Shown: in pieces, positions 1 through 64,000 of the stretch
Numbering within the stretch: position 1 is the first letter of the stretch
Layout of the letters: each line of letters starts with the position of its first letter
Source of the DNA: Cladocopium goreaui
Lineage: Eukaryota > Sar > Dinophyceae > Suessiales > Symbiodiniaceae
NCBI GenBank assembly: GCA_947184155.2
Contig: CAMXCT020000398.1
Location: 51,001-115,000 of the forward strand
DNA length: 64,000 nucleotides
Direction of reading: 5' to 3'
Notes under the pieces: model-generated
Told to the model about the DNA's origin: nothing
What the model saw: only the letters and a program-made list of their open reading frames with translations
Databases searched by the model: none
Translations under genes and position numbers: made by a program

Positions 1-1262
1 CTATGAGGATCTAACCAGGAAACTATGAGGATCATCGGTATAAATTGTAGGAAGCCCAATGGTGTTGTAACATGTTATAACCACTTAATGTTGATGGTTA
101 GTAAAAATACGTAAACATATGTAAAAATGTAAAGCACACAGATGTATAATTGTGATTAATTGATGGTTAGTAAATATCAAGCTGTAAATGTCAAGCACAA
201 TAAGGATTTTGTTGGGGATATGTGGGGGTTTACCCGAACATAGAACTTAAATGTTAGGAATCTAAGGTTGATGGTTGATGGCTAGCATGTTTTTTACAAC
301 TCATTTAAGCGCAAAACGCGAAACAAAAATGCACCGATCTTACCGACCTGCTCAGTGGCGCTTGGAGAGTAGCTTTCTGTCTTCAATGATCATCCTGGTG
401 AAACCTTCTCCATGAACAAATGGGGGCTAACATTCATACAGTAAAATGAGATCAAAAATGGGGTATACGGTATACCCCGAATGTTTGTTAATTGAGGAAT
501 ATATAATATAGTAATGGTAAACCATCAATTTATGGGGTACCCCTATTTTCAGAGAAACCCAAATGTTTTGAAAGTAAGAAACTTCTATATAATCTGGATT
601 CAAAGCACGGGGAATGATGGGAATGCACCGTAGGAGGGCCTTCCTACCCGCTGAATTTACAATTCAAAAAAACCGAGCTGTAAAGTTGAGTATAGTCAAA
701 ACTACTGCATCTTCTACATGTTGTATCATTTACATCCCGTCTTCTCCAATGGTTGTTTGTCTCCTCCCGTTTTGTTGGTGGGGTTTGACCTGCTTCCCCC
801 AAAACCTGGATTCTCCAGAAGAAACACTGGCCCGGCACACTCACTGTATATCATTTAAAAATATAACTTATACTGTATGATATATGTATATTATACACAT
901 AATATTGTGTACACAATTTATACACACAATATTGTATTCTTCAATCATATCTGATGTCAGAATCACAACAGATTCAACTTTGGGGTGGTTCATATGCCAA
1001 CTCCGGATTAATAGACCCTAACCATTGATTGGGGGGTTCCCCCCCAAATAGTTTTCCACATTACTATTCAAACTCGTACCCCTCTACTCATAAACTTGGG
1101 GGGGTATTAATCTTGGGTTGACTCAAGTACTATCCCATTATCATTACAGTAACATCCCATGCCATTACAGTAATATCATGCTATCAAATCTTATGATATG
1201 GGTTAAGATTAAGCCTTATAAGATCTTATAAGTGTCCTGGCCCCCCGCCCCAGTGGCTGCAC

Positions 1263-1352
1263 CTTGTCTGCGCATTGCGCTCGCAGCCGCAAGTTCTCTT
1301 TCCGCAACTGCTCCACGCGCTGCAGCACCTTGCTGTTGCGCGGCAGGGACAT
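1263..1352 (-). CDS. Exon of an unknown gene, helical, possible first exon
   Basis: Minus-strand reading starts with ATG (1352-1350) and runs 30 codons to a donor-like AAG|GTGCAG. The peptide includes LQRVEQLRKENLRLRAQC, a charged, leucine-rich stretch expected to be an alpha helix or short coiled coil. The segment is a GC- and CpG-rich island in AT-rich DNA, as the other exons here are. No AG acceptor sits directly upstream, which is why I treat the ATG as a possible start, but it could also be an internal exon. A weak follow-on exon may lie at about 350-415 on the same strand. Function not recognised. Confidence 0.4.
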
Positions 1353-1552
1353 TTTCAGCCGAAAAATGGGTGGACTTCCAACTTGGGTATCTTACAAGTT
1401 TGTGGTACTTTAAGGACCTGTACTTTGAGAAGAAGGTTCAATTTTTTTTGGGGGGGAGCCGTCCTCCTCACTCATGGCTGTCCCATCTCCGCCATGGGAC
1501 TGCGTCAAACATGCACAAGCTGGGTGCCAAACTTATCCTGAAACATCATTAT

Positions 1553-1664
1553 CTGGTTGGTGGTTGAGCTCTACCCCTCTGAAAAATGATGGAGTTCGTC
1601 AGTTGGAATGATGACATTCCCAATATATGGAAAAATAAAAGCCATGTTCCAAACCACCAACCAG
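1553..1664. mobile_element. MITE family B, copy 1
   Basis: A 112-bp element with near-perfect terminal inverted repeats CTGGTTGGTGGT / ACCACCAACCAG. It is flanked on both sides by TTAT, a likely 4-bp target duplication. It shares the internal CCCTCTGAAAAATGATGGAG stretch with copies at 2854, 7899 and 12191. Confidence 0.8.
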
Positions 1665-2212
1665 TTATCTATCTCTACTTTGAAGCAACTGTCATAAATC
1701 ATAATAAGTATTCGATGCTACCGAATCTAGCCAGCTCTGCCGCCATGAAAGCTGTTGAGACCCATGGCTACCAGGCATAACCGTCGCCATGCAGTTTTGC
1801 AGGAACACTGAAGCGTCTAAATACAACGATGACAACTGGTTTCAGAACCACTCCTGCAAGTGATTAGTCATGATTTAATATGATTTACCTTCGAGTTTTC
1901 TTGAGCCAACCAATAGTGCATCTTCAAAAACGTCCATGTTTTCGTAGCGGACACAACAACGGTGACCCACCGCCGGAAGGTGCAAAACATGGCAGGATCG
2001 TCTTGAGGATGTGGGGAGTCCTTACCAATACAGGGAACTCCAGGAACAAAATCGGGTATCGTCGGTCCCCAAAAAGTTCAGTTTCGAAAACCATCTTGAT
2101 AAAAGATGATAAAAAACACTTTCCTAATCTTTTCCATCACTTTTTCCATCGAATTGCCATGTTGGGAATTATAGAATATGAGCATTGCCATGTTGGGAAT
2201 ACTCCAGTTCAC

Positions 2213-2323
2213 TTTTTGCATCGAATGGCTGATCCTCGGCCCCCGCCGGTTTCGGCGGCGGCCGGCTACAGTGCTGTGCCCAGATCGCCCGTGGCTTTCG
2301 AAGGGACAACGATGAGTCAAGGC
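2213..2323 (-). CDS. Exon of an unknown minus-strand gene
   Basis: Bounded by TTTCAG acceptor and AAAA|GTGAAC donor. In the phase set by the preceding exon (2433-2535, which leaves one base) it is open throughout and GC3-rich, encoding a proline-rich stretch that includes RPPPKPAGAEDQPFDAK. The plus strand is also open (MADPRPPP...), so orientation rests on the in-phase splice junction. Product not recognised. Confidence 0.42.
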
Positions 2324-2432
2324 CTGAAATCGCCACAAAAAAAAACATGGATTTTGATGGATTTTTGCAACAAATGTTGGAAACTGATGTTTAATTATAT
2401 AGCATATTATACCAAACCACACCAAAATATAC

Positions 2433-2535
2433 CAAGTTGGCTGGCTTCCAGGGACTTGCAGTACTTGGTTATGACCTTCCAGCCAACGGCCGCTTGGGCA
2501 AAGTCAAGTTGGTTCCGGCGCGATTTGTCGCCAAG
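2433..2535 (-). CDS. Exon of an unknown minus-strand gene
   Basis: Open exon of 103 nt between a CATAG acceptor and a CTTG|GTATAT donor. The translation includes LDFAQAAVGWKVITKYCKSL. It leaves one base, and the next exon downstream starts with two, so the junction is in phase. The plus strand has a competing open reading with an AG acceptor. No family recognised. Confidence 0.42.
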
Positions 2536-2656
2536 CTATGGATTGTGGTGCGATGATCTAATCAAGGGAATCGCAGTGAGTTCTGGTTGCGTGTGGATTG
2601 ATTTTGGATCCAGTCATATCGCGGATCCATTGTGATACTGTCGTGAGTTACCTCAG

Positions 2657-2739
2657 ACAGTAGAACCTGGAAATCTGGAAGCGGGAAAGCGCAATGAAAC
2701 TAACAGCTCCAAGATGGAGAAGCTGCAGGAGAAGCTACA
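2657..2739. CDS. Exon-like segment, strand unresolved
   Basis: GC-rich island open on both strands. Minus: an AATGTAG acceptor and a perfect CTGAG|GTAACT donor. Plus: a CTCAG acceptor and a charged, coiled-coil-like peptide (SSKMEKLQEKLH). The flank CTACATTGGRGATGTCTAAA is shared with the exon edge at 7456, so a repeat abuts both exons. Confidence 0.28.
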
Positions 2740-2760
2740 TTGGAGATGTCTAAAGCCCAT

Positions 2761-2966
2761 TACCCTCTGGTAATTTGTTACATAGCTATTGAAAATGGCC
2801 CATTCTTATTTGATTTACCCCAGAAAAAAATCACGGGTTGGGATAACATATCACTGGTTGGTGGTATACCTACCCCTCTGAAAAATATGATGGAGTTCGT
2901 CAGTTGGGATGATGAAATTCCCAACTGAATGGAAAAATAAAATTCATGTTCCAAACCACCAACCAG
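2761..2966. mobile_element. Composite of a family A half plus a complete family B MITE
   Basis: Begins with the family A terminus TACCCTCTGGTAATTTG. After about 75 bp it passes into a GGTTGGGATAACATA linker, then a complete family B element (2854-2966, ends CTGGTTGGTGGT / ACCACCAACCAG, flanked by TCA). The same composite recurs at 7809-8009. Confidence 0.75.
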
Positions 2967-3482
2967 TCATTGTCATTTGCAGGATGTTTTGTTTTCACGA
3001 TGCTTTGGAACTTCGCTTGAGATTGTTCAAAAGAGCTCCAATTTCACTGCGAATCCACGGTCGATCATGGCAATTGCGCAGGCATCCGTTCATGGGATCT
3101 CTTCAGGGGCGCACCTCAAGACTATCATGAGACTCATCCACATCAAAATAGTGTTAACGACCATAGTCATGCTGATCATAACAACCGCAATAACTATATA
3201 ACTATAACCATCAGAACCATCACAACCACTGACAATTGACAACCATAAGATCCATAAGGGCAGTACAGCAATAACACAGCTATCATCACGATCATCAGAG
3301 CTATGATGACTAACCTCTGGGCTCCTCACAAAAAAGCCCCTCTATGGACGTTGGCTCCTGATCTAGATCCAGTTCTGAAGGTGTTGAGGTGATGATACAA
3401 TGGAGCTGTGTGATACCAATGATGGGGACATTAATGGATATGAATGGGAGATGATTGGGTTTAACAGGGTAACTACTTACTG

Positions 3483-3600
3483 TACCCTCCAGTGAACAGA
3501 CATGGCTTGCTGGAAAATCCACCACTTAGTTTAATGGTTTTTCCCATTAAACCTCCATGTATAGGGGATTTGCAATTGCCGTGTTTGATTATGAAGGGTA
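3483..3600. mobile_element. MITE family A variant, copy
   Basis: Inverted-repeat element with ends TACCCTCCAGTGAACA / TGATTATGAAGGGTA and internal ACATGGC / GCCGTGT arms. This variant group (also at 5331, 24484 and 30049) has ATGGCAATGG-type arms where the main family has ATAACTATGG. Confidence 0.55.
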
Positions 3601-4083
3601 GTTACAACCATGATATTTACCAACAGCTGCTCGGTTCCAGGTTGGTTCCATATGCGGCATTAATGTTGGTCATGGCGAAAACAAAGCAGCTTTTCGCAGC
3701 TTGCTGAAATCGATACCTTCTCTACAACATTCCGGACCTTACAATCAGTGGATACTACCAGTTACAGTACTACCCAAACAAACTGATTGAACAAAAAGTA
3801 CATCAGGTACTTCACAGAACACACCATCATGCCAACCCAACCAGTGACCAGCAAGTGTCTGACAAAAAAATGCAGAAGGTATATGTAACGTGTGCTGCCT
3901 TTTTTCATTCATTGTTTCATAAGACTATCCCTATTCCTGGATCTTCGAGTAGCACTTTGTTCTGCTCATAGCATTTTTTTTGCTTGGATTAACAGTAACA
4001 TGGTTCCAAATTCACAAAGTGCCCCAGTCAAAGATATTTGAAACCATTTACGCAAATGATAGGATAGGACCTTGCCCCATGAC

Positions 4084-4151
4084 CTTGCTTAAAACTGCCA
4101 AAAAAAATCATGGTGCCCCTCGCGTCCCTCGTCTGCTGAAGAAGTTGACGC
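4084..4151 (-). CDS. Weak exon-like segment
   Basis: Minus reading gives IEALGRQLLQQTRDARGTM, a plausible helix, ending at a CAAG|GTCATG donor. The acceptor (CCAAAG) is poor and the plus strand is also open. Listed because it is an isolated GC-rich island with coding-like composition. Confidence 0.22.
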
Positions 4152-4859
4152 CCCAGAGCCTCGATGCTTTGGGATCATCGGGATGGGAACATGATGGGGG
4201 ATAACATGTTTTTTAGTGTCTAATATTATATATACCATATTATTAATCATCTAATAATAGTGGGGGATTATGATCATCTAATAGTATATACAAGTATTAA
4301 TCATAACATATTATATATGATATGTCTAACATATATATATATATACATATGTAGATTTTCGGGGGGGGAAAGGGGTGGAAAACATGTGTAAACCAAGGAT
4401 CGAATCCACTGATGACTAGACAGGACTGAAAAACATCGGCATGGAATGGTACGTCCTTTTACGTCAAGACCAGAATATTTATATAATTTTATATGGCAGT
4501 GTGTCAAAACCTTGTACCCCTGTAGTTCACATCAAAATAGCTGGGATTTATGGATGTTCATTCCCCTAAAAATGCTATTAATAGGTATTGATCCATACCC
4601 ATATAAAGATATGATACAAGCACAAGTACCAGAACGAATCCAAGACACACCCATATATACACCAAATATCCAGTGGTTTCTCTTTTCCCTATAAAAAAGG
4701 CATGATGCTAAGAGCCAGACATCGTGTAGCCCTCAGTCCGGGCTGAGTTGTTGAGTTCCAGATGCCACTGCAGAAAATTCTTATGGATTGAGGTGGATTG
4801 AGAAGTTCTTTACAAGGAAAGCATCACACCAAGGGATTGGCGGTTAATCGGGTAATTTA

Positions 4860-4915
4860 AGTATGAATGTATATATATAGTTATTTATATATATATATAT
4901 TATATTATATTATTG
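4860..4915. repeat. AT microsatellite
   Basis: Alternating TA tract with short interruptions inside an intron-like, gene-free stretch. Confidence 0.8.
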
Positions 4916-5330
4916 ATGGTTTGTTATATAATGGAAATAACTTAAGTTGATTGGTTTTGACCCCATCGAATTATCTGACGAACGAAGAAAGCATTTAAGT
5001 TCCCTTGAATCCGGCTGGAAAGGTGCCATAATTCCCCCATAACACATCCAACAAATCCTGAAAGTCAGCCGTGGCTTTGTCTGAAAGATCAGATCTTAAG
5101 TCTGTCCAAAAATCGGTTGATCATCGTCTTAAGAATAGCCATTGCTATACCACATGTTCAGACCCAAGCGGGATCATCTCAACCACAAAGCAGTACTAAG
5201 ACGGAAACACGACGGTCCGCGGGTGTCCTTTCTTCCTGAAAAGTGTGTTTGTTTTGGTTTGAACTCAACCACCGAAGACCGTTATATATATATAACATAT
5301 ATATATACACAATCTTGAATCAAAATAGAT

Positions 5331-5453
5331 TAACCCTCTGGTAATCAAACATGGCAATGGAAATCCCGGATTTAGTGTAGTTTGATAGTTGTCCCATTAA
5401 AACCTCCATGTATAAGGGATTTTCCAGCCAGCCATGTTAGCTTACCTCAGGGA
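5331..5453. mobile_element. MITE family A variant, abutting an exon-like island
   Basis: Starts TAACCCTCTGGTAATCAAAC and ends CATGTTAGCTTACCTCAGGG, with inverted ATGGCAATGG / CCAGCCAGCCATG arms. The right end reads as a splice acceptor (TTACCTCAG) directly before the exon-like island at 5454-5522. Confidence 0.6.
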
Positions 5454-5522
5454 TCCATTTCACCCCCAAGACGCGAGTGCTGGGCCAAGGCTCATGTGCG
5501 AAGGAAGACATGGCAGAGACAG
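5454..5522. CDS. Exon-like island, strand unresolved
   Basis: Plus reading: CTCAG acceptor, then open to ACAG|GTTTCT (includes IHFTPKTRVLGQGS). Minus reading: open with a perfect GAG|GTAAGC donor (WPSTRVLGVKWIPE). The AG...GT pair seen on one strand is CT...AC on the other, so splice sites alone do not decide. Confidence 0.3.
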
Positions 5523-5598
5523 GTTTCTCCCTGGCACAATCATCAATCCGTTGATGGCAGAATTTACAGGAAACCCTTGGGTAGTTTTGAGATCACAC

Positions 5599-5696
5599 CT
5601 GGTTGGTGGTTTGAACTCTCTGAAAAATATTAGTCAGTTGAGGTTATTATTCCCAATACAGTATATGGAAAAATAATGTTCCAAACCACCAACCAG
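5599..5696. mobile_element. MITE family B, copy
   Basis: Ends CTGGTTGGTGGTTTGAAC / CCAAACCACCAACCAG with ACAC on both flanks, a 4-bp target duplication. Confidence 0.75.
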
Positions 5697-6276
5697 ACAC
5701 ATGTGTGTCCTGTATATAAATGAGTATAAATGTGTCCTGTAACTGTAAACCATCTGACAGAGGGGAATGGGGTGAATTATGGGGATATGGGCATATGGGT
5801 GTTTTCTTGCAGACTGACAGTGGGTGGTCCCCACACTTAAAAGATCTTTGCCAACCACAACATCCCAAGAATTTAGGTTTTCGCGTCATCAGTTAGTTCC
5901 CTGCTGCTGTGTCTCTATACTCAAGTCCGACTCAAGTTATTGAACTGACAACTGGCAATTAGTAGAGACAAAGGCAGAGAGGACCCTTGAGTTCCACGGT
6001 TGCTTTTGTGGTACGTCTAGGCCTTAGGATCATTGGAATAGATTTGATGCCATCGATGGATATGAGGGCTCCATCCAATCTTGGCATTTTTTTTACTGTG
6101 TCTCTTAAGTGATATCGAGGACGGAAATTGGTAAATCTCCCCAAAATTGAGGAAATTCTGACATTCAATTTCTATCCTTTCCAGGTAGATTTGCCAAAGT
6201 CGTGACTGTATTTGCCCCAGTCACTACTGTATTTCCAGATACGAATCCCAAGCCTGAGTTGATGGCTGGTGTATAC

Positions 6277-6379
6277 CCTAGGCCCCAAGTCTCAGAATGT
6301 TGACGTCCCATTGAATCCAGGTCCACCGCGACCCTGGCGCCTTTCCCATTGGCTGCGTGCGCCATGGCGTAGGAACTCT
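6277..6379 (-). CDS. Exon of an unknown minus-strand gene
   Basis: A CTTGCAG acceptor and a CTAGG|GTATAC donor bound an open segment that reads SSYAMAHAANGKGARVAVD and on to HSETWGLG. CpG-rich, unlike its flanks. Phase relative to neighbouring exons is not settled. Product not recognised. Confidence 0.42.
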
Positions 6380-7147
6380 CTGCAAGTAGCAGAGCGCGAT
6401 GAAATCAACTGACAGCGCTAGGACAACTCCGGAGAATATTCCAACAATGAGGAAATATGTGGAAATATCATGTATATATATATATACACATAAATCTATA
6501 TCAAATAGTATTAGATACTATTAGATATCAAATAGGACTCTATCAAATATCAATAGTAAAGCTGCGATGACCTCCAGTTTCTGCGATGACCCCCAAGCTG
6601 GTTCACTTCACAATGAGTAATCTTTTGTGGTGCTAGAGGAGAAAAACATGGTGGTTAGACACCTTTCCAAATTCTATGCGCCCAATACGATCTTCTTTTG
6701 AGTTGAAACAAAATCATGGTTGGTTCCTTAAATATCTATGTCATAATGTGTTAGTTCAGTTAAGTCCCATGCCGTAAATTAACAACATATGGCTAAAAAA
6801 CATAATAACAACATAACAAGTTGATCCAATCTCCTTTTTTTGGTGGGACATGTTTGCTAGCATCCCAATTTGGATAGATAACACAATGTATAAATCCATG
6901 CTCCAATATCCATAAATGAGATTCATCATAGCAACTAACACTGTTATGAGATACATTCATAAATTAGATCCATCCAATAATATCCATAATCCATCCATAA
7001 TAACACTGGTATATATATATATATCATTATATCCATATAGATCCATCCAATAATATCCATAATTTGGATTTTTGGATTATATATGGATTTATGGATACTA
7101 ATATCCATAAATCCATATATCATTAGTAATCCAATAGTAAATTAGAT

Positions 7148-7347
7148 AAAATCCATATAAAATCCATATAAAATCCCTATAAAATCCATATAAAATCCAT
7201 ATAAAATCCAGATAAAATCCAGATAAAATCCATATAAAATCCATATAAAATCCAGATAAAATCCAGATAAAATCCATATAAAATCCATATAAAATCCATA
7301 TAAAATCCATATAAAATCCATATAAAATCCATATAAAATCCATATCA
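7148..7347. repeat. 11-bp minisatellite, about 18 copies
   Basis: Tandem AAAATCCATAT with occasional AAAATCCAGAT units. The long minus-strand open frame across it (DFIWILYGFYM repeats) is only a by-product of a period not divisible by three and lacking stops. Confidence 0.9.
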
Positions 7348-7357
7348 ACCATCCCCT

Positions 7358-7456
7358 AACTGCGGCAGATCCCCGCCGGATCCCCCCAGTGGCGCCTGAT
7401 GGTCCGCGGTGCTGGGCTTCAGCTTGGCGTCGCGCGACGTGGTGCCTTGGCATGGC
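7358..7456 (-). CDS. Exon of an unknown minus-strand gene
   Basis: GC-rich island preceded on the minus strand by an AATGTAG acceptor. The same repeat-derived acceptor context occurs at 2740. The best frame includes TTSRDAKLKPSTADHQAP and GGSGGDLP and ends near a GTTAGG donor next to the 11-bp minisatellite. Function unknown. Confidence 0.38.
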
Positions 7457-7808
7457 TACATTGGGGATGTCTAAAGCCCATTACAGGATGGGGCCCCCAA
7501 GATAGCTAAGTTGGTTTATAAGTGGCTTAACAATGGTTTATGGTAGATATAACTATAGTTAATGGAGGGTATAATGGCTTATAACATTACCAATTATATA
7601 ATATTCCATGTATCTATAAATCTACTATAATTATATATATACACATCTATATGTCAATATATCCATCGATATGAAGGTTTCCTAAGATGGAGGTGTCCCA
7701 AAATGGATTATCGGATAGATCCTATAAAAATGATTTAACTTAACATGAATGATTTAGGGATACCCCATTTTAGGAACCCCCCATATCTATATGATCTATT
7801 AAATTATA

Positions 7809-8009
7809 TACCTTCTGGTAATTTGTTACATAGCTATTGAAAATGGCCCCACTTATAGTTGATTTACCCAACAAAAAATCACTGGTTGGGATAACATACT
7901 GGTTGGTGGTATACCTACCCCTCTGAAAAATGATGGAGTTTGTCAGTTGGGATAATGAAATTCCCAACTGAATGGAAAAATAATCCAAATGTTCCAAACC
8001 ACCAACCAG
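7809..8009. mobile_element. Second copy of the A-half plus B composite
   Basis: Same order and linker as 2761-2966: a family A terminus (TACCTTCTGGTAATTTG), GGTTGGGATAACATA, then family B (7899-8009) flanked by ATA. Two copies with the same junction show that the composite moved or was copied as one unit. Confidence 0.75.
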
Positions 8010-8330
8010 ATAGCCATATTATGTCCATATTATAGACATAATTTGATCTACTGCTATTCATCTAGATTTAGATTGATCATATTATGTCTACCACCCTGCC
8101 TGTGAAGACGCAAAACTTGGTGATTTTCTCGAACTGTTCATTTACCAGAGGGTAGATGATTAAAAACCAATGATATGCAATGATAGTATCAAACATGATT
8201 CACAGTCAGTAGATCTATAGATCTATATAAAATTGCTAGATATAACAATGACAATGATTATCAAGCATGGTTCACAGTCGTCATGGTGATACTATAAACG
8301 ATGAGATTCACATGTTTGTTCATGTTCGAT

Positions 8331-8413
8331 GGATTGGTTTATGGGAAAATCTACAGGAAATTATAGTAAACAAAATCCTATGCGGTTATTTGGTTTGCCT
8401 CTTAAACCAATTC
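8331..8413. mobile_element. MITE family C, copy
   Basis: Termini GGATTGGTTTA / TAAACCAATTC with GGGAAAATCTACAGGAAA inside the left arm. Related to 15031-15118 and 13686-13750. Confidence 0.5.
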
Positions 8414-8797
8414 AACGATAAATATTATATATATGTGTATTATATATATAATTATATATATATATGTGCCAGGGTTAAGTTACATGAGATTACTAAATAT
8501 CATGGGTATAGAATTCCCTATGTAATGGATTGATGATCATCACCCAATATAGGTATATTATCCGCCTTTTGAGCACGTATGAGATTCCAATTTTTATTGT
8601 ACAATTATTAATTCTCTATGAATCACATATCTAGGATATTCTCTATGATTCATATCTAAATCCCCTATTCTATCTACTTCAGGAGGATAAATATGAATAA
8701 TATGAATCCCTGGTACCCTAGGTACCCCCAAATAGCTGGTTTATGGATGGTTATTCCATCCCCAAATACAAAAAACATGGAAGTTCCATATTTTTCT

Positions 8798-8905
8798 TAC
8801 CCTCTGGTAAACCAACATAACTATGGAAAATCACAATCTTTACTGGGAAAACTCACTATTTCTATGGCCATGTTCAATAGCTATGTAACAAATTACCAGA
8901 GGCTA
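8798..8905. mobile_element. MITE family A, copy
   Basis: TACCCTCTGGTAAACC ... AATTACCAGAGGCTA. The arms pair the two internal signatures ATAACTATGG and CAATAGCTATG. Flanked by TA, as all copies are. Confidence 0.8.
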
Positions 8906-8961
8906 CTGAGTCCTATGGAAAATCCTATGGAAAATCCTATGGAAATACTGGGATGATGACT

Positions 8962-9075
8962 GGGGGTCCCCTGAGTTCCGGACGAAGCCAACGATCCTCC
9001 ACAGGCTGTGCCAGGAACACACGCAGACCGGCCCTCAGCTATGGCAAGCCACAGAAAAACGTTCCTGGTTGTTCA
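8962..9075 (+). CDS. Exon-like island
   Basis: GC-rich segment just right of a family A element. The plus frame reads WGSPEFRTKPTILHRLC and QTGPQLWQATEKRSW, with charged, coding-like composition. No clear acceptor is seen. The minus strand is open in one frame too. Product not recognised. Confidence 0.3.
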
Positions 9076-9137
9076 ATATTGTATTATTGTATGGTATGAC
9101 GTGATTGATATATGATATCTATTGATATTTGACATAT

Positions 9138-9475
9138 AATATGTATATATATATATATATGATATATATATATGATATATATATATATATATGATATATA
9201 TATATATATGATATATATATATATATGATATATATATATATGATATATATATATATGATATATATATATATATATGATATATATATATATATGATATATA
9301 TATATATGATATATATATATATCACATATATATATATCATATATATATATACATATCATATATATATATATACATATCATATATATATACATATATCATA
9401 TATATATACATATATCATATATATATACATATATCATATATATATACATATATCATATATATATATATATATATC
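9138..9475. repeat. Large AT microsatellite forming an inverted structure
   Basis: Left part repeats GATATATATATAT. At about 9322 it changes to CATATATATATAC-type units, the reverse complement pattern. The whole tract could fold on itself around that switch point. Confidence 0.85.
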
Positions 9476-10107
9476 AAAAACGATATATGATAACAGGTTG
9501 GAACCATATCAACTTGATTTCCCAAATATATAATACAGTAAATGCCACACATTTGATGTATCCACAGCAATTTCTGTGGGAAACCCTGTGGTTCTTCGTG
9601 TTCGCATGATTTTTTGGAGTGTACAGAGGGTAGGGGTGGGGTGGAGCCTGCCAGGGAAGTAAGCCACAGGCAAGAATCCACGTATTGTTTTTTGGGGGGA
9701 ACATGTAACAAAACACCATCATGTCAGCAGTAGAAACATGGTGACATGGAGATGTCTCAAAGCTGAAGAAGCCCAACATCCCAATTTTGGAGAGAAACCC
9801 AAATGATGGCCAATCTTACACTGTTTTTTTAGCTGGTTAGGTTACACAAAAAATATATTATATATCCCTATCGGCCCTATCACATGGCACGAGACTGACT
9901 TGTACTAGACTAACGATCAACACTTGGTTCACTCATGTTTTTAATTGATTGAGTCAGAATCCCATTCTTCGTCGGTTTTACCACCCCAATTTCTCCTTTG
10001 TCAATCCTATTCAAACCATACAGATTATCATAGACCATACAGATAATTTTAGATAATCGAAAATCATACGGAATACTGTCACTTTCCAACCATGGATTTA
10101 GCATGGA

Positions 10108-10211
10108 TACCCTCTGGTAAACTAACATAACTATGGAAAATCACAATTTTCAATGGGAAAATCCGCCATAAATGGCCATTTTCAATAGCTATGTTAAATT
10201 ACCAGAGGGTA
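10108..10211. mobile_element. MITE family A, copy at an exon edge
   Basis: TACCCTCTGGTAAACTAACA ... TTAAATTACCAGAGGGTA. Its right end is 3 bp from the proposed donor end of the minus exon 10215-10334, so the element starts almost at the first base of that intron. Confidence 0.85.
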
Positions 10212-10214
10212 GAC

Positions 10215-10334
10215 CATGGATCCTTCCCTTTCTCGCTCGGTCTCCCGGACGAATTGCCCGGCAGCGCCGTCTGCGGCCGCTGCTCCAACGCTTCCGGACT
10301 GACCGGGCGGATCGCGGGCGCCGAAACGTCAGAC
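10215..10334 (-). CDS. Proline/serine-rich exon of an unknown minus-strand gene
   Basis: A polypyrimidine-CAACAG acceptor and a CCATG|GTCTAC donor. The GC3-rich frame gives SDVSAPAIRPVSPEALEQRP followed by a Gly/Ser/Lys-rich stretch. It may be a C-terminal extension of the sulfotransferase gene upstream or part of a separate gene. Other frames are also open, which is common in these islands. Confidence 0.4.
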
Positions 10335-11016
10335 CTGTTGGAGGTTGGGAAATGGTGATTGAATCAGCAAGAATTGTTGGATTGATATTCCAATTGACGA
10401 TCTGTATAAAAACCATCCAAGAATTCTTGGGAAATGGTGATTTCAGCAGCAAAAATGTAGAGTTACCCAACAAACATATAGGGGATTTCACCAAAAAAAC
10501 ATGTGGATTTGACAAAGAAACGGGATTGCCCCCCACGTGGGGGAGAAGATGCGCAGATGAATATGGTAAGACTACCAATGTTCAACGCAAAAATGCCTGT
10601 GATTTACCTATAGTTATGATGTTATGATGGTTGCATGGGCCAGATTTGGAGAACATCAACAGAAACTCAGAATGACACATGATGACACCAGCAACAAACC
10701 AGGCTTGAAGCTCAAACATCGGGGAGATCCAACAAGATATGGTACCAATACAATCGCCACCTTTTCCGTGAAAAAGGGATAATGATAATCATGAAAAATT
10801 CACCTGATTGGACTTGGACGATCTGGATTCCATGGCCAAGGAGTCAAGGAGGAGCAAAACATAAGTACATCATACACATCTTGCTTCAGCAATCAGACAA
10901 TCAGACGGTAAGCTCAAGTCAAATGTGATGGGATCGTGATGCCAATGGCATGTCAAAAGCTTCCTGAATATTGATGTTGCGGATTGCGGGTTCTTCTTGC
11001 ATGTTTCCCCATTCAC

Positions 11017-11220
11017 CATTTCATATCCACGTCTGGGAGCCTTTTTTGCCGCAGTAGAAACAACTGGCGTCCCGAATTCATCGACTGCCCATGTTTGGGC
11101 GGATTTTCTCAGTAATTGGCCTTTTGGTCCAACATCTTCAGTCGTTCCTGGCACAGGATCTTTGTTCCAAAGCGTTTCTCCATTTTCTGCACGTCTGCGA
11201 CGAAGCGCTTCACACCTCTC
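11017..11220 (-). CDS. Sulfotransferase-like gene, C-terminal exon
   Basis: CTCAG acceptor, 68 codons, donor GAAATG|GTGAAT. Starts ERCEALRRRRAENGETLWNK and continues in an open frame that could read on to about 10870 if unspliced. It joins the preceding exon in phase 0. This tail goes beyond what I expect of the family core. Confidence 0.75.
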
Positions 11221-14200
11221 CTGAGTTGAGAATCAGGAAAGCTGCCAAGTAGGTGCAATCTGTTGTAGGATTATGGAACTTTATGGAATTCATGTGGTAC
11301 AGCAATCCAATCTGTAGGTGGAATTTCCCTTGGTAATCCCATAATGTGGTACAGTAATCCCAATAAGGTCATAGTTCATTTCAACAAACCATGGTGGTAA
11401 ATCAACACATCCCACACATTGGCAGTTCCCATCCTTGCCTCCCAAATGGTCAATCCTGGATTCATCATGTTTCAAGGGACCCTGGATGTTTTGGGCAAAA
11501 ACATCTGGAGTCTCCCGGATTTGTGTCATCCAAAAAGCTCAGTTTGAAAAAAACACCGAAGCGAGGCGCTGATAGATGGCCCTGTCCTGCTGAGTCATGG
11601 CATCAACCTGCGCAATGGTCTCTGCTGGCATGTCCTGGCGAACCTGAGAACCTGGGAACCTTTCTATGGTGGGGACAATACCCGATATATATATAATATA
11701 TAATAATATAATATATAATATCATATATATATATTATATATATAACACAATATATATAATATATAAATAAATAATATATATATATTTACATAATTATACA
11801 TATATTGGGTAGATTTGGGTAGTACAATGGGAATATCCAAGAGTCTTCATGGCTTCATGGACAACTAATCCCATATAATCTTTAGGGTTATATAAGTTTT
11901 ATAATAGTTTATATACCCTCTGGTAAACTAACATAACTATGGAAAATCACCACTTTTCATGGATAAACTCACTATAAATGGTGATTTTCCATAGTTATGT
12001 TAAATTACCAGAGTGTAAATATCATCACAGCTTATACTTGTCAACAGTTGTAGGGTTATATCATGTTATATCCCAACTAGTGCTTGTTATAACCATATGG
12101 TTCTTACCGTTTCAGCAGCGTTCAAAACGGTTCATCGGATTTCCCATAATGGATTATGACAATCCCCATGCAATCTTTTAAAAGGGTAGTCTGGTTGGTG
12201 GTATACCTACCCCTCTGAAAAATATGAAAGTCAGTTGGGATGATGAAATTCCCAACATATGGAAAATAATCCAAATGTTCCAAACCACCAACCAGCCATA
12301 TAATCCCATATAATCTTTAACCAACAGGGGTTTTCGCCACTTCTCATCTGACCATCTGGTGGGGGAAACCCTATTCGTACTTGCTGCGACACAGCTCCAT
12401 GCTGTGGTCAGCACACGAAGCGTTTAACGGGGGGGTTCTGCGGTTGGACGGGATTCGTGCAGCTCCTTTGAGTAAGACTAAATGTAATCTCTATATTTAT
12501 ATAATATATAATATATATAAATTGCATGATGTGAGCTGCGGGCTGATCTACATATATAATATGATATATACAATAACTACGCTATAGTGTTGGCTATCCC
12601 CTTTCAAAAGCCAAGACGTCAAACATGCCCAGATTCCAACCAAAATCAGCGCCAGAACATGTCAGAACGGTCCCAAAATGGGGGAAATCTACATCTCAGG
12701 TCCTCGATGGATCCTTCATAGCTCTCCCCATGCGTCTCTTTGGTTTCTTTGTAGGAGTTCCAGTCAGGGCTCTCGCAATTGCAGTGATCTGGCAGCTCGC
12801 CCATCAAATGGGCATGGAACAAACAGAGTGACTCCTGGAGGCCAGTGGGATGACAATGGGGTCACTGGAGCTTGATCACCCCAGTGGAAATGGATTCCCC
12901 ATCGATTCCCCAATAGATTTCCCAGCAAAAATCATCGCACATCAAGGATAGTCATGCTAAATCTTGCTAGAAATAGGTGTTTAGTTTGCGTGGGTGTTGT
13001 ACAACATCCCCAACTGCTTGATTACCTGGGAGCCCAACGCACACTTGACATACATGACATGGAAGCAACAATACATACTCGACAAGGGCACAAATGCCAG
13101 AAGTGCTGCATCTACCTATGCAGTATTTCCAAAATTTGAAGCCGAAGTGTTGCCGGGGTCGAGCCCAAGGCATTTGGTCATAGATTGGATACCACTGGAA
13201 ACAGGGAAACCGTACATGTACAGAAAAACATATATACAATATTATACAATTGCTTTCGTTGCTTATTTCCTCAATGCTTAACAAAATCTATGGTGAGGTC
13301 GGGGATGAGTTCAGATACTGGCGGATGGTCTATGAAGTTGGAACCCGCTGACCACGCATCCTAATTTCGATGACAAACTTACCAATATATTTTCATAGAT
13401 GCCGAAAAGTCTGTGTGGATCTAGCTTTCACACATGACACATGTCTTTCAACCAGGGAATTCTCAGTGCATCCCAGTCTCGTGATAGGCTTCTGTCACAC
13501 CCAGCATGGTCGCAGCATCAAGGCTGCGTTTTGCGGCATCGAGGTCAACAGTTGCAGAGCAGAAGTTGTCGTTTTGGCACGCCAGTCTGGATGCTTGCAA
13601 GTTGTGCGGACAGTAACAGAACTCGTAGTCTTCCTTGAGACATCCATCAATGTCCATCATTCTGTCCCGGAAGTGGTGGGAAAAACTGCAGGAAACCACT
13701 AAATCTACGGGTAACATGGTTTCCTGTAGATGTTCCCTTTAACCAATCCATTGACGATGACAACACATTGTCACGTGTTCACATGGCATTGATGAACATA
13801 TGCTGCAAAACATGTGATTCAGTCTGATGGTTACCAAAAAAAAACGCGGACTGAGTAGCCTCTGGCAATTTAACATAGCTATTGAACATGGCCATTTATA
13901 GTTGATTTACCCATTAAAAGCCGATGATTTTCCATAGTTATGTTAATTCCTCTGTGGTCACCCGGGTACCATTCACCCGCAGCGAGGATCGTAGATGCTG
14001 TAGCGGCCATAGCGAGGACTGCGCGTCCATTCGTCCGTCCAATTCTGGAACGAATTCGCCAAATGGAAGTTCGTCTGACCTGGTTCCGAAGACGGGGGTT
14101 ACGGGGTTACTATCCGAGTACCCGTTGAAATGTCAACATAGCGACATCGAAAATGGCCGTAGAAATAGTGCATGAGTTTCCCCATTGAAAATGGTGGATC

Positions 14201-17200
14201 TTTCCTTGTAGTTATGGGACATTTATAGTGGATTTACCCGTTGAAAATGTTGATTTTCAATGTTTTTTTGTATGTTTTTCAGAGGGTACCAGGTTCTATG
14301 ATGTCCCCAGTGATGTTCTATATGATCTCAAAGGGGCGAAAAAAAAAAAACTCTGTGGGACTTTGTCTGGTGAATCAGAAAAACCCGCCAAGTCTTTCAA
14401 ACCGGGGAGTCAATCCGCGATTTTCAGATACAAAGATCAGATTGGTGATTAATGTTGATTATACCCTCTGGGAAACTAACATAACTATGGAACATCACCA
14501 TTTTTAATGGGAAAATCCACTATAAATGGTCATTTTCAATAGCTATGTTAAATTACCAGAGGGTATACATGCCATTAAATGCCATTAAATGCCATAAATA
14601 TCCCATGAATAATATCGTTGATTTGACCCACATTGTTGCTGGCCAATGTGTTTATTCCAACTCTTGAATACATCCAAAAACTCCCAGTAAGAGCCAAAAA
14701 CATCAGCCAAAAGGAGTCGTCTTGGAGTTTATCCACATTTGATGAGATTATATTTACAGAAAATTCACAGGAGTTCAACAAAATCACATTGGAAAAAAAA
14801 CTGTTTGAACCTGTATCTAAAGTTGAGATACAGAAATTCAGTTTGAGTGCAAGCTGATCTTGTTGACCAAACACATTCGCCAATGGGTCGGAGGACACCC
14901 CAACGGACCCATGGTTCAATGCGGTCAAAACATGGGATGAATGTGCTTAATGGACATCCATCCCATCATGGGAATCCTGCCCTATAACGGGTAAAAAAAT
15001 CCCATGAATGATATGAATTGATATGATCATTGGATTGGTTTAAGGGAAAATTTACAGGAACCCATGGTTTTTACCATCAAATATAGGGGTTTCCTGTAAA
15101 TTTTCCCATCATCCAATTCTATGATATGAATAAAGCAGGATGTTGGTGGATATGAAAAAACAAATGGTGCTTAATCCCAGGGATTTCCCATTGGACTTAA
15201 GGATCCCATGGTCATGTTTCCATCGCAACTCATGGGGGTTAACTCACCATGGTGAACCCAGGTAGTATACCCTCTGGTAATTTGTTACATAGCTATTGAA
15301 AATCACCATTTATAGTGGATTTTCCCATTAATCATGGTGATTTTCCATAGTTATGTTAGTTTACCAGAGGGTAACCCATCTACAAGGACATGTTTAATGG
15401 CTCAATTGATCCACCCTTCTAGCCATCATTGATCTAACAGCCAGCACGAGTCCTACTAGGTAAATGATCTGACTAAATCGACCATAGATTCCATAGTTAC
15501 GGGTAGTTCGCTGGAGGGCAAGACCTTTTGATTTCATTAGAATTCACCCGACCCCATCTGGTGATTCTACTGGAATTATCATGGGTTCATAATGTAATTT
15601 GCACACCAAATGTTATCCCCACAATTTTGGCACAATTTTGTGGGTACCGGGTACCCCCAATTTTCAGACACACCTGGAAGGCCCCGCAGATATCTCAAGG
15701 TACTTCGATAGCCTGGTCATGGGGAGATTTCGCCGGGATTCATCCCCAAAGGGGGGATTTCAAGGTGATTTCAGTTGACTTCTCTAGATGACTAAGACGA
15801 GACTTTGTCCCTAGCTAGACCCGGCTGTAAATTCACAGTTCGAGGCTGTCAAATCGGGGAAGATGAGTGAAACCACTAAACATTGGTGATTTTCAGGTTC
15901 AAACTGAGTCAAACTTTTCATTTACCAGAGGGTAATGGGGATTTGAGCAAAATTATGCGGATTTAAGATGATTTTATATAGATGAATTTAGATTCAGATG
16001 CAACACATGTGGATTTAAGATTATTGCGATTGATATAGATTAATGATCTGTAAAACTATGGGGATTTCCCCAACACATCCCAATGCAACTCTTCGTGTCA
16101 TGTTTACAGATGACATGATTGTAAAGTAGGAGATTTAAGCAACAGGCACATTGAATTGGTTGTTTGTTGAAGAAAAATGTGGTTGGTCTGTGTGTTAACA
16201 AAAACATAGACATGACGAGGATTTTTACATTGGTTTAATTGAACCAACAAAAGAAAGGATCATGTTAAGCAGCAAAACACAAGTTTTTTATGAAGAGAAA
16301 GGGAACGTCGGCACCAACAAAGATTAGGTTTTCTTCCAAACATGGCTGGCTCTCCATGTTTAAGTTTCGAGGAGCTGAAGAACAAATGTTGTGTTCGGGG
16401 GTGAAAACCAGGGTGATGAAAATTACGACATGAATCACTGAATCACGCTCATACTCAATCAAGATCCTTTCAACCTCAACCACCTTGACTTTTATCATCT
16501 TTTATCTACTAAAGTTACTAAAGTCAATCCCAGATTACCTGGGCGCCGCTGAAGCCGCAGCCTGGATCGCTTGCCAGTTTGCAAAATTGGTACTGCGAGA
16601 AGACGTGCTCCCGAGGTTGTCGGATCATGACCACCTTCGTTGAGAGAAACGAGAGTTTAAGGGAAACCATGCCTGTGAGTCAAAACATAATATCTGGTCA
16701 TGTCTCATCCAAATTTGTTGCGATCATAATTATGTACATTGCCATATCTGTTTGATCTATCTTGGGTGTTTGAAACATGGATCCTGTGTAATCCCCAGTC
16801 CACAAGGTTCCGTCACTGGTTCACTGCTAGAGTATCTCCATTTCAAGTGATGATATGTGATGATGAACTACTCTTCAATGGTGAAAATAAGGGACCCGTG
16901 ACCCGTGACATATTCTGCTCTCCTTCAAACCCCATTCTTTGGATGCTCGAGTTCCCGTGATGGCCATTCCCCGGGGAAAAACATTCCCATAAATTGCTGG
17001 TGGTTGACGGTCAAACTACTCGTATTTCTGCCATTAATCTCCCTAACCCTAATTACTTTGGATTGTATCAGGAGCATCGCATGTTTAGTATTTGCCCCTA
17101 GTAACCTCCCTTCCATCCACTGGCATCGTGACGTGTGGGAAAAAACGCGGCTAGGCCACCCTGTCTTGTAGCGCTGTGAAATTGGCAGAGTCCGACAAGC

Positions 17201-20200
17201 GGAAGCACCGCTCGTCTCGGGGGGCGGCCAGGATGGAGGGTCTCGCGGATTCCCAGGTCATCCGAACACAAAAAAAAGGGGACCTTGAATAAATTGAAAA
17301 ATTCACCAGATATGGGGAGTCAACCACTTCAAGGGAGCGGACTAAAACGAAAAACAAATTTAATGCAGTTTTTCGTTCACCAAGCATGGCGCGGCTGGCG
17401 TAAACGTTAACCAACGAACATGGGGTTTGAACACACGGGGCTAAAGAGTTCACCAACCACAATTATGTTTCACGCACGAGCATTGGATTTCCAGAGGCGA
17501 AACACTTACTGGATCCAGGAATACTTAAGGCAACATAAATAGATACACATGATAAGACAAATATAGACTCATCGACAATTTCAAGAAATATGTCATAAGT
17601 AAGCCGGGTTTTGGATAATTCTGAGTAACTCACTTGTATTCTAAAAATAACTGAAACTTGCGGCCATTTGTGGATGATTCCCCATGCATAAACCATCATT
17701 CCAGTGACGGAAAACGATTTGAGGTCATGATGCAAAGATCCCTACCCCTATAGAGGGGGAGGGCGGGGGGGGGACAAAACCAACCTGTCGAATTCCACTT
17801 TTTTTTGCTTGGAAACCCTGGGATAGTGATCCAATTGCTCAAATGGAACTTTAAAGTAACATTTCTTGACAAGCCTTGGGCACTGGTTAGAAAATACTTG
17901 CGCTTAGCTCCGGAGGAGCTAAGCGCAAGTGTGAAGATGGCAGCGCAATTTTTGGAGGGATGCCACCCTACGCATGTGCTGCTTCAGTCTGACATGTGCT
18001 TAGCCCCTCCGGAGCTAAGCGCAAGTATTTGATTTTCATCTGTTTGCCAATGATATGGAATGACGAGGAATGTTGATCATTGAGAAAAATAAATGCAAAA
18101 ATGGAATTTTAAAATGACATTTCAGTACGACTCCCCCCCCTCAAATTTCATTTTTAAGAGGGAAGGGATATGCAAAGGGATGCTAAATGTTATATTATAG
18201 GTTTGGATGAATAGACATGACCCTAAGTCACTTTTTAAAAAAGGACATGTATTAAACATGGTTAAACTGTAATAATTGAAATGTCAGGTTATGACAGCCC
18301 CTGGTGGGACGACCCATCTTTCCGGCATCAACGAACCATGGGTTTATACCATGTGTAAGCCATGGTATAAACCATGCTATATACCATGTATCAGGTATAC
18401 ACCATATGATGGTATATACCATATGATGGTATATACCATGGCATATGCCATATGAGCGATCGGCAAAACCTCAATTGAAAAATGTGATTTAGGGTATGAG
18501 CAGGGCATGACGTATACCCCACAGCTGAGAGCCTAGATGATCTAGATGCTTCTAGAACAGGTATCCACCATCATGTCATGTACACCACTCCTTTACTTCC
18601 CACAATGCTTTCACATATGATATGATTCCCACGTTATCGTGTTTGGGACTTCACTATATCGTTTTACACATCAAGATGCATATTTTTTACATGATAAATC
18701 GCTCGAATACATACCTCCATCATACCTCCTACACGGAGAGTTTAGCCTCTTTCTCATATGCATGTACCGTGTAACATGATGCAACTAACTTGACCATATC
18801 ACACATCTGAACAACCGACACTGTCCAGCAACGATGTGCGTACCAGTCTCGTACCTGGATCACCTATGGTGCCCTCACGGCCCCTATTGAATCAAGGGAT
18901 GCCTGATTTGATATGATTTGATCACGTTAGATTTCCACGACACTGCTGAAAAATGAATGATAACAGAGGATACATGTCTTTCATGCACACCAATATCATC
19001 GCACACATCCAATCTGGATGAATGTTCAGTAATTCGTAAAACTGAGATAAGGATATTTTGGGATAGTTAGCCCAATCGAAATCCCATCGTACCAGCTACG
19101 TCGTGGCCCAGTCTCTGAAGAATAAGATTCGTAGCTGTCAACTTGAAACCAAAGTCACATTCGTTAAATCTGGTAATCAAACAGGGGTTAATTAATGGTT
19201 GGTCAATGGTAAACGGTAAATGGTAAACGGTAAATGGCTGGTAATTGTCAACTTTGGAAGGTTGGCAAGGCCTGCTTGAACATCACCCAACAGTTGGGGA
19301 TATAATTTGCAGAAATCTCCAACAAATATTTTAAAGACATGTGAACAAAATACAAAAAAGGACATGTACCAACCCCTGCAAAAAAAAAACGATGTGGCTG
19401 GACAATTGCACAGGTACCTCTAGGGTTCCTGAAACATATCCCTTTCTTGCAGTTTCACACACTCTTGATAACTAAGATGAACTGAAAGCAATGGCTTTGG
19501 GAGGTGATTCTCCTTACAATAATTCCATCATGGCCATGCCAGGGTCACTGGCATCAGGAAATAATCCCAGCGCCAGTTACTTCTACAACCCGTGACAACG
19601 CAATAATGGTGAATAACAAGGCCCGACGTTCATCGTCTGCAATATAGTTGCATATCATTCCCGCCAACCCTGACAACGCCAGTATGGTGGATGATAAGGC
19701 CCATCGTTCCTTGTCTGCAATATAGTTTCATTTCATTCCCACCAGCCGTGACAACTCAGCTGCACCAATAGCATGACCTTTTCGTCACTTTGCCCGCCCC
19801 ACTTCCTTCCCCCCGTCTCCTCTTCCCACTTCCTGTGCGCCAGTCTCCTTCAAACAACCATGGTTTCCTATGCTTGTCTTTTCCCTTCTTTCAGCGTAGT
19901 GAAATGTCCTTTGTTTTCCGGTTGCATTTGCCTAGGGTAGTGGAATGTCCTGTGTTTTTCCGGTTCCATTTGTCTGTCCCAGTTTCCATCCAGTTCCTTT
20001 TCCAGTTCCTTTTGCGGATTTCTTGTGTTTTTCTAGGATTTGTGTTGCGATGCTTCGTTTTTGTTAAATACAAATGCATTCTTTCTAGGGCTTATCTCTT
20101 TGGTTGCTCAGTTGCGATGTCTCTCACCCAATTATAGTGTGCCACATAACGACCCAATCAGCATTGCCCCACGGGTACCGCGCGTGTCCCACTTGCCTGT

Positions 20201-20635
20201 CACACAGTTGAGGTTTCATACTCAAGTGAGCAGAATTGCGATTTAAATTCGAACTCATCATACATTAATTGGGTATGGGTCAATACCTATAGATACCATT
20301 TTTAGGGGGATGAACATCCATTTACCAGCTATTTTGGGGTTCACTAGGTACCAGGGTTTTGACCCATCCCCAATTAGCATTGCCAGTGTGCATCATTTTT
20401 ACCAGGTATCCCAACCCTGTTTCATCGCCGAGTCACCAGAGTAGATGTTCTTGCGTCCCACCAAGCTACTGAGATCGGAGACCACCGAGCAGCCTGCCGC
20501 CTTTGGGGTGTGCAGGTGGAAGATCTTCGCATCGAAGTTGTCTGCGCGTTGCGCCCAAAAAACGCCAGTCGTTTTTTGCGCAGCGAAAACGTTGATGTTT
20601 GGTCCACGTTTGTCAACAATGATTGGAGGTTTAAT
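11017..20635 (-). CDS. Multi-exon sulfotransferase-like gene (exons given separately)
   Basis: Predicted PAPS-dependent sulfotransferase, probably Golgi/luminal, moving sulfate onto a carbohydrate-type acceptor. Substrate unknown. The order of motifs fits the family: 5'-phosphosulfate loop (FHLHTPKAAGCSVVSDL, 20.5 kb), 3'-phosphate helix with R-x-P and S-x-Y (VVMIRQPREHVFSQY, 16.6 kb), the N-L-Q and GVTEAYH-ESLCLF...LPDHC block (13.6/12.8 kb), and the C-terminal IAQVDAMTQQDRAIYQRL helix (11.6 kb). The junctions 14811/14079, 13481/12834, 12693/12401, 12322/11643 and 11557/11220 are in phase. One intron appears to start with GA. N-terminal exons beyond 20.6 kb and the true 3' end are not located. 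Family assignment is from recalled motifs, with no search run. Confidence 0.72.
11557..11643 (-). CDS. Sulfotransferase-like gene, C-terminal helix exon
   Basis: Exactly 29 codons between TTCTCAG and TTCG|GTGTTT, reading VRQDMPAETIAQVDAMTQQD then RAIYQRLAS. The pattern D-x-x-x-Y near the end of a helical region is typical of the C-terminal part of these sulfotransferases. Confidence 0.8.
11690..11800. repeat. AT microsatellite
   Basis: ATATAATATATAA-type low-complexity tract within an intron. Confidence 0.8.
11914..12017. mobile_element. MITE family A, copy
   Basis: TACCCTCTGGTAAACTAACA ... TTAAATTACCAGAGTGTA. Intronic, within the sulfotransferase-like gene. Confidence 0.85.
12191..12295. 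mobile_element. MITE family B, copy near an exon
   Basis: CTGGTTGGTGGTATACC ... CCAAACCACCAACCAG. The right end is 27 bp from the donor edge of the exon 12322-12401. Confidence 0.75.
12322..12401 (-). CDS. Sulfotransferase-like gene, exon
   Basis: ACCACAG acceptor and TGTTG|GTTAAA donor, 80 nt. The phase supplied by exon 12693-12834 (one base left over) gives a frame ending WSDEKWRKPLL and leaving phase 0 for the next exon. The plus strand is also open with an AG acceptor and a GTAAGA donor, so the call rests on phase agreement with both neighbours. Confidence 0.6.
12693..12834 (-). CDS. Sulfotransferase-like gene, conserved exon
   Basis: CTCCAG acceptor, 142 nt, donor AGAT|GTAGAT. Only one frame is open. 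It starts ESLCLFHAHLMGELPDHC and continues NSYKETKETHGESYEGSIED. Placed after GVTEAYH of the previous exon it restores the family block of E/S-L-C-L followed by LP-x-x-C. Confidence 0.82.
13054..13420 (-). other. Intronic region with unexplained exon-like segments
   Basis: Three minus segments, 13383-13420, 13283-13360 and 13054-13194, have AG/GT edges, join each other in phase and give protein-like peptides (e.g. WYPIYDQMPWARPRQHF). Sulfotransferase motif order instead argues that this whole stretch is the intron between GVTEAYH and ESLCLF. They may be alternative exons, a nested gene or chance. The plus strand is also open across part of it. Confidence 0.35.
13481..13685 (-). CDS. Sulfotransferase-like gene, conserved exon with GA donor
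   Basis: A CCTGCAG acceptor, then MMDIDGCLKEDYEFCYC, PHNLQASRLAC and LDAATMLGVTEAYH. The homology break falls at TATCAC|GAGACT, a GA donor. The next exon starts with GAG, giving phase 0 continuity. A GT site further in (13500) would cut the motif. N-L-Q and G-V-T-E match conserved points of the family. Confidence 0.8.
13686..13750. mobile_element. MITE family C, short copy flush with an exon
   Basis: Inverted CTGCAGGAAACCAC / GTGGTTTCCTGTAG-like arms and TTTAACCAATCC outer end. The left end CTGCAG supplies the acceptor of exon 13481-13685 on the minus strand. Confidence 0.5.
13783..13802 (-). CDS. Possible 20-nt micro-exon of the sulfotransferase-like gene
   Basis: TTTTGCAG acceptor and CCAT|GTGAAC donor enclose HMFINA plus two bases. 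It would bridge the phase mismatch between exon 13977-14079 (ends phase 0) and 13481-13685 (needs two bases). Inference from phase only. Confidence 0.3.
13855..13957. mobile_element. MITE family A, diverged copy near an exon
   Basis: TAGCCTCTGGCAATTTAACA ... TTCCATAGTTATGTTAATTC. It ends 19 bp from the donor edge of exon 13977-14079. Confidence 0.6.
13977..14079 (-). CDS. Sulfotransferase-like gene, exon
   Basis: GAACCAG acceptor and CTGCGG|GTGAAT donor. Begins with one base, matching the two bases left by exon 14811-14945. Reads SDELPFGEFVPELDGRMDAQ. Plus-strand frames are open as well, so orientation depends on phase and context. Confidence 0.6.
14126..14290. mobile_element. Degraded family A remnants
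   Basis: Contains AACATAGCGACATCGAAAAT, CCATTGAAAATGGTGGATC and a final TTTTTCAGAGGGTA, all recognisable pieces of family A copies such as 28482-28590, in rearranged order. Confidence 0.45.
14462..14565. mobile_element. MITE family A, copy
   Basis: TACCCTCTGGGAAACTAACA ... TTAAATTACCAGAGGGTA, 104 bp, intact termini. Confidence 0.85.
14811..14945 (-). CDS. Sulfotransferase-like gene, exon
   Basis: ATTAAG acceptor and ATACAG|GTTCAA donor. In the frame joined to both neighbours it reads FIPCFDRIEPWVRWG; an aromatic-x-x-W-V-R element after the 3'-phosphate helix is expected in this family. Another minus frame is open too, so the exact frame and 3' end are not secure. Confidence 0.55.
15031..15118. 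mobile_element. MITE family C, best copy
   Basis: Arms TGGATTGGTTTAAGGGAAAA and TTTACAGGAA pair with TTCCTGTAAATTTTCCC and ATCCAA at the right end. Confidence 0.7.
15268..15373. mobile_element. MITE family A, copy
   Basis: TACCCTCTGGTAATTTGTTA ... TAGTTTACCAGAGGGTA, intact. A solo right end of the same family lies at about 15912-15934. Confidence 0.85.
15674..15725 (-). CDS. Sulfotransferase-like gene, possible exon
   Basis: Frame reads RLSKYLEISAGPS and ends at TTCCAG|GTGTGT, leaving two bases that fit the one base starting exon 14811-14945. The 5' edge is uncertain, because no clean acceptor is seen upstream (options around 15711-15725). Confidence 0.4.
16539..16634 (-). CDS. Sulfotransferase-like gene, 3'-phosphate-binding exon
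   Basis: AACGAAG acceptor, 32 codons, donor GCCCAG|GTAATC. Starts VVMIRQPREHVFSQY; the strand-turn-helix pattern R-x-P-x(5)-S-x-Y is the PAPS 3'-phosphate site of sulfotransferases. Phase 0 at both ends. Confidence 0.82.
17160..17255 (-). CDS. Probable exon between the two PAPS motifs
   Basis: GC-rich island with frame MTWESARPSILAAPRDERCF then RLSDSANFTALQDR, ending at a GGTGGC donor in phase 0, which suits the next exon (16634). The acceptor is not clear and an alternative minus frame is open. Confidence 0.45.
17381..17440 (-). CDS. Possible exon of the sulfotransferase-like gene
   Basis: CTCTTTAG acceptor and GCTTG|GTGAAC donor bound 60 nt open in two frames (e.g. VQTPCSLVNVYASRAML). Good splice sites, but no recognisable motif. 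Confidence 0.35.
17892..18030. repeat. Perfect 25-bp inverted repeat with an internal third copy
   Basis: Arms AAATACTTGCGCTTAGCTCC+GGAGG at 17892-17916 and its exact complement at 18006-18030. The left arm is followed at once by a partial inverted copy (GGAGCTAAGCGCAAG, 17916-17930), so the left side alone can also form a hairpin. Probably a small foldback element. Confidence 0.8.
18337..18453. repeat. Cluster of ATACCATAT-type palindromes
   Basis: Overlapping TATACCATG, CCATATGATGG and CCATGGCATATGCC motifs, self-complementary at several scales. Confidence 0.6.
18454..20402. other. Gene-free intron-like stretch with one tandem duplication
   Basis: No convincing exon. A 78-79-bp tandem duplication lies at 19593-19671 and 19672-19749 (GACAACGC...GTCTGCAATATAGTTKCAT). 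The rest is unique, with low-complexity pyrimidine-rich DNA at 19790-20030. Confidence 0.6.
20403..20635 (-). CDS. Sulfotransferase-like gene, 5'-phosphosulfate-loop exon
   Basis: The open minus frame contains NFDAKIFHLHTPKAAG followed by CSVVSDLSSLVGRKNIYSGD. Strand-then-P-K-x-x-G-x-S is the P-loop-like PAPS 5'-phosphosulfate site. Donor options are TACCTG|GTAAAA at 20403 or an internal CTG|GTGACT. The likely acceptor is CGTAG near 20635. Upstream N-terminal exons (signal anchor) were not found. Confidence 0.72.
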
Positions 20636-20639
20636 TCTA

Positions 20640-22510
20640 CGATACATGTAATTATATATAGAGTAATATAGCGTTATATTGTATTGTATATTATAGATAT
20701 AATGAAGTAGAATGAATTAGATGTGTATAATCCTACGGCCTTGTTCCATGGGGATGGGAATGGATGGGAAAGTTTATATCTTAAACCCTGAAAGAAAACC
20801 CTAATTGCGGTATGGCTTTTTTTTCCCATGGTAGGGGAATATGCTTAATCTTCTATACAGAAACCCAAAAAGACGGTATGGTCAATTGTTCCATGCAAAT
20901 GGGACCTTAATATTTAATAGCAGTACGCTTCTCTTGCCAAGCCACCACAATTTCATCTGTTTTGCTTGAAATCGTTCGAAATTTGTTGGTTGTCACGCTA
21001 TATATTCTGTTTGTGGGCAAATGGCCAACTCTGGGGTCTGTGCATAGTCTTATAGACACGATGAAATATAGCATTTCCGAGCATGTGTTGTGATTCCTGT
21101 ACATTAATGTACTGTCTGGGTTTGATAGATGCAGGTCATATCGGGGCCAATGAGCTAAGTGGATGTTGACAAACATCAACCATTGGACCATAATATGTAG
21201 GTCATTTACATCCATACAATTTTCTATGTACAGTATATGTATGTATGTATGTATCTATCTATATATATATCATTATTATTATTAATAGTATTATTAATAT
21301 TATTACTATATTATTATTATTATTATTATATAATATATATTATATATATTATATATATATAATTATAAAGTATATGTAATTAATATAATATATATATACA
21401 GTATTATACAGTCTATACGACAAGTTTCGCCCCGGCCGAACGAAAATGCACCGAAAACATGCCAAAACACCCACAACCGAGCTTCATGCATGGTCCCAAC
21501 ATGTGAGTAGATCAATGTCAACAGGATTCCGAGAATGTAGCGCTTGTGGCAGCCAGATATTTCTCCATGCAATGAGAGCGAGCTTCACTACCAGATTCAT
21601 GGCTCAGCAGTTTTGAAGGTGTCAACTGCGAGCCGAAAGCTGTGGGTGCTGCAGTCTTTGCCATGGAACAGCTGGGCTTACCTTAATCAGCAGGTTGCAT
21701 GTGTCGTTGCGGAACGCGTAGCACACAAGACCAGCGATTTTGTGAGAAGAAGAAAACATCTAGAAAGAACAAGACTGGGATTGGCTGCGACAACCGGAAT
21801 GAGGTGAGAAGAGCTGCATTGAAAAGAAGCAGAAATAAATCAATACGTAATTTGAAGGGTGAGACGACGTGAAAAAGAGAGATAAGAAGAGTTGACATGG
21901 CTATGAGAGGTTTAATAATCCCTTCTCCCTATTCCTAAACCCCCCCTAAATAATCCAAACTACGCCAGATTGTTTGTTTTTTGAAATTTCAGATTGGTCA
22001 ATTTGACTTTTAATTGATCCCCTTTAGAAAAAAGTTTAAAATTCAAGGTGCATTTGAAGGTTCTCCCCCCTTGATAATAAAAACTAGCTAACCCCGCATT
22101 GTTTTTAATAGGGTCCGTTGGTTAAAATCGAACATTTCAATTTGTTTTTATTAAGGTTTTAAATTTACTATTAGGGGAAAGCTTCGAAATCCAATTTTTG
22201 GCAATGTTTCAATTAGATTCTAAAAGGAATTTTAATTGATTTTGAAATTGAAAAGTTTTTAAATTAAGGTTTTACTTTTTTGGTTACTTGGGGAAGGCTT
22301 CTCCCCCGAAAGTTAAATACCCCCCTTCCAGGATTCCAATACAAACTACCCCTAGGTTTTATTATTGGAAGGGGACGTTTAATATTACCCATACGATCCA
22401 TGTATGGCATATATGCTAACATTTGGGGTATATTAGGGTGAAGGGATGATTTCTTGAAATCCACCAGCCACTTACCATTACAATTGCCATTGCTATTGAG
22501 AAAAAAATGA
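20640..22510. other. Intergenic-like DNA between the two genes
   Basis: No supported exon. Contains an AT microsatellite (about 21230-21395) and A/T-rich low-complexity DNA at 21900-22300. Confidence 0.6.
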
Positions 22511-22615
22511 TACCCTCTGGTAATTTAACATAGCTATGGAAAATCACCATGTTCAATGGGTAAATCCACTATAAATGGCCATTTTCAATAGCTATTTTGA
22601 CATAACCAGAGGCTA
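22511..22615. mobile_element. MITE family A, overlapping the Argonaute stop codon
   Basis: TACCCTCTGGTAATTTAACA ... TTTGACATAACCAGAGGCTA. Its terminal CTA is the complement of the TAG that ends the proposed last Argonaute exon. Confidence 0.8.
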
Positions 22616-22731
22616 TTCCCACCCTGGGGGCCCAACGCCGGTCGTTCCCGCAGTGTAAGGATCTCCGCCGCGCCGTAGAGATGGGGCGATGCCGCCGATG
22701 CCTAGCAAACACCGCGTTGGTGGATGATCTC
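22613..22731 (-). CDS. Argonaute gene, proposed last exon with stop
   Basis: TCCAAAG acceptor and a two-base start in phase with exon 24111-24179. Reads RCLLGIGGIAPSLRRGG and ends GVGPPGWE-TAG. A GTGGGA donor just before the stop is an alternative. The tail has no family motif, so this exon rests on phase. Plus strand also open. Confidence 0.5.
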
Positions 22732-25700
22732 CTTTGGAGATTTTAGTGGTTCAATGATTTTGTTTTATGGATTATGAATGATTATGATGGATTAGCTGGC
22801 GAGATATCTGACCAAGATAATTTCTATGTTTCATGTCTGTACGGTTGAGCAGCCATCTATCACTGAAACATCAATGATGGATTAGTATGGATTGTTATGA
22901 ATTATGATGGAACATTTTTTAACCTGTGTCTTCATTGGATTTTCTTGGACCCATTGAATGATGGATTTGAGCAGTTCAAAAAGTGTCAAACCTTGTACTT
23001 TGTTTGGATTTTACCCTGCAAAAAGAATCAAGCGTCTTAACATCCTACTTAAACAAATGTGGTACATTGACGGTTTTTCTCTCTTTTGTTGGGGCTGATA
23101 TCCATAGAGGTTCCTGTGTTGTTCTTTTGTGGAGATATACGCAAATCAGCGGAAATTCAGAGCAAAACAACTATGATTCTAGCAACACCGGAGATGTGGC
23201 AAATATTATGATACTGTAATAACTCTTGAAGCCCTGCTAACTGCTTGGCTTTTCAACCAAACCCAAATTCATAATGACGGCAGCCATCCTTGGGATGAAA
23301 GATGCGTCAAAATTTGGAGTTTCTTGTTGATAAAAAGGAGCAAATCTGATAGTCTTGACCCAACAACAATGAGTATGAGACGGACTAGGACTCCTAGGAC
23401 TCCTTTTCTGGTCCCAAAAACAGAATGTCAACTCACATTGGAATGGTCCTTGGAAAGGTAGATGGAGGGGCAATTGGCAACGTAACGGCCTGAGATTTCA
23501 TTAGCATTCATTAGCCCTCTGGATGGCCGATTGTGAGATGTGGAATTCATAACACCCCGATTGATTCACAATGTTAATGATCCATCATGATCCCTTATAT
23601 AACTCTCATATAACTCTCATATAACTCTCATATAACTCGCAGTCAATTGTTGGATAATTGACAAAAAAAACTCCACATTTATGACGTCGAATTTCGGGAT
23701 CCACTATTCGTGAAAAATCCCTTACGACTGAAGAGAACTCAAGATTTGAAACTTGGTGGTTTGAACCTCCTTGAAATATACTTGCTTGTCAAGATCATAA
23801 TCTCATTTCTCGGATGGAAAGTAACAAATATGATCAAATATGTCAAACCACAAGCCAGTTTCATATTAGGTCACATCCAAATGTTTGATCGCACGTTTCC
23901 TGGTAAATCACCAATCATATACCCGTCATGTCTCTTTTTTGGTTAGCAAATCTCCAAATATACATTAAACGACGCAGTTCATTAAATCCACCTTACCACT
24001 AAAGCAACCATTAACCATTCGAATTAAAAGTAACCATTTAATTAACCAAACTTGAACCCATTTTATCAAAATTATCGCAATTTAGCATACCGAGCCTCCT
24101 GGGGGTTCACCTGGTTCGCCTTCCGTTGCAGTCGCCGCTGGCGCCGCAACTTGCCAATGCCCGGGAACCAGGGCAGCGCCTGGCGTCCAATTTTTTTGGG
24201 GGAAAATTTGTAGTAACATGTAGTAACCCTCAAAAGGATATAAAAGGTTCAACTTGCATCAGTTTACCACTAGGATTTGATTCTTGTTCTGTCTGTTTGA
24301 TTTTTTCTGGGTTGCTACAGCTTCTTTGTCCATCTTGGGAATGTGTGGGAAAGTGATTATAGAACTGGTGGTCAGTTTGGACAAACAGAAAGGGCATCTG
24401 GGACCAAGTGGGGGGTTGGGTCTTTCTAGCATACCAAATTCATGGAAATACCATCCGTAATCAAATATAGCGATTCGACATCCTCTATATATAAATGCAG
24501 TTTTAATGGGAAAATCATCTATAAATGGGAGGTGTTCCATTGCCACGTTTGACTACCAGAGTGTACAACAATATTTGGGAGAAGGCGCAAAAAAAACATT
24601 TGTTTAAAGAAAAAACATATTTTGATGTGAACATTTCAGGGTAGGAAAGTGTTTTGATCTATGTTTTTTTAATATGAAAATTACCCCAAAATCTGTTGGC
24701 TTATGATGATTTTTCCTATTAACTGACTATTTGGAGGTGGGGGGGGCCATTTTCCGAAGCACTCAAATATCAGATTCATGTTGAGTAATATAATATACCA
24801 CGAATATTCCATCAATTTCCATAGAATACTTGTTTTTTTGCCCCCACCGTTGCTAATAAATTAACATAATATGATAATATATATATATATTACAATACAT
24901 CCCATTATATTGAACATTATTCAACCATAGATATGGCCATTGATCTATAGTTTCACTGATAATTGCACAGATTCCACCACAGTTGTACGTAGGGTTATAT
25001 CCCAACTATGGTTTCTATAACAATGGTTATTTAATGTCTTGGCTTTGCTTAAGGAACCCCGAAAAACTAAAACATATTCCCTATAGACTCTCCAAGTACT
25101 GGATTTCCCCTTGGGGACATTATAAAAAATCTACAACAATCAAGGATTTCTAACCCCAACTGCACCCCCAAGTATGCAGCCACAGGGACCTCAATAGCTT
25201 TCATCTTTTTTCCCAGCCTTCTCTGCCGGACTGGGCACAGCTACCGCATTCCAGGCTGCGTCCTGGCTGCTTAAGGGCCCGGGGTTTTTTAACCCACCGG
25301 AAAATTGGGTTTAAGCCACGAAAAATGGGAGTTCACGGGCCAAAAATTGGTTTACTCGATTTCATCAATCAAAACAGCCGGGATTTTTGGCATTCAGAAA
25401 AGGAGGGAATCAACCAGCAAAAAAGGGAAGCAAACCCGACTTACAGCAACTGGCAGAAAGGATCTAATCAACAATAATGATTCAATAATGTGATTTGAGG
25501 CACCAAAAATGTCTAAAAACTGTCCAAAACTGCTGACTTGACTGACGATCCCCATCAGGATGTGTTGCCGAAGGGAATACCCAACTTGGAATTGGGTTAC
25601 AACACTTCGATGTGAAACTGACATAGAACATCCAAAAGAATTGGGGGATTGTTAGTCACAACCTATAACACGTCGCGGACATTTTTTTTCTGCGCGTCAT

Positions 25701-28700
25701 AGGTAGTAGAGCGTCAATCTCAGGTCATTACTTGGTTCCCTGCGCAGCACCGTTCCCGCAAATTTGGCCAAACGGTGCGCGTACATCAGGGGAGCTGGCA
25801 AACGAATGGCGGCGTTGGAGTTGTAGTACAGCCTTGTGGCATGAAGCCATCTGTCGGACATCTTGACTTCCATCGGTCATTGGTTGTCAATCTGGGAACG
25901 TTCTTCTGTGTTCTTCTGTATTTTCTGGGTGTTTTGGTGGAAACATTGGTACTGTAAGTATTCATAAGTATTCTATATTTGGTAAATGTTACATCCACTG
26001 TGGTAGATGTCTTCAGGCCCAATGGCCAACCCTGAGTGTCAATACTGAACACGCTTGTTCCATTCTCATCCCTGCCAAACACTTCTAGTTTTTGGCTGGG
26101 TAAGTCAGCCCCATCAGAAACACCAGCAATCTCAATGGGCAATACTAGTGTTATATGATGTTATATGAGTGTTATATGTGTAATAATCATCATGTTCCCC
26201 AAAAAGAATGGCCATAACATCATGGAGTCATTTCCCCGCTGAGACTTGACAGCTGAGACCAGACTGGCTTTCCCTATAAAAGGCCAAGGTGACAATGACA
26301 GGCGATAGGTCAAGGACTGGATAAAGTCCATGGACATGTTCTCGGGCTTCTTCAGGACACTAAAGTGGGCTGGAACCTGGGGAAATTCCAAATTGAGGAC
26401 CTCACCAGCAAAACTGTTTAGCCACTAGGAATTAAATGATTAAACTAACCACCAAACGTGGGTATTTGATGGTAATTATTTGATCACCAAGCATGAGAAA
26501 TCAGGATCTAGAAAACCCAAACTGAGATCCACCATTTTTTATCATGGGCACAGGGATATGAAAAATCATGAAACATGAGGATTTCTCAAACCACGTTCTT
26601 ACGTTTTTTTTAGGAAACAAAATAATTACGGGGATGAAATCCTCTGGCAAAACAATGTGTTCCAATGGGATTTTCCAGCTACCATGGGATTTTCCAGCGA
26701 AAAAGGGAATCCATCTTCGAGCAGGGGATAGCCAATTTTCAGATTCTGAACATAAGGTATCCCCAAATCCACCCGGCTCATCAGTCACGTGTTCATGTGA
26801 AGTAACGCGTTTTTGCAGACGCCTTACTAAATGGACCTGTGAATTTGTGTACAAGTTGTTGCTGGGAATGAAATCTGTGGACACGTAACACATCATGAAA
26901 ATAACGAGTCCGCGTCTAAATCTACAATGTTTTGGGATGTTTTGGGGGTAAACATATTCCTAACCAAAACAAAACTCATCAACAATCACGGATCCTGACG
27001 AGGGACGGCTGTTCCTTTGGTTGTGCTCTGATTGATGGCATAGAAGCTGGGAAAGGTGCTTGAGCAAATTTTGGGATCATCCACCACGGTACCTGCTTTT
27101 GTTTTCGGCGCTTCACCACCCTGGCAACATGGACCATATATCCTGTTCTTGGTTGAACAATGTTAAACATGGTTAAATATGGTTATATAATGTTATATAC
27201 CATCAAAATGATTTAAAATCTAACATACACACATTTTGTTTGGTGATGCTCTTTGTTGTCTATACATGGCTACACTATGTGTTTTTGAGGTGAGTGCAGC
27301 TGCCTACTAAGTTTGTTGGCCATACGTAGTGCAATAACATATCTGTGCTGCTGGTGACATGTCCATCCTTGTTGCTCAATTGCGATCCCATTCCCATTAA
27401 AGTGCTAATTTGTCTAGAATTTGTCCCAAATTGCCTGTTTCCGATAGGAAATTTTGTGGACACAGTCGTTGGACAAAATATGTTTTATGCTTTGATTGTA
27501 TCCACAATTGACCCACAATTACCATCTTGGTACACTTGGATGATCACCCTACCAAGTGGAAATGGATGGAAATGGGTATCAATGGGTCAAGGGGACAACT
27601 GCCAGCCAACCAACTTCCAAACGGCATAATCTTGGGGCGCCTTATGCACTACGATCGCATCTTGGCCACTTGCAACGCCCAAAAAACCCTCCAGTGTCTG
27701 AAAGACATGGCGAGCCGAACTATATAAATGAAATCAAATATAAATCTAGGTTCACAGCTGGGAACATAATCTATACATAGAGATTTTTCCAGCAAATCAT
27801 ATATCTTAAAAAAAATGTTGGAGACCTGGAGACCTACCCAGGACCTACCCATTTGGTCCTGAAAAACATGGCTCGAGAGCCCCTCGTCGCCTGACTCTGG
27901 GTTTGCAATGTTCGCCACATCAGGTCGTAGGCTGAAGATGCGCATGTCATCCTGACCAACCACCGAACTGCGGCGCGGTGGTTTGAACATGGGGTATACG
28001 GTACCCTCTGGTAAACTAACATAGCTATTGAAAATGACCATTTATAGTGGATTTTCCCATTAAAAATGGTGATTTTCCATAGCTATGTTAAATTACCAGA
28101 GGGTATATGGTATACGGTATACCCTATTTTCCATGTCATGGCCATTCGAATGGTGATTTCAGATGAAAATCATCCATTGGAATTGGGGATTTTCGGGGAG
28201 CCTATTTTCAGACACAAATATCTCTAAATGGTGGATGCCCCGCCATGGGTCCAAAACGATACCCATGGTCTCTTGATGGATTATCCCCATGAAATCTTCA
28301 AGATCACACTGATCACAGGTGCAAAAAAAACACCAAAAAAATCACCTAGCCTCTGGCACACATAGCTATGGAAAATAGATGAAAATATATAACCCGTTTG
28401 TAGATTTTTTTTCAAGCTAGGCCTCTGAACATCCCAGAAGCACAATTTTTGGGTAATTCTACATCATCCCAGTCCTACAGGTATCCTCTGGTTATGTCAA
28501 AATAGCTATTGAAAATGGCAATTTATAGTTGATGAATCCCCATTAAAAATGGTGGATCTTTCCATAGTTATGTTAGTTTACCAGAGGGTACCCAAAAATT
28601 ATCCATCCCACAACTCTACAACTCTAGACATTCTCTTGTGAATATCTGGAGGCCAAATTTTTTGGGTACCCCATCTATAGATTGTGGTTAATGATAAACA

Positions 28701-31700
28701 TATATTAAGATCAGTGGTCTTAAATTTTGACCCATCCCCATCTAATATCCATATGATCAATATCAATTCAATGGATATCTACTAACCCAAGAATATAGCA
28801 GGCAAACCTGCTACAAACCTGTTCTTTTTTATTGCTTTTCCCACATTCCGGTCCTGTTTGGCCACCGCGATGTAGGTGATCTCCGGCACATACTCCTCTC
28901 GTATTTGCTTCGCCGCCACGTTGAGCACCGCCTGCAGGGACTTCAGCTCAACCTCCAGAGATGGATAGTCCTCGTCCTCCACGAAGCCGCGATAGATCAC
29001 CAAGTGCTGGGGAACTTGCCGGTCGTTGTTGTCCTGGCCAAGAATTCTTGCTGGGATATGAATGGATTCAGGACATTTGATGGGATATATGATATATCCC
29101 ATATATCTATATATATATATCTATATATATATATATGTGATGTATATCATTTTCGTTGGCAAAAATATAGGAGATTTACAATCCAAAATAGCCATTCATG
29201 GATCCTTAATGGGAATATTCATGGGGATCTTTTTCTGGTGATACTAATTTTCGGATTTGGTGAAAACTATGAGGATTGACAGAAACATCTTGTTCCTTTA
29301 ATTGTTCATGGGATGCAATGAAACAGAAAAATATATAACATATCATAAAATATTATGAAATATGGGTATGAGTGGAAGATGTTGAAGATAATATTGACAA
29401 GTTCTTTTTGACTTGTTTATTCGTCGGGGAAGGGCGGGTACTGTAAAAACTGAGCGTGCAGGTGTGCAATGTAGGAAAAAACATGTGCAAACACGCATTC
29501 GCATGGTACATAATATAGATATTGATCCTACAATCCTACAAAAGGCATGCTGAAACAGTTACTTTTCCAGTATCTCCTATAATTTACAATTATTGGAATT
29601 AATTTTCTGCTTGACGCCTATGATGAAAACTCAGTTTCTGTCTGGCGGTTCAGTTCATTCAGTTCCCAGTGATTCCGAGATTCGGCAAAGTCCAGAAGCG
29701 CATCCCGAAAAAGATTTTGCAAGTTGACTGAAAGGCTTGCCGAGTCCGTGCATTCCTGAGAGCAACAAAACCAGCTTAAGGCGCAAGTGTTTCTGAATTC
29801 CGGAACCTGTGGGGTGACAATAGTCGTTCAGCTTTTTTGGTTCATACTTTCCACCCTACGTTTTGATAGACTGGAAAGTCAAACCTGTCTGAAATCACCC
29901 AACCAATTGTGGTTGATTCCCGTAAGTGACCTTCATAGACCCATTTTGATTTACCTTGCAGTAAGTCACCCTGAAGGTATCTATGATTATCACCAAGCAA
30001 AGCTTAGGTCCACCAAGCAATACCAAGTTATGTTCAGCAGCACGGGTCTACCCTCCGGTCATCAAACATGGCAATGGAAAATCAACCCCATATAATCCCA
30101 TATATACATATGTCTATACATATGTCTATACGTATATTATATATGTGCATATGATTCTTCCCTTCTGAAACCTCCATATTATCTCATATTATCTCCATAA
30201 AAATGGGGTATTTCCAAGTATTTCCCAGTTCCATGTTTGAAAGCCATAGCGGGTAATCTGATGAACCACCGGTTTTGCATCGACCTTCGCAGCCGCAACC
30301 AGGCCGGTGGCAGCAGAACAAAAGTATACGTCAAACCCAGATTATGATATATAGATATATCATGTATATTAATGACATGATGTTAAAGTTAGAACATGAT
30401 TAATTTTAGGTCATGTTAACACATATCATACTATATCATGATGTCAGATGCCTTAAAAAAAAATCAAATCAGCAATGTCTCTCTATGTCTATTAAGAAAT
30501 ATCAACCAATATCATATTGATGTGTCTTTCATGTTAGTTTTTAGCCATGTCATCAACCACCCATATTTTTATGCATGGTGTTTTACCATCATTTACCATC
30601 CATCAAAATGGTGATCCAATGGGGGTCCAATCGTCCAATCCATGGGCCCAGAGTCTTTGGCCCCGGAGTAAAACTGCGAGCACGCCTTGTTCAACGAGGC
30701 CACAAGAGCCATCCAGCGATGCCCACCGGACCTGCCGTTGGCTGAACCGGGCTGAAGGTCCGTTGAAGCCGTTGAAGCGTCAGCCATGGTCAACTCCAAA
30801 AAAAGATGGATGAAGCAACAAACATAGAAAAGTTCAAGGAAATTCAGCATCACTCAGGTTTTTTGTTCCAAGGGTTTCTGTGGAAGATAAGATAGTTTGA
30901 GCAAGTACTACCCCAAATGTGACAACCGGCATGAGAACAGGATACTACACGCGAATGCAATTGACAATGTGTTTGGTAATCCCCCAATGGAAAGGAACAA
31001 ATTCATTGAACCCACATTGATTGAAAATAGGACCACCACGGATGATTTAGGCAAAACAACAATGGATTTTGCCATGGTTTGCTGAAAATCACCGTCAGTA
31101 GTCATCATGGTCGGTAGTTCCAGAGTTAAAATGATTCTGCTAATACTGGTGTATATATATATATATATATGTATATATAAACACATCCCATGCAAGCTGC
31201 TGTACACATTACCTAATTACTGATATTGATATTAATATCATATATTTATATCTGTAAATCCATATTCACATTTTACAGAGAGAGAGAGAGAGGAGAAAAC
31301 GTATTTAAACTGATCATTTTCATGGCTGTATGGTTGCCAGTGGTAAACTTCACGTATCAATCTTCTTCCGAGGGGCGTTTGATAGATGTTGATTCCCAAC
31401 ATCATCACAGGATGCCGATAGAATTTTTCAAAGACAGGAGTCTCCTTTTCCTCCGGCAAAATGTGCCACAAAGGCCCCCAAGATTTGGCGTTCATCCTGA
31501 GTCTGACATGATGGTGAAGCCATGGGTCTATCATCTCTGTCAAATTTAAATGGCCAAAATGGTCATTAAAAATGGGGGAAAAAACATATCCCATCTTCAG
31601 TTGCCACCCAAATATGTCAGATTGTTGATTTTATACAGGTCCAGATATGATTTTATACTATTATATCAAATTATATCATATATTATTTCCCGGGAATATC

Positions 31701-33272
31701 CCAGTAATATCCCCTGAATTAAGATCATTTAAGATCCCAACTATTGTTACGTCCCAGGAACATCCTATTCATATACCAAATACCATCCCCACCCAGATAT
31801 CAGATTATAGATCCTTGATTATATTATATTATATTCAAGTCCTATCTATGAAAATGTCCAGAAAAAACCCATGAATATACCATTAATCATTCATATCTAT
31901 ATATGGGATAATATACATAAATATATCTATTAATTAATTATAGATATATAAATAATAATTATATATATATATATTATCTCATCAATAATAGGCACGTATA
32001 TTTATTATCCCATCAATATTAATATCTATTGGGATATCCCAGCAGGATCCCAGCATCTGTTGGACGATCCGCGCCAGGATCATCCCCGTGGACTGCCGCT
32101 TTCGGATGGTGTCGCTCTTGATGACTTGCGACGGCACCGGCAGCTGACAACACGTCCTGAGAGGGTGGACCCGAGGCGTGGTCCGCGGCGGAACCGCGGC
32201 GTCTGCACCACTCTGGGAAGGTTTCGGATTGTTCGTCAACTGGTCACCTGGGGAGATGTTTCCCTCCATCTTTCAGCATTCTTCGAATAGCCATGGCATT
32301 TACCCTCTGGTAATTTGTCGAAATAGCTATTGAAAATGGCCGAGTCGAAATAGTGAATCCCCATTGAAAATGGTGGATCTTTCCAGTTCGTTATGGGACA
32401 GTTTACCAGAGGGTAGATGGCATTTATAGGATCAAAAAAAAACTGATCTGTATGAGTCGACCCCGGTGTCACCCGGGCTGTCCCCTGGTGCATGGTCAAG
32501 CGTCCATTCCTTAAAGAGCCGATAGACCTGGGAAAGGGAATGGCGAAATGGCACTGCAAACATCTAATTTCGGAAGTATAGAAACAAAATTTGAGTTTCA
32601 ACCTTACCGACCAAAAAGAAGGTTTAACACGGTTTAACAACTAGTTTAGAGACGATAACATGGTTTCATAGGGAAATGCTACCTGCAAGATTACAATGTT
32701 AAGCGACCAACAATTTGAGAAATCCTTCTTCAAGACAAACCAAAGTAGGAAAAAAACCTGCCCATCCTGTGACTAAAGATGCATTGCTTCTTACATGGAG
32801 AAAACAGCTTGGAAGTCTTCCCAACGTGTTTTGGTATCATCGAAGTCTTGCTGAAGTACTACAGCAAGTTCCTTCGTCTGGGAGTCAGTCATGCGAACCT
32901 ATGAATGCACACATCCACATTGAGAAAAACTCATTTGAGGCGTGAGGCGAGGTCTTACTTTAACACGTACAGTAGTTCAACAGTTACATGGGTATTACTC
33001 AAATTTGCGTGCCCCAAAATAAAATGATTATTTATGGTTTATGATCCAAAACGTGGACCAGTGAAGCTGTGGTTTGGGGTCTGAAAAATATCCGTAAATA
33101 TTGACCCATGAAATTCTGACACAAAAAGCGCCCGCTTCCGCGGGAACCTTCCAGCTATCATTGGATGGGGTCATCAGCAGGACGAACTGTGTCTGCCCAA
33201 TAATCCTGATTCGAATGCTGGCTGTGGGAGCTGGCGAAGGATGTTTAAGCACAAAAGCAGTTCTGTCGAACC
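22613..33272 (-). CDS. Argonaute/PIWI-family gene, MID-PIWI part (13 exons listed separately)
   Basis: Predicted small-RNA-guided RNA-silencing protein. Family landmarks appear in the right order: MID (FVLLMTPSND, YRLFKEW, VPSQVIKSDTIRKRQ), PIWI strand 1 (HPVMMLGINIYQTPLG), VASLN, LVIYRGFVEDEDY, ITYIAVAKQDRN, GTVVDDP...FY, VPAHFSVL, and the end IRLPAPLMYAHRLA. Four introns are supported by phase plus GT-AG sites, and two or three more by apparent GA donors. The Asp positions of the RNase-H-type catalytic set read Asn (GINIYQ, usual GxDV) and Gly (YRG, usual YRDG), while the final His (YAH) is present. N and PAZ regions are missing from the window: a 29-kb element starts about 37 bp upstream of the first exon. 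Recognition is from recalled family patterns. Confidence 0.83.
23597..23638. repeat. 11-bp tandem repeat, about 4 copies
   Basis: Repeated ATAACTCTCAT. Confidence 0.85.
23751..23858. mobile_element. Degraded MITE family B
   Basis: ACTTGGTGGTTTGAACC at the left and GTCAAACCACAAGCCAGT at the right resemble family B termini. The internal sequence has drifted. Confidence 0.45.
24111..24179 (-). CDS. Argonaute gene, C-terminal tail exon
   Basis: CGCCAG acceptor and ACCAG|GTGAAC donor. A two-base start fits the one base left by exon 25732-25861. Reads ALVPGHWQVAAPAATATEGE. No family motif is expected here. Plus strand also open. Confidence 0.5.
24484..24565. mobile_element. Family A variant, right half
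   Basis: ATGGGAAAATCATCTATAAA ... CCATTGCCACGTTTGACTAC and terminal CAGAGTGTA. Confidence 0.5.
25215..25278. CDS. Exon-like island, strand unresolved
   Basis: Plus: strong polypyrimidine CCCAG acceptor then FSAGLGTATAFQAASWLLK. Minus: CTTAAG acceptor, SLECGSCAQSGRE, and a GC-type donor. Lies between Argonaute exons 24.1 and 25.8 kb, whose phases already agree without it. Confidence 0.25.
25732..25861 (-). CDS. Argonaute gene, final PIWI-core exon
   Basis: GTCAAG acceptor, donor ACCAA|GTAATG, 43 codons plus one base. WLHATRLYYNSNAAIRLPAP then LMYAHRLAKFAG matches the last PIWI helix and the P-A-P-x-x-Y-A-H signature near Argonaute C-termini. The His of YAH is the third metal-site position. 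Confidence 0.85.
26324..26376 (-). CDS. Argonaute gene, PIWI exon
   Basis: TTCCCCAG acceptor, phase 0. Reads VPAHFSVLKKPENMSMDF then IQSLTYRL, the counterpart of the P-x-H-Y-x-V-L...L-x-x-L-T-Y segment. The 3' edge is uncertain by up to about 30 bp. Confidence 0.82.
27007..27120 (-). CDS. Argonaute gene, PIWI exon
   Basis: TGCCAG acceptor, 38 codons. GTVVDDPKICSSTFPSFY then AINQSTTKGTA equals the G-T-V-V-D...F-x-F-Y...G-T stretch. The donor GCC|GTCCCT is placed by homology, so that GTA joins VPAH of the next exon in phase 0. An overlapping frame with a GTACCG donor was rejected because it lacks the motif. Confidence 0.82.
27838..27951 (-). CDS. Argonaute gene, PIWI insertion exon
   Basis: TTGGTCAG acceptor, phase 0 to phase 0 with donor CCTGG|GTAGGT. 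DDMRIFSLRPDVANIAN follows KQDRN of the previous exon, where the family has K-R-H-x-x-R-x-F. It is longer than usual before GTVVD. Confidence 0.72.
28002..28105. mobile_element. MITE family A, copy
   Basis: TACCCTCTGGTAAACTAACA ... TTAAATTACCAGAGGGTA, about 50 bp upstream of the acceptor of exon 27838-27951. Confidence 0.88.
28482..28590. mobile_element. MITE family A, copy
   Basis: TATCCTCTGGTTATGTCA ... GTTAGTTTACCAGAGGGTA. A fragment (TAGCCTCTGG...) lies nearby at about 28348. Confidence 0.8.
28845..29033 (-). CDS. Argonaute gene, PIWI core exon
   Basis: TGGCCAG acceptor, exactly 63 codons, donor GAAT|GTGGGA. VPQHLVIYRGFVEDEDY, VELKSLQAVLNVAAKQI and YVPEITYIAVAKQDRN follow the family order closely. 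The conserved Asp of Y-R-D-G is replaced: codons read TAT CGC GGC TTC. Confidence 0.88.
29642..29755 (-). CDS. Argonaute gene, PIWI helix exon
   Basis: GCTCTCAG acceptor, then SLSVNLQNLFRDALLDFAES and RNHWELNELN, at the place of the helix preceding I-Y-R-D. The 3' end is uncertain (no GT; GA or GC options near 29642-29665). Confidence 0.65.
30049..30256. mobile_element. Family A variant interrupted by AT repeat
   Basis: TACCCTCCGGTCATCAAACA at the left and CCATGTTTGAAAGCCATAGC+GGGTA at the right, with an ATATGTCTATACATATG tract between. Confidence 0.5.
30652..30793 (-). CDS. Argonaute gene, PIWI exon
   Basis: HRWMALVASLNKACSQFYSG aligns with the A-x-V-A-S-x-x strand after PIWI strand 1. A 5' acceptor lies at 30793 (TTGGAG) or 30751 (CTTCAG), both phase 0. 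The 3' end is best explained by a GA donor (GCCAAA|GACTCT), since the next exon starts with GA and in phase. An in-frame ATG (MADAST) exists but is not taken as the start. Confidence 0.68.
31140..31300. repeat. TA and GA microsatellites
   Basis: (TA)n at about 31151-31180 and AGAGAGAGAGAGAGAG near 31277-31293, intronic. Confidence 0.75.
31349..31444 (-). CDS. Argonaute gene, PIWI strand-1 exon
   Basis: GGAAAAG acceptor, 32 codons to CGTGAA|GTTTAC. VFEKFYRHPVMMLGINIYQT is the counterpart of x-P-V-I-x-x-G-A-D-V-T-H. The usual catalytic Asp is AAC (Asn). Confidence 0.75.
31640..31980. other. Gene-free AT-rich intron
   Basis: Only AT-rich low-complexity DNA (ATATATA tracts near 31890-31975). 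No exon-like island. Confidence 0.6.
32039..32212 (-). CDS. Argonaute gene, MID exon
   Basis: CTTCCCAG acceptor. The PIWI-side half reads VPSQVIKSDTIRKRQ and MILARIVQQMLGSCW, matching the x-x-S/T-Q...N-I-x-x-K-x-G part of MID. It ends TGCTGG|GATATC, a GA donor, and the next exon begins GAG in phase 0. The N-terminal half of this exon has no motif, and other frames are open there. Confidence 0.72.
32301..32415. mobile_element. MITE family A, diverged copy
   Basis: TACCCTCTGGTAATTTGTCG ... CAGTTTACCAGAGGGTA, with CGAAATAG insertions. Lies in the intron between two MID exons. Confidence 0.8.
32473..32527 (-). CDS. Argonaute gene, MID exon
   Basis: CTTTCCCAG acceptor and CCCGG|GTGACA donor. VYRLFKEWTLDHAPGD joins the previous exon in phase 0, giving the MID pattern of a hydrophobic strand, then Y-x-x-x-K. 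Confidence 0.75.
33148..33272 (-). CDS. Argonaute gene, first recognisable exon (MID)
   Basis: TTTTCATCCAG acceptor and TGGAAG|GTTCCC donor. IRIRIIGQTQFVLLMTPSND then SWK resembles the first MID strand region (x-L-x-x-V-x-x-P). It needs an upstream exon that ends in one base. The left end of the giant element lies about 37 bp beyond the acceptor. Confidence 0.75.
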
Positions 33273-33308
33273 CTGGATGAAAACAAATGAAGTGGAACAT
33301 GCCCCAAT

Positions 33309-33375
33309 CTATAAGATCGACATCCCCCTTATAATATTAAGTTGAACCCGGGTGGCGCCATTTTATAAGAAATTC
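33309..33375. repeat. Left end of the giant element (inverted similarity to 62440-62500)
   Basis: GATCGACATCCCCCTTATAA, TATT, then CCCGGGTGGCGCCATTTTAT. Compared with the complement of the right end, ATCGA-YATCCCCCTTWTAATATT and the GGCGCC box are shared, with a few mismatches and a gap. Confidence 0.65.
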
Positions 33376-33968
33376 CTTATGAAATGCTAGTTCCACGGCA
33401 AAAATTCCTTATAGAATGCATATAATTCAGGAGTCGGAAAATAGGGAACTCCAATTAGCATTTTATAAGAAAAAACGCATTCTTATAATATGATAGACCA
33501 GAGTCCAAAAAAACGGCTTATAGATCGTGGCCCAGACAATTTACTTTTTTGGTGATTACCCGATATACATTTTATAAGGTGGGAGTGGAAATTTCACAAA
33601 TTATCAGAGAATATCAGAGATTTATACTGAAAGTGACAAACTGTCATTCTATAAGGCACCTCCAGGGCATTCTATAAGAACCAAAACTGTGCAAACCTGA
33701 TTTCTCCGGGATTCTCCGGGTATGTTTTTCTCAGTTTGTGCTGGTAAAACCTGTAATTATCAAAAGAAATTGTTTATATTGCAAAGATTTGCAAAGTAAG
33801 TGTACCTTATATAATGGATATTCAATAAAAACAAACATGAATCTTGCAAAGCTTTTGAAACATTATAAAATGGCAAACCACAGTTCAGGTCACTGCTACA
33901 ACAATAGGCATAATATAAGAAACCAAAACAACTTTCTACCTGCACCAGTTTGGGCCTTATGAAATGCC
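33359..33968. repeat. Left subterminal CATTTTATAAG cluster
   Basis: CATTTTATAAG at 33359, 33459 and 33568; one-base variants CATTCTATAAG at 33645 and 33668; complementary forms CCTTATGAAATG at 33376 and 33955 and CCTTATAGAATG near 33408. Irregular spacing and mixed orientation suggest protein-binding sites rather than a satellite. Confidence 0.75.
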
Positions 33969-33987
33969 AAATGCAAGTCATGCTGTC

Positions 33988-34120
33988 TTTTATAACCCTG
34001 GGCGGCCTGCCTGTTATAAAATCATAATAATTGTGTGGTAAAAATGCTAAATATAAATTATTGTAATTTTATAATTTCATAATACTACAATATACCACAT
34101 ATGACTACTTTATACATCTA
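33988..34120 (+). repeat. Direct repeat copy 1
   Basis: TTTTATAACCCTGGGCGGCC TGCCTGTTATAAAAT, then TGTGGTAA, CATAATACTAC and ACATCTAGATGCATC. Copy 2 lies at 34573-34740 in the same orientation. Similar TTTTAACCCTGGG is near the right end at 62405. Confidence 0.8.
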
Positions 34121-34572
34121 GATGCATCATTGTGCACACCTATATACTCTTATATTATATATTATATTGGAAACTGTTGCAATATGTTGCAATATATTGG
34201 AATATATTGGAATATAAACTACGACATAACGCGCGACCATGGGCAAACATTGCGTTATGTTCTCTTACCATCTCTTACCACTTTATGTTTTTGTATTGTT
34301 TTGTTATTATGTTCAATAATTTTGACGTGCTTTGCATTTTGAACACTTTTGAACAATTTAGAATAATTTAGATATGTTGTTAATTGTCATTATATGAATA
34401 TGCTATTATATGTGTATACAATTGTATAATATTGTATACAATTTTCCTCGCTTTTTAACCTATTTTATACAAATTTGCACCAAGATGTTTCAGATGTTTT
34501 TTGCATGAGTAGGTTTGGTATAGAAAGACAATGCATGATAATGTTTGACAATGTTTGACATCAGGCCTGTAC

Positions 34573-34740
34573 TTCTTTTATAACCCTGGGCGGCCTGCCT
34601 GTTATAAAATGATAATCGTACTTTGTGGTAAGGATGATATGACATTATTGTCATTTTATAGTTGCATAATACTACATATAACTACTATATACATCTATAT
34701 GCATCGTTGTGCATCTAGATACATGTATATTATACATGTT
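34573..34740 (+). repeat. Direct repeat copy 2
   Basis: Same order of blocks as 33988-34120, with some extra AT-rich sequence. Confidence 0.8.
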
Positions 34741-34826
34741 TAACACCTTTATACATCTAATATACATCTAATATATAAAAGGAAGTACGAGAACATAGAA
34801 TACAGAATTTTGAAAAATAGGTTTTG

Positions 34827-34912
34827 GGGCATCTTCCAGAATTGAAAAAAAAACGGTGTACATAGAATATCCCAGGAGTGTACATAGAATATGTTTAATT
34901 CTGGAAGATGTT
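34827..34912. repeat. Short inverted repeat
   Basis: GCATCTTCCAGAATTGAA and TTTAATTCTGGAAGATGTT flank two copies of GTGTACATAGAATAT. Confidence 0.75.
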
Positions 34913-34929
34913 TTTTTTTGTTTTTTTTT

Positions 34930-35260
34930 GAATTATCAAATTTTCACCCGTACTGCAGCATAAATGGACATAAATGGACAATGTTCAAATTGTCATCTCA
35001 CTAAAATCCTTTGGATTATCAAAATAGCACTCATACTGCAGCATAAATGGACATAAATGGACAGTTTTCAAATTTTCACCACGCCAAAATCCTTTGAATT
35101 ATCAAAATATCATCCGTGCTGCGGCCTAAATGGACATAAATGATCATTTTTTAATTTTCACCCCACTAAAATCTTTTGAATTATCAAAATATAACCCGTG
35201 CTGCAGCATAAATGGTCATAAATTGATATTTTTCAATTTTTTTCAGCCCACTAAAATCCA
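34930..35260 (+). repeat. 83-bp tandem repeat, 4 copies
   Basis: Starts at 34930, 35013, 35096 and 35178, each with GRATTATCAAAA, CTGCAGCATAAATGGACAT and CACTAAAATCC. Copies differ by several percent or more. Confidence 0.9.
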
Positions 35261-35368
35261 CCAGAACACAATAGAATCCCTCACAAAATTGTTCAAGCTC
35301 ACCGAAGGGTGCCCCCCACGACCGGTGTCGAAGGACTATTAAAAAGAAGCTATTTTGCAATGAAAAAA

Positions 35369-36373
35369 AATGAAAACCAATGGAATTAGGCGGTGTTCCT
35401 GAAAAAATGGATGAATATTTTCACTGGGGACCTATATTCTATGTATGTAGTTCTGCAAGGGATTGGATCTTTTCCATATATAAGGTTTATAATACTGGGT
35501 ACACTATAGCAAGGCTGCATTTGGCTACGTCATTGGCGCTGAGTGCCTTTCACAACTTTGAGGAGGCCCAGCAAGGCTACCTCCATAGCTATACATCTAA
35601 ATTGGGCAGTTGAGAATCATCATCTTTTGTGTTTAAAAACACTATTTTCCGTGAAAAAAAACATTTTGCTGTGAACACATTCTGATTTTCAGTGATGTTT
35701 AAGGACATGAGGTGTGAGTGTTTATCAAACTTACAGTTTTGAGGTGTGAGTTTACATCAAACCTACAGTAAATTTACTTATCAGGAGTGTAACTTTGATG
35801 TAAACTTACATGCACAAGTGTAAATTTGATGAACACTTACATGTTTGAGGTGTCAGCTTACACCAAACTTACATTTACAAGTATAAGCTTACACTTTTGC
35901 GTGTAAGTTTGATATAAATTTACAGTGTTGACATGTAAGTTTGATGTAAATTTATATCTATACTTATGATGTGTAAGTTTAGTGTTAGTGTAAATTTGAT
36001 GTAAACTTACACCTCAAACAGTGCAACTTTGATGCAAATTTACATCAAATTTACACCTCATGTCCTTAAGGGCTCCCCGTCCCTGCCGCCAACCCCAGAA
36101 CAAAAGAAATCACGAACATTGAATCATTGATGTACCGTATTTGCTGACCCAACCAACTTTCATGGGAACACTCCTAACAGTTTGTTATACAATTTTTTAT
36201 GCGAACACTCCCAACATTTCTGTTTAGAATTTTGTTTTTATGCATCCCCCCGTTGTCATACACACCCTAAAACATGTAAGAGACTCACTTCTTTGCAGAA
36301 CTACATACATAGAATAGAAGTCCCAAGGGAAAATTCATCCGAGGAACACCACCTAATTCCATTGGTTTTCATT
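35369..36373. mobile_element. Nested inverted-repeat element
   Basis: Outer arms of about 90 bp, 35369-35460 and 36291-36373, are imperfect complements (AATGAAAACCAATGGAATTA in the left arm). Between them lies an inner palindromic element at 35699-36070. The TACATACATAGAAT segment recurs directly at 36588-36629. Confidence 0.75.
35699..36070. mobile_element. Inner palindromic element
   Basis: Ends TTAAGGACATGAGGTGT / ACACCTCATGTCCTTAA are exact complements. The interior is filled with both orientations of a TGTAAGTTTGATGTAAATTT-like motif at 20-40 bp spacing. Confidence 0.85.
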
Positions 36374-36629
36374 CCCAAATAGAATTTATCATTTTTCTAC
36401 GGGACCAGTCGTGGGGGTACGTACCCTTAGGTGAGTTTGAAAAACCATTTTTTTCAATACAAAGTCAAAATAAATTGATCATTTCGGGGGACCAGTTTTT
36501 TTTCTTTATTTTCCAGTTCAGGAACTTCAGACATCCAGGGTTGCTACTCCCCAAAGGGAATGATGTATGTAATATATACCCTTATACATGTAAGAGACTC
36601 AATTCCTTGCAGAACTACATACATAGAAT
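36273..36629 (+). repeat. Direct repeat pair
   Basis: ACATGTAAGAGACTCA followed by TTGCAGAACTACATACATAG at 36273-36315 and again at 36588-36629. Confidence 0.85.
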
Positions 36630-36999
36630 TTAAGGGGCGATGATTTTTTTATGTGTTTTTTCAGTCTGGGGCAGTTTTCCTTGCTATTTGCTACATTTTG
36701 GGGCTAAAATCTCCGATTTGCGTGCTATTTGCTGCCTTTTGGAACCAAAATCTCTCTGATTTGCGTGCTATTTCCTGCGTTTTTGAACTAACATCTCTCA
36801 TTTTGCATGCTATTTGCAGCATTTCGGAACTGAAGTCGCAAACTTGGGTAAATAAATCGTAAATTTGCCCGATAATTGCAACATTTTAGTTTCACCCATT
36901 TTCCCATGGGTTTTCAACGATGTCTGGATGGTTTTCATCGCTTTCTTGATCCTCTTCAATGGTCTTTCCGTGGTTTCAAAAATTCTGTAGGGTTTCTTC

Positions 37000-37330
37000 T
37001 AGGGTTCTTGAGGGTTTAGGGTTTCATTATGAAAATTTTATTTAGGGTTTCTTTAGCGTTTGATTCAGGGTTTCTTTAGGGTTTCATTTAGGGTTTCTTT
37101 AGGGTGTCGTTTTTGGTTTCTCTGGAATGTCATTTAGGGTCTCTTTAAGGTTTCTTTAAAATTTAATTAATTTTTTTTGAGGGTTTCATCTAAGGTTTCT
37201 TTAGGTTTTAAAGTTTGATTAGGGTTTTTTTAGGTTTTAGGGTTTCTGTAGGGTTTTCTTAAGGTTTCTTTAGGGTTTCATTTCGGGTTCCTTTACAGTT
37301 TTCTTTCGGTGTTATTTTAAGGTTTCATTT
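37000..37330 (+). repeat. Degenerate TTTAGGG-like block
   Basis: AGGGTTTCTTTAGGGTTTCA and relatives, roughly every 12-14 bp, with TTTAGGG cores (the plant/dinoflagellate-type telomere heptamer) separated by variable TTTC. Too degenerate to be a live telomere. Confidence 0.6.
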
Positions 37331-37667
37331 ACACCGATGTCAAAGTAGATGGTTCAACTCAAAAACCAAAATACCCGTAAGATGGCACCGCGGGTTGAGA
37401 AAGAAAACGGCGCTATTTTAGCTGGGACATAAAACGAGGTCCGCCAATTCAAGAAACAAGGGGGGGCCTGAGAACCCAAAAGCAAAACGACAGCAAACAA
37501 ATTTGAGTAATACTGATAATTGGTTTATTTCTTTTTCGCCTCTTGCCAGCTTCTTTTTAGAAGATGAACATTATGGACGCATTCACAGAAAATTTCATTT
37601 TTCCCCACCTGCCAGGTGAGGGTTGTTAGATTTTATATGATTTTATCAGAGTTGTTCTCCTCGGCTA

Positions 37668-37758
37668 GCTGTCCTCCTCGTCCTCGTCCTCCTCCTCCTC
37701 CTCGTCCTCCGCCTTCTCCTCCTCCTCTGCCTCCTCCTCCAGTTTCTCCTCGATCATG
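37668..37758. repeat. CTC/GTC trinucleotide tract
   Basis: TCCTCGTCCTCCTCCTCC-type purine/pyrimidine asymmetry. It would code for an acidic run on the minus strand or a Pro/Arg run on the plus strand, but neither lies in a supported gene. Confidence 0.85.
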
Positions 37759-37824
37759 TCTGCATCAACTTCCACCTCAACTTCCGCCTTGCCAACTCTT
37801 CGCCGAGCTCTTTGCCAACTTCGC

Positions 37825-38029
37825 AGCTCAGTGTGCACCGCTGGACCTCAACCTGGGGCCAAACCAGCTCAGTGTGCACCGCTGGACCTCAACCTGGGAC
37901 CTTCCCAGCTCAGTGTGCACCGCTGGACCTCAACCTGGGGCCAAACCAGCTCAGTGTGCACCGCTGGGCCTCAACCTGGGACCTTCCCAGCTCAGTGTGC
38001 ACTGCTGGACCTCAACGGCCAAATAGAAT
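37825..38029 (+). repeat. 41-bp tandem repeat, 5 copies
   Basis: Starts at 37825, 37866, 37907, 37948 and 37989: AGCTCAGTGTGCACCGCTGG then ACCTCAACCTGGG, alternating GCCAAACC and ACCTTCCC. Confidence 0.92.
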
Positions 38030-38039
38030 ACCAGAAGAT

Positions 38040-38458
38040 ATGCCAGAAGATACACTCTACACTTTACACTTTGCACTTTCCACTCCCCCTTCACACTCTA
38101 CACTTTACACTCTACACTCCACAATTTACACTTTGGACTCCACACTTTAAACTTTGCACTCCGCATTTTACACTCTACACGCTCCACACTCTTCACCCCA
38201 CACTCCACCACACTCCCACTCTACACCCCACACTCCACCACACTCCACACTTTACACCCCACACTCCACAAACTACACTTTCCACTCCACACTCCACACT
38301 CCACACTTTACACTCAACACTCCTCACTCCACAATTTACACTTTACACTCCTCACTCCACACTCTACACTTTATATACACTTTGCACTTTGCACTCCTCA
38401 CTCCACACTTTACTCTCCACACTCCGCACTCTACACTTTACGCTGTACACTTTACACG
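38040..38458 (+). repeat. ACACTYYACACTTT low-complexity array
   Basis: Irregular repeats of ACACTCCAC and ACACTTTAC for about 400 bp, ending where the reversed large unit begins. Confidence 0.88.
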
Positions 38459-38459
38459 A

Positions 38460-39217
38460 GGTTTTGTATATCTTTTCCATTTTTGATGCTGTTCAATGCT
38501 TTTCTGCTAGTGGCTGCTCATTTTCATACATGTTCCGTCAGTTCTTGACCTGTGTGTGAATTTTTCTGTTGTCGCTCAGGCTTTTCTTGCATTGTTTTAT
38601 GAAGACAAGGGTGCGCACATTTGAGGCGCGGTGGCTTTCATCTCAGAGGGCTTGTTTCCTCGTGCGCTGCCATGCATGCAGCGTTTCAGCGCCTTCCTTC
38701 ACGCCTCTGCTTTAGTTTCCTAGCTCTTTAAAGTACACAACGAAAGGAAGCACAACGCGCAAGGCAAACAGAAACAAGCCAGCCTTTGGCGACCCATGGC
38801 GGAGTGACTCATAAGCATGCTCCGTGCAAAGGCCCTTCAACAAAATTCTTTGGAAATGACGGTATGTAGATGACCATGACCATCCATCGCCATCCCACAA
38901 CTGCCACAGGGCGAGACTGACGGCGCGCAAAGCGCCCTTATAAAATGACAATTCACACGCTGCAAGATGCCTTTACATCTTGGGACAGGCATTTCATAAG
39001 GCATTCTCCTCGCCAACGCGTCCCCGACGGACCCCCAGCAAAAATTGAAAGAGCACATTGGATAATGTCAGCTTTCTTTGGCTGTGATGCTGTGGTTGTT
39101 GAAGAGAGGTTTCTGCACCCGGCCCTCGCCTTTTGTTTGGCTTCCTCCAATGAGCGCCATTGCTCAATGACCATATCCATCCAGCGCCGTTGCTCAATGA
39201 CGATCTCCATCCCAAAA
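38460..39217 (-). repeat. Large unit, single reversed copy (left arm)
   Basis: Complement of the B half of the 1.4-kb unit, from the centre-proximal start GGATGGAGATCGTCATTGAG (complement at about 39200) outward. The forward array starts at the same base of the unit (40331), so the two arms are symmetrical about the centre. Confidence 0.88.
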
Positions 39218-39268
39218 AATGACATATTTTTTGCAATCTTCTGCGCTGGTTTCTCCCCATTTTTTTGG

Positions 39269-39882
39269 CCTCAACATCAAGCTGCTTTTTTGGGACATAG
39301 ATGGCGCAACTCCCGGGGTTGCGCCATCTATGTGGGCATTCCCAGCCTGATTTTGGCGAAGTGACGGAAGTTGTTTTGAGCCAACAAAGGTCGAGACGCT
39401 TTAAAACCCAATTTTAACAAGTGACCTGAGGAACCGGTTTTGCCGTCAAGAAACGGTTCCTCAGGTCACTTGTTAAAATTGGGTTTTAAAGCGTCTAGAC
39501 CTTTGCTGGCAAAATGACGGAAGTTGCGCCATCTATGTCCCAAAAAGGACAACTCTGATGTCTTTCCTGGTGGTTTTGCCTCCTGTCCTGGGACAACTCT
39601 GATGTCTTTCCTGGTGGTTTTGCCTTTTGTGGCATATTTTGGTTAGGTTGGTTGATGGATGTCGGGAGATATGAGGGAGGTGCGCCATCTATGTGGGCAT
39701 TTGCAGCCTGATTTTGGCGAATGAGTGGGAGTTGCGCCATCTATGTCCCAAAAAGGCAGCTTGATGTTGAGAAAAAAAGTATGGAGGCAAAACCACCAGG
39801 AAAGACATCAGAGTTATCCCAAGACGGGATGTTTTGCCTCCTGTCTTGGGACAACTCTGATGTCTTGGGATAGCTCTGATGG
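39269..39882. repeat. Central inverted-repeat complex
   Basis: CTCAACATCAAGCTGC...GACATAGATGGCGCAACTC (39269-39313) is complementary to 39731-39775. GACAACTCTGATGTCTTTCC+TGGTGGTTTTGCC occurs twice forward (39548, 39590) and once reversed (about 39788). TGCGCCATCTATGTGGGCAT occurs at about 39316 and 39679. Confidence 0.8.
39395..39495. repeat. Perfect 42-bp-arm hairpin at the element centre
   Basis: Left arm 39395-39436 (starts GACGCTTTAAAACCC) and right arm 39454-39495 are exact complements around a 17-nt loop (39437-39453). Beyond them the pairing continues about 14 bp with two mismatches (AACAAAGGTCGA / TAGACCTTTGCT). Confidence 0.95.
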
Positions 39883-39932
39883 GTTCATAAACCGCCCCGG
39901 TCAAAACGATGCTCGCTTTCGTTTTCGACAAA

Positions 39933-39946
39933 CGCGCGCGCGCGCG
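39933..39946. other. (CG)7 tract
   Basis: CGCGCGCGCGCGCG, an unusual run in AT-rich surroundings and capable of left-handed Z-DNA. It is followed by a purine-rich GGGGAGACAAAGGGGAGAC stretch. Confidence 0.9.
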
Positions 39947-39949
39947 TTG

Positions 39950-40330
39950 GCGCAAAACGCTCACCCCGACTCGTTGCATTGGGATCACCGCCCCGGGGAG
40001 ACGCAATGGGGCGACACAACGGGGAGACAAAGGGGAGACAAAGGGAACAAAAAGAAAGAGCAAAATGAAAAGATGTCTTTTTTATAGTTTGTAAACGAGA
40101 AAAGCTGCTTTGTAACGTATTGAAATGTTAAAATTGTGCATATGTGCTGAATAATTTGATATCTTTTTAAAATTATTTCTATCCAAAATTCTGTCCACAA
40201 CCAATGTTAGAACATTCAGTGGATCATTTTCAAGGCATTGCAATGATTTTTTACTGCATTTTAAAAAAAATATGTTTGTCAAAATATGTTGAAAAATGAG
40301 ATTTCTGTCCATAAATTCTGCCCGCAAGAA
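39950..40330. other. Spacer between centre and forward array
   Basis: AT-rich, no repeat or exon recognised apart from the purine-rich start. Ends at the first unit. Confidence 0.6.
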
Positions 40331-41128
40331 CCGCTGGATGGAGATCGTCATTGAGCAATGGCGCTCATTGGAGGAAGCCAAACAAAAGGCGAGGGCCGGG
40401 TGCAGAAACCTCTCTTCAACAACCACAGCATCACAGCCAAAGAAAGCTGACATTGTCCAATGTGCTCTTTCAATTTTTGCTGGGGGTCCCGTCGGGGACG
40501 CGTTGGCGAGGAGAATGCCTTATGAAATGCTTGTCCCAAGATGTAGAGGTATCTTGCAGCGTGTGAACTGTCATTTTATAAGGGCGCTTTGCGCGCCGTC
40601 AGTCTCGCCCTGTGGCAGTTGTGGGATGGTGATGGATGGTGATGGATGGTCATGGTCATCTACATACCGTCATTTCCAAAGAATTTTGTTGAAGGGCCTT
40701 TGCACGGAGCATGCTTATGAGTCACTCCGCCATGGGTCGCCAAAGGCTGGCTTGTTTCTGTTTGCCTTGCGCGTTGTGCTTCCTTTCGTTGTGTACTTTA
40801 AAGAGCTAGGAAACTAAAGCAGAGGCGTGAAGGAAGGCGCTGAAACGCTGCATGCATGGCAGCGCATGAGGAAACAAGCCCTCTGAGATGAAAGCAACCG
40901 CGCCTCAAATGTGCGCACTCTTGTCTTCATAAAACAATGCAAGAAAAGCCTGAGCGACAACAGAAAAATTCACACACAGGCCAAGAACTGACGGAACATG
41001 TATGAAAATGAGCAGCCACTAGCAGAAAAGCATTGAACAGCATCAAAAATGGAAAAGAAATACAAGCCAAAATCAAGAAAATGACAAAACCTCTTGCGAA
41101 CAAGCACAGCATTAAAAGTCAAAAGACA
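40331..41128 (+). repeat. Array unit 0 (B half only)
   Basis: Starts ACCGCTGGATGGAGATCGTC and runs to the A-half landmark. Nearly identical to the reversed copy at 38460-39217. Confidence 0.88.
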
Positions 41129-42493
41129 GATGTTATCTGATTTATTTTCTTCCTTGTTTCCTTGTGGAGCTCATTCTGCACGCAATGGCCAAGGGCAAAC
41201 CTCTGAGTTGCGAGTCCCAGGGTGTGCTGCGTGTAGCGGCATGTGAGCCTTCATTTATGGCTGTGCTTCGTGCACCTTCAGTCTCGGCCTGTGGCAGATG
41301 TTGGATGCTGATGGATGGTGTCTGATGATGGTGCCCTACATGGTGTTGTCTGATATTCTTGCTGAACGCCGTATGGCAAGGAGAACGCAAGTCCGCTGCA
41401 AAGGATGCTTTACTTTCACTGGGGCTTCTCTGGCTGACTCTGGCTTGCTCCAAGTTGGTTTGTTTCTGTGGTGGCTGTGCATGTTATCTTTCCTTTCGTT
41501 TTGTATTTGGGAAAGAACGGGGAAACTCAAGCGAGAAGGTGGCAAAGGCGCGGAGAAAGACAGCATGCATACGAGCAGACAAAGAAAAAAATGCCACAGA
41601 AGATGACAGCAACCTGCCACACACGCCCGCAAGCTAGCCTTCACAAGTACAAGGCAGCAGGCATCAATGAGCGACAGCAGGAACATACAGAACCAGGTGC
41701 AAAAATACTGATGAATATTGTAGCAAGAACCGCTGGATGGAGATCGTCATTGAGCAATGGCGCTCATTGGAGGAAGCCAAACAAAAGGCGAGGGCCGGGT
41801 GCAGAAACCTCTCTTCAACAACCACAGCATCACAGCCAAAGAAAGCTGACATTATCCAATGTGCTGTTTCAATTTTTGCTGGGGGTCCGTCGGGGACGCG
41901 TTGGCGAGGAGAATGCCTTATGAAATGCTTGTCCCAAGATGTAAAGGCATCTTGCAGCGTGTGAACTGTCATTTTATAAGGGCGCTTTGCGCGCCGTCAG
42001 TCTCGCCCTGTGGCAGTTGTGGGATGGTGATGGATGGTCATGGTCATCTACATACCCTCATTTCCAAAGAATTTTGTTGAAGGGCCTTTGCACGGAGCAT
42101 GCTTATGAGTCACTCCGCCATGGGTCGCCAAAGGCTGGCTTGTTTCTGTTTGCCTTGCGCGTTGTGCTTCCTTTCGTTGTGTACTTTAAAGAGCTAGGAA
42201 ACTAAAGCAGAGGCGTGAAGGAAGGCGCTGAAACGCTGCATGCATGGCAGCGCATGAGGAAACAAGCCCTCTGAGATGAAAGCAACCGCGCCTCAAATGT
42301 GCGCACTCTTGTCTTCATAAAACAATGCAAGAAAAGCCTGAGCGACAACAGAAAAATTCACACACAGGTCAAGAACTGACGGAACATGTATGAAAATGAG
42401 CAGCCACTAGCAGAAAAGCATTGAACAGCATCAAAAATGGAATCATATACAAAACCTCTTGCGAACAAGCACAGCATTAAAAGTCAGAAGACA
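41129..42493 (+). repeat. Array unit 1
   Basis: Complete, 1365 bp, young subtype (GTCATTGAGCAATGG). Confidence 0.9.
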
Positions 42494-43858
42494 GATGTTA
42501 TCTGATTTATTTTCTTCCTTGTTTCCTTGTGGAGCTCATTCTGCATGCAATGGCCAAGGGCAAACCTCTGAGTTGCGAGTCCCAGGGTGTGCTGCGTGTA
42601 GCGGCATGTGAGCCTTCATTTATGGCTGTGCTTCGTGCACCTTCAGTCTCGGCCTGTGGCAGATGTTGGATGCTGATGGATGGTGTCTGATGATGGTGCT
42701 CTACATGGTGTTGTCTGATATTCTTGCTGAACGCCGTATGGCAAGGAGAACGCAAGTCCGCTGCAAAGGATGCTTTACTTTCACTGGGGCTTCTCTGGCT
42801 GACTCTGGCGCGCGCCAAGTTGGTTTGTTTCTGTGGTGGCTGTGCATGTTATCTTTCCTTTCGTTTTGTATTTGGGAAAGAACGGGGAAACTCAAGCGAG
42901 AAGGTGGCGAAGGCGCGGAGAAAGACAGCATGCATACGAGCAGACAAAGGAAAAAAATGCCACAGAAGATGACAGCAACCTGCCACACACGCCCGCAAGC
43001 TAGCCTTCACAAGTACAAGGCAGCAGGCATCAATGAGCGACAGCAGGAACATACAGAACCAGGTGCAAAAATACTGATGAATATTGTAGCAAGAACCGCT
43101 GGATGGAGGTCGTCATTGAGCAATGGCGCTCATTGGAGGAAGCCAAACAAAAGGCGAGGGCCGGGTGCAGAAACCTCTCTTCAACAACCACAGCATCACA
43201 GCCAAAGAAAGCTGACATTATCCAATGTGCTGTTTCAATTTTTGCTGGGGTTCTGTCGGGGACGCGTTGGCGAGGAGAATGCCTTATGAAATGCTTGTCC
43301 CAAGATGTAAAGGCATCTTGCAGCGTGTGAACTGTCATTTTATAAGGGCGCTTTGCGCGCCGTCAGTCTCGCCCTGTGGCAGTTGTGGGATGGTGATGGA
43401 TGGTCATGGTCATCTACATACCGTCATTTCCAAAGAATTTTGTTGAAGGGCCTTTGCACGGAGCATGCTTATGAGTCACTCCGCCATGGGTCGCCAAAGG
43501 CTGGCTTGTTTCTGTTTGCCTTGCGCGTTGTGCTTCCTTTCGTTGTGTACTTTAAAGAGCTAGGAAACTAAAGCAGAGGCGTGAAGGAAGGCGCTGAAAC
43601 GCTGCATGCATGGCAGCGCATGAGGAAACAAGCCTCAAATGTGCGCACTCTTGTCTTCATAAAACAATGCAAGAAAAGCCTGAGCGACAACAGAAAAATT
43701 CACACACAGGTCAAGAACTGACGGAACATGTATGAAAATGAGCAGCCACTAACCGAAAAGCATTGAACAGCATCAAAAATGGAAAAGACATACAGGCCAA
43801 AATCAAGAAAATGACAAAGCCTCTTGCGAACAAGCACAGCATTAAAAGTCAAAAGACA
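42494..43858 (+). repeat. Array unit 2
   Basis: Complete, 1365 bp, nearly identical to unit 1. Lacks the CCCTCTGAGATGAAAGCAAC stretch near its end. Confidence 0.9.
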
Positions 43859-45247
43859 GATGTTATCTGATTTATTTTCTTCCTTGTTTCCTTGTGGAGC
43901 TCATTCTGCACGCAATGGCCAAGGGCAAACCTCTGAGTTGCGAGTCCCAGGGTGTGCTGCGTGTAGCGGCATGTGAGCCTTCATTTATGGCTGTGCTTCG
44001 TGCACCTTCGGTCTCGGCCTGTGGCAGATGTTGGATGCTGATGGATGGTGTCTGATGATGGTGCTCTACATGGTGTTGTCTGATATTCTTGCTGAACGGC
44101 GTATGGCAAGGAGAACGCAAGTCCGCTGAAAAGGATGCTTGGGGCTTCTCTGGCTGACTCTGGCTTGCTCCAAGTTGGTTTGTTTCTGTGGTGGCTGTGC
44201 ATGTTATCTTTCCTTTCGTTATGTATTTGGCAAAGAACGGGGAAACTCAAGCGAGAAGGTGGCGAAGGCGCGGAGAAAGACAGCATGCATACGAGCAGAC
44301 AAAGAAAAAAATGCCACAGAAGATGACAGCAACCTGCCACACACGCCCGCAAGCTAGCCTTCACAAGTACAAGGCAGCAGGCATCAATGAGCGACAGCAG
44401 GAACATAAAGAACCAGGTGCAAAAATACTGATGAATATTGTAGCAAGAACCGCTGGATGGATATCGTCATTGAGCAATGGCGCTCATTGGAGGAAGCCAA
44501 ACAAAAGGCGAGGGCCGGGTGCAGAAACCTCTCTTCAACAACCACAGCATCACAGCCAAAGAAAGCTGACATTGTCCAATGTGCTCTTTCAATTTTTGCT
44601 GGGGGTCCCGTCGGGGACGCGTTGGCGAGGAGAATGCCTTATGAAATGCTTGTCCCAAGATGTAGAGGTATCTTGCAGCGTGTGAACTGTCATTTTATAA
44701 GGGCGCTTTGCGCGCCGTCAGTCTCGCCCTGTGGCAGTTGTGGGATGGTGATGGATGGTGATGGATGGTCATGGTCATCTACATACCGTCATTTCCAAAG
44801 AATTTTGTTGAAGGGCCTTTGCACGGAGCATGCTTATGAGTCACTCCGCCATGGGTCGCCAAAGGCTGGCTTGTTTCTGTTTGCCTTGCGCGTTGTGCTT
44901 CCTTTCGTTGTGTACTTTAAAGAGCTAGGAAACTAAAGCAGAGGCGTGAAGGAAGGCGCTGAAACGCTGCATGCATGGCAGCGCATGAGGAAACAAGCCC
45001 TCTGAGATGAAAGCAACCGCGCCTCAAATGTGCGCACTCTTGTCTTCATAAAACAATGCAAGAAAAGCCTGAGCGACAACAGAAAAATTCACACACAGGT
45101 CAAGAACTGACGGAACATGTATGAAAATGAGCAGCCACTAGCAGAAAAGCATTGAACAGCACCAAAAATGGAAAAGAAATACAAGCCCAAATCAAGAAAA
45201 TGACAAAACCTCTTGCGAACAAGCACAGCATTAAAAGTCAAAAGACA
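43859..45247 (+). repeat. Array unit 3
   Basis: 1389 bp. Lacks TTTACTTTCACT in the A half, a marker shared with units 5 and 6. B half like unit 0. Confidence 0.9.
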
Positions 45248-46672
45248 GATGTTATCTGATTTATTTTCTTCCTTGTTTCCTTGTGGAGCTCATTCTGCAC
45301 GCAATGGCCAAGGGCAAACCTCTGAGTTGCGAGTCCCAGGGTGTGCTGCGTGTAGCGGCATGTGAGCCTTCATTTATGGCTGTGCTTCGTGCACCTTCAG
45401 TCTCGGCCTGTGGCAGATGTTGGATGCTGATGGATGGTGTCTGATGATGGTGCTCTACATGGTGTTGTCTGATATTCTTGCTGAACGCCGTATGGCAAGG
45501 AGAACGCAAGTCCGCTGCAAAGGATGCTTTACTTTCACTGGGGCTTCTCTGGCTGACTCTGGCTTGCTCCAAGTTGGTTTGTTTCTGGGGTGGCTGTGCA
45601 TGTTATCTTTCCTTTCGTTTTGTATTTGGGAAAGAACGGGGAAACTCAAGCGAGAAGGTGGCGAAGGCGCGGAGAAAGACAGCATGCATACGAGCAGACA
45701 AAGGAAAAAAATGCCACAGAAGATGACAGCAACCTGCCACACACGCCCGCAAGCTAGCCTTCACAAGTACAAGGCAGCAGGCATCAATGAGCGACAGCAG
45801 GAACATACAGAACCAGGTGCAAAAATACTGATGAATATTGTAGCAAGAACCGCTGGATGGATATCGTCATTGAGCAACGGCGCTGGATGGATATCGTCAT
45901 TGAGCAATGGCGCTCACTGGAGGAAGCCAACAAAAAAGGCGAGGGCCGGGTGCAGAAACCTCTCTTCAACAACCACAGCATCGCAGCCAAAGAAAGCTGA
46001 CATTATCCAATGTGCTCTTTCAATTTTTGCTGGGGGTCCATCGGGGGCGCGTTGGCGAGGAGAATGCCTTATGAAATGCTTGTCCCAAGATGTAAAGGCA
46101 TCTTGCAGCGTGTGAACTGTCATTTTATAAGGGCGCTTTGCGCGCCGTCAGTCTCGCCCTGTGGCAGTTGTGGGATGGTGATGGATGGTCATGAGTCATG
46201 GTCATCTACATACTGTCATTTCCAAAGAATTTGTTGAAGGGCCTTTGCACGGAGCATGCTTATGAGTCACTCCGCCATGGGTCGCCACAAGCTGGTTTGT
46301 TTCTGCTTGCCTTGCGCGTTGTGCTTCCTTTCGTTGTGTACTTTAAAGAGCTAGGAAACTAAAGCAGCGCGTGAAGAAGGCGCTGAAACGCTGCATGCAC
46401 GGCAGCGCATGAGGAAACAAGCCCTCTGAGATGAAAGCAACCGCGCCTCAAATGTGCGCACCCTTGTCTTCATAAAAACAATGCAAGGAAAGCCTGAGCG
46501 ACAACAGAAAAATTCACACACAGGTCAAGAACTGACGGAAAATGTATGAAAATGAGCAGCCACTAACCGAAAAGCATTGAACAGCATCAAAAATGGAAAA
46601 GACATACAGGCCAAAATCAAGAAAATGACAAAACCTCTTGCGAACAAGCACAGCATTAAAAGTCAAAAGACA
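45248..46672 (+). repeat. Array unit 4
   Basis: 1425 bp. GGATGGATATCGTCATTGAG is doubled, as in units 5 and 6. Confidence 0.9.
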
Positions 46673-48090
46673 GATGTTATCTGATTTATTTTCTTCCTTG
46701 TTTCCTTGTGGAGCTCATTCTGCACGCATTGGCCAAGGGCAGACCTCTGAGTTGCGAGTCCCAGGGTGTGCTGCGTGTAGCGGCATGTGAGCCTTCATTT
46801 ATGGCTGTGCTTCTTGCACCTTCGGTCTCGGCCTGTGGCAGATGTTGGATGCTGATGGATGGTGTCTGATGATGGTGCTCTACATGGTGTTGTCTGATAT
46901 TCTTGCTGAACGGTGTATGGCAAGGAGAACGCAAGTCCGCTGAAAAGGATGCTTGGGGCTTCTCTGGCTGACTCTGGCTTGCTCCAAGTTGGTTTGTTTC
47001 TGGGGTGGCTGTGCATGTTATCTTTCCTTTCGTTTTGTATTTGGCAAAGAACGGGGAAACTCAAGCGAGAAGGTGGCGAAGGCGTGGAGAAAGACAGCAT
47101 GCATACGAGCAGACAAAGAAAAAAATGCCACAGAAGATGACAGCAACCTGCCACACACGCCCGCAAGCTAGCCTTCACAAGTACAAGGCAGCAGGCATCA
47201 ATGAGCGACAGCAGGAACATAAAGAACCAGGTGCAAAAAATACTGATGAATATTGTAGCAAGAACCGCTGGATGGATATCGTCATTGAGCAACGGCGCTG
47301 GATGGATATCGTCATTGAGCAATGGTGCTCATTGGAGGAAGCCAAACAAAAGAAGGCGAGGAAGGGTGCAGAAACCTCTCTTCAACAACCACAGCATCAC
47401 AGCCAAAGAAAGCTGACATTATCCAATGTGCTCTTTCAAATTTTTGCTGGGGGTGCGTCGGGGACGCGTTGGCGAGGAGAATGCCTTATGAAATGCTTGT
47501 CCCAAGATGTACAGGCATCTTGCAGCGTGTGAATTGTCATTTTATAAGGGCGCTTTGCGCGCCGTCAGTCTCGCCCTGTGGCAGTTGTGGGATGGTGATG
47601 GATGGTCATGAGTCATGGTCATCTACATACTGTCATTTCCAAAGAATTTTGTTGAAGGGCCTTTGCACGGAGCATGCTTATGAGTCACTCCGCCATGGGT
47701 CGCCACAAGCTGGTCTGTTTCTGTTTGCCTTACGCGTTGTGCTTCCTTTCGTTGGTACTTTAAAGAGCTAGGAAACTAAAGCAGAGGCGTGAAGAAGGCG
47801 CTGAAACGCTGCATGCATGGCAGCGCATGAGGAAACAAGCCCTCTGAGATGAAAGCAACCGCGCCTCAAATGTGCGCACTCTTGTCTACATGAAAACAGT
47901 GCAAGGAAAGCCTGAGCGACAACATAAAAGCTCTCACACAGGCCAAGAACTGACGGAAAATGTATGAAAATGAGCAGCCACTAGCAGAAAAGCATTGAAC
48001 AGCATCAAAAATGGAAAAGAAATACAAGCCAAAATCAAGAAAATGACAAAACCTCTTGCGAACAAGCACAGCATTAAAAGTCAAAAGACA
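46673..48090 (+). repeat. Array unit 5
   Basis: 1418 bp, carries the doubled GGATGGATATCGTC segment. Confidence 0.9.
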
Positions 48091-49506
48091 GATGTTATCT
48101 GATGTATGTTCTTCCTTGTTTCCTTGTGGAGCTCATTCTGCACGCAATGGCCAAGGGCAAACCTCTGAGTTGCGAGCCCCAGGGTGTGCTGCGTGTAGCG
48201 GCATGTGAGCCTTCATTTATGGCTGTGCTTCGTGCACCTTCGGTCTCGGCCTGTGGCAGATGTTGGATTCTGATGGATGGTGTCTGATGATGGTGCTCTA
48301 CATGGTGTTGTCTGATATTCTTGCTGAACGGCGTATGGCAAGGAGAACGCAAGTCCGCTGAAAAGGATGCTTGGGGCTTCTCTCGCTGACTCTGGCTTGC
48401 TCCAAGTTGGTTTGTTTCTGGGGTGGCTGTGCATGTTATCTTTCCTTTCGTTTTGTATTTGGGAAAGAACGGGGGAACTCAAGCGAGAAGGTGGCGAAGG
48501 CGCGGAGAAAGACAGCATGCATACGAGCAGACAAAGAAAAAAATGCCACAGAAGATGACAGCAACCTGCCACACACGCCCGCAAGCTAGCCTTCACAAGT
48601 ACAAGGCAGCAGGCATCAATGAGCGACAGCAGGAACATAAAGAACCAGGTGCAAAAATACTGATGAATATTGTAGCAAGAACCGCTGGATGGATATCGTC
48701 ATTGAGCAACGGCGCTGGATGGATATCGTCATTGAGCAATGGTGCTCATTGGAAGAAGCCAAACAAAAGAAGACGAGGGCCGGGTGCAGAAACCTCTCTT
48801 CAACAACCACAGCATCACAGCCGAAGAAAGCTGACATTATCCAATGTGCTCTTTCAATTTTTGCTGGGGGTGCGTCGGGGACACGTTGGCGAGGAGAATG
48901 CCTTATGAAATGCTTGTCCCAAGATGTAAAGGCATCTTGCAGCGTGTGAACTGTCATTTTATAAGGGCGTTTTGCGCGCCGTCAGTCTCGCCCTGTGGCA
49001 GTTGTGGGATGGTGATGGATGGTCATGAGTCATGGTCATCTACATACTGTCATTTCCAAAGAATTTTGTTGAAGGGCCTTTGCACGGAGCATGCTTATGA
49101 GTCACTCCGCCATGGGTCACCACAAGCTGGTCTGTTTCTGTTTGCCTTACGCGTTGTGCTTCCTTTCGTTGTGTACTTTAAAGAGCTAGGAAACTAAAGC
49201 AGAGGCGTGAAGAAGGCGCTGAAACGCTGCATGCATGGCAGCGCATGAGGAAACAAGCCCCCTGAGATGAAAGCAACCGCGCCTTAAATGTGTGCACTCT
49301 TGTCTTCATAAAAACAGTGCAAGGAAAGCCTGAGCGACAAAAGAAAAATTCACACACAGGTCAAGAACTGACAGAAAATGTATGAAAATGAGCAGCCACT
49401 AACCGAAAAGCATTGAACAGCATCAAAAATGGAAAAGAAATTCAGCCAAAATCAAGAAAATGACACAACCTCTTGCGACAAGCACAGCATTAAAAGTCAA
49501 AAGACA
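48091..49506 (+). repeat. Array unit 6
   Basis: 1416 bp, doubled segment present, very close to unit 5. Confidence 0.9.
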
Positions 49507-50934
49507 GATGTTATCTGATTTATTTTCTTCCTTGTTTCCTTGTGGAGCTCATTCTGCGCGCAATGGCCAAGGGCAGACCTCTGAGTTGCGAGTCCCAGGG
49601 TGTGCTGCGTGTAGCGGCATGTGAGCCTTCATTTATGGCTGTGCTTCGTGCACCTTCAGTCTCGGCCTGTGGCAGGTGTTGGATGCTGATGGATGCTGTC
49701 TGATGATGGTGCTCTACATGGTGTTGTCTGATATTCTTGCTGAACCGCGTATGGCAAGGAGAACGCAAGTCCGCTGAAAAGGATGCTTTACTTTCACTGG
49801 GGCTTCTCTCGCTGACTCTGGCTTGCTCCAAGTTGGTTTGTTTCTGTGGTGGCTGTGCATGTTATCTTTCCTTTCGTTTTGTATTTGGGAAAGAACGGGG
49901 GAACCCAAGCGAGAAGGTTGCGAAGGCGCGGAGAAAGACAGCATGCATACGAGCAGACAAAGAAAAAATGCCACAGAAGATGACAGCAACCTGCCACACA
50001 CGCCCGCAAGCTAGACTTCACAAGCACAAGACAGCAGGCATCAATGAGCGACAGCAGGAACATAAAGAACCAGGTGCAAAAATACTGATGAATATTGTAG
50101 CAAGAACCGCTGGATGGAGATCGTCTTTGAACAACGGCGCTGGATGGATATCGTCATTGAGCAATGGTGCTCATTGGAGGAAGCCAAACAAAAGAAGGCG
50201 AGGGCCGGGTGCAGAAACCTCTCTTCAACAACCGCAGCATCACCACCAAAGCAAGCTAACATTATCCAATATGCTCATGTTATTTTTTGCTCGGGGTCCG
50301 TCGGGGACACGTTGGCGAGGAGAATGCCTTATGAAATGCTTGTCCCAAGATGTACAGGCATCTTTCAGCGTGTGAATTGCCATTCTATAAGGGCGCTTTG
50401 TGCGCCTTCAGTCTTGCCCTGTGGCAGTTGTAGGATGGTGGTGGATGGTAGTCATCTCTCCCTCCATCTACATACTGTCATTTCCAAAGAATTTTGTTGA
50501 AGGGCCTTTGCACGGAGCATGCTTATGAGTCACTCCGCCATGGATGGCCACAAGCTGGTTTGTTTCTGCTTGCCTTGCGCGTTGTGCTTCCTTTCGTTGT
50601 GTACTTTAAAGAGCTAGGAAACTAAAGCAGAGGCGTGAAGAAGGCGCTGAAACGCTCCATGCATGGCAGCGCATGAGGAAACAAGCCCTCTGAGATGAAA
50701 GCAACCGCGCCTCAAATGTGTGCACTCTTGTCTTCATAAAAACAATGCAAGGAAACTCTGAGCGACAACAGAAAAGCTCACACACAGGTCAAGAACTGAC
50801 GGGAAATGTATGAAAATGAGCAGCCACTAACCGAAAAGCATTGAACAGCATCAAAAATGGAAAAGAAATTCAGCCAAAATCAAGAAAATGACACAACCTC
50901 TTGCGACAAGCACAGCATTAAAAGTCAAAAGACA
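49507..50934 (+). repeat. Array unit 7
   Basis: 1428 bp, more diverged B half (GGATGGTAGTCATCTCTCCC), intermediate between subtypes. Confidence 0.9.
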
Positions 50935-52514
50935 GATGTTATCTGATTTATTTTCTTCCTTGTTTCCTTGTGGAGCTCATTCTGCGCGCAATGGCCAAGG
51001 GCAGACCTCTGAGCTGCGAGTCCCAGGGTGTGCTGCGTGTAGCGGCATGTGAGCCTTCATTTATGGCTGTGCTTCGTGCACCTTCAGTCTCGGCCTGTGG
51101 CAGGTGTTGGATGCTGATGGATGCTGTCTGATGATGGTGCTCTACATGGTGTTGTCTGATATTCTTGCTGAACCGCGTATGGCAAGGAGAACGCAAGTCC
51201 GCTGAAAAGGATGCTTTACTTTCACTGGGGCTTCTCTGGCTGACTCTGGCTTGCTACTGTACAAGTTGGTTGTTTCTGGTGGCTGTGCATGCTACTGGCA
51301 AACATCGACCCAGCTCCCAAACTTGAACACACTAGCACCAAATGGCATGCACACGATGTTGGCACAAGATCTGTTGTGCTGCACAAAATCATTGAAGTAC
51401 CCAGTGCCACATTTTCTCTTTGACCGAGCATGCCACTGCGTTTGGATGTCACAAGTATCAAACCAAGTAATAAACAAACATGTTTTTGACAACCAGTGTA
51501 CCCCTGCGTTGTGTGCCCTGCAATGGACATGTTGGTGAAATTCAGCGTGCCTATGCGTTTTGTGGCCTTACAATAAGCAATGGTCCAATGGAATAAGAAT
51601 ATCATATATATATATCTTTTTTAATCTTTTTTACACACTTCCTCACGGCACACCGACCTGAGACAACTTCAGGGGAGACAAAACAAGAAACAACATCAAC
51701 CCAGTATGTGCATGTTATCTTCTTTCCTTTGGTTTTGTATTTGGGAAAGAGCGGCGGAAACTCAAGCGACAGGGTGACGAAGGCACGGAAAGACAGCAGA
51801 CATACGAGCAGACAAAGCAGACATGCCACAGAAGATGACAGCAACCTGCCACACACGCCCGCAAGCTAGCCTTCACAAGTGCAAGGCAGCAGGCATCAAT
51901 GAGGGACAACAGGAGCATAAAAACCAGGTCAAAAATACTGATGAATATTGTAGCAAGAACTGCTGGATGGAGATCGTCACTGATCAACGGCGCTCAGTAG
52001 AGGAAGCCAAACAAAAGAAGGCGAGGGCCGGGTGCAGAGACCTTTCTTCAACAACCACAGCATCAAAGCCAAAGCAAGCTGACATTGTCCAATGTGCTCT
52101 TTCAACTTCTGCTTGGGGGAGAACGCCTTATAAATTGCTCCTCCTCAGATGTGAAGTCATCTTGCAGCGTGTGAATTGCCATTTTATAAGGGCGCTTTGT
52201 GCGCCTTCAGTCTTGCCCTGTGGCAGCTGTAGAATGGTCATGGATGGTGGTCATCTACATACTTCCGTTTCCTCATTTCCAGAGATCTTTGTTGCAGGGC
52301 CTTTGGCACGGAGCATGCTTGTGAGTTACTCCGCCATGGGTTGCCGTGCACATTGTGCTTCCTTTCGTTGTGTGCTTTAAAGTGCTGGGAAACTAAAGCC
52401 AAGCAGAGTCGCGAAGAAGGCGCAGAAGCGCTGCATGCATGGCAGCGCATGAGGATAGAAGCCCTCCTGAGATAAAAACAAACGCGCCACAAATGTGCAC
52501 AATTTTTGTCTCCA
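50935..52514 (+). repeat. Array unit 8 (split by an insertion)
   Basis: Unit sequence interrupted by the 415-bp insertion at 51292-51706. The B half has a deletion around 52110-52130. Confidence 0.85.
51292..51706. mobile_element. 415-bp insertion in unit 8 with 8-bp target duplication
   Basis: TGTGCATG occurs at 51284-51291 and 51707-51714, while sister units have it once (GGCTGTGCATGTTATC). Ends CTACTGGCAAAC / CAACCCAGTA give a short TACTGG inverted end. An 8-bp duplication is typical of hAT-type elements. It carries a (TA)n tract near its right side and no recognised protein. Confidence 0.8.
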
Positions 52515-53953
52515 CAGTTATCTGATTTCTTTTCTTCCTTGTTTCCTTGTGGAGCTCATTCTGCATGCAATGTCCAAGGCAGCCCTCTGAGATGCGAGTC
52601 CCAGGGTGTGCTGCGTTTAGCGGCGTGCGGATCTTCATTTTATGGCAGTGTTCTGTGCGCCTTCAGTCTCGGCCTGTGGCAGATGTTGGATGCTGATGGA
52701 TGGTGTCTGTTGATGGTGCTCTACATGGTGTTGTCCGATACTCTTGCTGACAGGTCTATGGCACGGAGACAGCAAGTCCGCTGGAAAGGATGCTTTACTT
52801 TTACATACTTTTACTGGGACTTCTCTGGCTTGCTACAAGTTGGTTTGTTTCTGCTGGCTGTGCATGTTATCTTTCCTTTCGCTTTTTGTCTTGGGGAGGG
52901 AGGGGGAATCTCAAGCAAGAAGGTGCCGAAGGTGCGGAAAGACTTCATCCATACAGGCAGACAAACAAAGAAAGCCACTGAAGATGAAAGCAACCTGCAA
53001 ACACATGCTTGCAAGCAGATGAAAACAACCTGCCACACATGCTTGCAAGCTAGTCTTCACAAACACAAGACAGCAGGCAACAATGAGCGACAACAGGAAA
53101 ACGAAGACTCAGGTCAAAAATAGCCGATGAATATTGTAGCAAGAACCGCTGGATGGAGATCGACATTGAGCAACGGCACGCATCAGAGGAAGCCAACCAA
53201 AACAAACCAGATGCAGAGACCTTTCTTCAACAAACACAGCATCAAAGCCAAAAAAAAGCTGATATTATCCTATGTCTTCTTTCAAATTCTGCTGGGGCCC
53301 GTCGGGGACGCATTGGCCAGGGCAATGCCTTATGACATGCTTGTCCCAAGATGCGAAGGTATTTGCAGCGTGTGAATTGCCATTTTATAAGGGCGCTTTG
53401 TGCGCCTTCAGTCTTGTCCTGTGGCAGCTGCAGGATGGTGATGGATGGTGGTCATCTACATTCTGTCATTTCCTCATTTCCAGAGATCTTTGTTGAAGGG
53501 CCTTTGGCACGGACCATGCTTGTGAGTCACTCCGCCATGGGTCGCTACAAGCTGGTTTGGTTTTGTTTGCCGTGCACATTGTGCTTCCTTTCGTTGTGTA
53601 CTTGCAAAGAGGTAGGAGACTAAAAGCAGAGGCATGAAGAAGGCGCGGAAACGCTGCATGCATGGCAGCGCATGAGGAAGGAAGTCCTCCTGGGATGAAA
53701 GCAACCGCGCCACGAATGTGCGCAATCTTGTCGTTAAAGAAAAGAACGCAAGGAAAGGTTGGGCAACAACAGAAAAAATCACACATAGGTCAAGAACTGA
53801 CGGAAAATGAAAATGAGAAGCCACCAACAGAAATTGCATTGACAGCATCAGAAAGTGGAAAAACAAGCCAAAACATGCCAAAACCAACAGAATGCCAAAA
53901 ACTCCTGTGAAACAGCACAGCATGAACCGCACAGCATTACAAGTCAAAGGACA
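52515..53953 (+). repeat. Array unit 9 (older subtype)
   Basis: Old-subtype markers: TTTTACATACTTTTACTGGG, GAGATCGACATTGAGCAACG, GGGCCTTTGGCACGG. Confidence 0.88.
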
Positions 53954-55242
53954 GATGCTAGATTTATATATATATATATTTATATATATATACATATATA
54001 TATATAGATATAGCTATTCTTCCCTGTGACCTTGTGGAGCTCATTCAGCACGCAGTGGCCAAGGGCAGCCCTCTGAAATGCGAGTCCCAGGTGTGCTGCG
54101 CAGTAGCGGCGTGCGGATCTTCATTTTATGGCAGTGTTTTGCGCGCCTTCGGTCTCGGCATGATGCTGATGGATGGTTTTGAGTATGAGTATGGTGCTCT
54201 ACATGGTGTTGTCTGATACTCTTGCTGACAGGTGTATGGCACGGAGACAGCAAGTCCGCTGGAAAGGATGCTTTCCTTTTACATACTTTTACTGGGACTT
54301 CTCTGGCTTGCTACAAGTTGGCTTGTTTCTGGTGGCTGTGCATGTTATCTTTCCTTTCGTTTTTTGTCTTTGGGAGGGAGCGGGAATCTCAAGCAAGAAG
54401 GTGCCGAAGGTGCGGAAAGACTTCATCCATACAGGCAGACAAACAAAGAATGCCACTGAAGATGAAAGCAACCTGCAAACACATGCTTGCAAGCTAGTGA
54501 TCACAAACACAAAACAGCAGGCAACAATGAGCGACAACAGGAAAACGAAGAAGCAGGTCAAAAAATACCGACGAATATCGTAGCAAGAACCGGTGGATGG
54601 AGATCGACATTGAGCAACGGCGCGCATCAGAGGAAGCCAACCAAAACAAACCAGATGCAGAGACCTTTCTTCAACAAACACAGCATCAAAGCCAAAGAAA
54701 GCTGATATTATCCTATGTCTTCTTTCAAATTCTGCTGGGGCCCGTCGGGGACGCATTGGCCAGGGCAATGCCTTATGACATGCTTGTCCCAAGATGCGAA
54801 GGTATTTGCAGCGTGTGAATTGCCATTTTATAAGGGCGCTTTGTGCGCCTTCAGTCTTGTCCTGTGGCAGCTGCAGGATGGTGATGGATGGTGGTCATCT
54901 ACATACTGTCATTTCCTCATTTCCAGAGATCTTTGTTGAAGGGCCTTTGGCACGGACCATGCTTGTGAGTCACTCCGCCATGGGTCGCTACAAGCTGGTT
55001 TGTTTTTGTTTGCCGTGCACATTGTGCTTCCTTTCGTTGTGTACTTGCAAAGAGGTAGGAGACTAAAGGCAGAGGCATGAAGAAGGCGCGGAAACGCTGC
55101 ATGCATGTCAGCGCATGAGGAAAGAAGTCCTCCTGGGATGAAAGCAACCGCGCCACGAATGTGCGCAATCTTGTCGTTAAAAAAAGAACGCAAGGAAAGG
55201 TTGGGCAACAACAGAAAAAATCACACATAGGTCAAGAACTGA

Positions 55243-56425
55243 GAGACGTGATCCGGAGAGAGGTCTGCAGAGTTGGTTTCGACCAGCGAAACCCGAAACC
55301 CGAAACCGACTGTTAAAGTTCCCTGAGGATCCAATGTTGGGTCTATTTGCTGACATTTGCGGTAAACCTTGTTTTTTGACGTCCGTAGGCATTATTTGAC
55401 ATCCGTAGCCAAAATTTGGCAACATTTGCGGTAACCGTAATTTTACCGTAAAATGCTGTGAGCACAAGCGAAAAGTGGCAGCTACCCTTAGAAGATGAGC
55501 GGTCAATCCTGAACAGATCACGGTTTATCACGGTTTATCACGTTTTGTCACGGTGTTTCCGACAAATGTCATAATTTTAAGTGGCAAAAAAGATAATTCA
55601 TCACGATTTGTCACGATTTTGAACTGCATATGACCATGATCAACTCGCATGCGCATCTTACAAATAGAGGATGCCTGCGGTTTTTCTCGATTTCCGACAA
55701 AATCCGATGGATTTCCGACAGGTTCCGGCAAATGTAACCAAAATCAAGCGTTAACGGAGACGTAGCTGTATTTTGACTACATTTCTATTTTTGGTGTATT
55801 TAACGACATGGATCCACAGGGGTTGGTTTCGCACTGCGAAACCCGAAACCCGAAACCCGAAACCCGAAACCCGAAACCCGAAACCGACTCTGAAGACTTA
55901 ACTTCCCCAGGGCCGATCGAAACCCGAAACCCGAAACCCGAAACCGACTCTGAAGACTTAACTTCCCCAGGGCCGATCGAAACCCGAAGCCCGAAACCCG
56001 AAACCGACTCTGAAGACTTACCTTCCCCAGGACCGATCGAAACCCGAAACCCGAAACCCGAAACCCGAAACCGACTCTGAAGACTTACCTTCCCCAGGAC
56101 CGATCGAAACCCGAAACCCGAAACCCGAAACCCAGCCGACTCTGAAGACTTAACTTCCCCAGGGCCGATTGAAACCCGAAACCCGAAACCTGAAACCGAC
56201 AGCGAAAGTGGGTTTCAATCGACGAAACCCGAAACCCGAAACCCGAAACCCGAAACCGACAGCGAAAGTTGGTTTCAATCGACGAAACCCGAAACCCGAA
56301 ACCCGAAACCCGAAACCCGAAACCGACTCGAATCCGACTTTTGGGTGGCTCTCCGGATCGGAACTCAGAACTGACGGAAACCGACTCGAATCCGACTTTT
56401 GGGTGGCTCTCCGGATCGGAACTCG
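55243..56425. mobile_element. 1.18-kb insertion carrying GAAACCC heptamer arrays
   Basis: Interrupts GTCAAGAACTGA|CGGAAAATG of the unit; GAACTGA is duplicated at 55236-55242 and 56426-56432. Both ends contain GATCCGGAGAG in inverted orientation (55249..., 56411...). The interior holds CGAAACC/CCCGAAA heptamer runs alternating with a 32-bp spacer (GACTCTGAAGACTTAACTTC then CCCAGGGCCGAT) at roughly 60-bp period. Confidence 0.78.
55835..56340 (+). repeat. CCCGAAA heptamer runs with spacer repeat
   Basis: Clusters of 3-6 heptamers ACCCGAA separated by CCGACTCTGAAGACTTAMCT-type spacers, later by CCGACAGCGAAAGTTGGTTT spacers. Resembles a telomere heptamer with one base changed (CCCTAAA to CCCGAAA). 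Confidence 0.92.
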
Positions 56426-56574
56426 GAACTGACGGAAAATGAAAATGAGAAGCAACCAACAGAAATTGCATTGACAGCATCAGAAAGTTAAAGTGGAAAA
56501 ACAAGCCAAAACATGCCAAAACCAACAGAATGCCAGCACAGCATGAACCGCACAGCATTACAAGTCAAAGGAAA

Positions 56575-57732
56575 GATGTTATATATAGATATATACAGAT
56601 ATAGATATAGATATACGTATAGATATAGATATAGATGATTGTTTTCTTCCCTGTGACCTTGTGGAGCTCCTTCAGCACGCAGTGGCCAAGGGCAGCCCTC
56701 TGAAATACGTGTCCCAGGGTGTACTGCATGTAGCGGCGTGCGGATCTTCATTTTATGGTAGTGTTTTGTGCGCCTTCGGTCTCGGCATGCTGGATGCTGA
56801 TGGATGGTTTTGAGTATGGTGCTCTACATGGTGTTGTCCGATACTCTTGCTGACAGGTCTATGGCACGGAGACAGCAAGTCCGCTGGAAAGGATGCTTTA
56901 CTTTTACATACTTTTACTGGGACTTCTCTGGCTTGCTACAAGTTGGTTTGTTTCTGCTGGCTGTGCATGTTATCTTTCCTTTCGCTTTTTGTCTTGGGGA
57001 GGGAGCGGGAATCTCAAGCAAGAAGGTGCCGAAGGTGCGGAAAGACTTCATCCATACAGGCAGACAAACAAAGAATGCCACTGAAGATGAAAGCAACCTG
57101 CAAACACATGCTTGCAAGCTAGTATCCACAAACACAAAACAGCAGGCAACAATGAGCGACAACAGGAAAACGAAGAATCAGATCAAAAATTACCGACGAA
57201 TATCGTAGCAAGAACCGCTGGATGGAGATCGACATTGAGCAACGATGCTCATTAGAGGAAGCCAACCAAAACAAACCAGATGCAGAGACCCTTCTTCAAC
57301 AAACACAGCATCAAAGCCAAAGAAATCTGATATTATCCTATCTCTTCTTTCAAATTCTGCTGGGGGCCCGTCGGGGACGCATTGGCCAGGGCAATGCCTT
57401 ATGAAATGCTCGTCCCAAGATGCGAGGGTATTTGCAGCGCGTGAATTGCCATTTTATAAGGGCGCTTTGTGCGCCTTCAGTCTTGTCCTGTGGCAGCTGC
57501 AGGATGGTGATGGATGGTCATCTACATACTGTCATTTCCTCATTTCCAGAGATCTTTGTTGAAGGGCCTTTGGCACAGAGCATGCTTGTGAGTCACTCCG
57601 CCATGGGTCGCTACAAGCTGGTTTGTTTTTGCTTGCCGTGCACATTGTGCTTCCTTTCCTTGTGTACTTGCAAAGAGGTAGGAGACTAAAAGCAGAGGCA
57701 TGAAGAAGGCGCGGAAACGCTGCATTCATGAT
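56575..57732 (+). repeat. Array unit 11 (3' part missing)
   Basis: Begins with a GATATAGATATAG microsatellite at 56577-56635, then unit sequence up to GCTGCATTCATGATGTTTTC, where it jumps to the middle of the next A half. About 1 kb was lost across the 11/12 boundary. Confidence 0.85.
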
Positions 57733-58837
57733 GTTTTCCTCTTACATACTTTTACTGGGACTTCTCTGGCTTGCTACAAGTTGGTTTGTTTCTGGTGGCT
57801 GTGCATGTTATCTTTCCTTTCGTTTTTTGTCTTGGGGAGGGAGCGGGAATCTCAAGCAAGAAGGTGCCGAAGGTGCGGAAAGACTTCATCCATACAGGCA
57901 GACAAACAAAGAATGCCACTGAAGATGAAAGCAACCTGCAAACACATGCTTGCAACCTAGTATTCACAAACACAAGACAGCAGGCAACAATGAGCGACAA
58001 CAGGAAAACGAAGAAGCAGGTCAAAACATAACCGATGAATATTGTAACAAGAACCGCTGGATGGAGATCGACATTGTGCGCGCATTAGAGGAAGCCAACC
58101 AAAACAAACCAGATGCAGATACCTTTCTTCAACAAACACAGCATCAAAGCCAAAGAAATCTGATATTATCCTATCTCTTCTTTCAAATTCTGCTGGGGGC
58201 CCGTCGGGGACGCATTGGCCAGGGCAATGCCTTATGAAATGCTCGTCCCAAGATGCGAGGGTATTTGCAGCGCGTGAATTGCCATTTTATAAGGGCGCTT
58301 TGTGCGCCTTCAGTCTTTTCCTGTGGCAGCTGTAGGATGGTGATGGATAGTGGTCATTTACATACTGTCATTTCCTCATTTCCAGAGATCTTTGTTGTTG
58401 AAGGGCCTTTGGCACGGAGCATGCTTGTGAGTCACCCCGCCATGGGTCGCAACAAGCCTGTTTGCCTTGCACGTTGTGCTTCCTTTCGTTGTGTACTTTA
58501 AAGAGCTAGGAAACTAAAGCAGAGGGGTGAAGAAGGCTCTGAAACGCTGCATGCATGGCAGCGCATGAGGAAACAAGCCCTCCTGGGATGGAAGCAACCG
58601 CGCCACAAATGTGCGCAATCTTATCATCACAAAAAAGAACGCAAGGAAAGGCTGGGCAACAACAGAAAAATCACACACGCAGGTCAAGAACTAAGGGAAC
58701 ATGAAAATGAGAAGCAACTAACAGAAATTGCATTGACAGCATTAAAAAATGGAAAAACAAGCCAAAATCAACAGAATGCCAACACCTCTTGTGAACCAGC
58801 ACAGCATTACCAGCACAGCGTTAAAAGTCGAAAGACC
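57733..58837 (+). repeat. Array unit 12 (5' part missing)
   Basis: Picks up at TCTTACATACTTTTACTGGG and is complete from there on. Also lacks the AGCAACGG part of the GACATTGAGC segment. Confidence 0.85.
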
Positions 58838-60751
58838 GATGTTACATGAATTTTTTTCTTCCCTGTTTTCTTGTGGAGCTCATTCTGCACGCAATGGCCA
58901 AGGGCAGACCTCTGAGTTGCGAGTCCCAGGGTGTGCTGCGTGTAGCGGCATGTGAGTCTTCATTTATGGCTGTGTTTTGTGCGCCTTCGGTCTCGGCCTG
59001 TGGCAGATGTTGGATGCTGATGGATGGTGTCTGTTGATGGTGCTCTACATGGTGTTGTCTGATATTCTTGCTGACAGGTGTATGGCACGGAGACAGCAAG
59101 TCCGCTGGAAAGGATGCTTTACTTTTACATACTTTTACTGGGACTTCTCTGGCTTGCTACACGTTGGTTTTTTTCAGGTGGCTGTGCATGTTATCTTTCC
59201 TTTCGTTGTTTGTAGTTGGGAAAGAGCGGGGCATCTCAAGCAATAAGGTGCCGAAGGTGCGGAAAGACTTCATCCATACAGGCAGACAAACAAAGAATGC
59301 CACTGAAGATGAAAGCAACCTGCAAACACATGCTTGCAAGCAGATGAAAGCAACCTGCCACACATGCTTGCAAGCTAGTCTTCACAAACACAAGGCAGCA
59401 GGCGACAATGAGCGACAAGAGGAAAACGAAGAATCAGGTCAAAAAATAACCGATGAATATTGTAGCAAGAACCGCTGGATGGAGATCGACATTGAGCAAC
59501 GACGCTCATTACCCAATAGATGAGATACCCTTATTTTCTAACTATTCTACTTGTTTTCACAAAATAGGCTATATACAGAAAATAGTCTACAAAAAAAATA
59601 ACTATTTGGTTAAATCTATGATTGAGAAATCGGTCTATTTTTACAAAATCGGCAGATTTTTCCCGGGACAGGGGGGTCGTAGTTTGGTAGAAAGTCGGTC
59701 GGACTTTCGCCCCTTGTTTGCAGGCGTGGGTCGGAGTTTGGTGAAGGTTTGAAGATTGATTTTTGCAACCCCTTCAGCATTTCCACGCATTGGCGTCGTA
59801 CTTTGGTCAGACTTTGGTCGGAGTTTGGCCCCAAATAGAAATTATCTATTTCCTAGGAAATAGACTATTTCCTAGGAAATAGGCTCAAAAAAATCTAACT
59901 ATTAGTTAAATGTGTTTTTCAAAAATCTATCTATTTTTCAACCCCCCCAAATCTACCAATTCTATCTAAATAGACTACTTCTTGTGAAATAGGTTATAGT
60001 CAGAAAATAAACTATTTCAATCTATTGGGTAGAGGAAGCCAACCAAAACAAACCAGATGCAGAGACCCTTCTTCAACAAACTCAGCATCAAAGCCAAAGA
60101 AATCTGATATTATCCTATGTCTTCTTTCAAATTCTGCTGGGGGTCCGTCGGGGACGCCTTATGAAATGCTCGTCCCAAGATGCGAAGGTATTTGCAGCAT
60201 GTGAATTGCTCTCATTTTATAAAAACGCTTTGTGCGCCTTCAGTTTTGTCCTGTGGCAGCTGTAGGATGGTGATGGATAGTGGTCATTTACATACTGTCA
60301 TTTCCTCATTTCCAGAGATCTTTGTTGAAGGGCCTTTGGCACGGAGCATGCTTGTGAGTCACCCCGCCATGGGTCGCAACAAGCCTGTTTGCCTTGCACA
60401 TTGTGCTTCCTTTCGTTGTGTGCTTTAAAGACCTAGGAAACTAGAGCAGAGGCGTTAAGAAGGCGCTGAAACGCTGCATGCATGGCGCGCATGAGGAAAC
60501 AAGCCCTCCTGGGATGGAAGCAACCGTGCCACAAATGTGCGCAATCTTGTCTTCACAAGAAGAACGCAAGGATAGTCTGGGCAACAACAGAAAAAATCAC
60601 ACAAAAAGGTCAAGAACTGACGGAAAATGAAAATGAGCAGCGACAAACATACATTGCAATGGGCAGCATGAAAAAATAAAAAGCAAGCCAAAATCAACAG
60701 AATGCCAAAACTCTCTTATGAACCAGCACAGCATTATAAAAGTCAAAGACA
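58838..60751 (+). repeat. Array unit 13 (split by a MITE)
   Basis: Old subtype, interrupted at GCTCATTA|GAGGAAGCC by 59512-60029. The B half lacks GCATTGGCCAGGGCAATG. Confidence 0.85.
59512..60029. mobile_element. 518-bp TA-flanked MITE inside unit 13
   Basis: Ends CCCAATAGATGAGATACC / AATCTATTGGG, with imperfect inverted similarity extending about 80 bp (TTATTTTCTRACTAT...CTATTTTNACAA). TA at 59510-59511 is repeated at 60030-60031. Sister unit 11 has the empty site GCTCATTAGAGGAAGCC (57245-57262). Contains palindromes CTATTTCCTAGGAAATAG. TA duplication suggests Tc1/mariner-type mobilisation. Confidence 0.88.
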
Positions 60752-61786
60752 CGTGTTGTCTGATTTCTTTTCTTCCTTGTTTCCTTGTGAAGCTCATTCT
60801 GCACGCAATGGCCACGGGCAGCCCTCTGAAATGCGAGTCCCAGGGTGTGCTGCGGCATGCGAATCTTCATTTTTTAGCTGTGTTTTTTGTGCGCCTTCGG
60901 GCTCGGCCTGTGGCAGATGTTGGATGCTGATGGACTGTTGTGATTGTGGTGCTCTACCTGTTGTTGTCTGATATTCTTGATGACAGGTGTGTGGCCCGGA
61001 GAACGCAAGTCCGCGGGAAAGGATGCTTCACTTTTACATACTTTTACTGGGACTTCTCTGGCTTGCTACAAGTTGGTTTGTTTCTGGCGGCTTTGCATGT
61101 TATCTTTCCTTTCGTTTTTTGTATTTGGGAAAGAGCGGGGAATCTCAAGCAAGAAGGTGACGAAGGTGCGGAAAGACTTCATCCATACAGGCAGACAAAG
61201 AAAGAATGCCACTGAAGATGAAAGCAACCGGCCACACATGCTGCAAGCTAGTCTTCACAAACACAGAACAGCAGGGAAAACAAAGAATCAGGTCAAAAAA
61301 TACTGATGAATATTGCAGCAAGAACCGCTGGTGATCGTCATTGCATGAGAGGAAGCCAAACAAAATAAGCCCGATACCGAATACAGAAACCTTTCTTCAA
61401 CAAACGCAGCTTCAAAGCCAAGGAAAGCTGATATTATCCTATGTGCTCATTCAATTTTTTGCTGGGGGTCCGTCGGGGACGCATCGGCCAGGGCAATGCC
61501 TTATGAAATGCTCGTCCCAAGATGTGAATGTGTCTTGCAGCGTGTGAATTGCCATTTTATAAGGGCGCTTTGTGCGCCTTCAGTCTCACCCTGTGGCAGC
61601 TGCAGGATGGTGATGGATGGTGGTCATCAAAGTTTTTTTGAAGGGCCTTTGGCACGGCGCATGCTTGTGAGTCACCCCGCCATGGGTCGCCACAAGCTGG
61701 TTTGTTTCTGTCTTCCGTGCACATTGTGCTTTCTTTCGTTTTGCACTTTAAAGAGCTGCGAAACTAAAGCAGAGGCGTGAAGAAAG
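60752..61786 (+). repeat. Array unit 14 (last, truncated)
   Basis: Starts GTGTTGTCTGATTTC and ends after AAAGCAGAGGCGTGAAGAAA, in the middle of the B half. Confidence 0.85.
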
Positions 61787-61854
61787 TAAGGTGCCGTGGT
61801 TCCGCCTGGTCTCTCCACACGGCGGTGCTTGCCAACCCGAAAGCACGCTTAATT

Positions 61855-61990
61855 AAATAAATTCAAAAAGCTCCAAACCTATCCTGAATAAGCTCTAAAC
61901 CAGCCCTGAGCAGATCATGAACAAACCCTGAACCAAAACCCCGCATAAACCCCAAGCAGACCCTAAATAAACACTAACTAACCCTAACCC
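61855..61990 (-). repeat. Degenerate CCCTAAA-like block
   Basis: CTCTAAACCAGCCCTGAG, AACAAACCCTGAACC, GACCCTAAATAAACACTAAC, TAACCCTAACCC. Complementary in orientation to the TTTAGGG-like block at 37000-37330. Confidence 0.55.
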
Positions 61991-62066
61991 GCTCCCCCCC
62001 CGCTTTGTGTCATGCTGGAATCCACAAGAACAGATTTGATGGCCGCAAACTCAAACTTTATAGTTT

Positions 62067-62470
62067 CTTATAAAATGACGGTCCGCCGCTCCATTACAAG
62101 CATTCCGAACCATCATTTTATAAGGCAATGTTCTCCAAATGTTATTAAATGACAACTAGAGTCTATACACGACAAGTTTAAAAGGAACCATGATTTTATA
62201 ACCCCAACATGTAGTAAAAAAATATACAAATATATTTTTTTATGCTGACCCCGCCCCCCATGTTTTCTCCTGAGGAGATACCGGGGTTTGCCATTTTATA
62301 GCCCCCAGAAAAAGGGGCGGTTTATAAAATGACAGTTCCCAGTAGGGATCTTCCCAGACCCGTTATTGCAAAACACACCATTTTATAAGCAATTTCACGT
62401 TTGATTTTAACCCTGGGGGCGGCACTCAATAAGAATGAGGGGCGCCACCCGGGTGGCGCCATTTAATAAG
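62067..62470. repeat. Right subterminal CTTATAAAATG cluster
   Basis: CTTATAAAATG at 62067, CATTTTATAAG at 62114 and 62379, CATTTTATAG at 62292, TTTATAAAATG at 62321 and CATTTAATAAG at 62460. Mixed orientation as in the left cluster. Confidence 0.75.
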
Positions 62471-62500
62471 GAATATTAAAAGGGGGATAGATCGACTATA
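62441..62500. repeat. Right end of the giant element, with a 20-bp perfect palindrome
   Basis: GGCGCCACCCGGGTGGCGCC (62441-62460) is its own complement. Outside it AATATTAAAAGGGGGATAGA mirrors the left end's ATCCCCCTTATAATATT. Confidence 0.68.
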
Positions 62501-63820
62501 TAGTAGATGTTTCATTGGAAGTATGTAGAGTAGATGTTTCCCAGAATTTAGAATTTTCCCCCCCCTATGCCAGGTGTAAGGTTCTTCCTATCTAACTATT
62601 CACTGGTCCTCGCTGATGGAATTTCTCCTGAATATGTACTGAAACGCCAACTGGACCAGAACTTGAGAGGGAAGGGTGAAAGATCGAAAGGTAGGCGTGG
62701 GTTGGAACAGGAGAAGAGAGCAAGGGAACGAGGCATATCCGCTGCGGACGGACGTGGGTGGAGTTGGGGCGGATATCGAAAAAAGTCTTCTGGGCTTGGA
62801 CTCGAGGGCGGGTACCAAAAAGGTAGGTTTCAGGGAGGGGGGACACGACACACACACAGACACACAGACATATATATATAAATACATACATATAGTTAGA
62901 TATATGTATAAATATCAGGTTATGGGGTTTGCGAGGCAACGTGTAACTGGGGGCAGCACATTGTTGCAACGCGGATGGGGTTGATTCTGGTGTGTACATG
63001 TGTAGAACAGTGTGGGATTCACAAACGTGGTGTTTTGACCCCAGCATGTACCCAAAGCAACTGACTTAGGGCTATCCTGGTGCTGGAATCTTGGTGCAAA
63101 AAGTGGGCCCGCGGGGTGACTTCTTGCAAACGCGGCTTTAGAGGCGGACCTTGGGGGAATCGAAGGGGGGGGTTCAATATAGTTGTGATAATTATGTTCT
63201 AGTTATTATAGTAATTCTAGTCATTATAGGTGTTCTAGTTATTATACATGATAACTCTATATATATACGAATATACATATATATGAAACATATTGAAATG
63301 TCATTAGCGAAGTCTTTTGGTTGAAGAGAATATCTTGGAGGAACCCTTGCGGAAAATCCACCAAATGATCTAGATATGCTGAGCAAGGGGCAGCGATTAT
63401 GCTTCGGCAACCACTAGCCAAAGCGCAATATCCCACAATTGCTGGGTAGAGTATGCATATATATATATATATACGAATCTATATGTATATTGAGATTATT
63501 TAGTATGTATATATATATATCATGGAATTATTATGTGTATATATATATAGATACATATCTTTAACTATATTGTCGAAGGAAGTTGAGAAGCTAAACTTCC
63601 GACAATATGGACAGATGAAAAGCAGAGCAGGGCAGAGGCAGAGAGAAGAGAAAGTTCAGAAGAGAAAGAGTCAGAAGAAAGAAGATGCAGATGCGCGAAA
63701 AGGTAGGAAAGTCGCGATTCACTGTGTTTTTCCAATGATTTGTGGTTCCGGAGGGTCGAAAAGTAGGCTCGCTAAAGCGGCGGGTGCGGAGACATATGGG
63801 GAGATGAGACATGAAAAATT
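62501..63820. other. Right flank, no supported gene
   Basis: AT microsatellites at about 62868-62915, 63240-63290 and 63455-63560. An open island at 62600-62830 (minus: LVQLAFQYIFRRNSISED) has no good donor and no family match. I looked for Argonaute N or PAZ exons here and saw none I could support. Confidence 0.5.
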
Positions 63821-64000
63821 GCACGCCGTTGTGGCGCGAAGCACATTTCCAAGTCAAAATGTACAAAACACACCAGGGTCTGACCACTTTTGGAAGTTGC
63901 GATGTCGAAAAAGTGCACACCGTTGTGGCGCGAAGCACATGTCCAAGTCAAAATGTAGAAAACACACCAAGTGCGGACCACTTTTGGCACTTAAGAGGTC
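63821..64000. repeat. 94-bp tandem repeat (GCACRCCGTTGTGGCGCGAA)
   Basis: Copies start at 63821 and 63915 and run out of the window. Shared blocks: CCGTTGTGGCGCGAAGCACA, TCCAAGTCAAAATGTA, ACCACTTTTGG. Spurious open frames on both strands. I recall this repeat and its translations as common in Symbiodiniaceae sequence data (memory, not searched). Confidence 0.75.

Follow-up and report, generated by a model that had tools for sequence, protein, structure and literature searches.

A giant, array-carrying and apparently non-autonomous transposon with short terminal inverted repeats in Cladocopium goreaui

Transposons that are bounded by terminal inverted repeats (TIRs) and lack genes are usually short. 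Tetris and DAIBAM of Drosophila virilis and D. americana, as described in PMC4079207, are apparently non-autonomous elements with expanding internal tandem repeats and modular, rearranged copies; a short MITE relative has the same ends, and complete copies are flanked by target-site duplications (TSDs) of 8–9 bp. The family described here resembles them in all these respects, its TSDs being 8 bp long. With Galileo of the P superfamily it shares a short motif repeated in tandem repeats, which in Galileo hold further THAP-domain binding sites for the transposase, according to the account in PMC3688188. The Merlin elements of Symbiodinium (PMC8101967) likewise come from a dinoflagellate and combine 8-bp TSDs and imperfect TIRs with tandem repeats in their interior.

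The window analysed here, a stretch of 64,000 nucleotides of Cladocopium goreaui (C398:51001-115000), contains an element at 33322-62488. An exact 8-bp TSD and an imperfect 17-bp TIR (pattern ATCCCCCTTWTAATATT, 16/17 positions identical between the ends) identify it as one insertion of 29,167 bp (Table 1). An earlier note had placed the limits at 33309 and 62500, which was nearly correct (off by 13 and 12 bases, respectively), and had described the block as a lopsided palindrome and a candidate giant foldback-type element. Inverted similarity between the arms is restricted to the 17-bp tip and a short ACCCGGGTGGCGCC-like stretch; the top local match between the two 700-bp end regions covered 16 bases with a score of 32, the maximum in 300 letter shuffles being 29. 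No empty site for the insertion was present among the 40 matches listed, 38 of which represented a common repeat from the right flank.

Table 1. Features of the element in the window, and copies of the family read at both ends.
Feature	Location	Strand	Size	Remarks
Left TSD	33314..33321		8 bp	AGATCGAC; sequence at the left junction
Left TIR	33322..33338	+	17 bp	ATCCCCCTTATAATATT; end reading and genome pattern searches
Left arm	33322..37331	+		Common to other long copies; ~89-97% identity in larger aligned pieces
Left subterminal zone	33359..34611			12 CATTTTATAAG-like motifs, mixed orientation
Left telomere-like block	36991-37331			Degenerate TTTAGGG/TTTC repeat, in the shared left arm
Window-only filler	37332..38457			Low-complexity CTC/CAC repeats; unmatched in six other long copies
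Single inverted A unit	38458..39212	-		Most similar to the second A unit in the array (98.2%, 729 bp)
Window-only filler	39213..40323			Nested inverted repeats including a hairpin; unmatched in six other long copies
Young array part	40324..51291	+		Eight A+B dimers of ~1.4 kb; a nested insertion cuts into the final B
Nested insertion	51292..51706		415 bp	Own 8-bp duplication TGTGCATG; interrupts the window array
Old array part	51707..61796	+		Units share about 85-88% identity with a young unit
Nested insertion, window only	55243..56432			CGAAACC block; 7-bp direct repeat GAACTGA at the borders
Right telomere-like block	within 55243-56432			CGAAACC array in the nested window-only insertion
Nested insertion, window only	59512..60029		518 bp	Inverted ends CCCAATAGAT, TA duplication
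Right end region	61797..62488			90-97% full-length matches (query 61790-62488) on at least 11 other contigs
Right-end motifs	62067-62470			5 CATTTTATAAG-like subterminal motifs
Right TIR	62472..62488	-	17 bp	ATCCCCCTTTTAATATT (minus-strand reading); 16/17 identical to the left TIR
Right TSD	62489..62496		8 bp	AGATCGAC; exact match to the left TSD
Giant copy (window)	C398		29,167 bp	TSD AGATCGAC
Giant copy	C2523		12,158 bp	TSD TATATATA
Giant copy	C4238		10,963 bp	TSD GTTTAAGT
Giant copy	C396		15,783 bp	TSD CCCGCATC
Giant copy	C125		15,637 bp	TSD TTCTGGCA
Giant copy	C6115		21,689 bp	TSD CATGTAAA
Giant copy	C232		16,264 bp	TSD ATATTATA
Short copy	C291		689 bp	TSD CAACTTGC
Short copy	C5542		1,006 bp	TSD AGTTGGTT

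The 1.17-Gb assembly (6,202 contigs) was searched with the tips and ends of the element. The tip pattern ATCCCCCTTWTAATATT had 19 matches (reversed control, 0) and ATCCCCCTTWYAATATT had 31 (control, 0); one of the latter, on C6144, is probably a chance match, as the similarity ends at the tip. Searches with each element end returned at least 43 and at least 48 matches (40 scored candidates each). The ends of the family read ATCCCCCTT...AAGGGGGAT, and an exact 8-bp TSD was found at all nine loci that were read at both ends. These are two short types and seven giant copies, which range from 10,963 to 29,167 bp; the AT-only TSDs of C2523 and C232 constitute weak evidence on the exact TSD length. 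Further loci thus carry both ends, the lack of which the earlier note had named as the outcome that would speak against its giant mobile element; together with the exact ends and the TSD, they strongly support such an element. The short copy on C291 was counted once because it occurs twice with identical flanks, which is a local duplication. C1261 carries the C2523 locus in another version, the two right flanks agreeing at 99.7% over 13.97 kb. Judging from 14-16 identical flank bases, C4843 appears to be a second version of C125, and C4224 one of C1001. Counting second versions once, array or array-type long copies are present at at least 13 loci. Both outer ends are also matched by nine older short copies (C1304, C1285, C3846, C4147, C126, C464, C1423, C582 and C2584) of 681 to 1,169 bp, with identities of 71-82% at the left and 80-90% at the right end; second versions of one locus may be present among these nine. 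In C5542, left-end base 596 is joined to right-end base 280 with four bases in common, as would be expected from an internal deletion. Between copies the ends are constant and the interiors and array lengths vary; in the long copies compared, the left arm and the right end recur together with an array of ~1.4-kb dimers on one side only. The left arm of the window copy has an additional diverged stretch at 33945-34588 that other copies do not match over its full length.

Each array unit is a ~1.4-kb dimer of the related monomers A (about 0.73 kb) and B (about 0.62 kb), whose mutual similarity is weak (85.7% over 56 bases, 73.5% over 117). The array in the window contains 15 A-type matches, some of them partial, in addition to the one inverted A unit outside it, and the "about fourteen-fold" amplification read earlier from this region was right. 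Two classes can be told apart among the 58 A units from seven copies, a young one towards the left (34 units) and an old one towards the right end (24 units), and the terminal partial A unit of the array has about the same end point in the window, C2523, C4238, C1261 and C3613. Used as queries, the inverted A unit and an old unit gave at least 41 matches on 10 contigs and at least 64 matches on 11 contigs, respectively (best 40 of 120 and best 40 of 117 candidates scored). Among the listed matches of both searches, 15 contigs carry array units and 15/15 carry an element end, so that within these best 40 of 117-120 candidates no contig had an array unit alone. The nearest relative of an A unit was located in another copy in 42 of 58 cases and in the same copy in 16. 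The latter number is not distinct from that obtained with shuffled labels (mean 10.3, maximum 23; 79 of 1000 shuffles reached 16), which argues against strong homogenization within copies overall and neither proves nor excludes exchange between copies; the 42 cross-copy relationships fit an array older than the dispersal. For five of the 10 young units in the window, the nearest relative is in the window as well. The inverted unit and array units one to four have their closest relatives among themselves (98.5-99.6%), which represents a recent local amplification. Derivation of the satellite from an element end was considered and rejected: the A unit has only weak similarity to the ends (score 35; two sets of 100 shuffles reached at most 28 and 34), too little for such a claim, and none was found for the B unit.

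The 415-bp insertion that interrupts the array is also present in C5808, at the same site, with the same duplication and 98-99% identical, though shorter inside, and the flank bases outside the two elements differ. Hence, a long array with this insertion predates both copies, unless a later exchange spread the insertion, and ectopic exchange could have been such a route. The spread of these copies was thus probably preceded by a long element that already bore an array; the array may have grown after the insertion, so its length at the time of the jump may differ from the present one. By its look, the 518-bp insertion in the old array part would be of the mariner type.

The inverted A unit was found in the window copy only (1/58 units in the seven copies compared). 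The six other long copies (C3613 in part) contained neither an inverted A unit nor a match to the filler at 37332-38457 or 39213-40323, and at the corresponding place C2523 has ~2.9 kb of diverged units and simple repeats that aligns in other copies. The palindromic look is therefore a feature of this copy and not of the family. It had been claimed that every left landmark recurs inverted on the right. This is correct for the large repeat unit, which recurs in the right array in opposite orientation. Zones rich in the subterminal motif do exist on both sides, as had been noticed, but their motifs are of mixed orientation. The telomere-like blocks do not correspond to each other, as the left one belongs to the shared arm and the right one to a nested window-only insertion, and the arms themselves match no further than described above. 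The "perfect hairpin" between the arms is present at 39380-39510 (60-nt arms, 11-nt loop), but with 95% identity it is imperfect. The data do not support the designation "foldback-type", since the TIRs measure 17 bp and the long, internally repetitive inverted arms of foldback elements are absent.

CATTTTATAAG-like motifs (at most one mismatch) occur 47 times in the window, and all 47 are inside the element (shuffle mean 2.55). The units account for 30 of them, the left zone for 12 and the right end for 5. Unit motifs are mostly paired about 53 bases apart, the pair being CATTTCATAAG/CATTTTATAAG in most A units. Across the 58 units, windows with the motif pair rank 28th and 38th of 723 for conservation, which is above average, but other parts of the unit are better conserved. 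By analogy with Galileo (PMC3688188), the CATTTTATAAG motifs may be bound by a transposase.

No Pfam match (E 0.01) was obtained for the 55 stop-to-stop ORFs of at least 110 aa in the element, five ORFs from the middle of the C2523 element and ten flanking ORFs; multi-exon genes of short exons could be missed by this ORF-based test. The lack of recognizable coding capacity reported earlier was thereby upheld. The element accordingly combines inverted repeats at both ends, with the same tips elsewhere, a TSD of fixed length and no transposase in the window copy or the C2523 interior, as is characteristic of non-autonomous TIR transposons. Scans of the window yielded no tRNA and nothing in Rfam at gathering scores, and no spliced-leader sequence with up to three mismatches. 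In the assembly, the dinoflagellate spliced leader has 172 exact copies (reversed control, 0), which marks the host as a dinoflagellate; some peptide repeats and the size of the genome suggest Symbiodiniaceae. No autonomous partner or transposase with the family ends was found among the domain, tip and end matches listed. A locus on C23 was rejected as an autonomous copy: partial matches to both end regions are ~8 kb apart there and the tips are not matched, and since a protein-kinase domain (Pkinase, E 3.2e-28) lies in the 1.2 kb sampled, where nothing matches the seven family copies, the locus is probably not one element. The 8-bp TSD agrees with hAT (usually 8 bp) and KDZ / Zisupton elements (8 bp in Zisupton), as summarized in PMC12730594, and also with Merlin (8-9 bp); the 5'-GG of Merlin tips is absent, the family tip being 5'-AT. 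MULE transposase domains had no match in the genome (PF10551 model only). Matches to the hAT dimerization domain numbered 11, and among the end matches listed the only one of their contigs that also has an element end is C3846, with a short copy about 90 kb from the domain. The genome contains 16 KDZ matches, eight of which have equal score and frame length; their contigs have no exact tip and, among the end matches listed, no element end. A relaxed tip pattern gave 221 matches versus 80 in the control, and no one-mismatch tip was located on the 6/16 KDZ contigs covered among the matches listed. Because no transposase could be linked to the family, it was not named hAT, MULE, KDZ or Merlin.

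Taken together, the block in the window is very probably a copy of a non-autonomous DNA transposon family with short TIRs, in a giant form with a satellite-like array. A putative transposase acting in trans would recognize the 17-bp tip, probably with the repeated subterminal motifs, and would move the element by cut-and-paste, with insertion generating the 8-bp duplication. The giant form bears the array of 1.4-kb dimers, with the motif paired in most A monomers, and this array, probably long already at dispersal, would have been transported with the element. It would then have been lengthened or shortened copy by copy, most likely via unequal exchange or template switching during gap repair, with a recent burst at the left edge in the window copy. 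One such event, we infer a template switch during gap repair, probably added the inverted unit and the filler and thereby the palindromic look. The short members of 689 and 1,006 bp resemble internal-deletion forms in which the two ends were fused. A bolder and, in our estimation, rather doubtful proposal is that the array amplifies the CATTTCATAAG/CATTTTATAAG pair as a transposase-binding motif and so lets the putative transposase, possibly of a class undescribed in dinoflagellates, move ~30-kb elements from 17-bp tips. If so, the transposon would grow a satellite because the satellite aids its movement.

Several other explanations were weighed. In a foldback element the long inverted arms would be the mobile unit, with a right arm that is just richer in repeats, and the inverted A unit, the hairpin between the arms and the subterminal motifs on both sides would suit this. 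We consider it very unlikely, however, given that inverted end similarity is limited to the tip and short pieces, that six other long copies lack both the inverted A unit and any match to the surrounding filler, and that array-free short copies with identical tips also have TSDs. These short members speak equally against the slightly less probable alternative that the end repeats simply hitch-hiked on a satellite array dispersed through ectopic exchange or segmental duplication. Array lengths do vary, some units find their nearest relatives within the window copy, and the doubled C291 copy with its identical flanks is a local duplication, but the seven giant loci have differing 8-bp TSDs and fixed ends, and among the matches listed every contig with array units has an element end.

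That the block is a misjoined repeat contig is less probable again. C5808 and C1261 start inside the element, and C612 and C6169 probably do so too, which is a sign of arrays breaking the assembly; against a misjoin, matching TSDs flank the window copy as well as six other giants, and the C2523 insertion with its right flank occurs on two contigs. Least probable of all is the decayed remnant of an integrated element of virus-like or Polinton-like type, 14-40 kb long and bounded by terminal repeats. Protist genomes undergo expansions of such elements, as reported in PMC12220804, and size and terminal repeats would agree, whereas the 55 ORFs of the window element and five from the C2523 middle are devoid of Pfam domains and the interior consists mostly of satellite repeats in the seven copies compared. 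The window element thus is real, a giant, array-carrying and apparently non-autonomous TIR transposon.

The family suggests that very large non-coding DNA can be moved as single units, and such elements would give satellite arrays a way to travel through a genome as a unit. It also provides a clean test case for whether tandem binding sites help a transposase to move very large DNA. For repeat annotation in dinoflagellates, with their large and repeat-rich genomes, the family supplies a concrete search target whose tips are known exactly. No published description of it was found among titles and abstract openings, mostly from outside the subscription literature, and the available part of the giant-transposon review PMC6431247 contains no comparable gene-less TIR element. 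In contrast to Ds of maize, no Ac-like partner was found for the window family, and a long array is not among the Ds features given in the abstract of PMC3260210. Galileo differs by its long TIRs and known transposase, as described in PMC3688188, the motif binding in the window family being putative. The Merlin elements in PMC8101967 encode transposase, their new families start with 5'-GG instead of the 5'-ATCCCCC found here, and those of the Sy.m_F1 family are alike over only 2.57 kb. The TIRs of Tetris, according to PMC4079207, are long (up to 1,735 bp) and hold ~220-bp repeats, whereas the window family has 17-bp TIRs and a one-sided array of 1.4-kb dimers in elements of up to 29 kb. It shows identical tips on elements from 689 bp to 29 kb, and its giant form seems to retain the array through dispersal.

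Two of the insertions nested inside the element, a 29,167-bp, apparently non-autonomous transposon copy with terminal inverted repeats, are listed in the table. The 518-bp insertion appears, from the look of its sequence, to be of the mariner type.

In the related long copy on contig C2523, a 318-bp segment has the orientation opposite to that of its counterparts in the window and in the copies on C4238 and C3613, which points to an internal flip within the element family. Outside the right end, a stretch reaching the end of the query matches at least 38 other places at 96–100% identity, indicating that an abundant and recently amplified repeat starts immediately beyond the element. Additionally, the left half of the window contains a dispersed repeat of about 105 bp, whose copies occur in both orientations and are about 86–93% identical.

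Contig C23 encodes a partial protein kinase domain (Pkinase, E 3.2e-28), flanked by sequences that match portions of the element family's two end regions; the kinase stretch is possibly a captured gene, or else an unrelated neighbor. Furthermore, eight contigs each carry a 299-aa KDZ-type transposase frame, all eight with the same score, and these frames perhaps represent a recently active family.

Locations of the features described (window positions or contigs of the same assembly)
Feature	Location	Details
Nested 518-bp insertion	window 59512-60029	inverted ends CCCAATAGAT, TA duplication
Nested insertion with CGAAACC arrays	window 55243-56432	window copy only; 7-bp direct repeat GAACTGA at borders
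Inverted segment	C2523:39820-40137	opposite to window 36277-36594
Right-flank repeat	window about 62643-62796	
~105-bp dispersed repeat	window 8797-8905, 10107-10211, 11914-12017, 14460-14568, 15265-15373, 22510-22615, 28002-28107, 28482-28590	
Pkinase stretch	C23:181525-181956	
KDZ-type frames	C205, C394, C681, C1391, C3395, C5824, C5862, C6062
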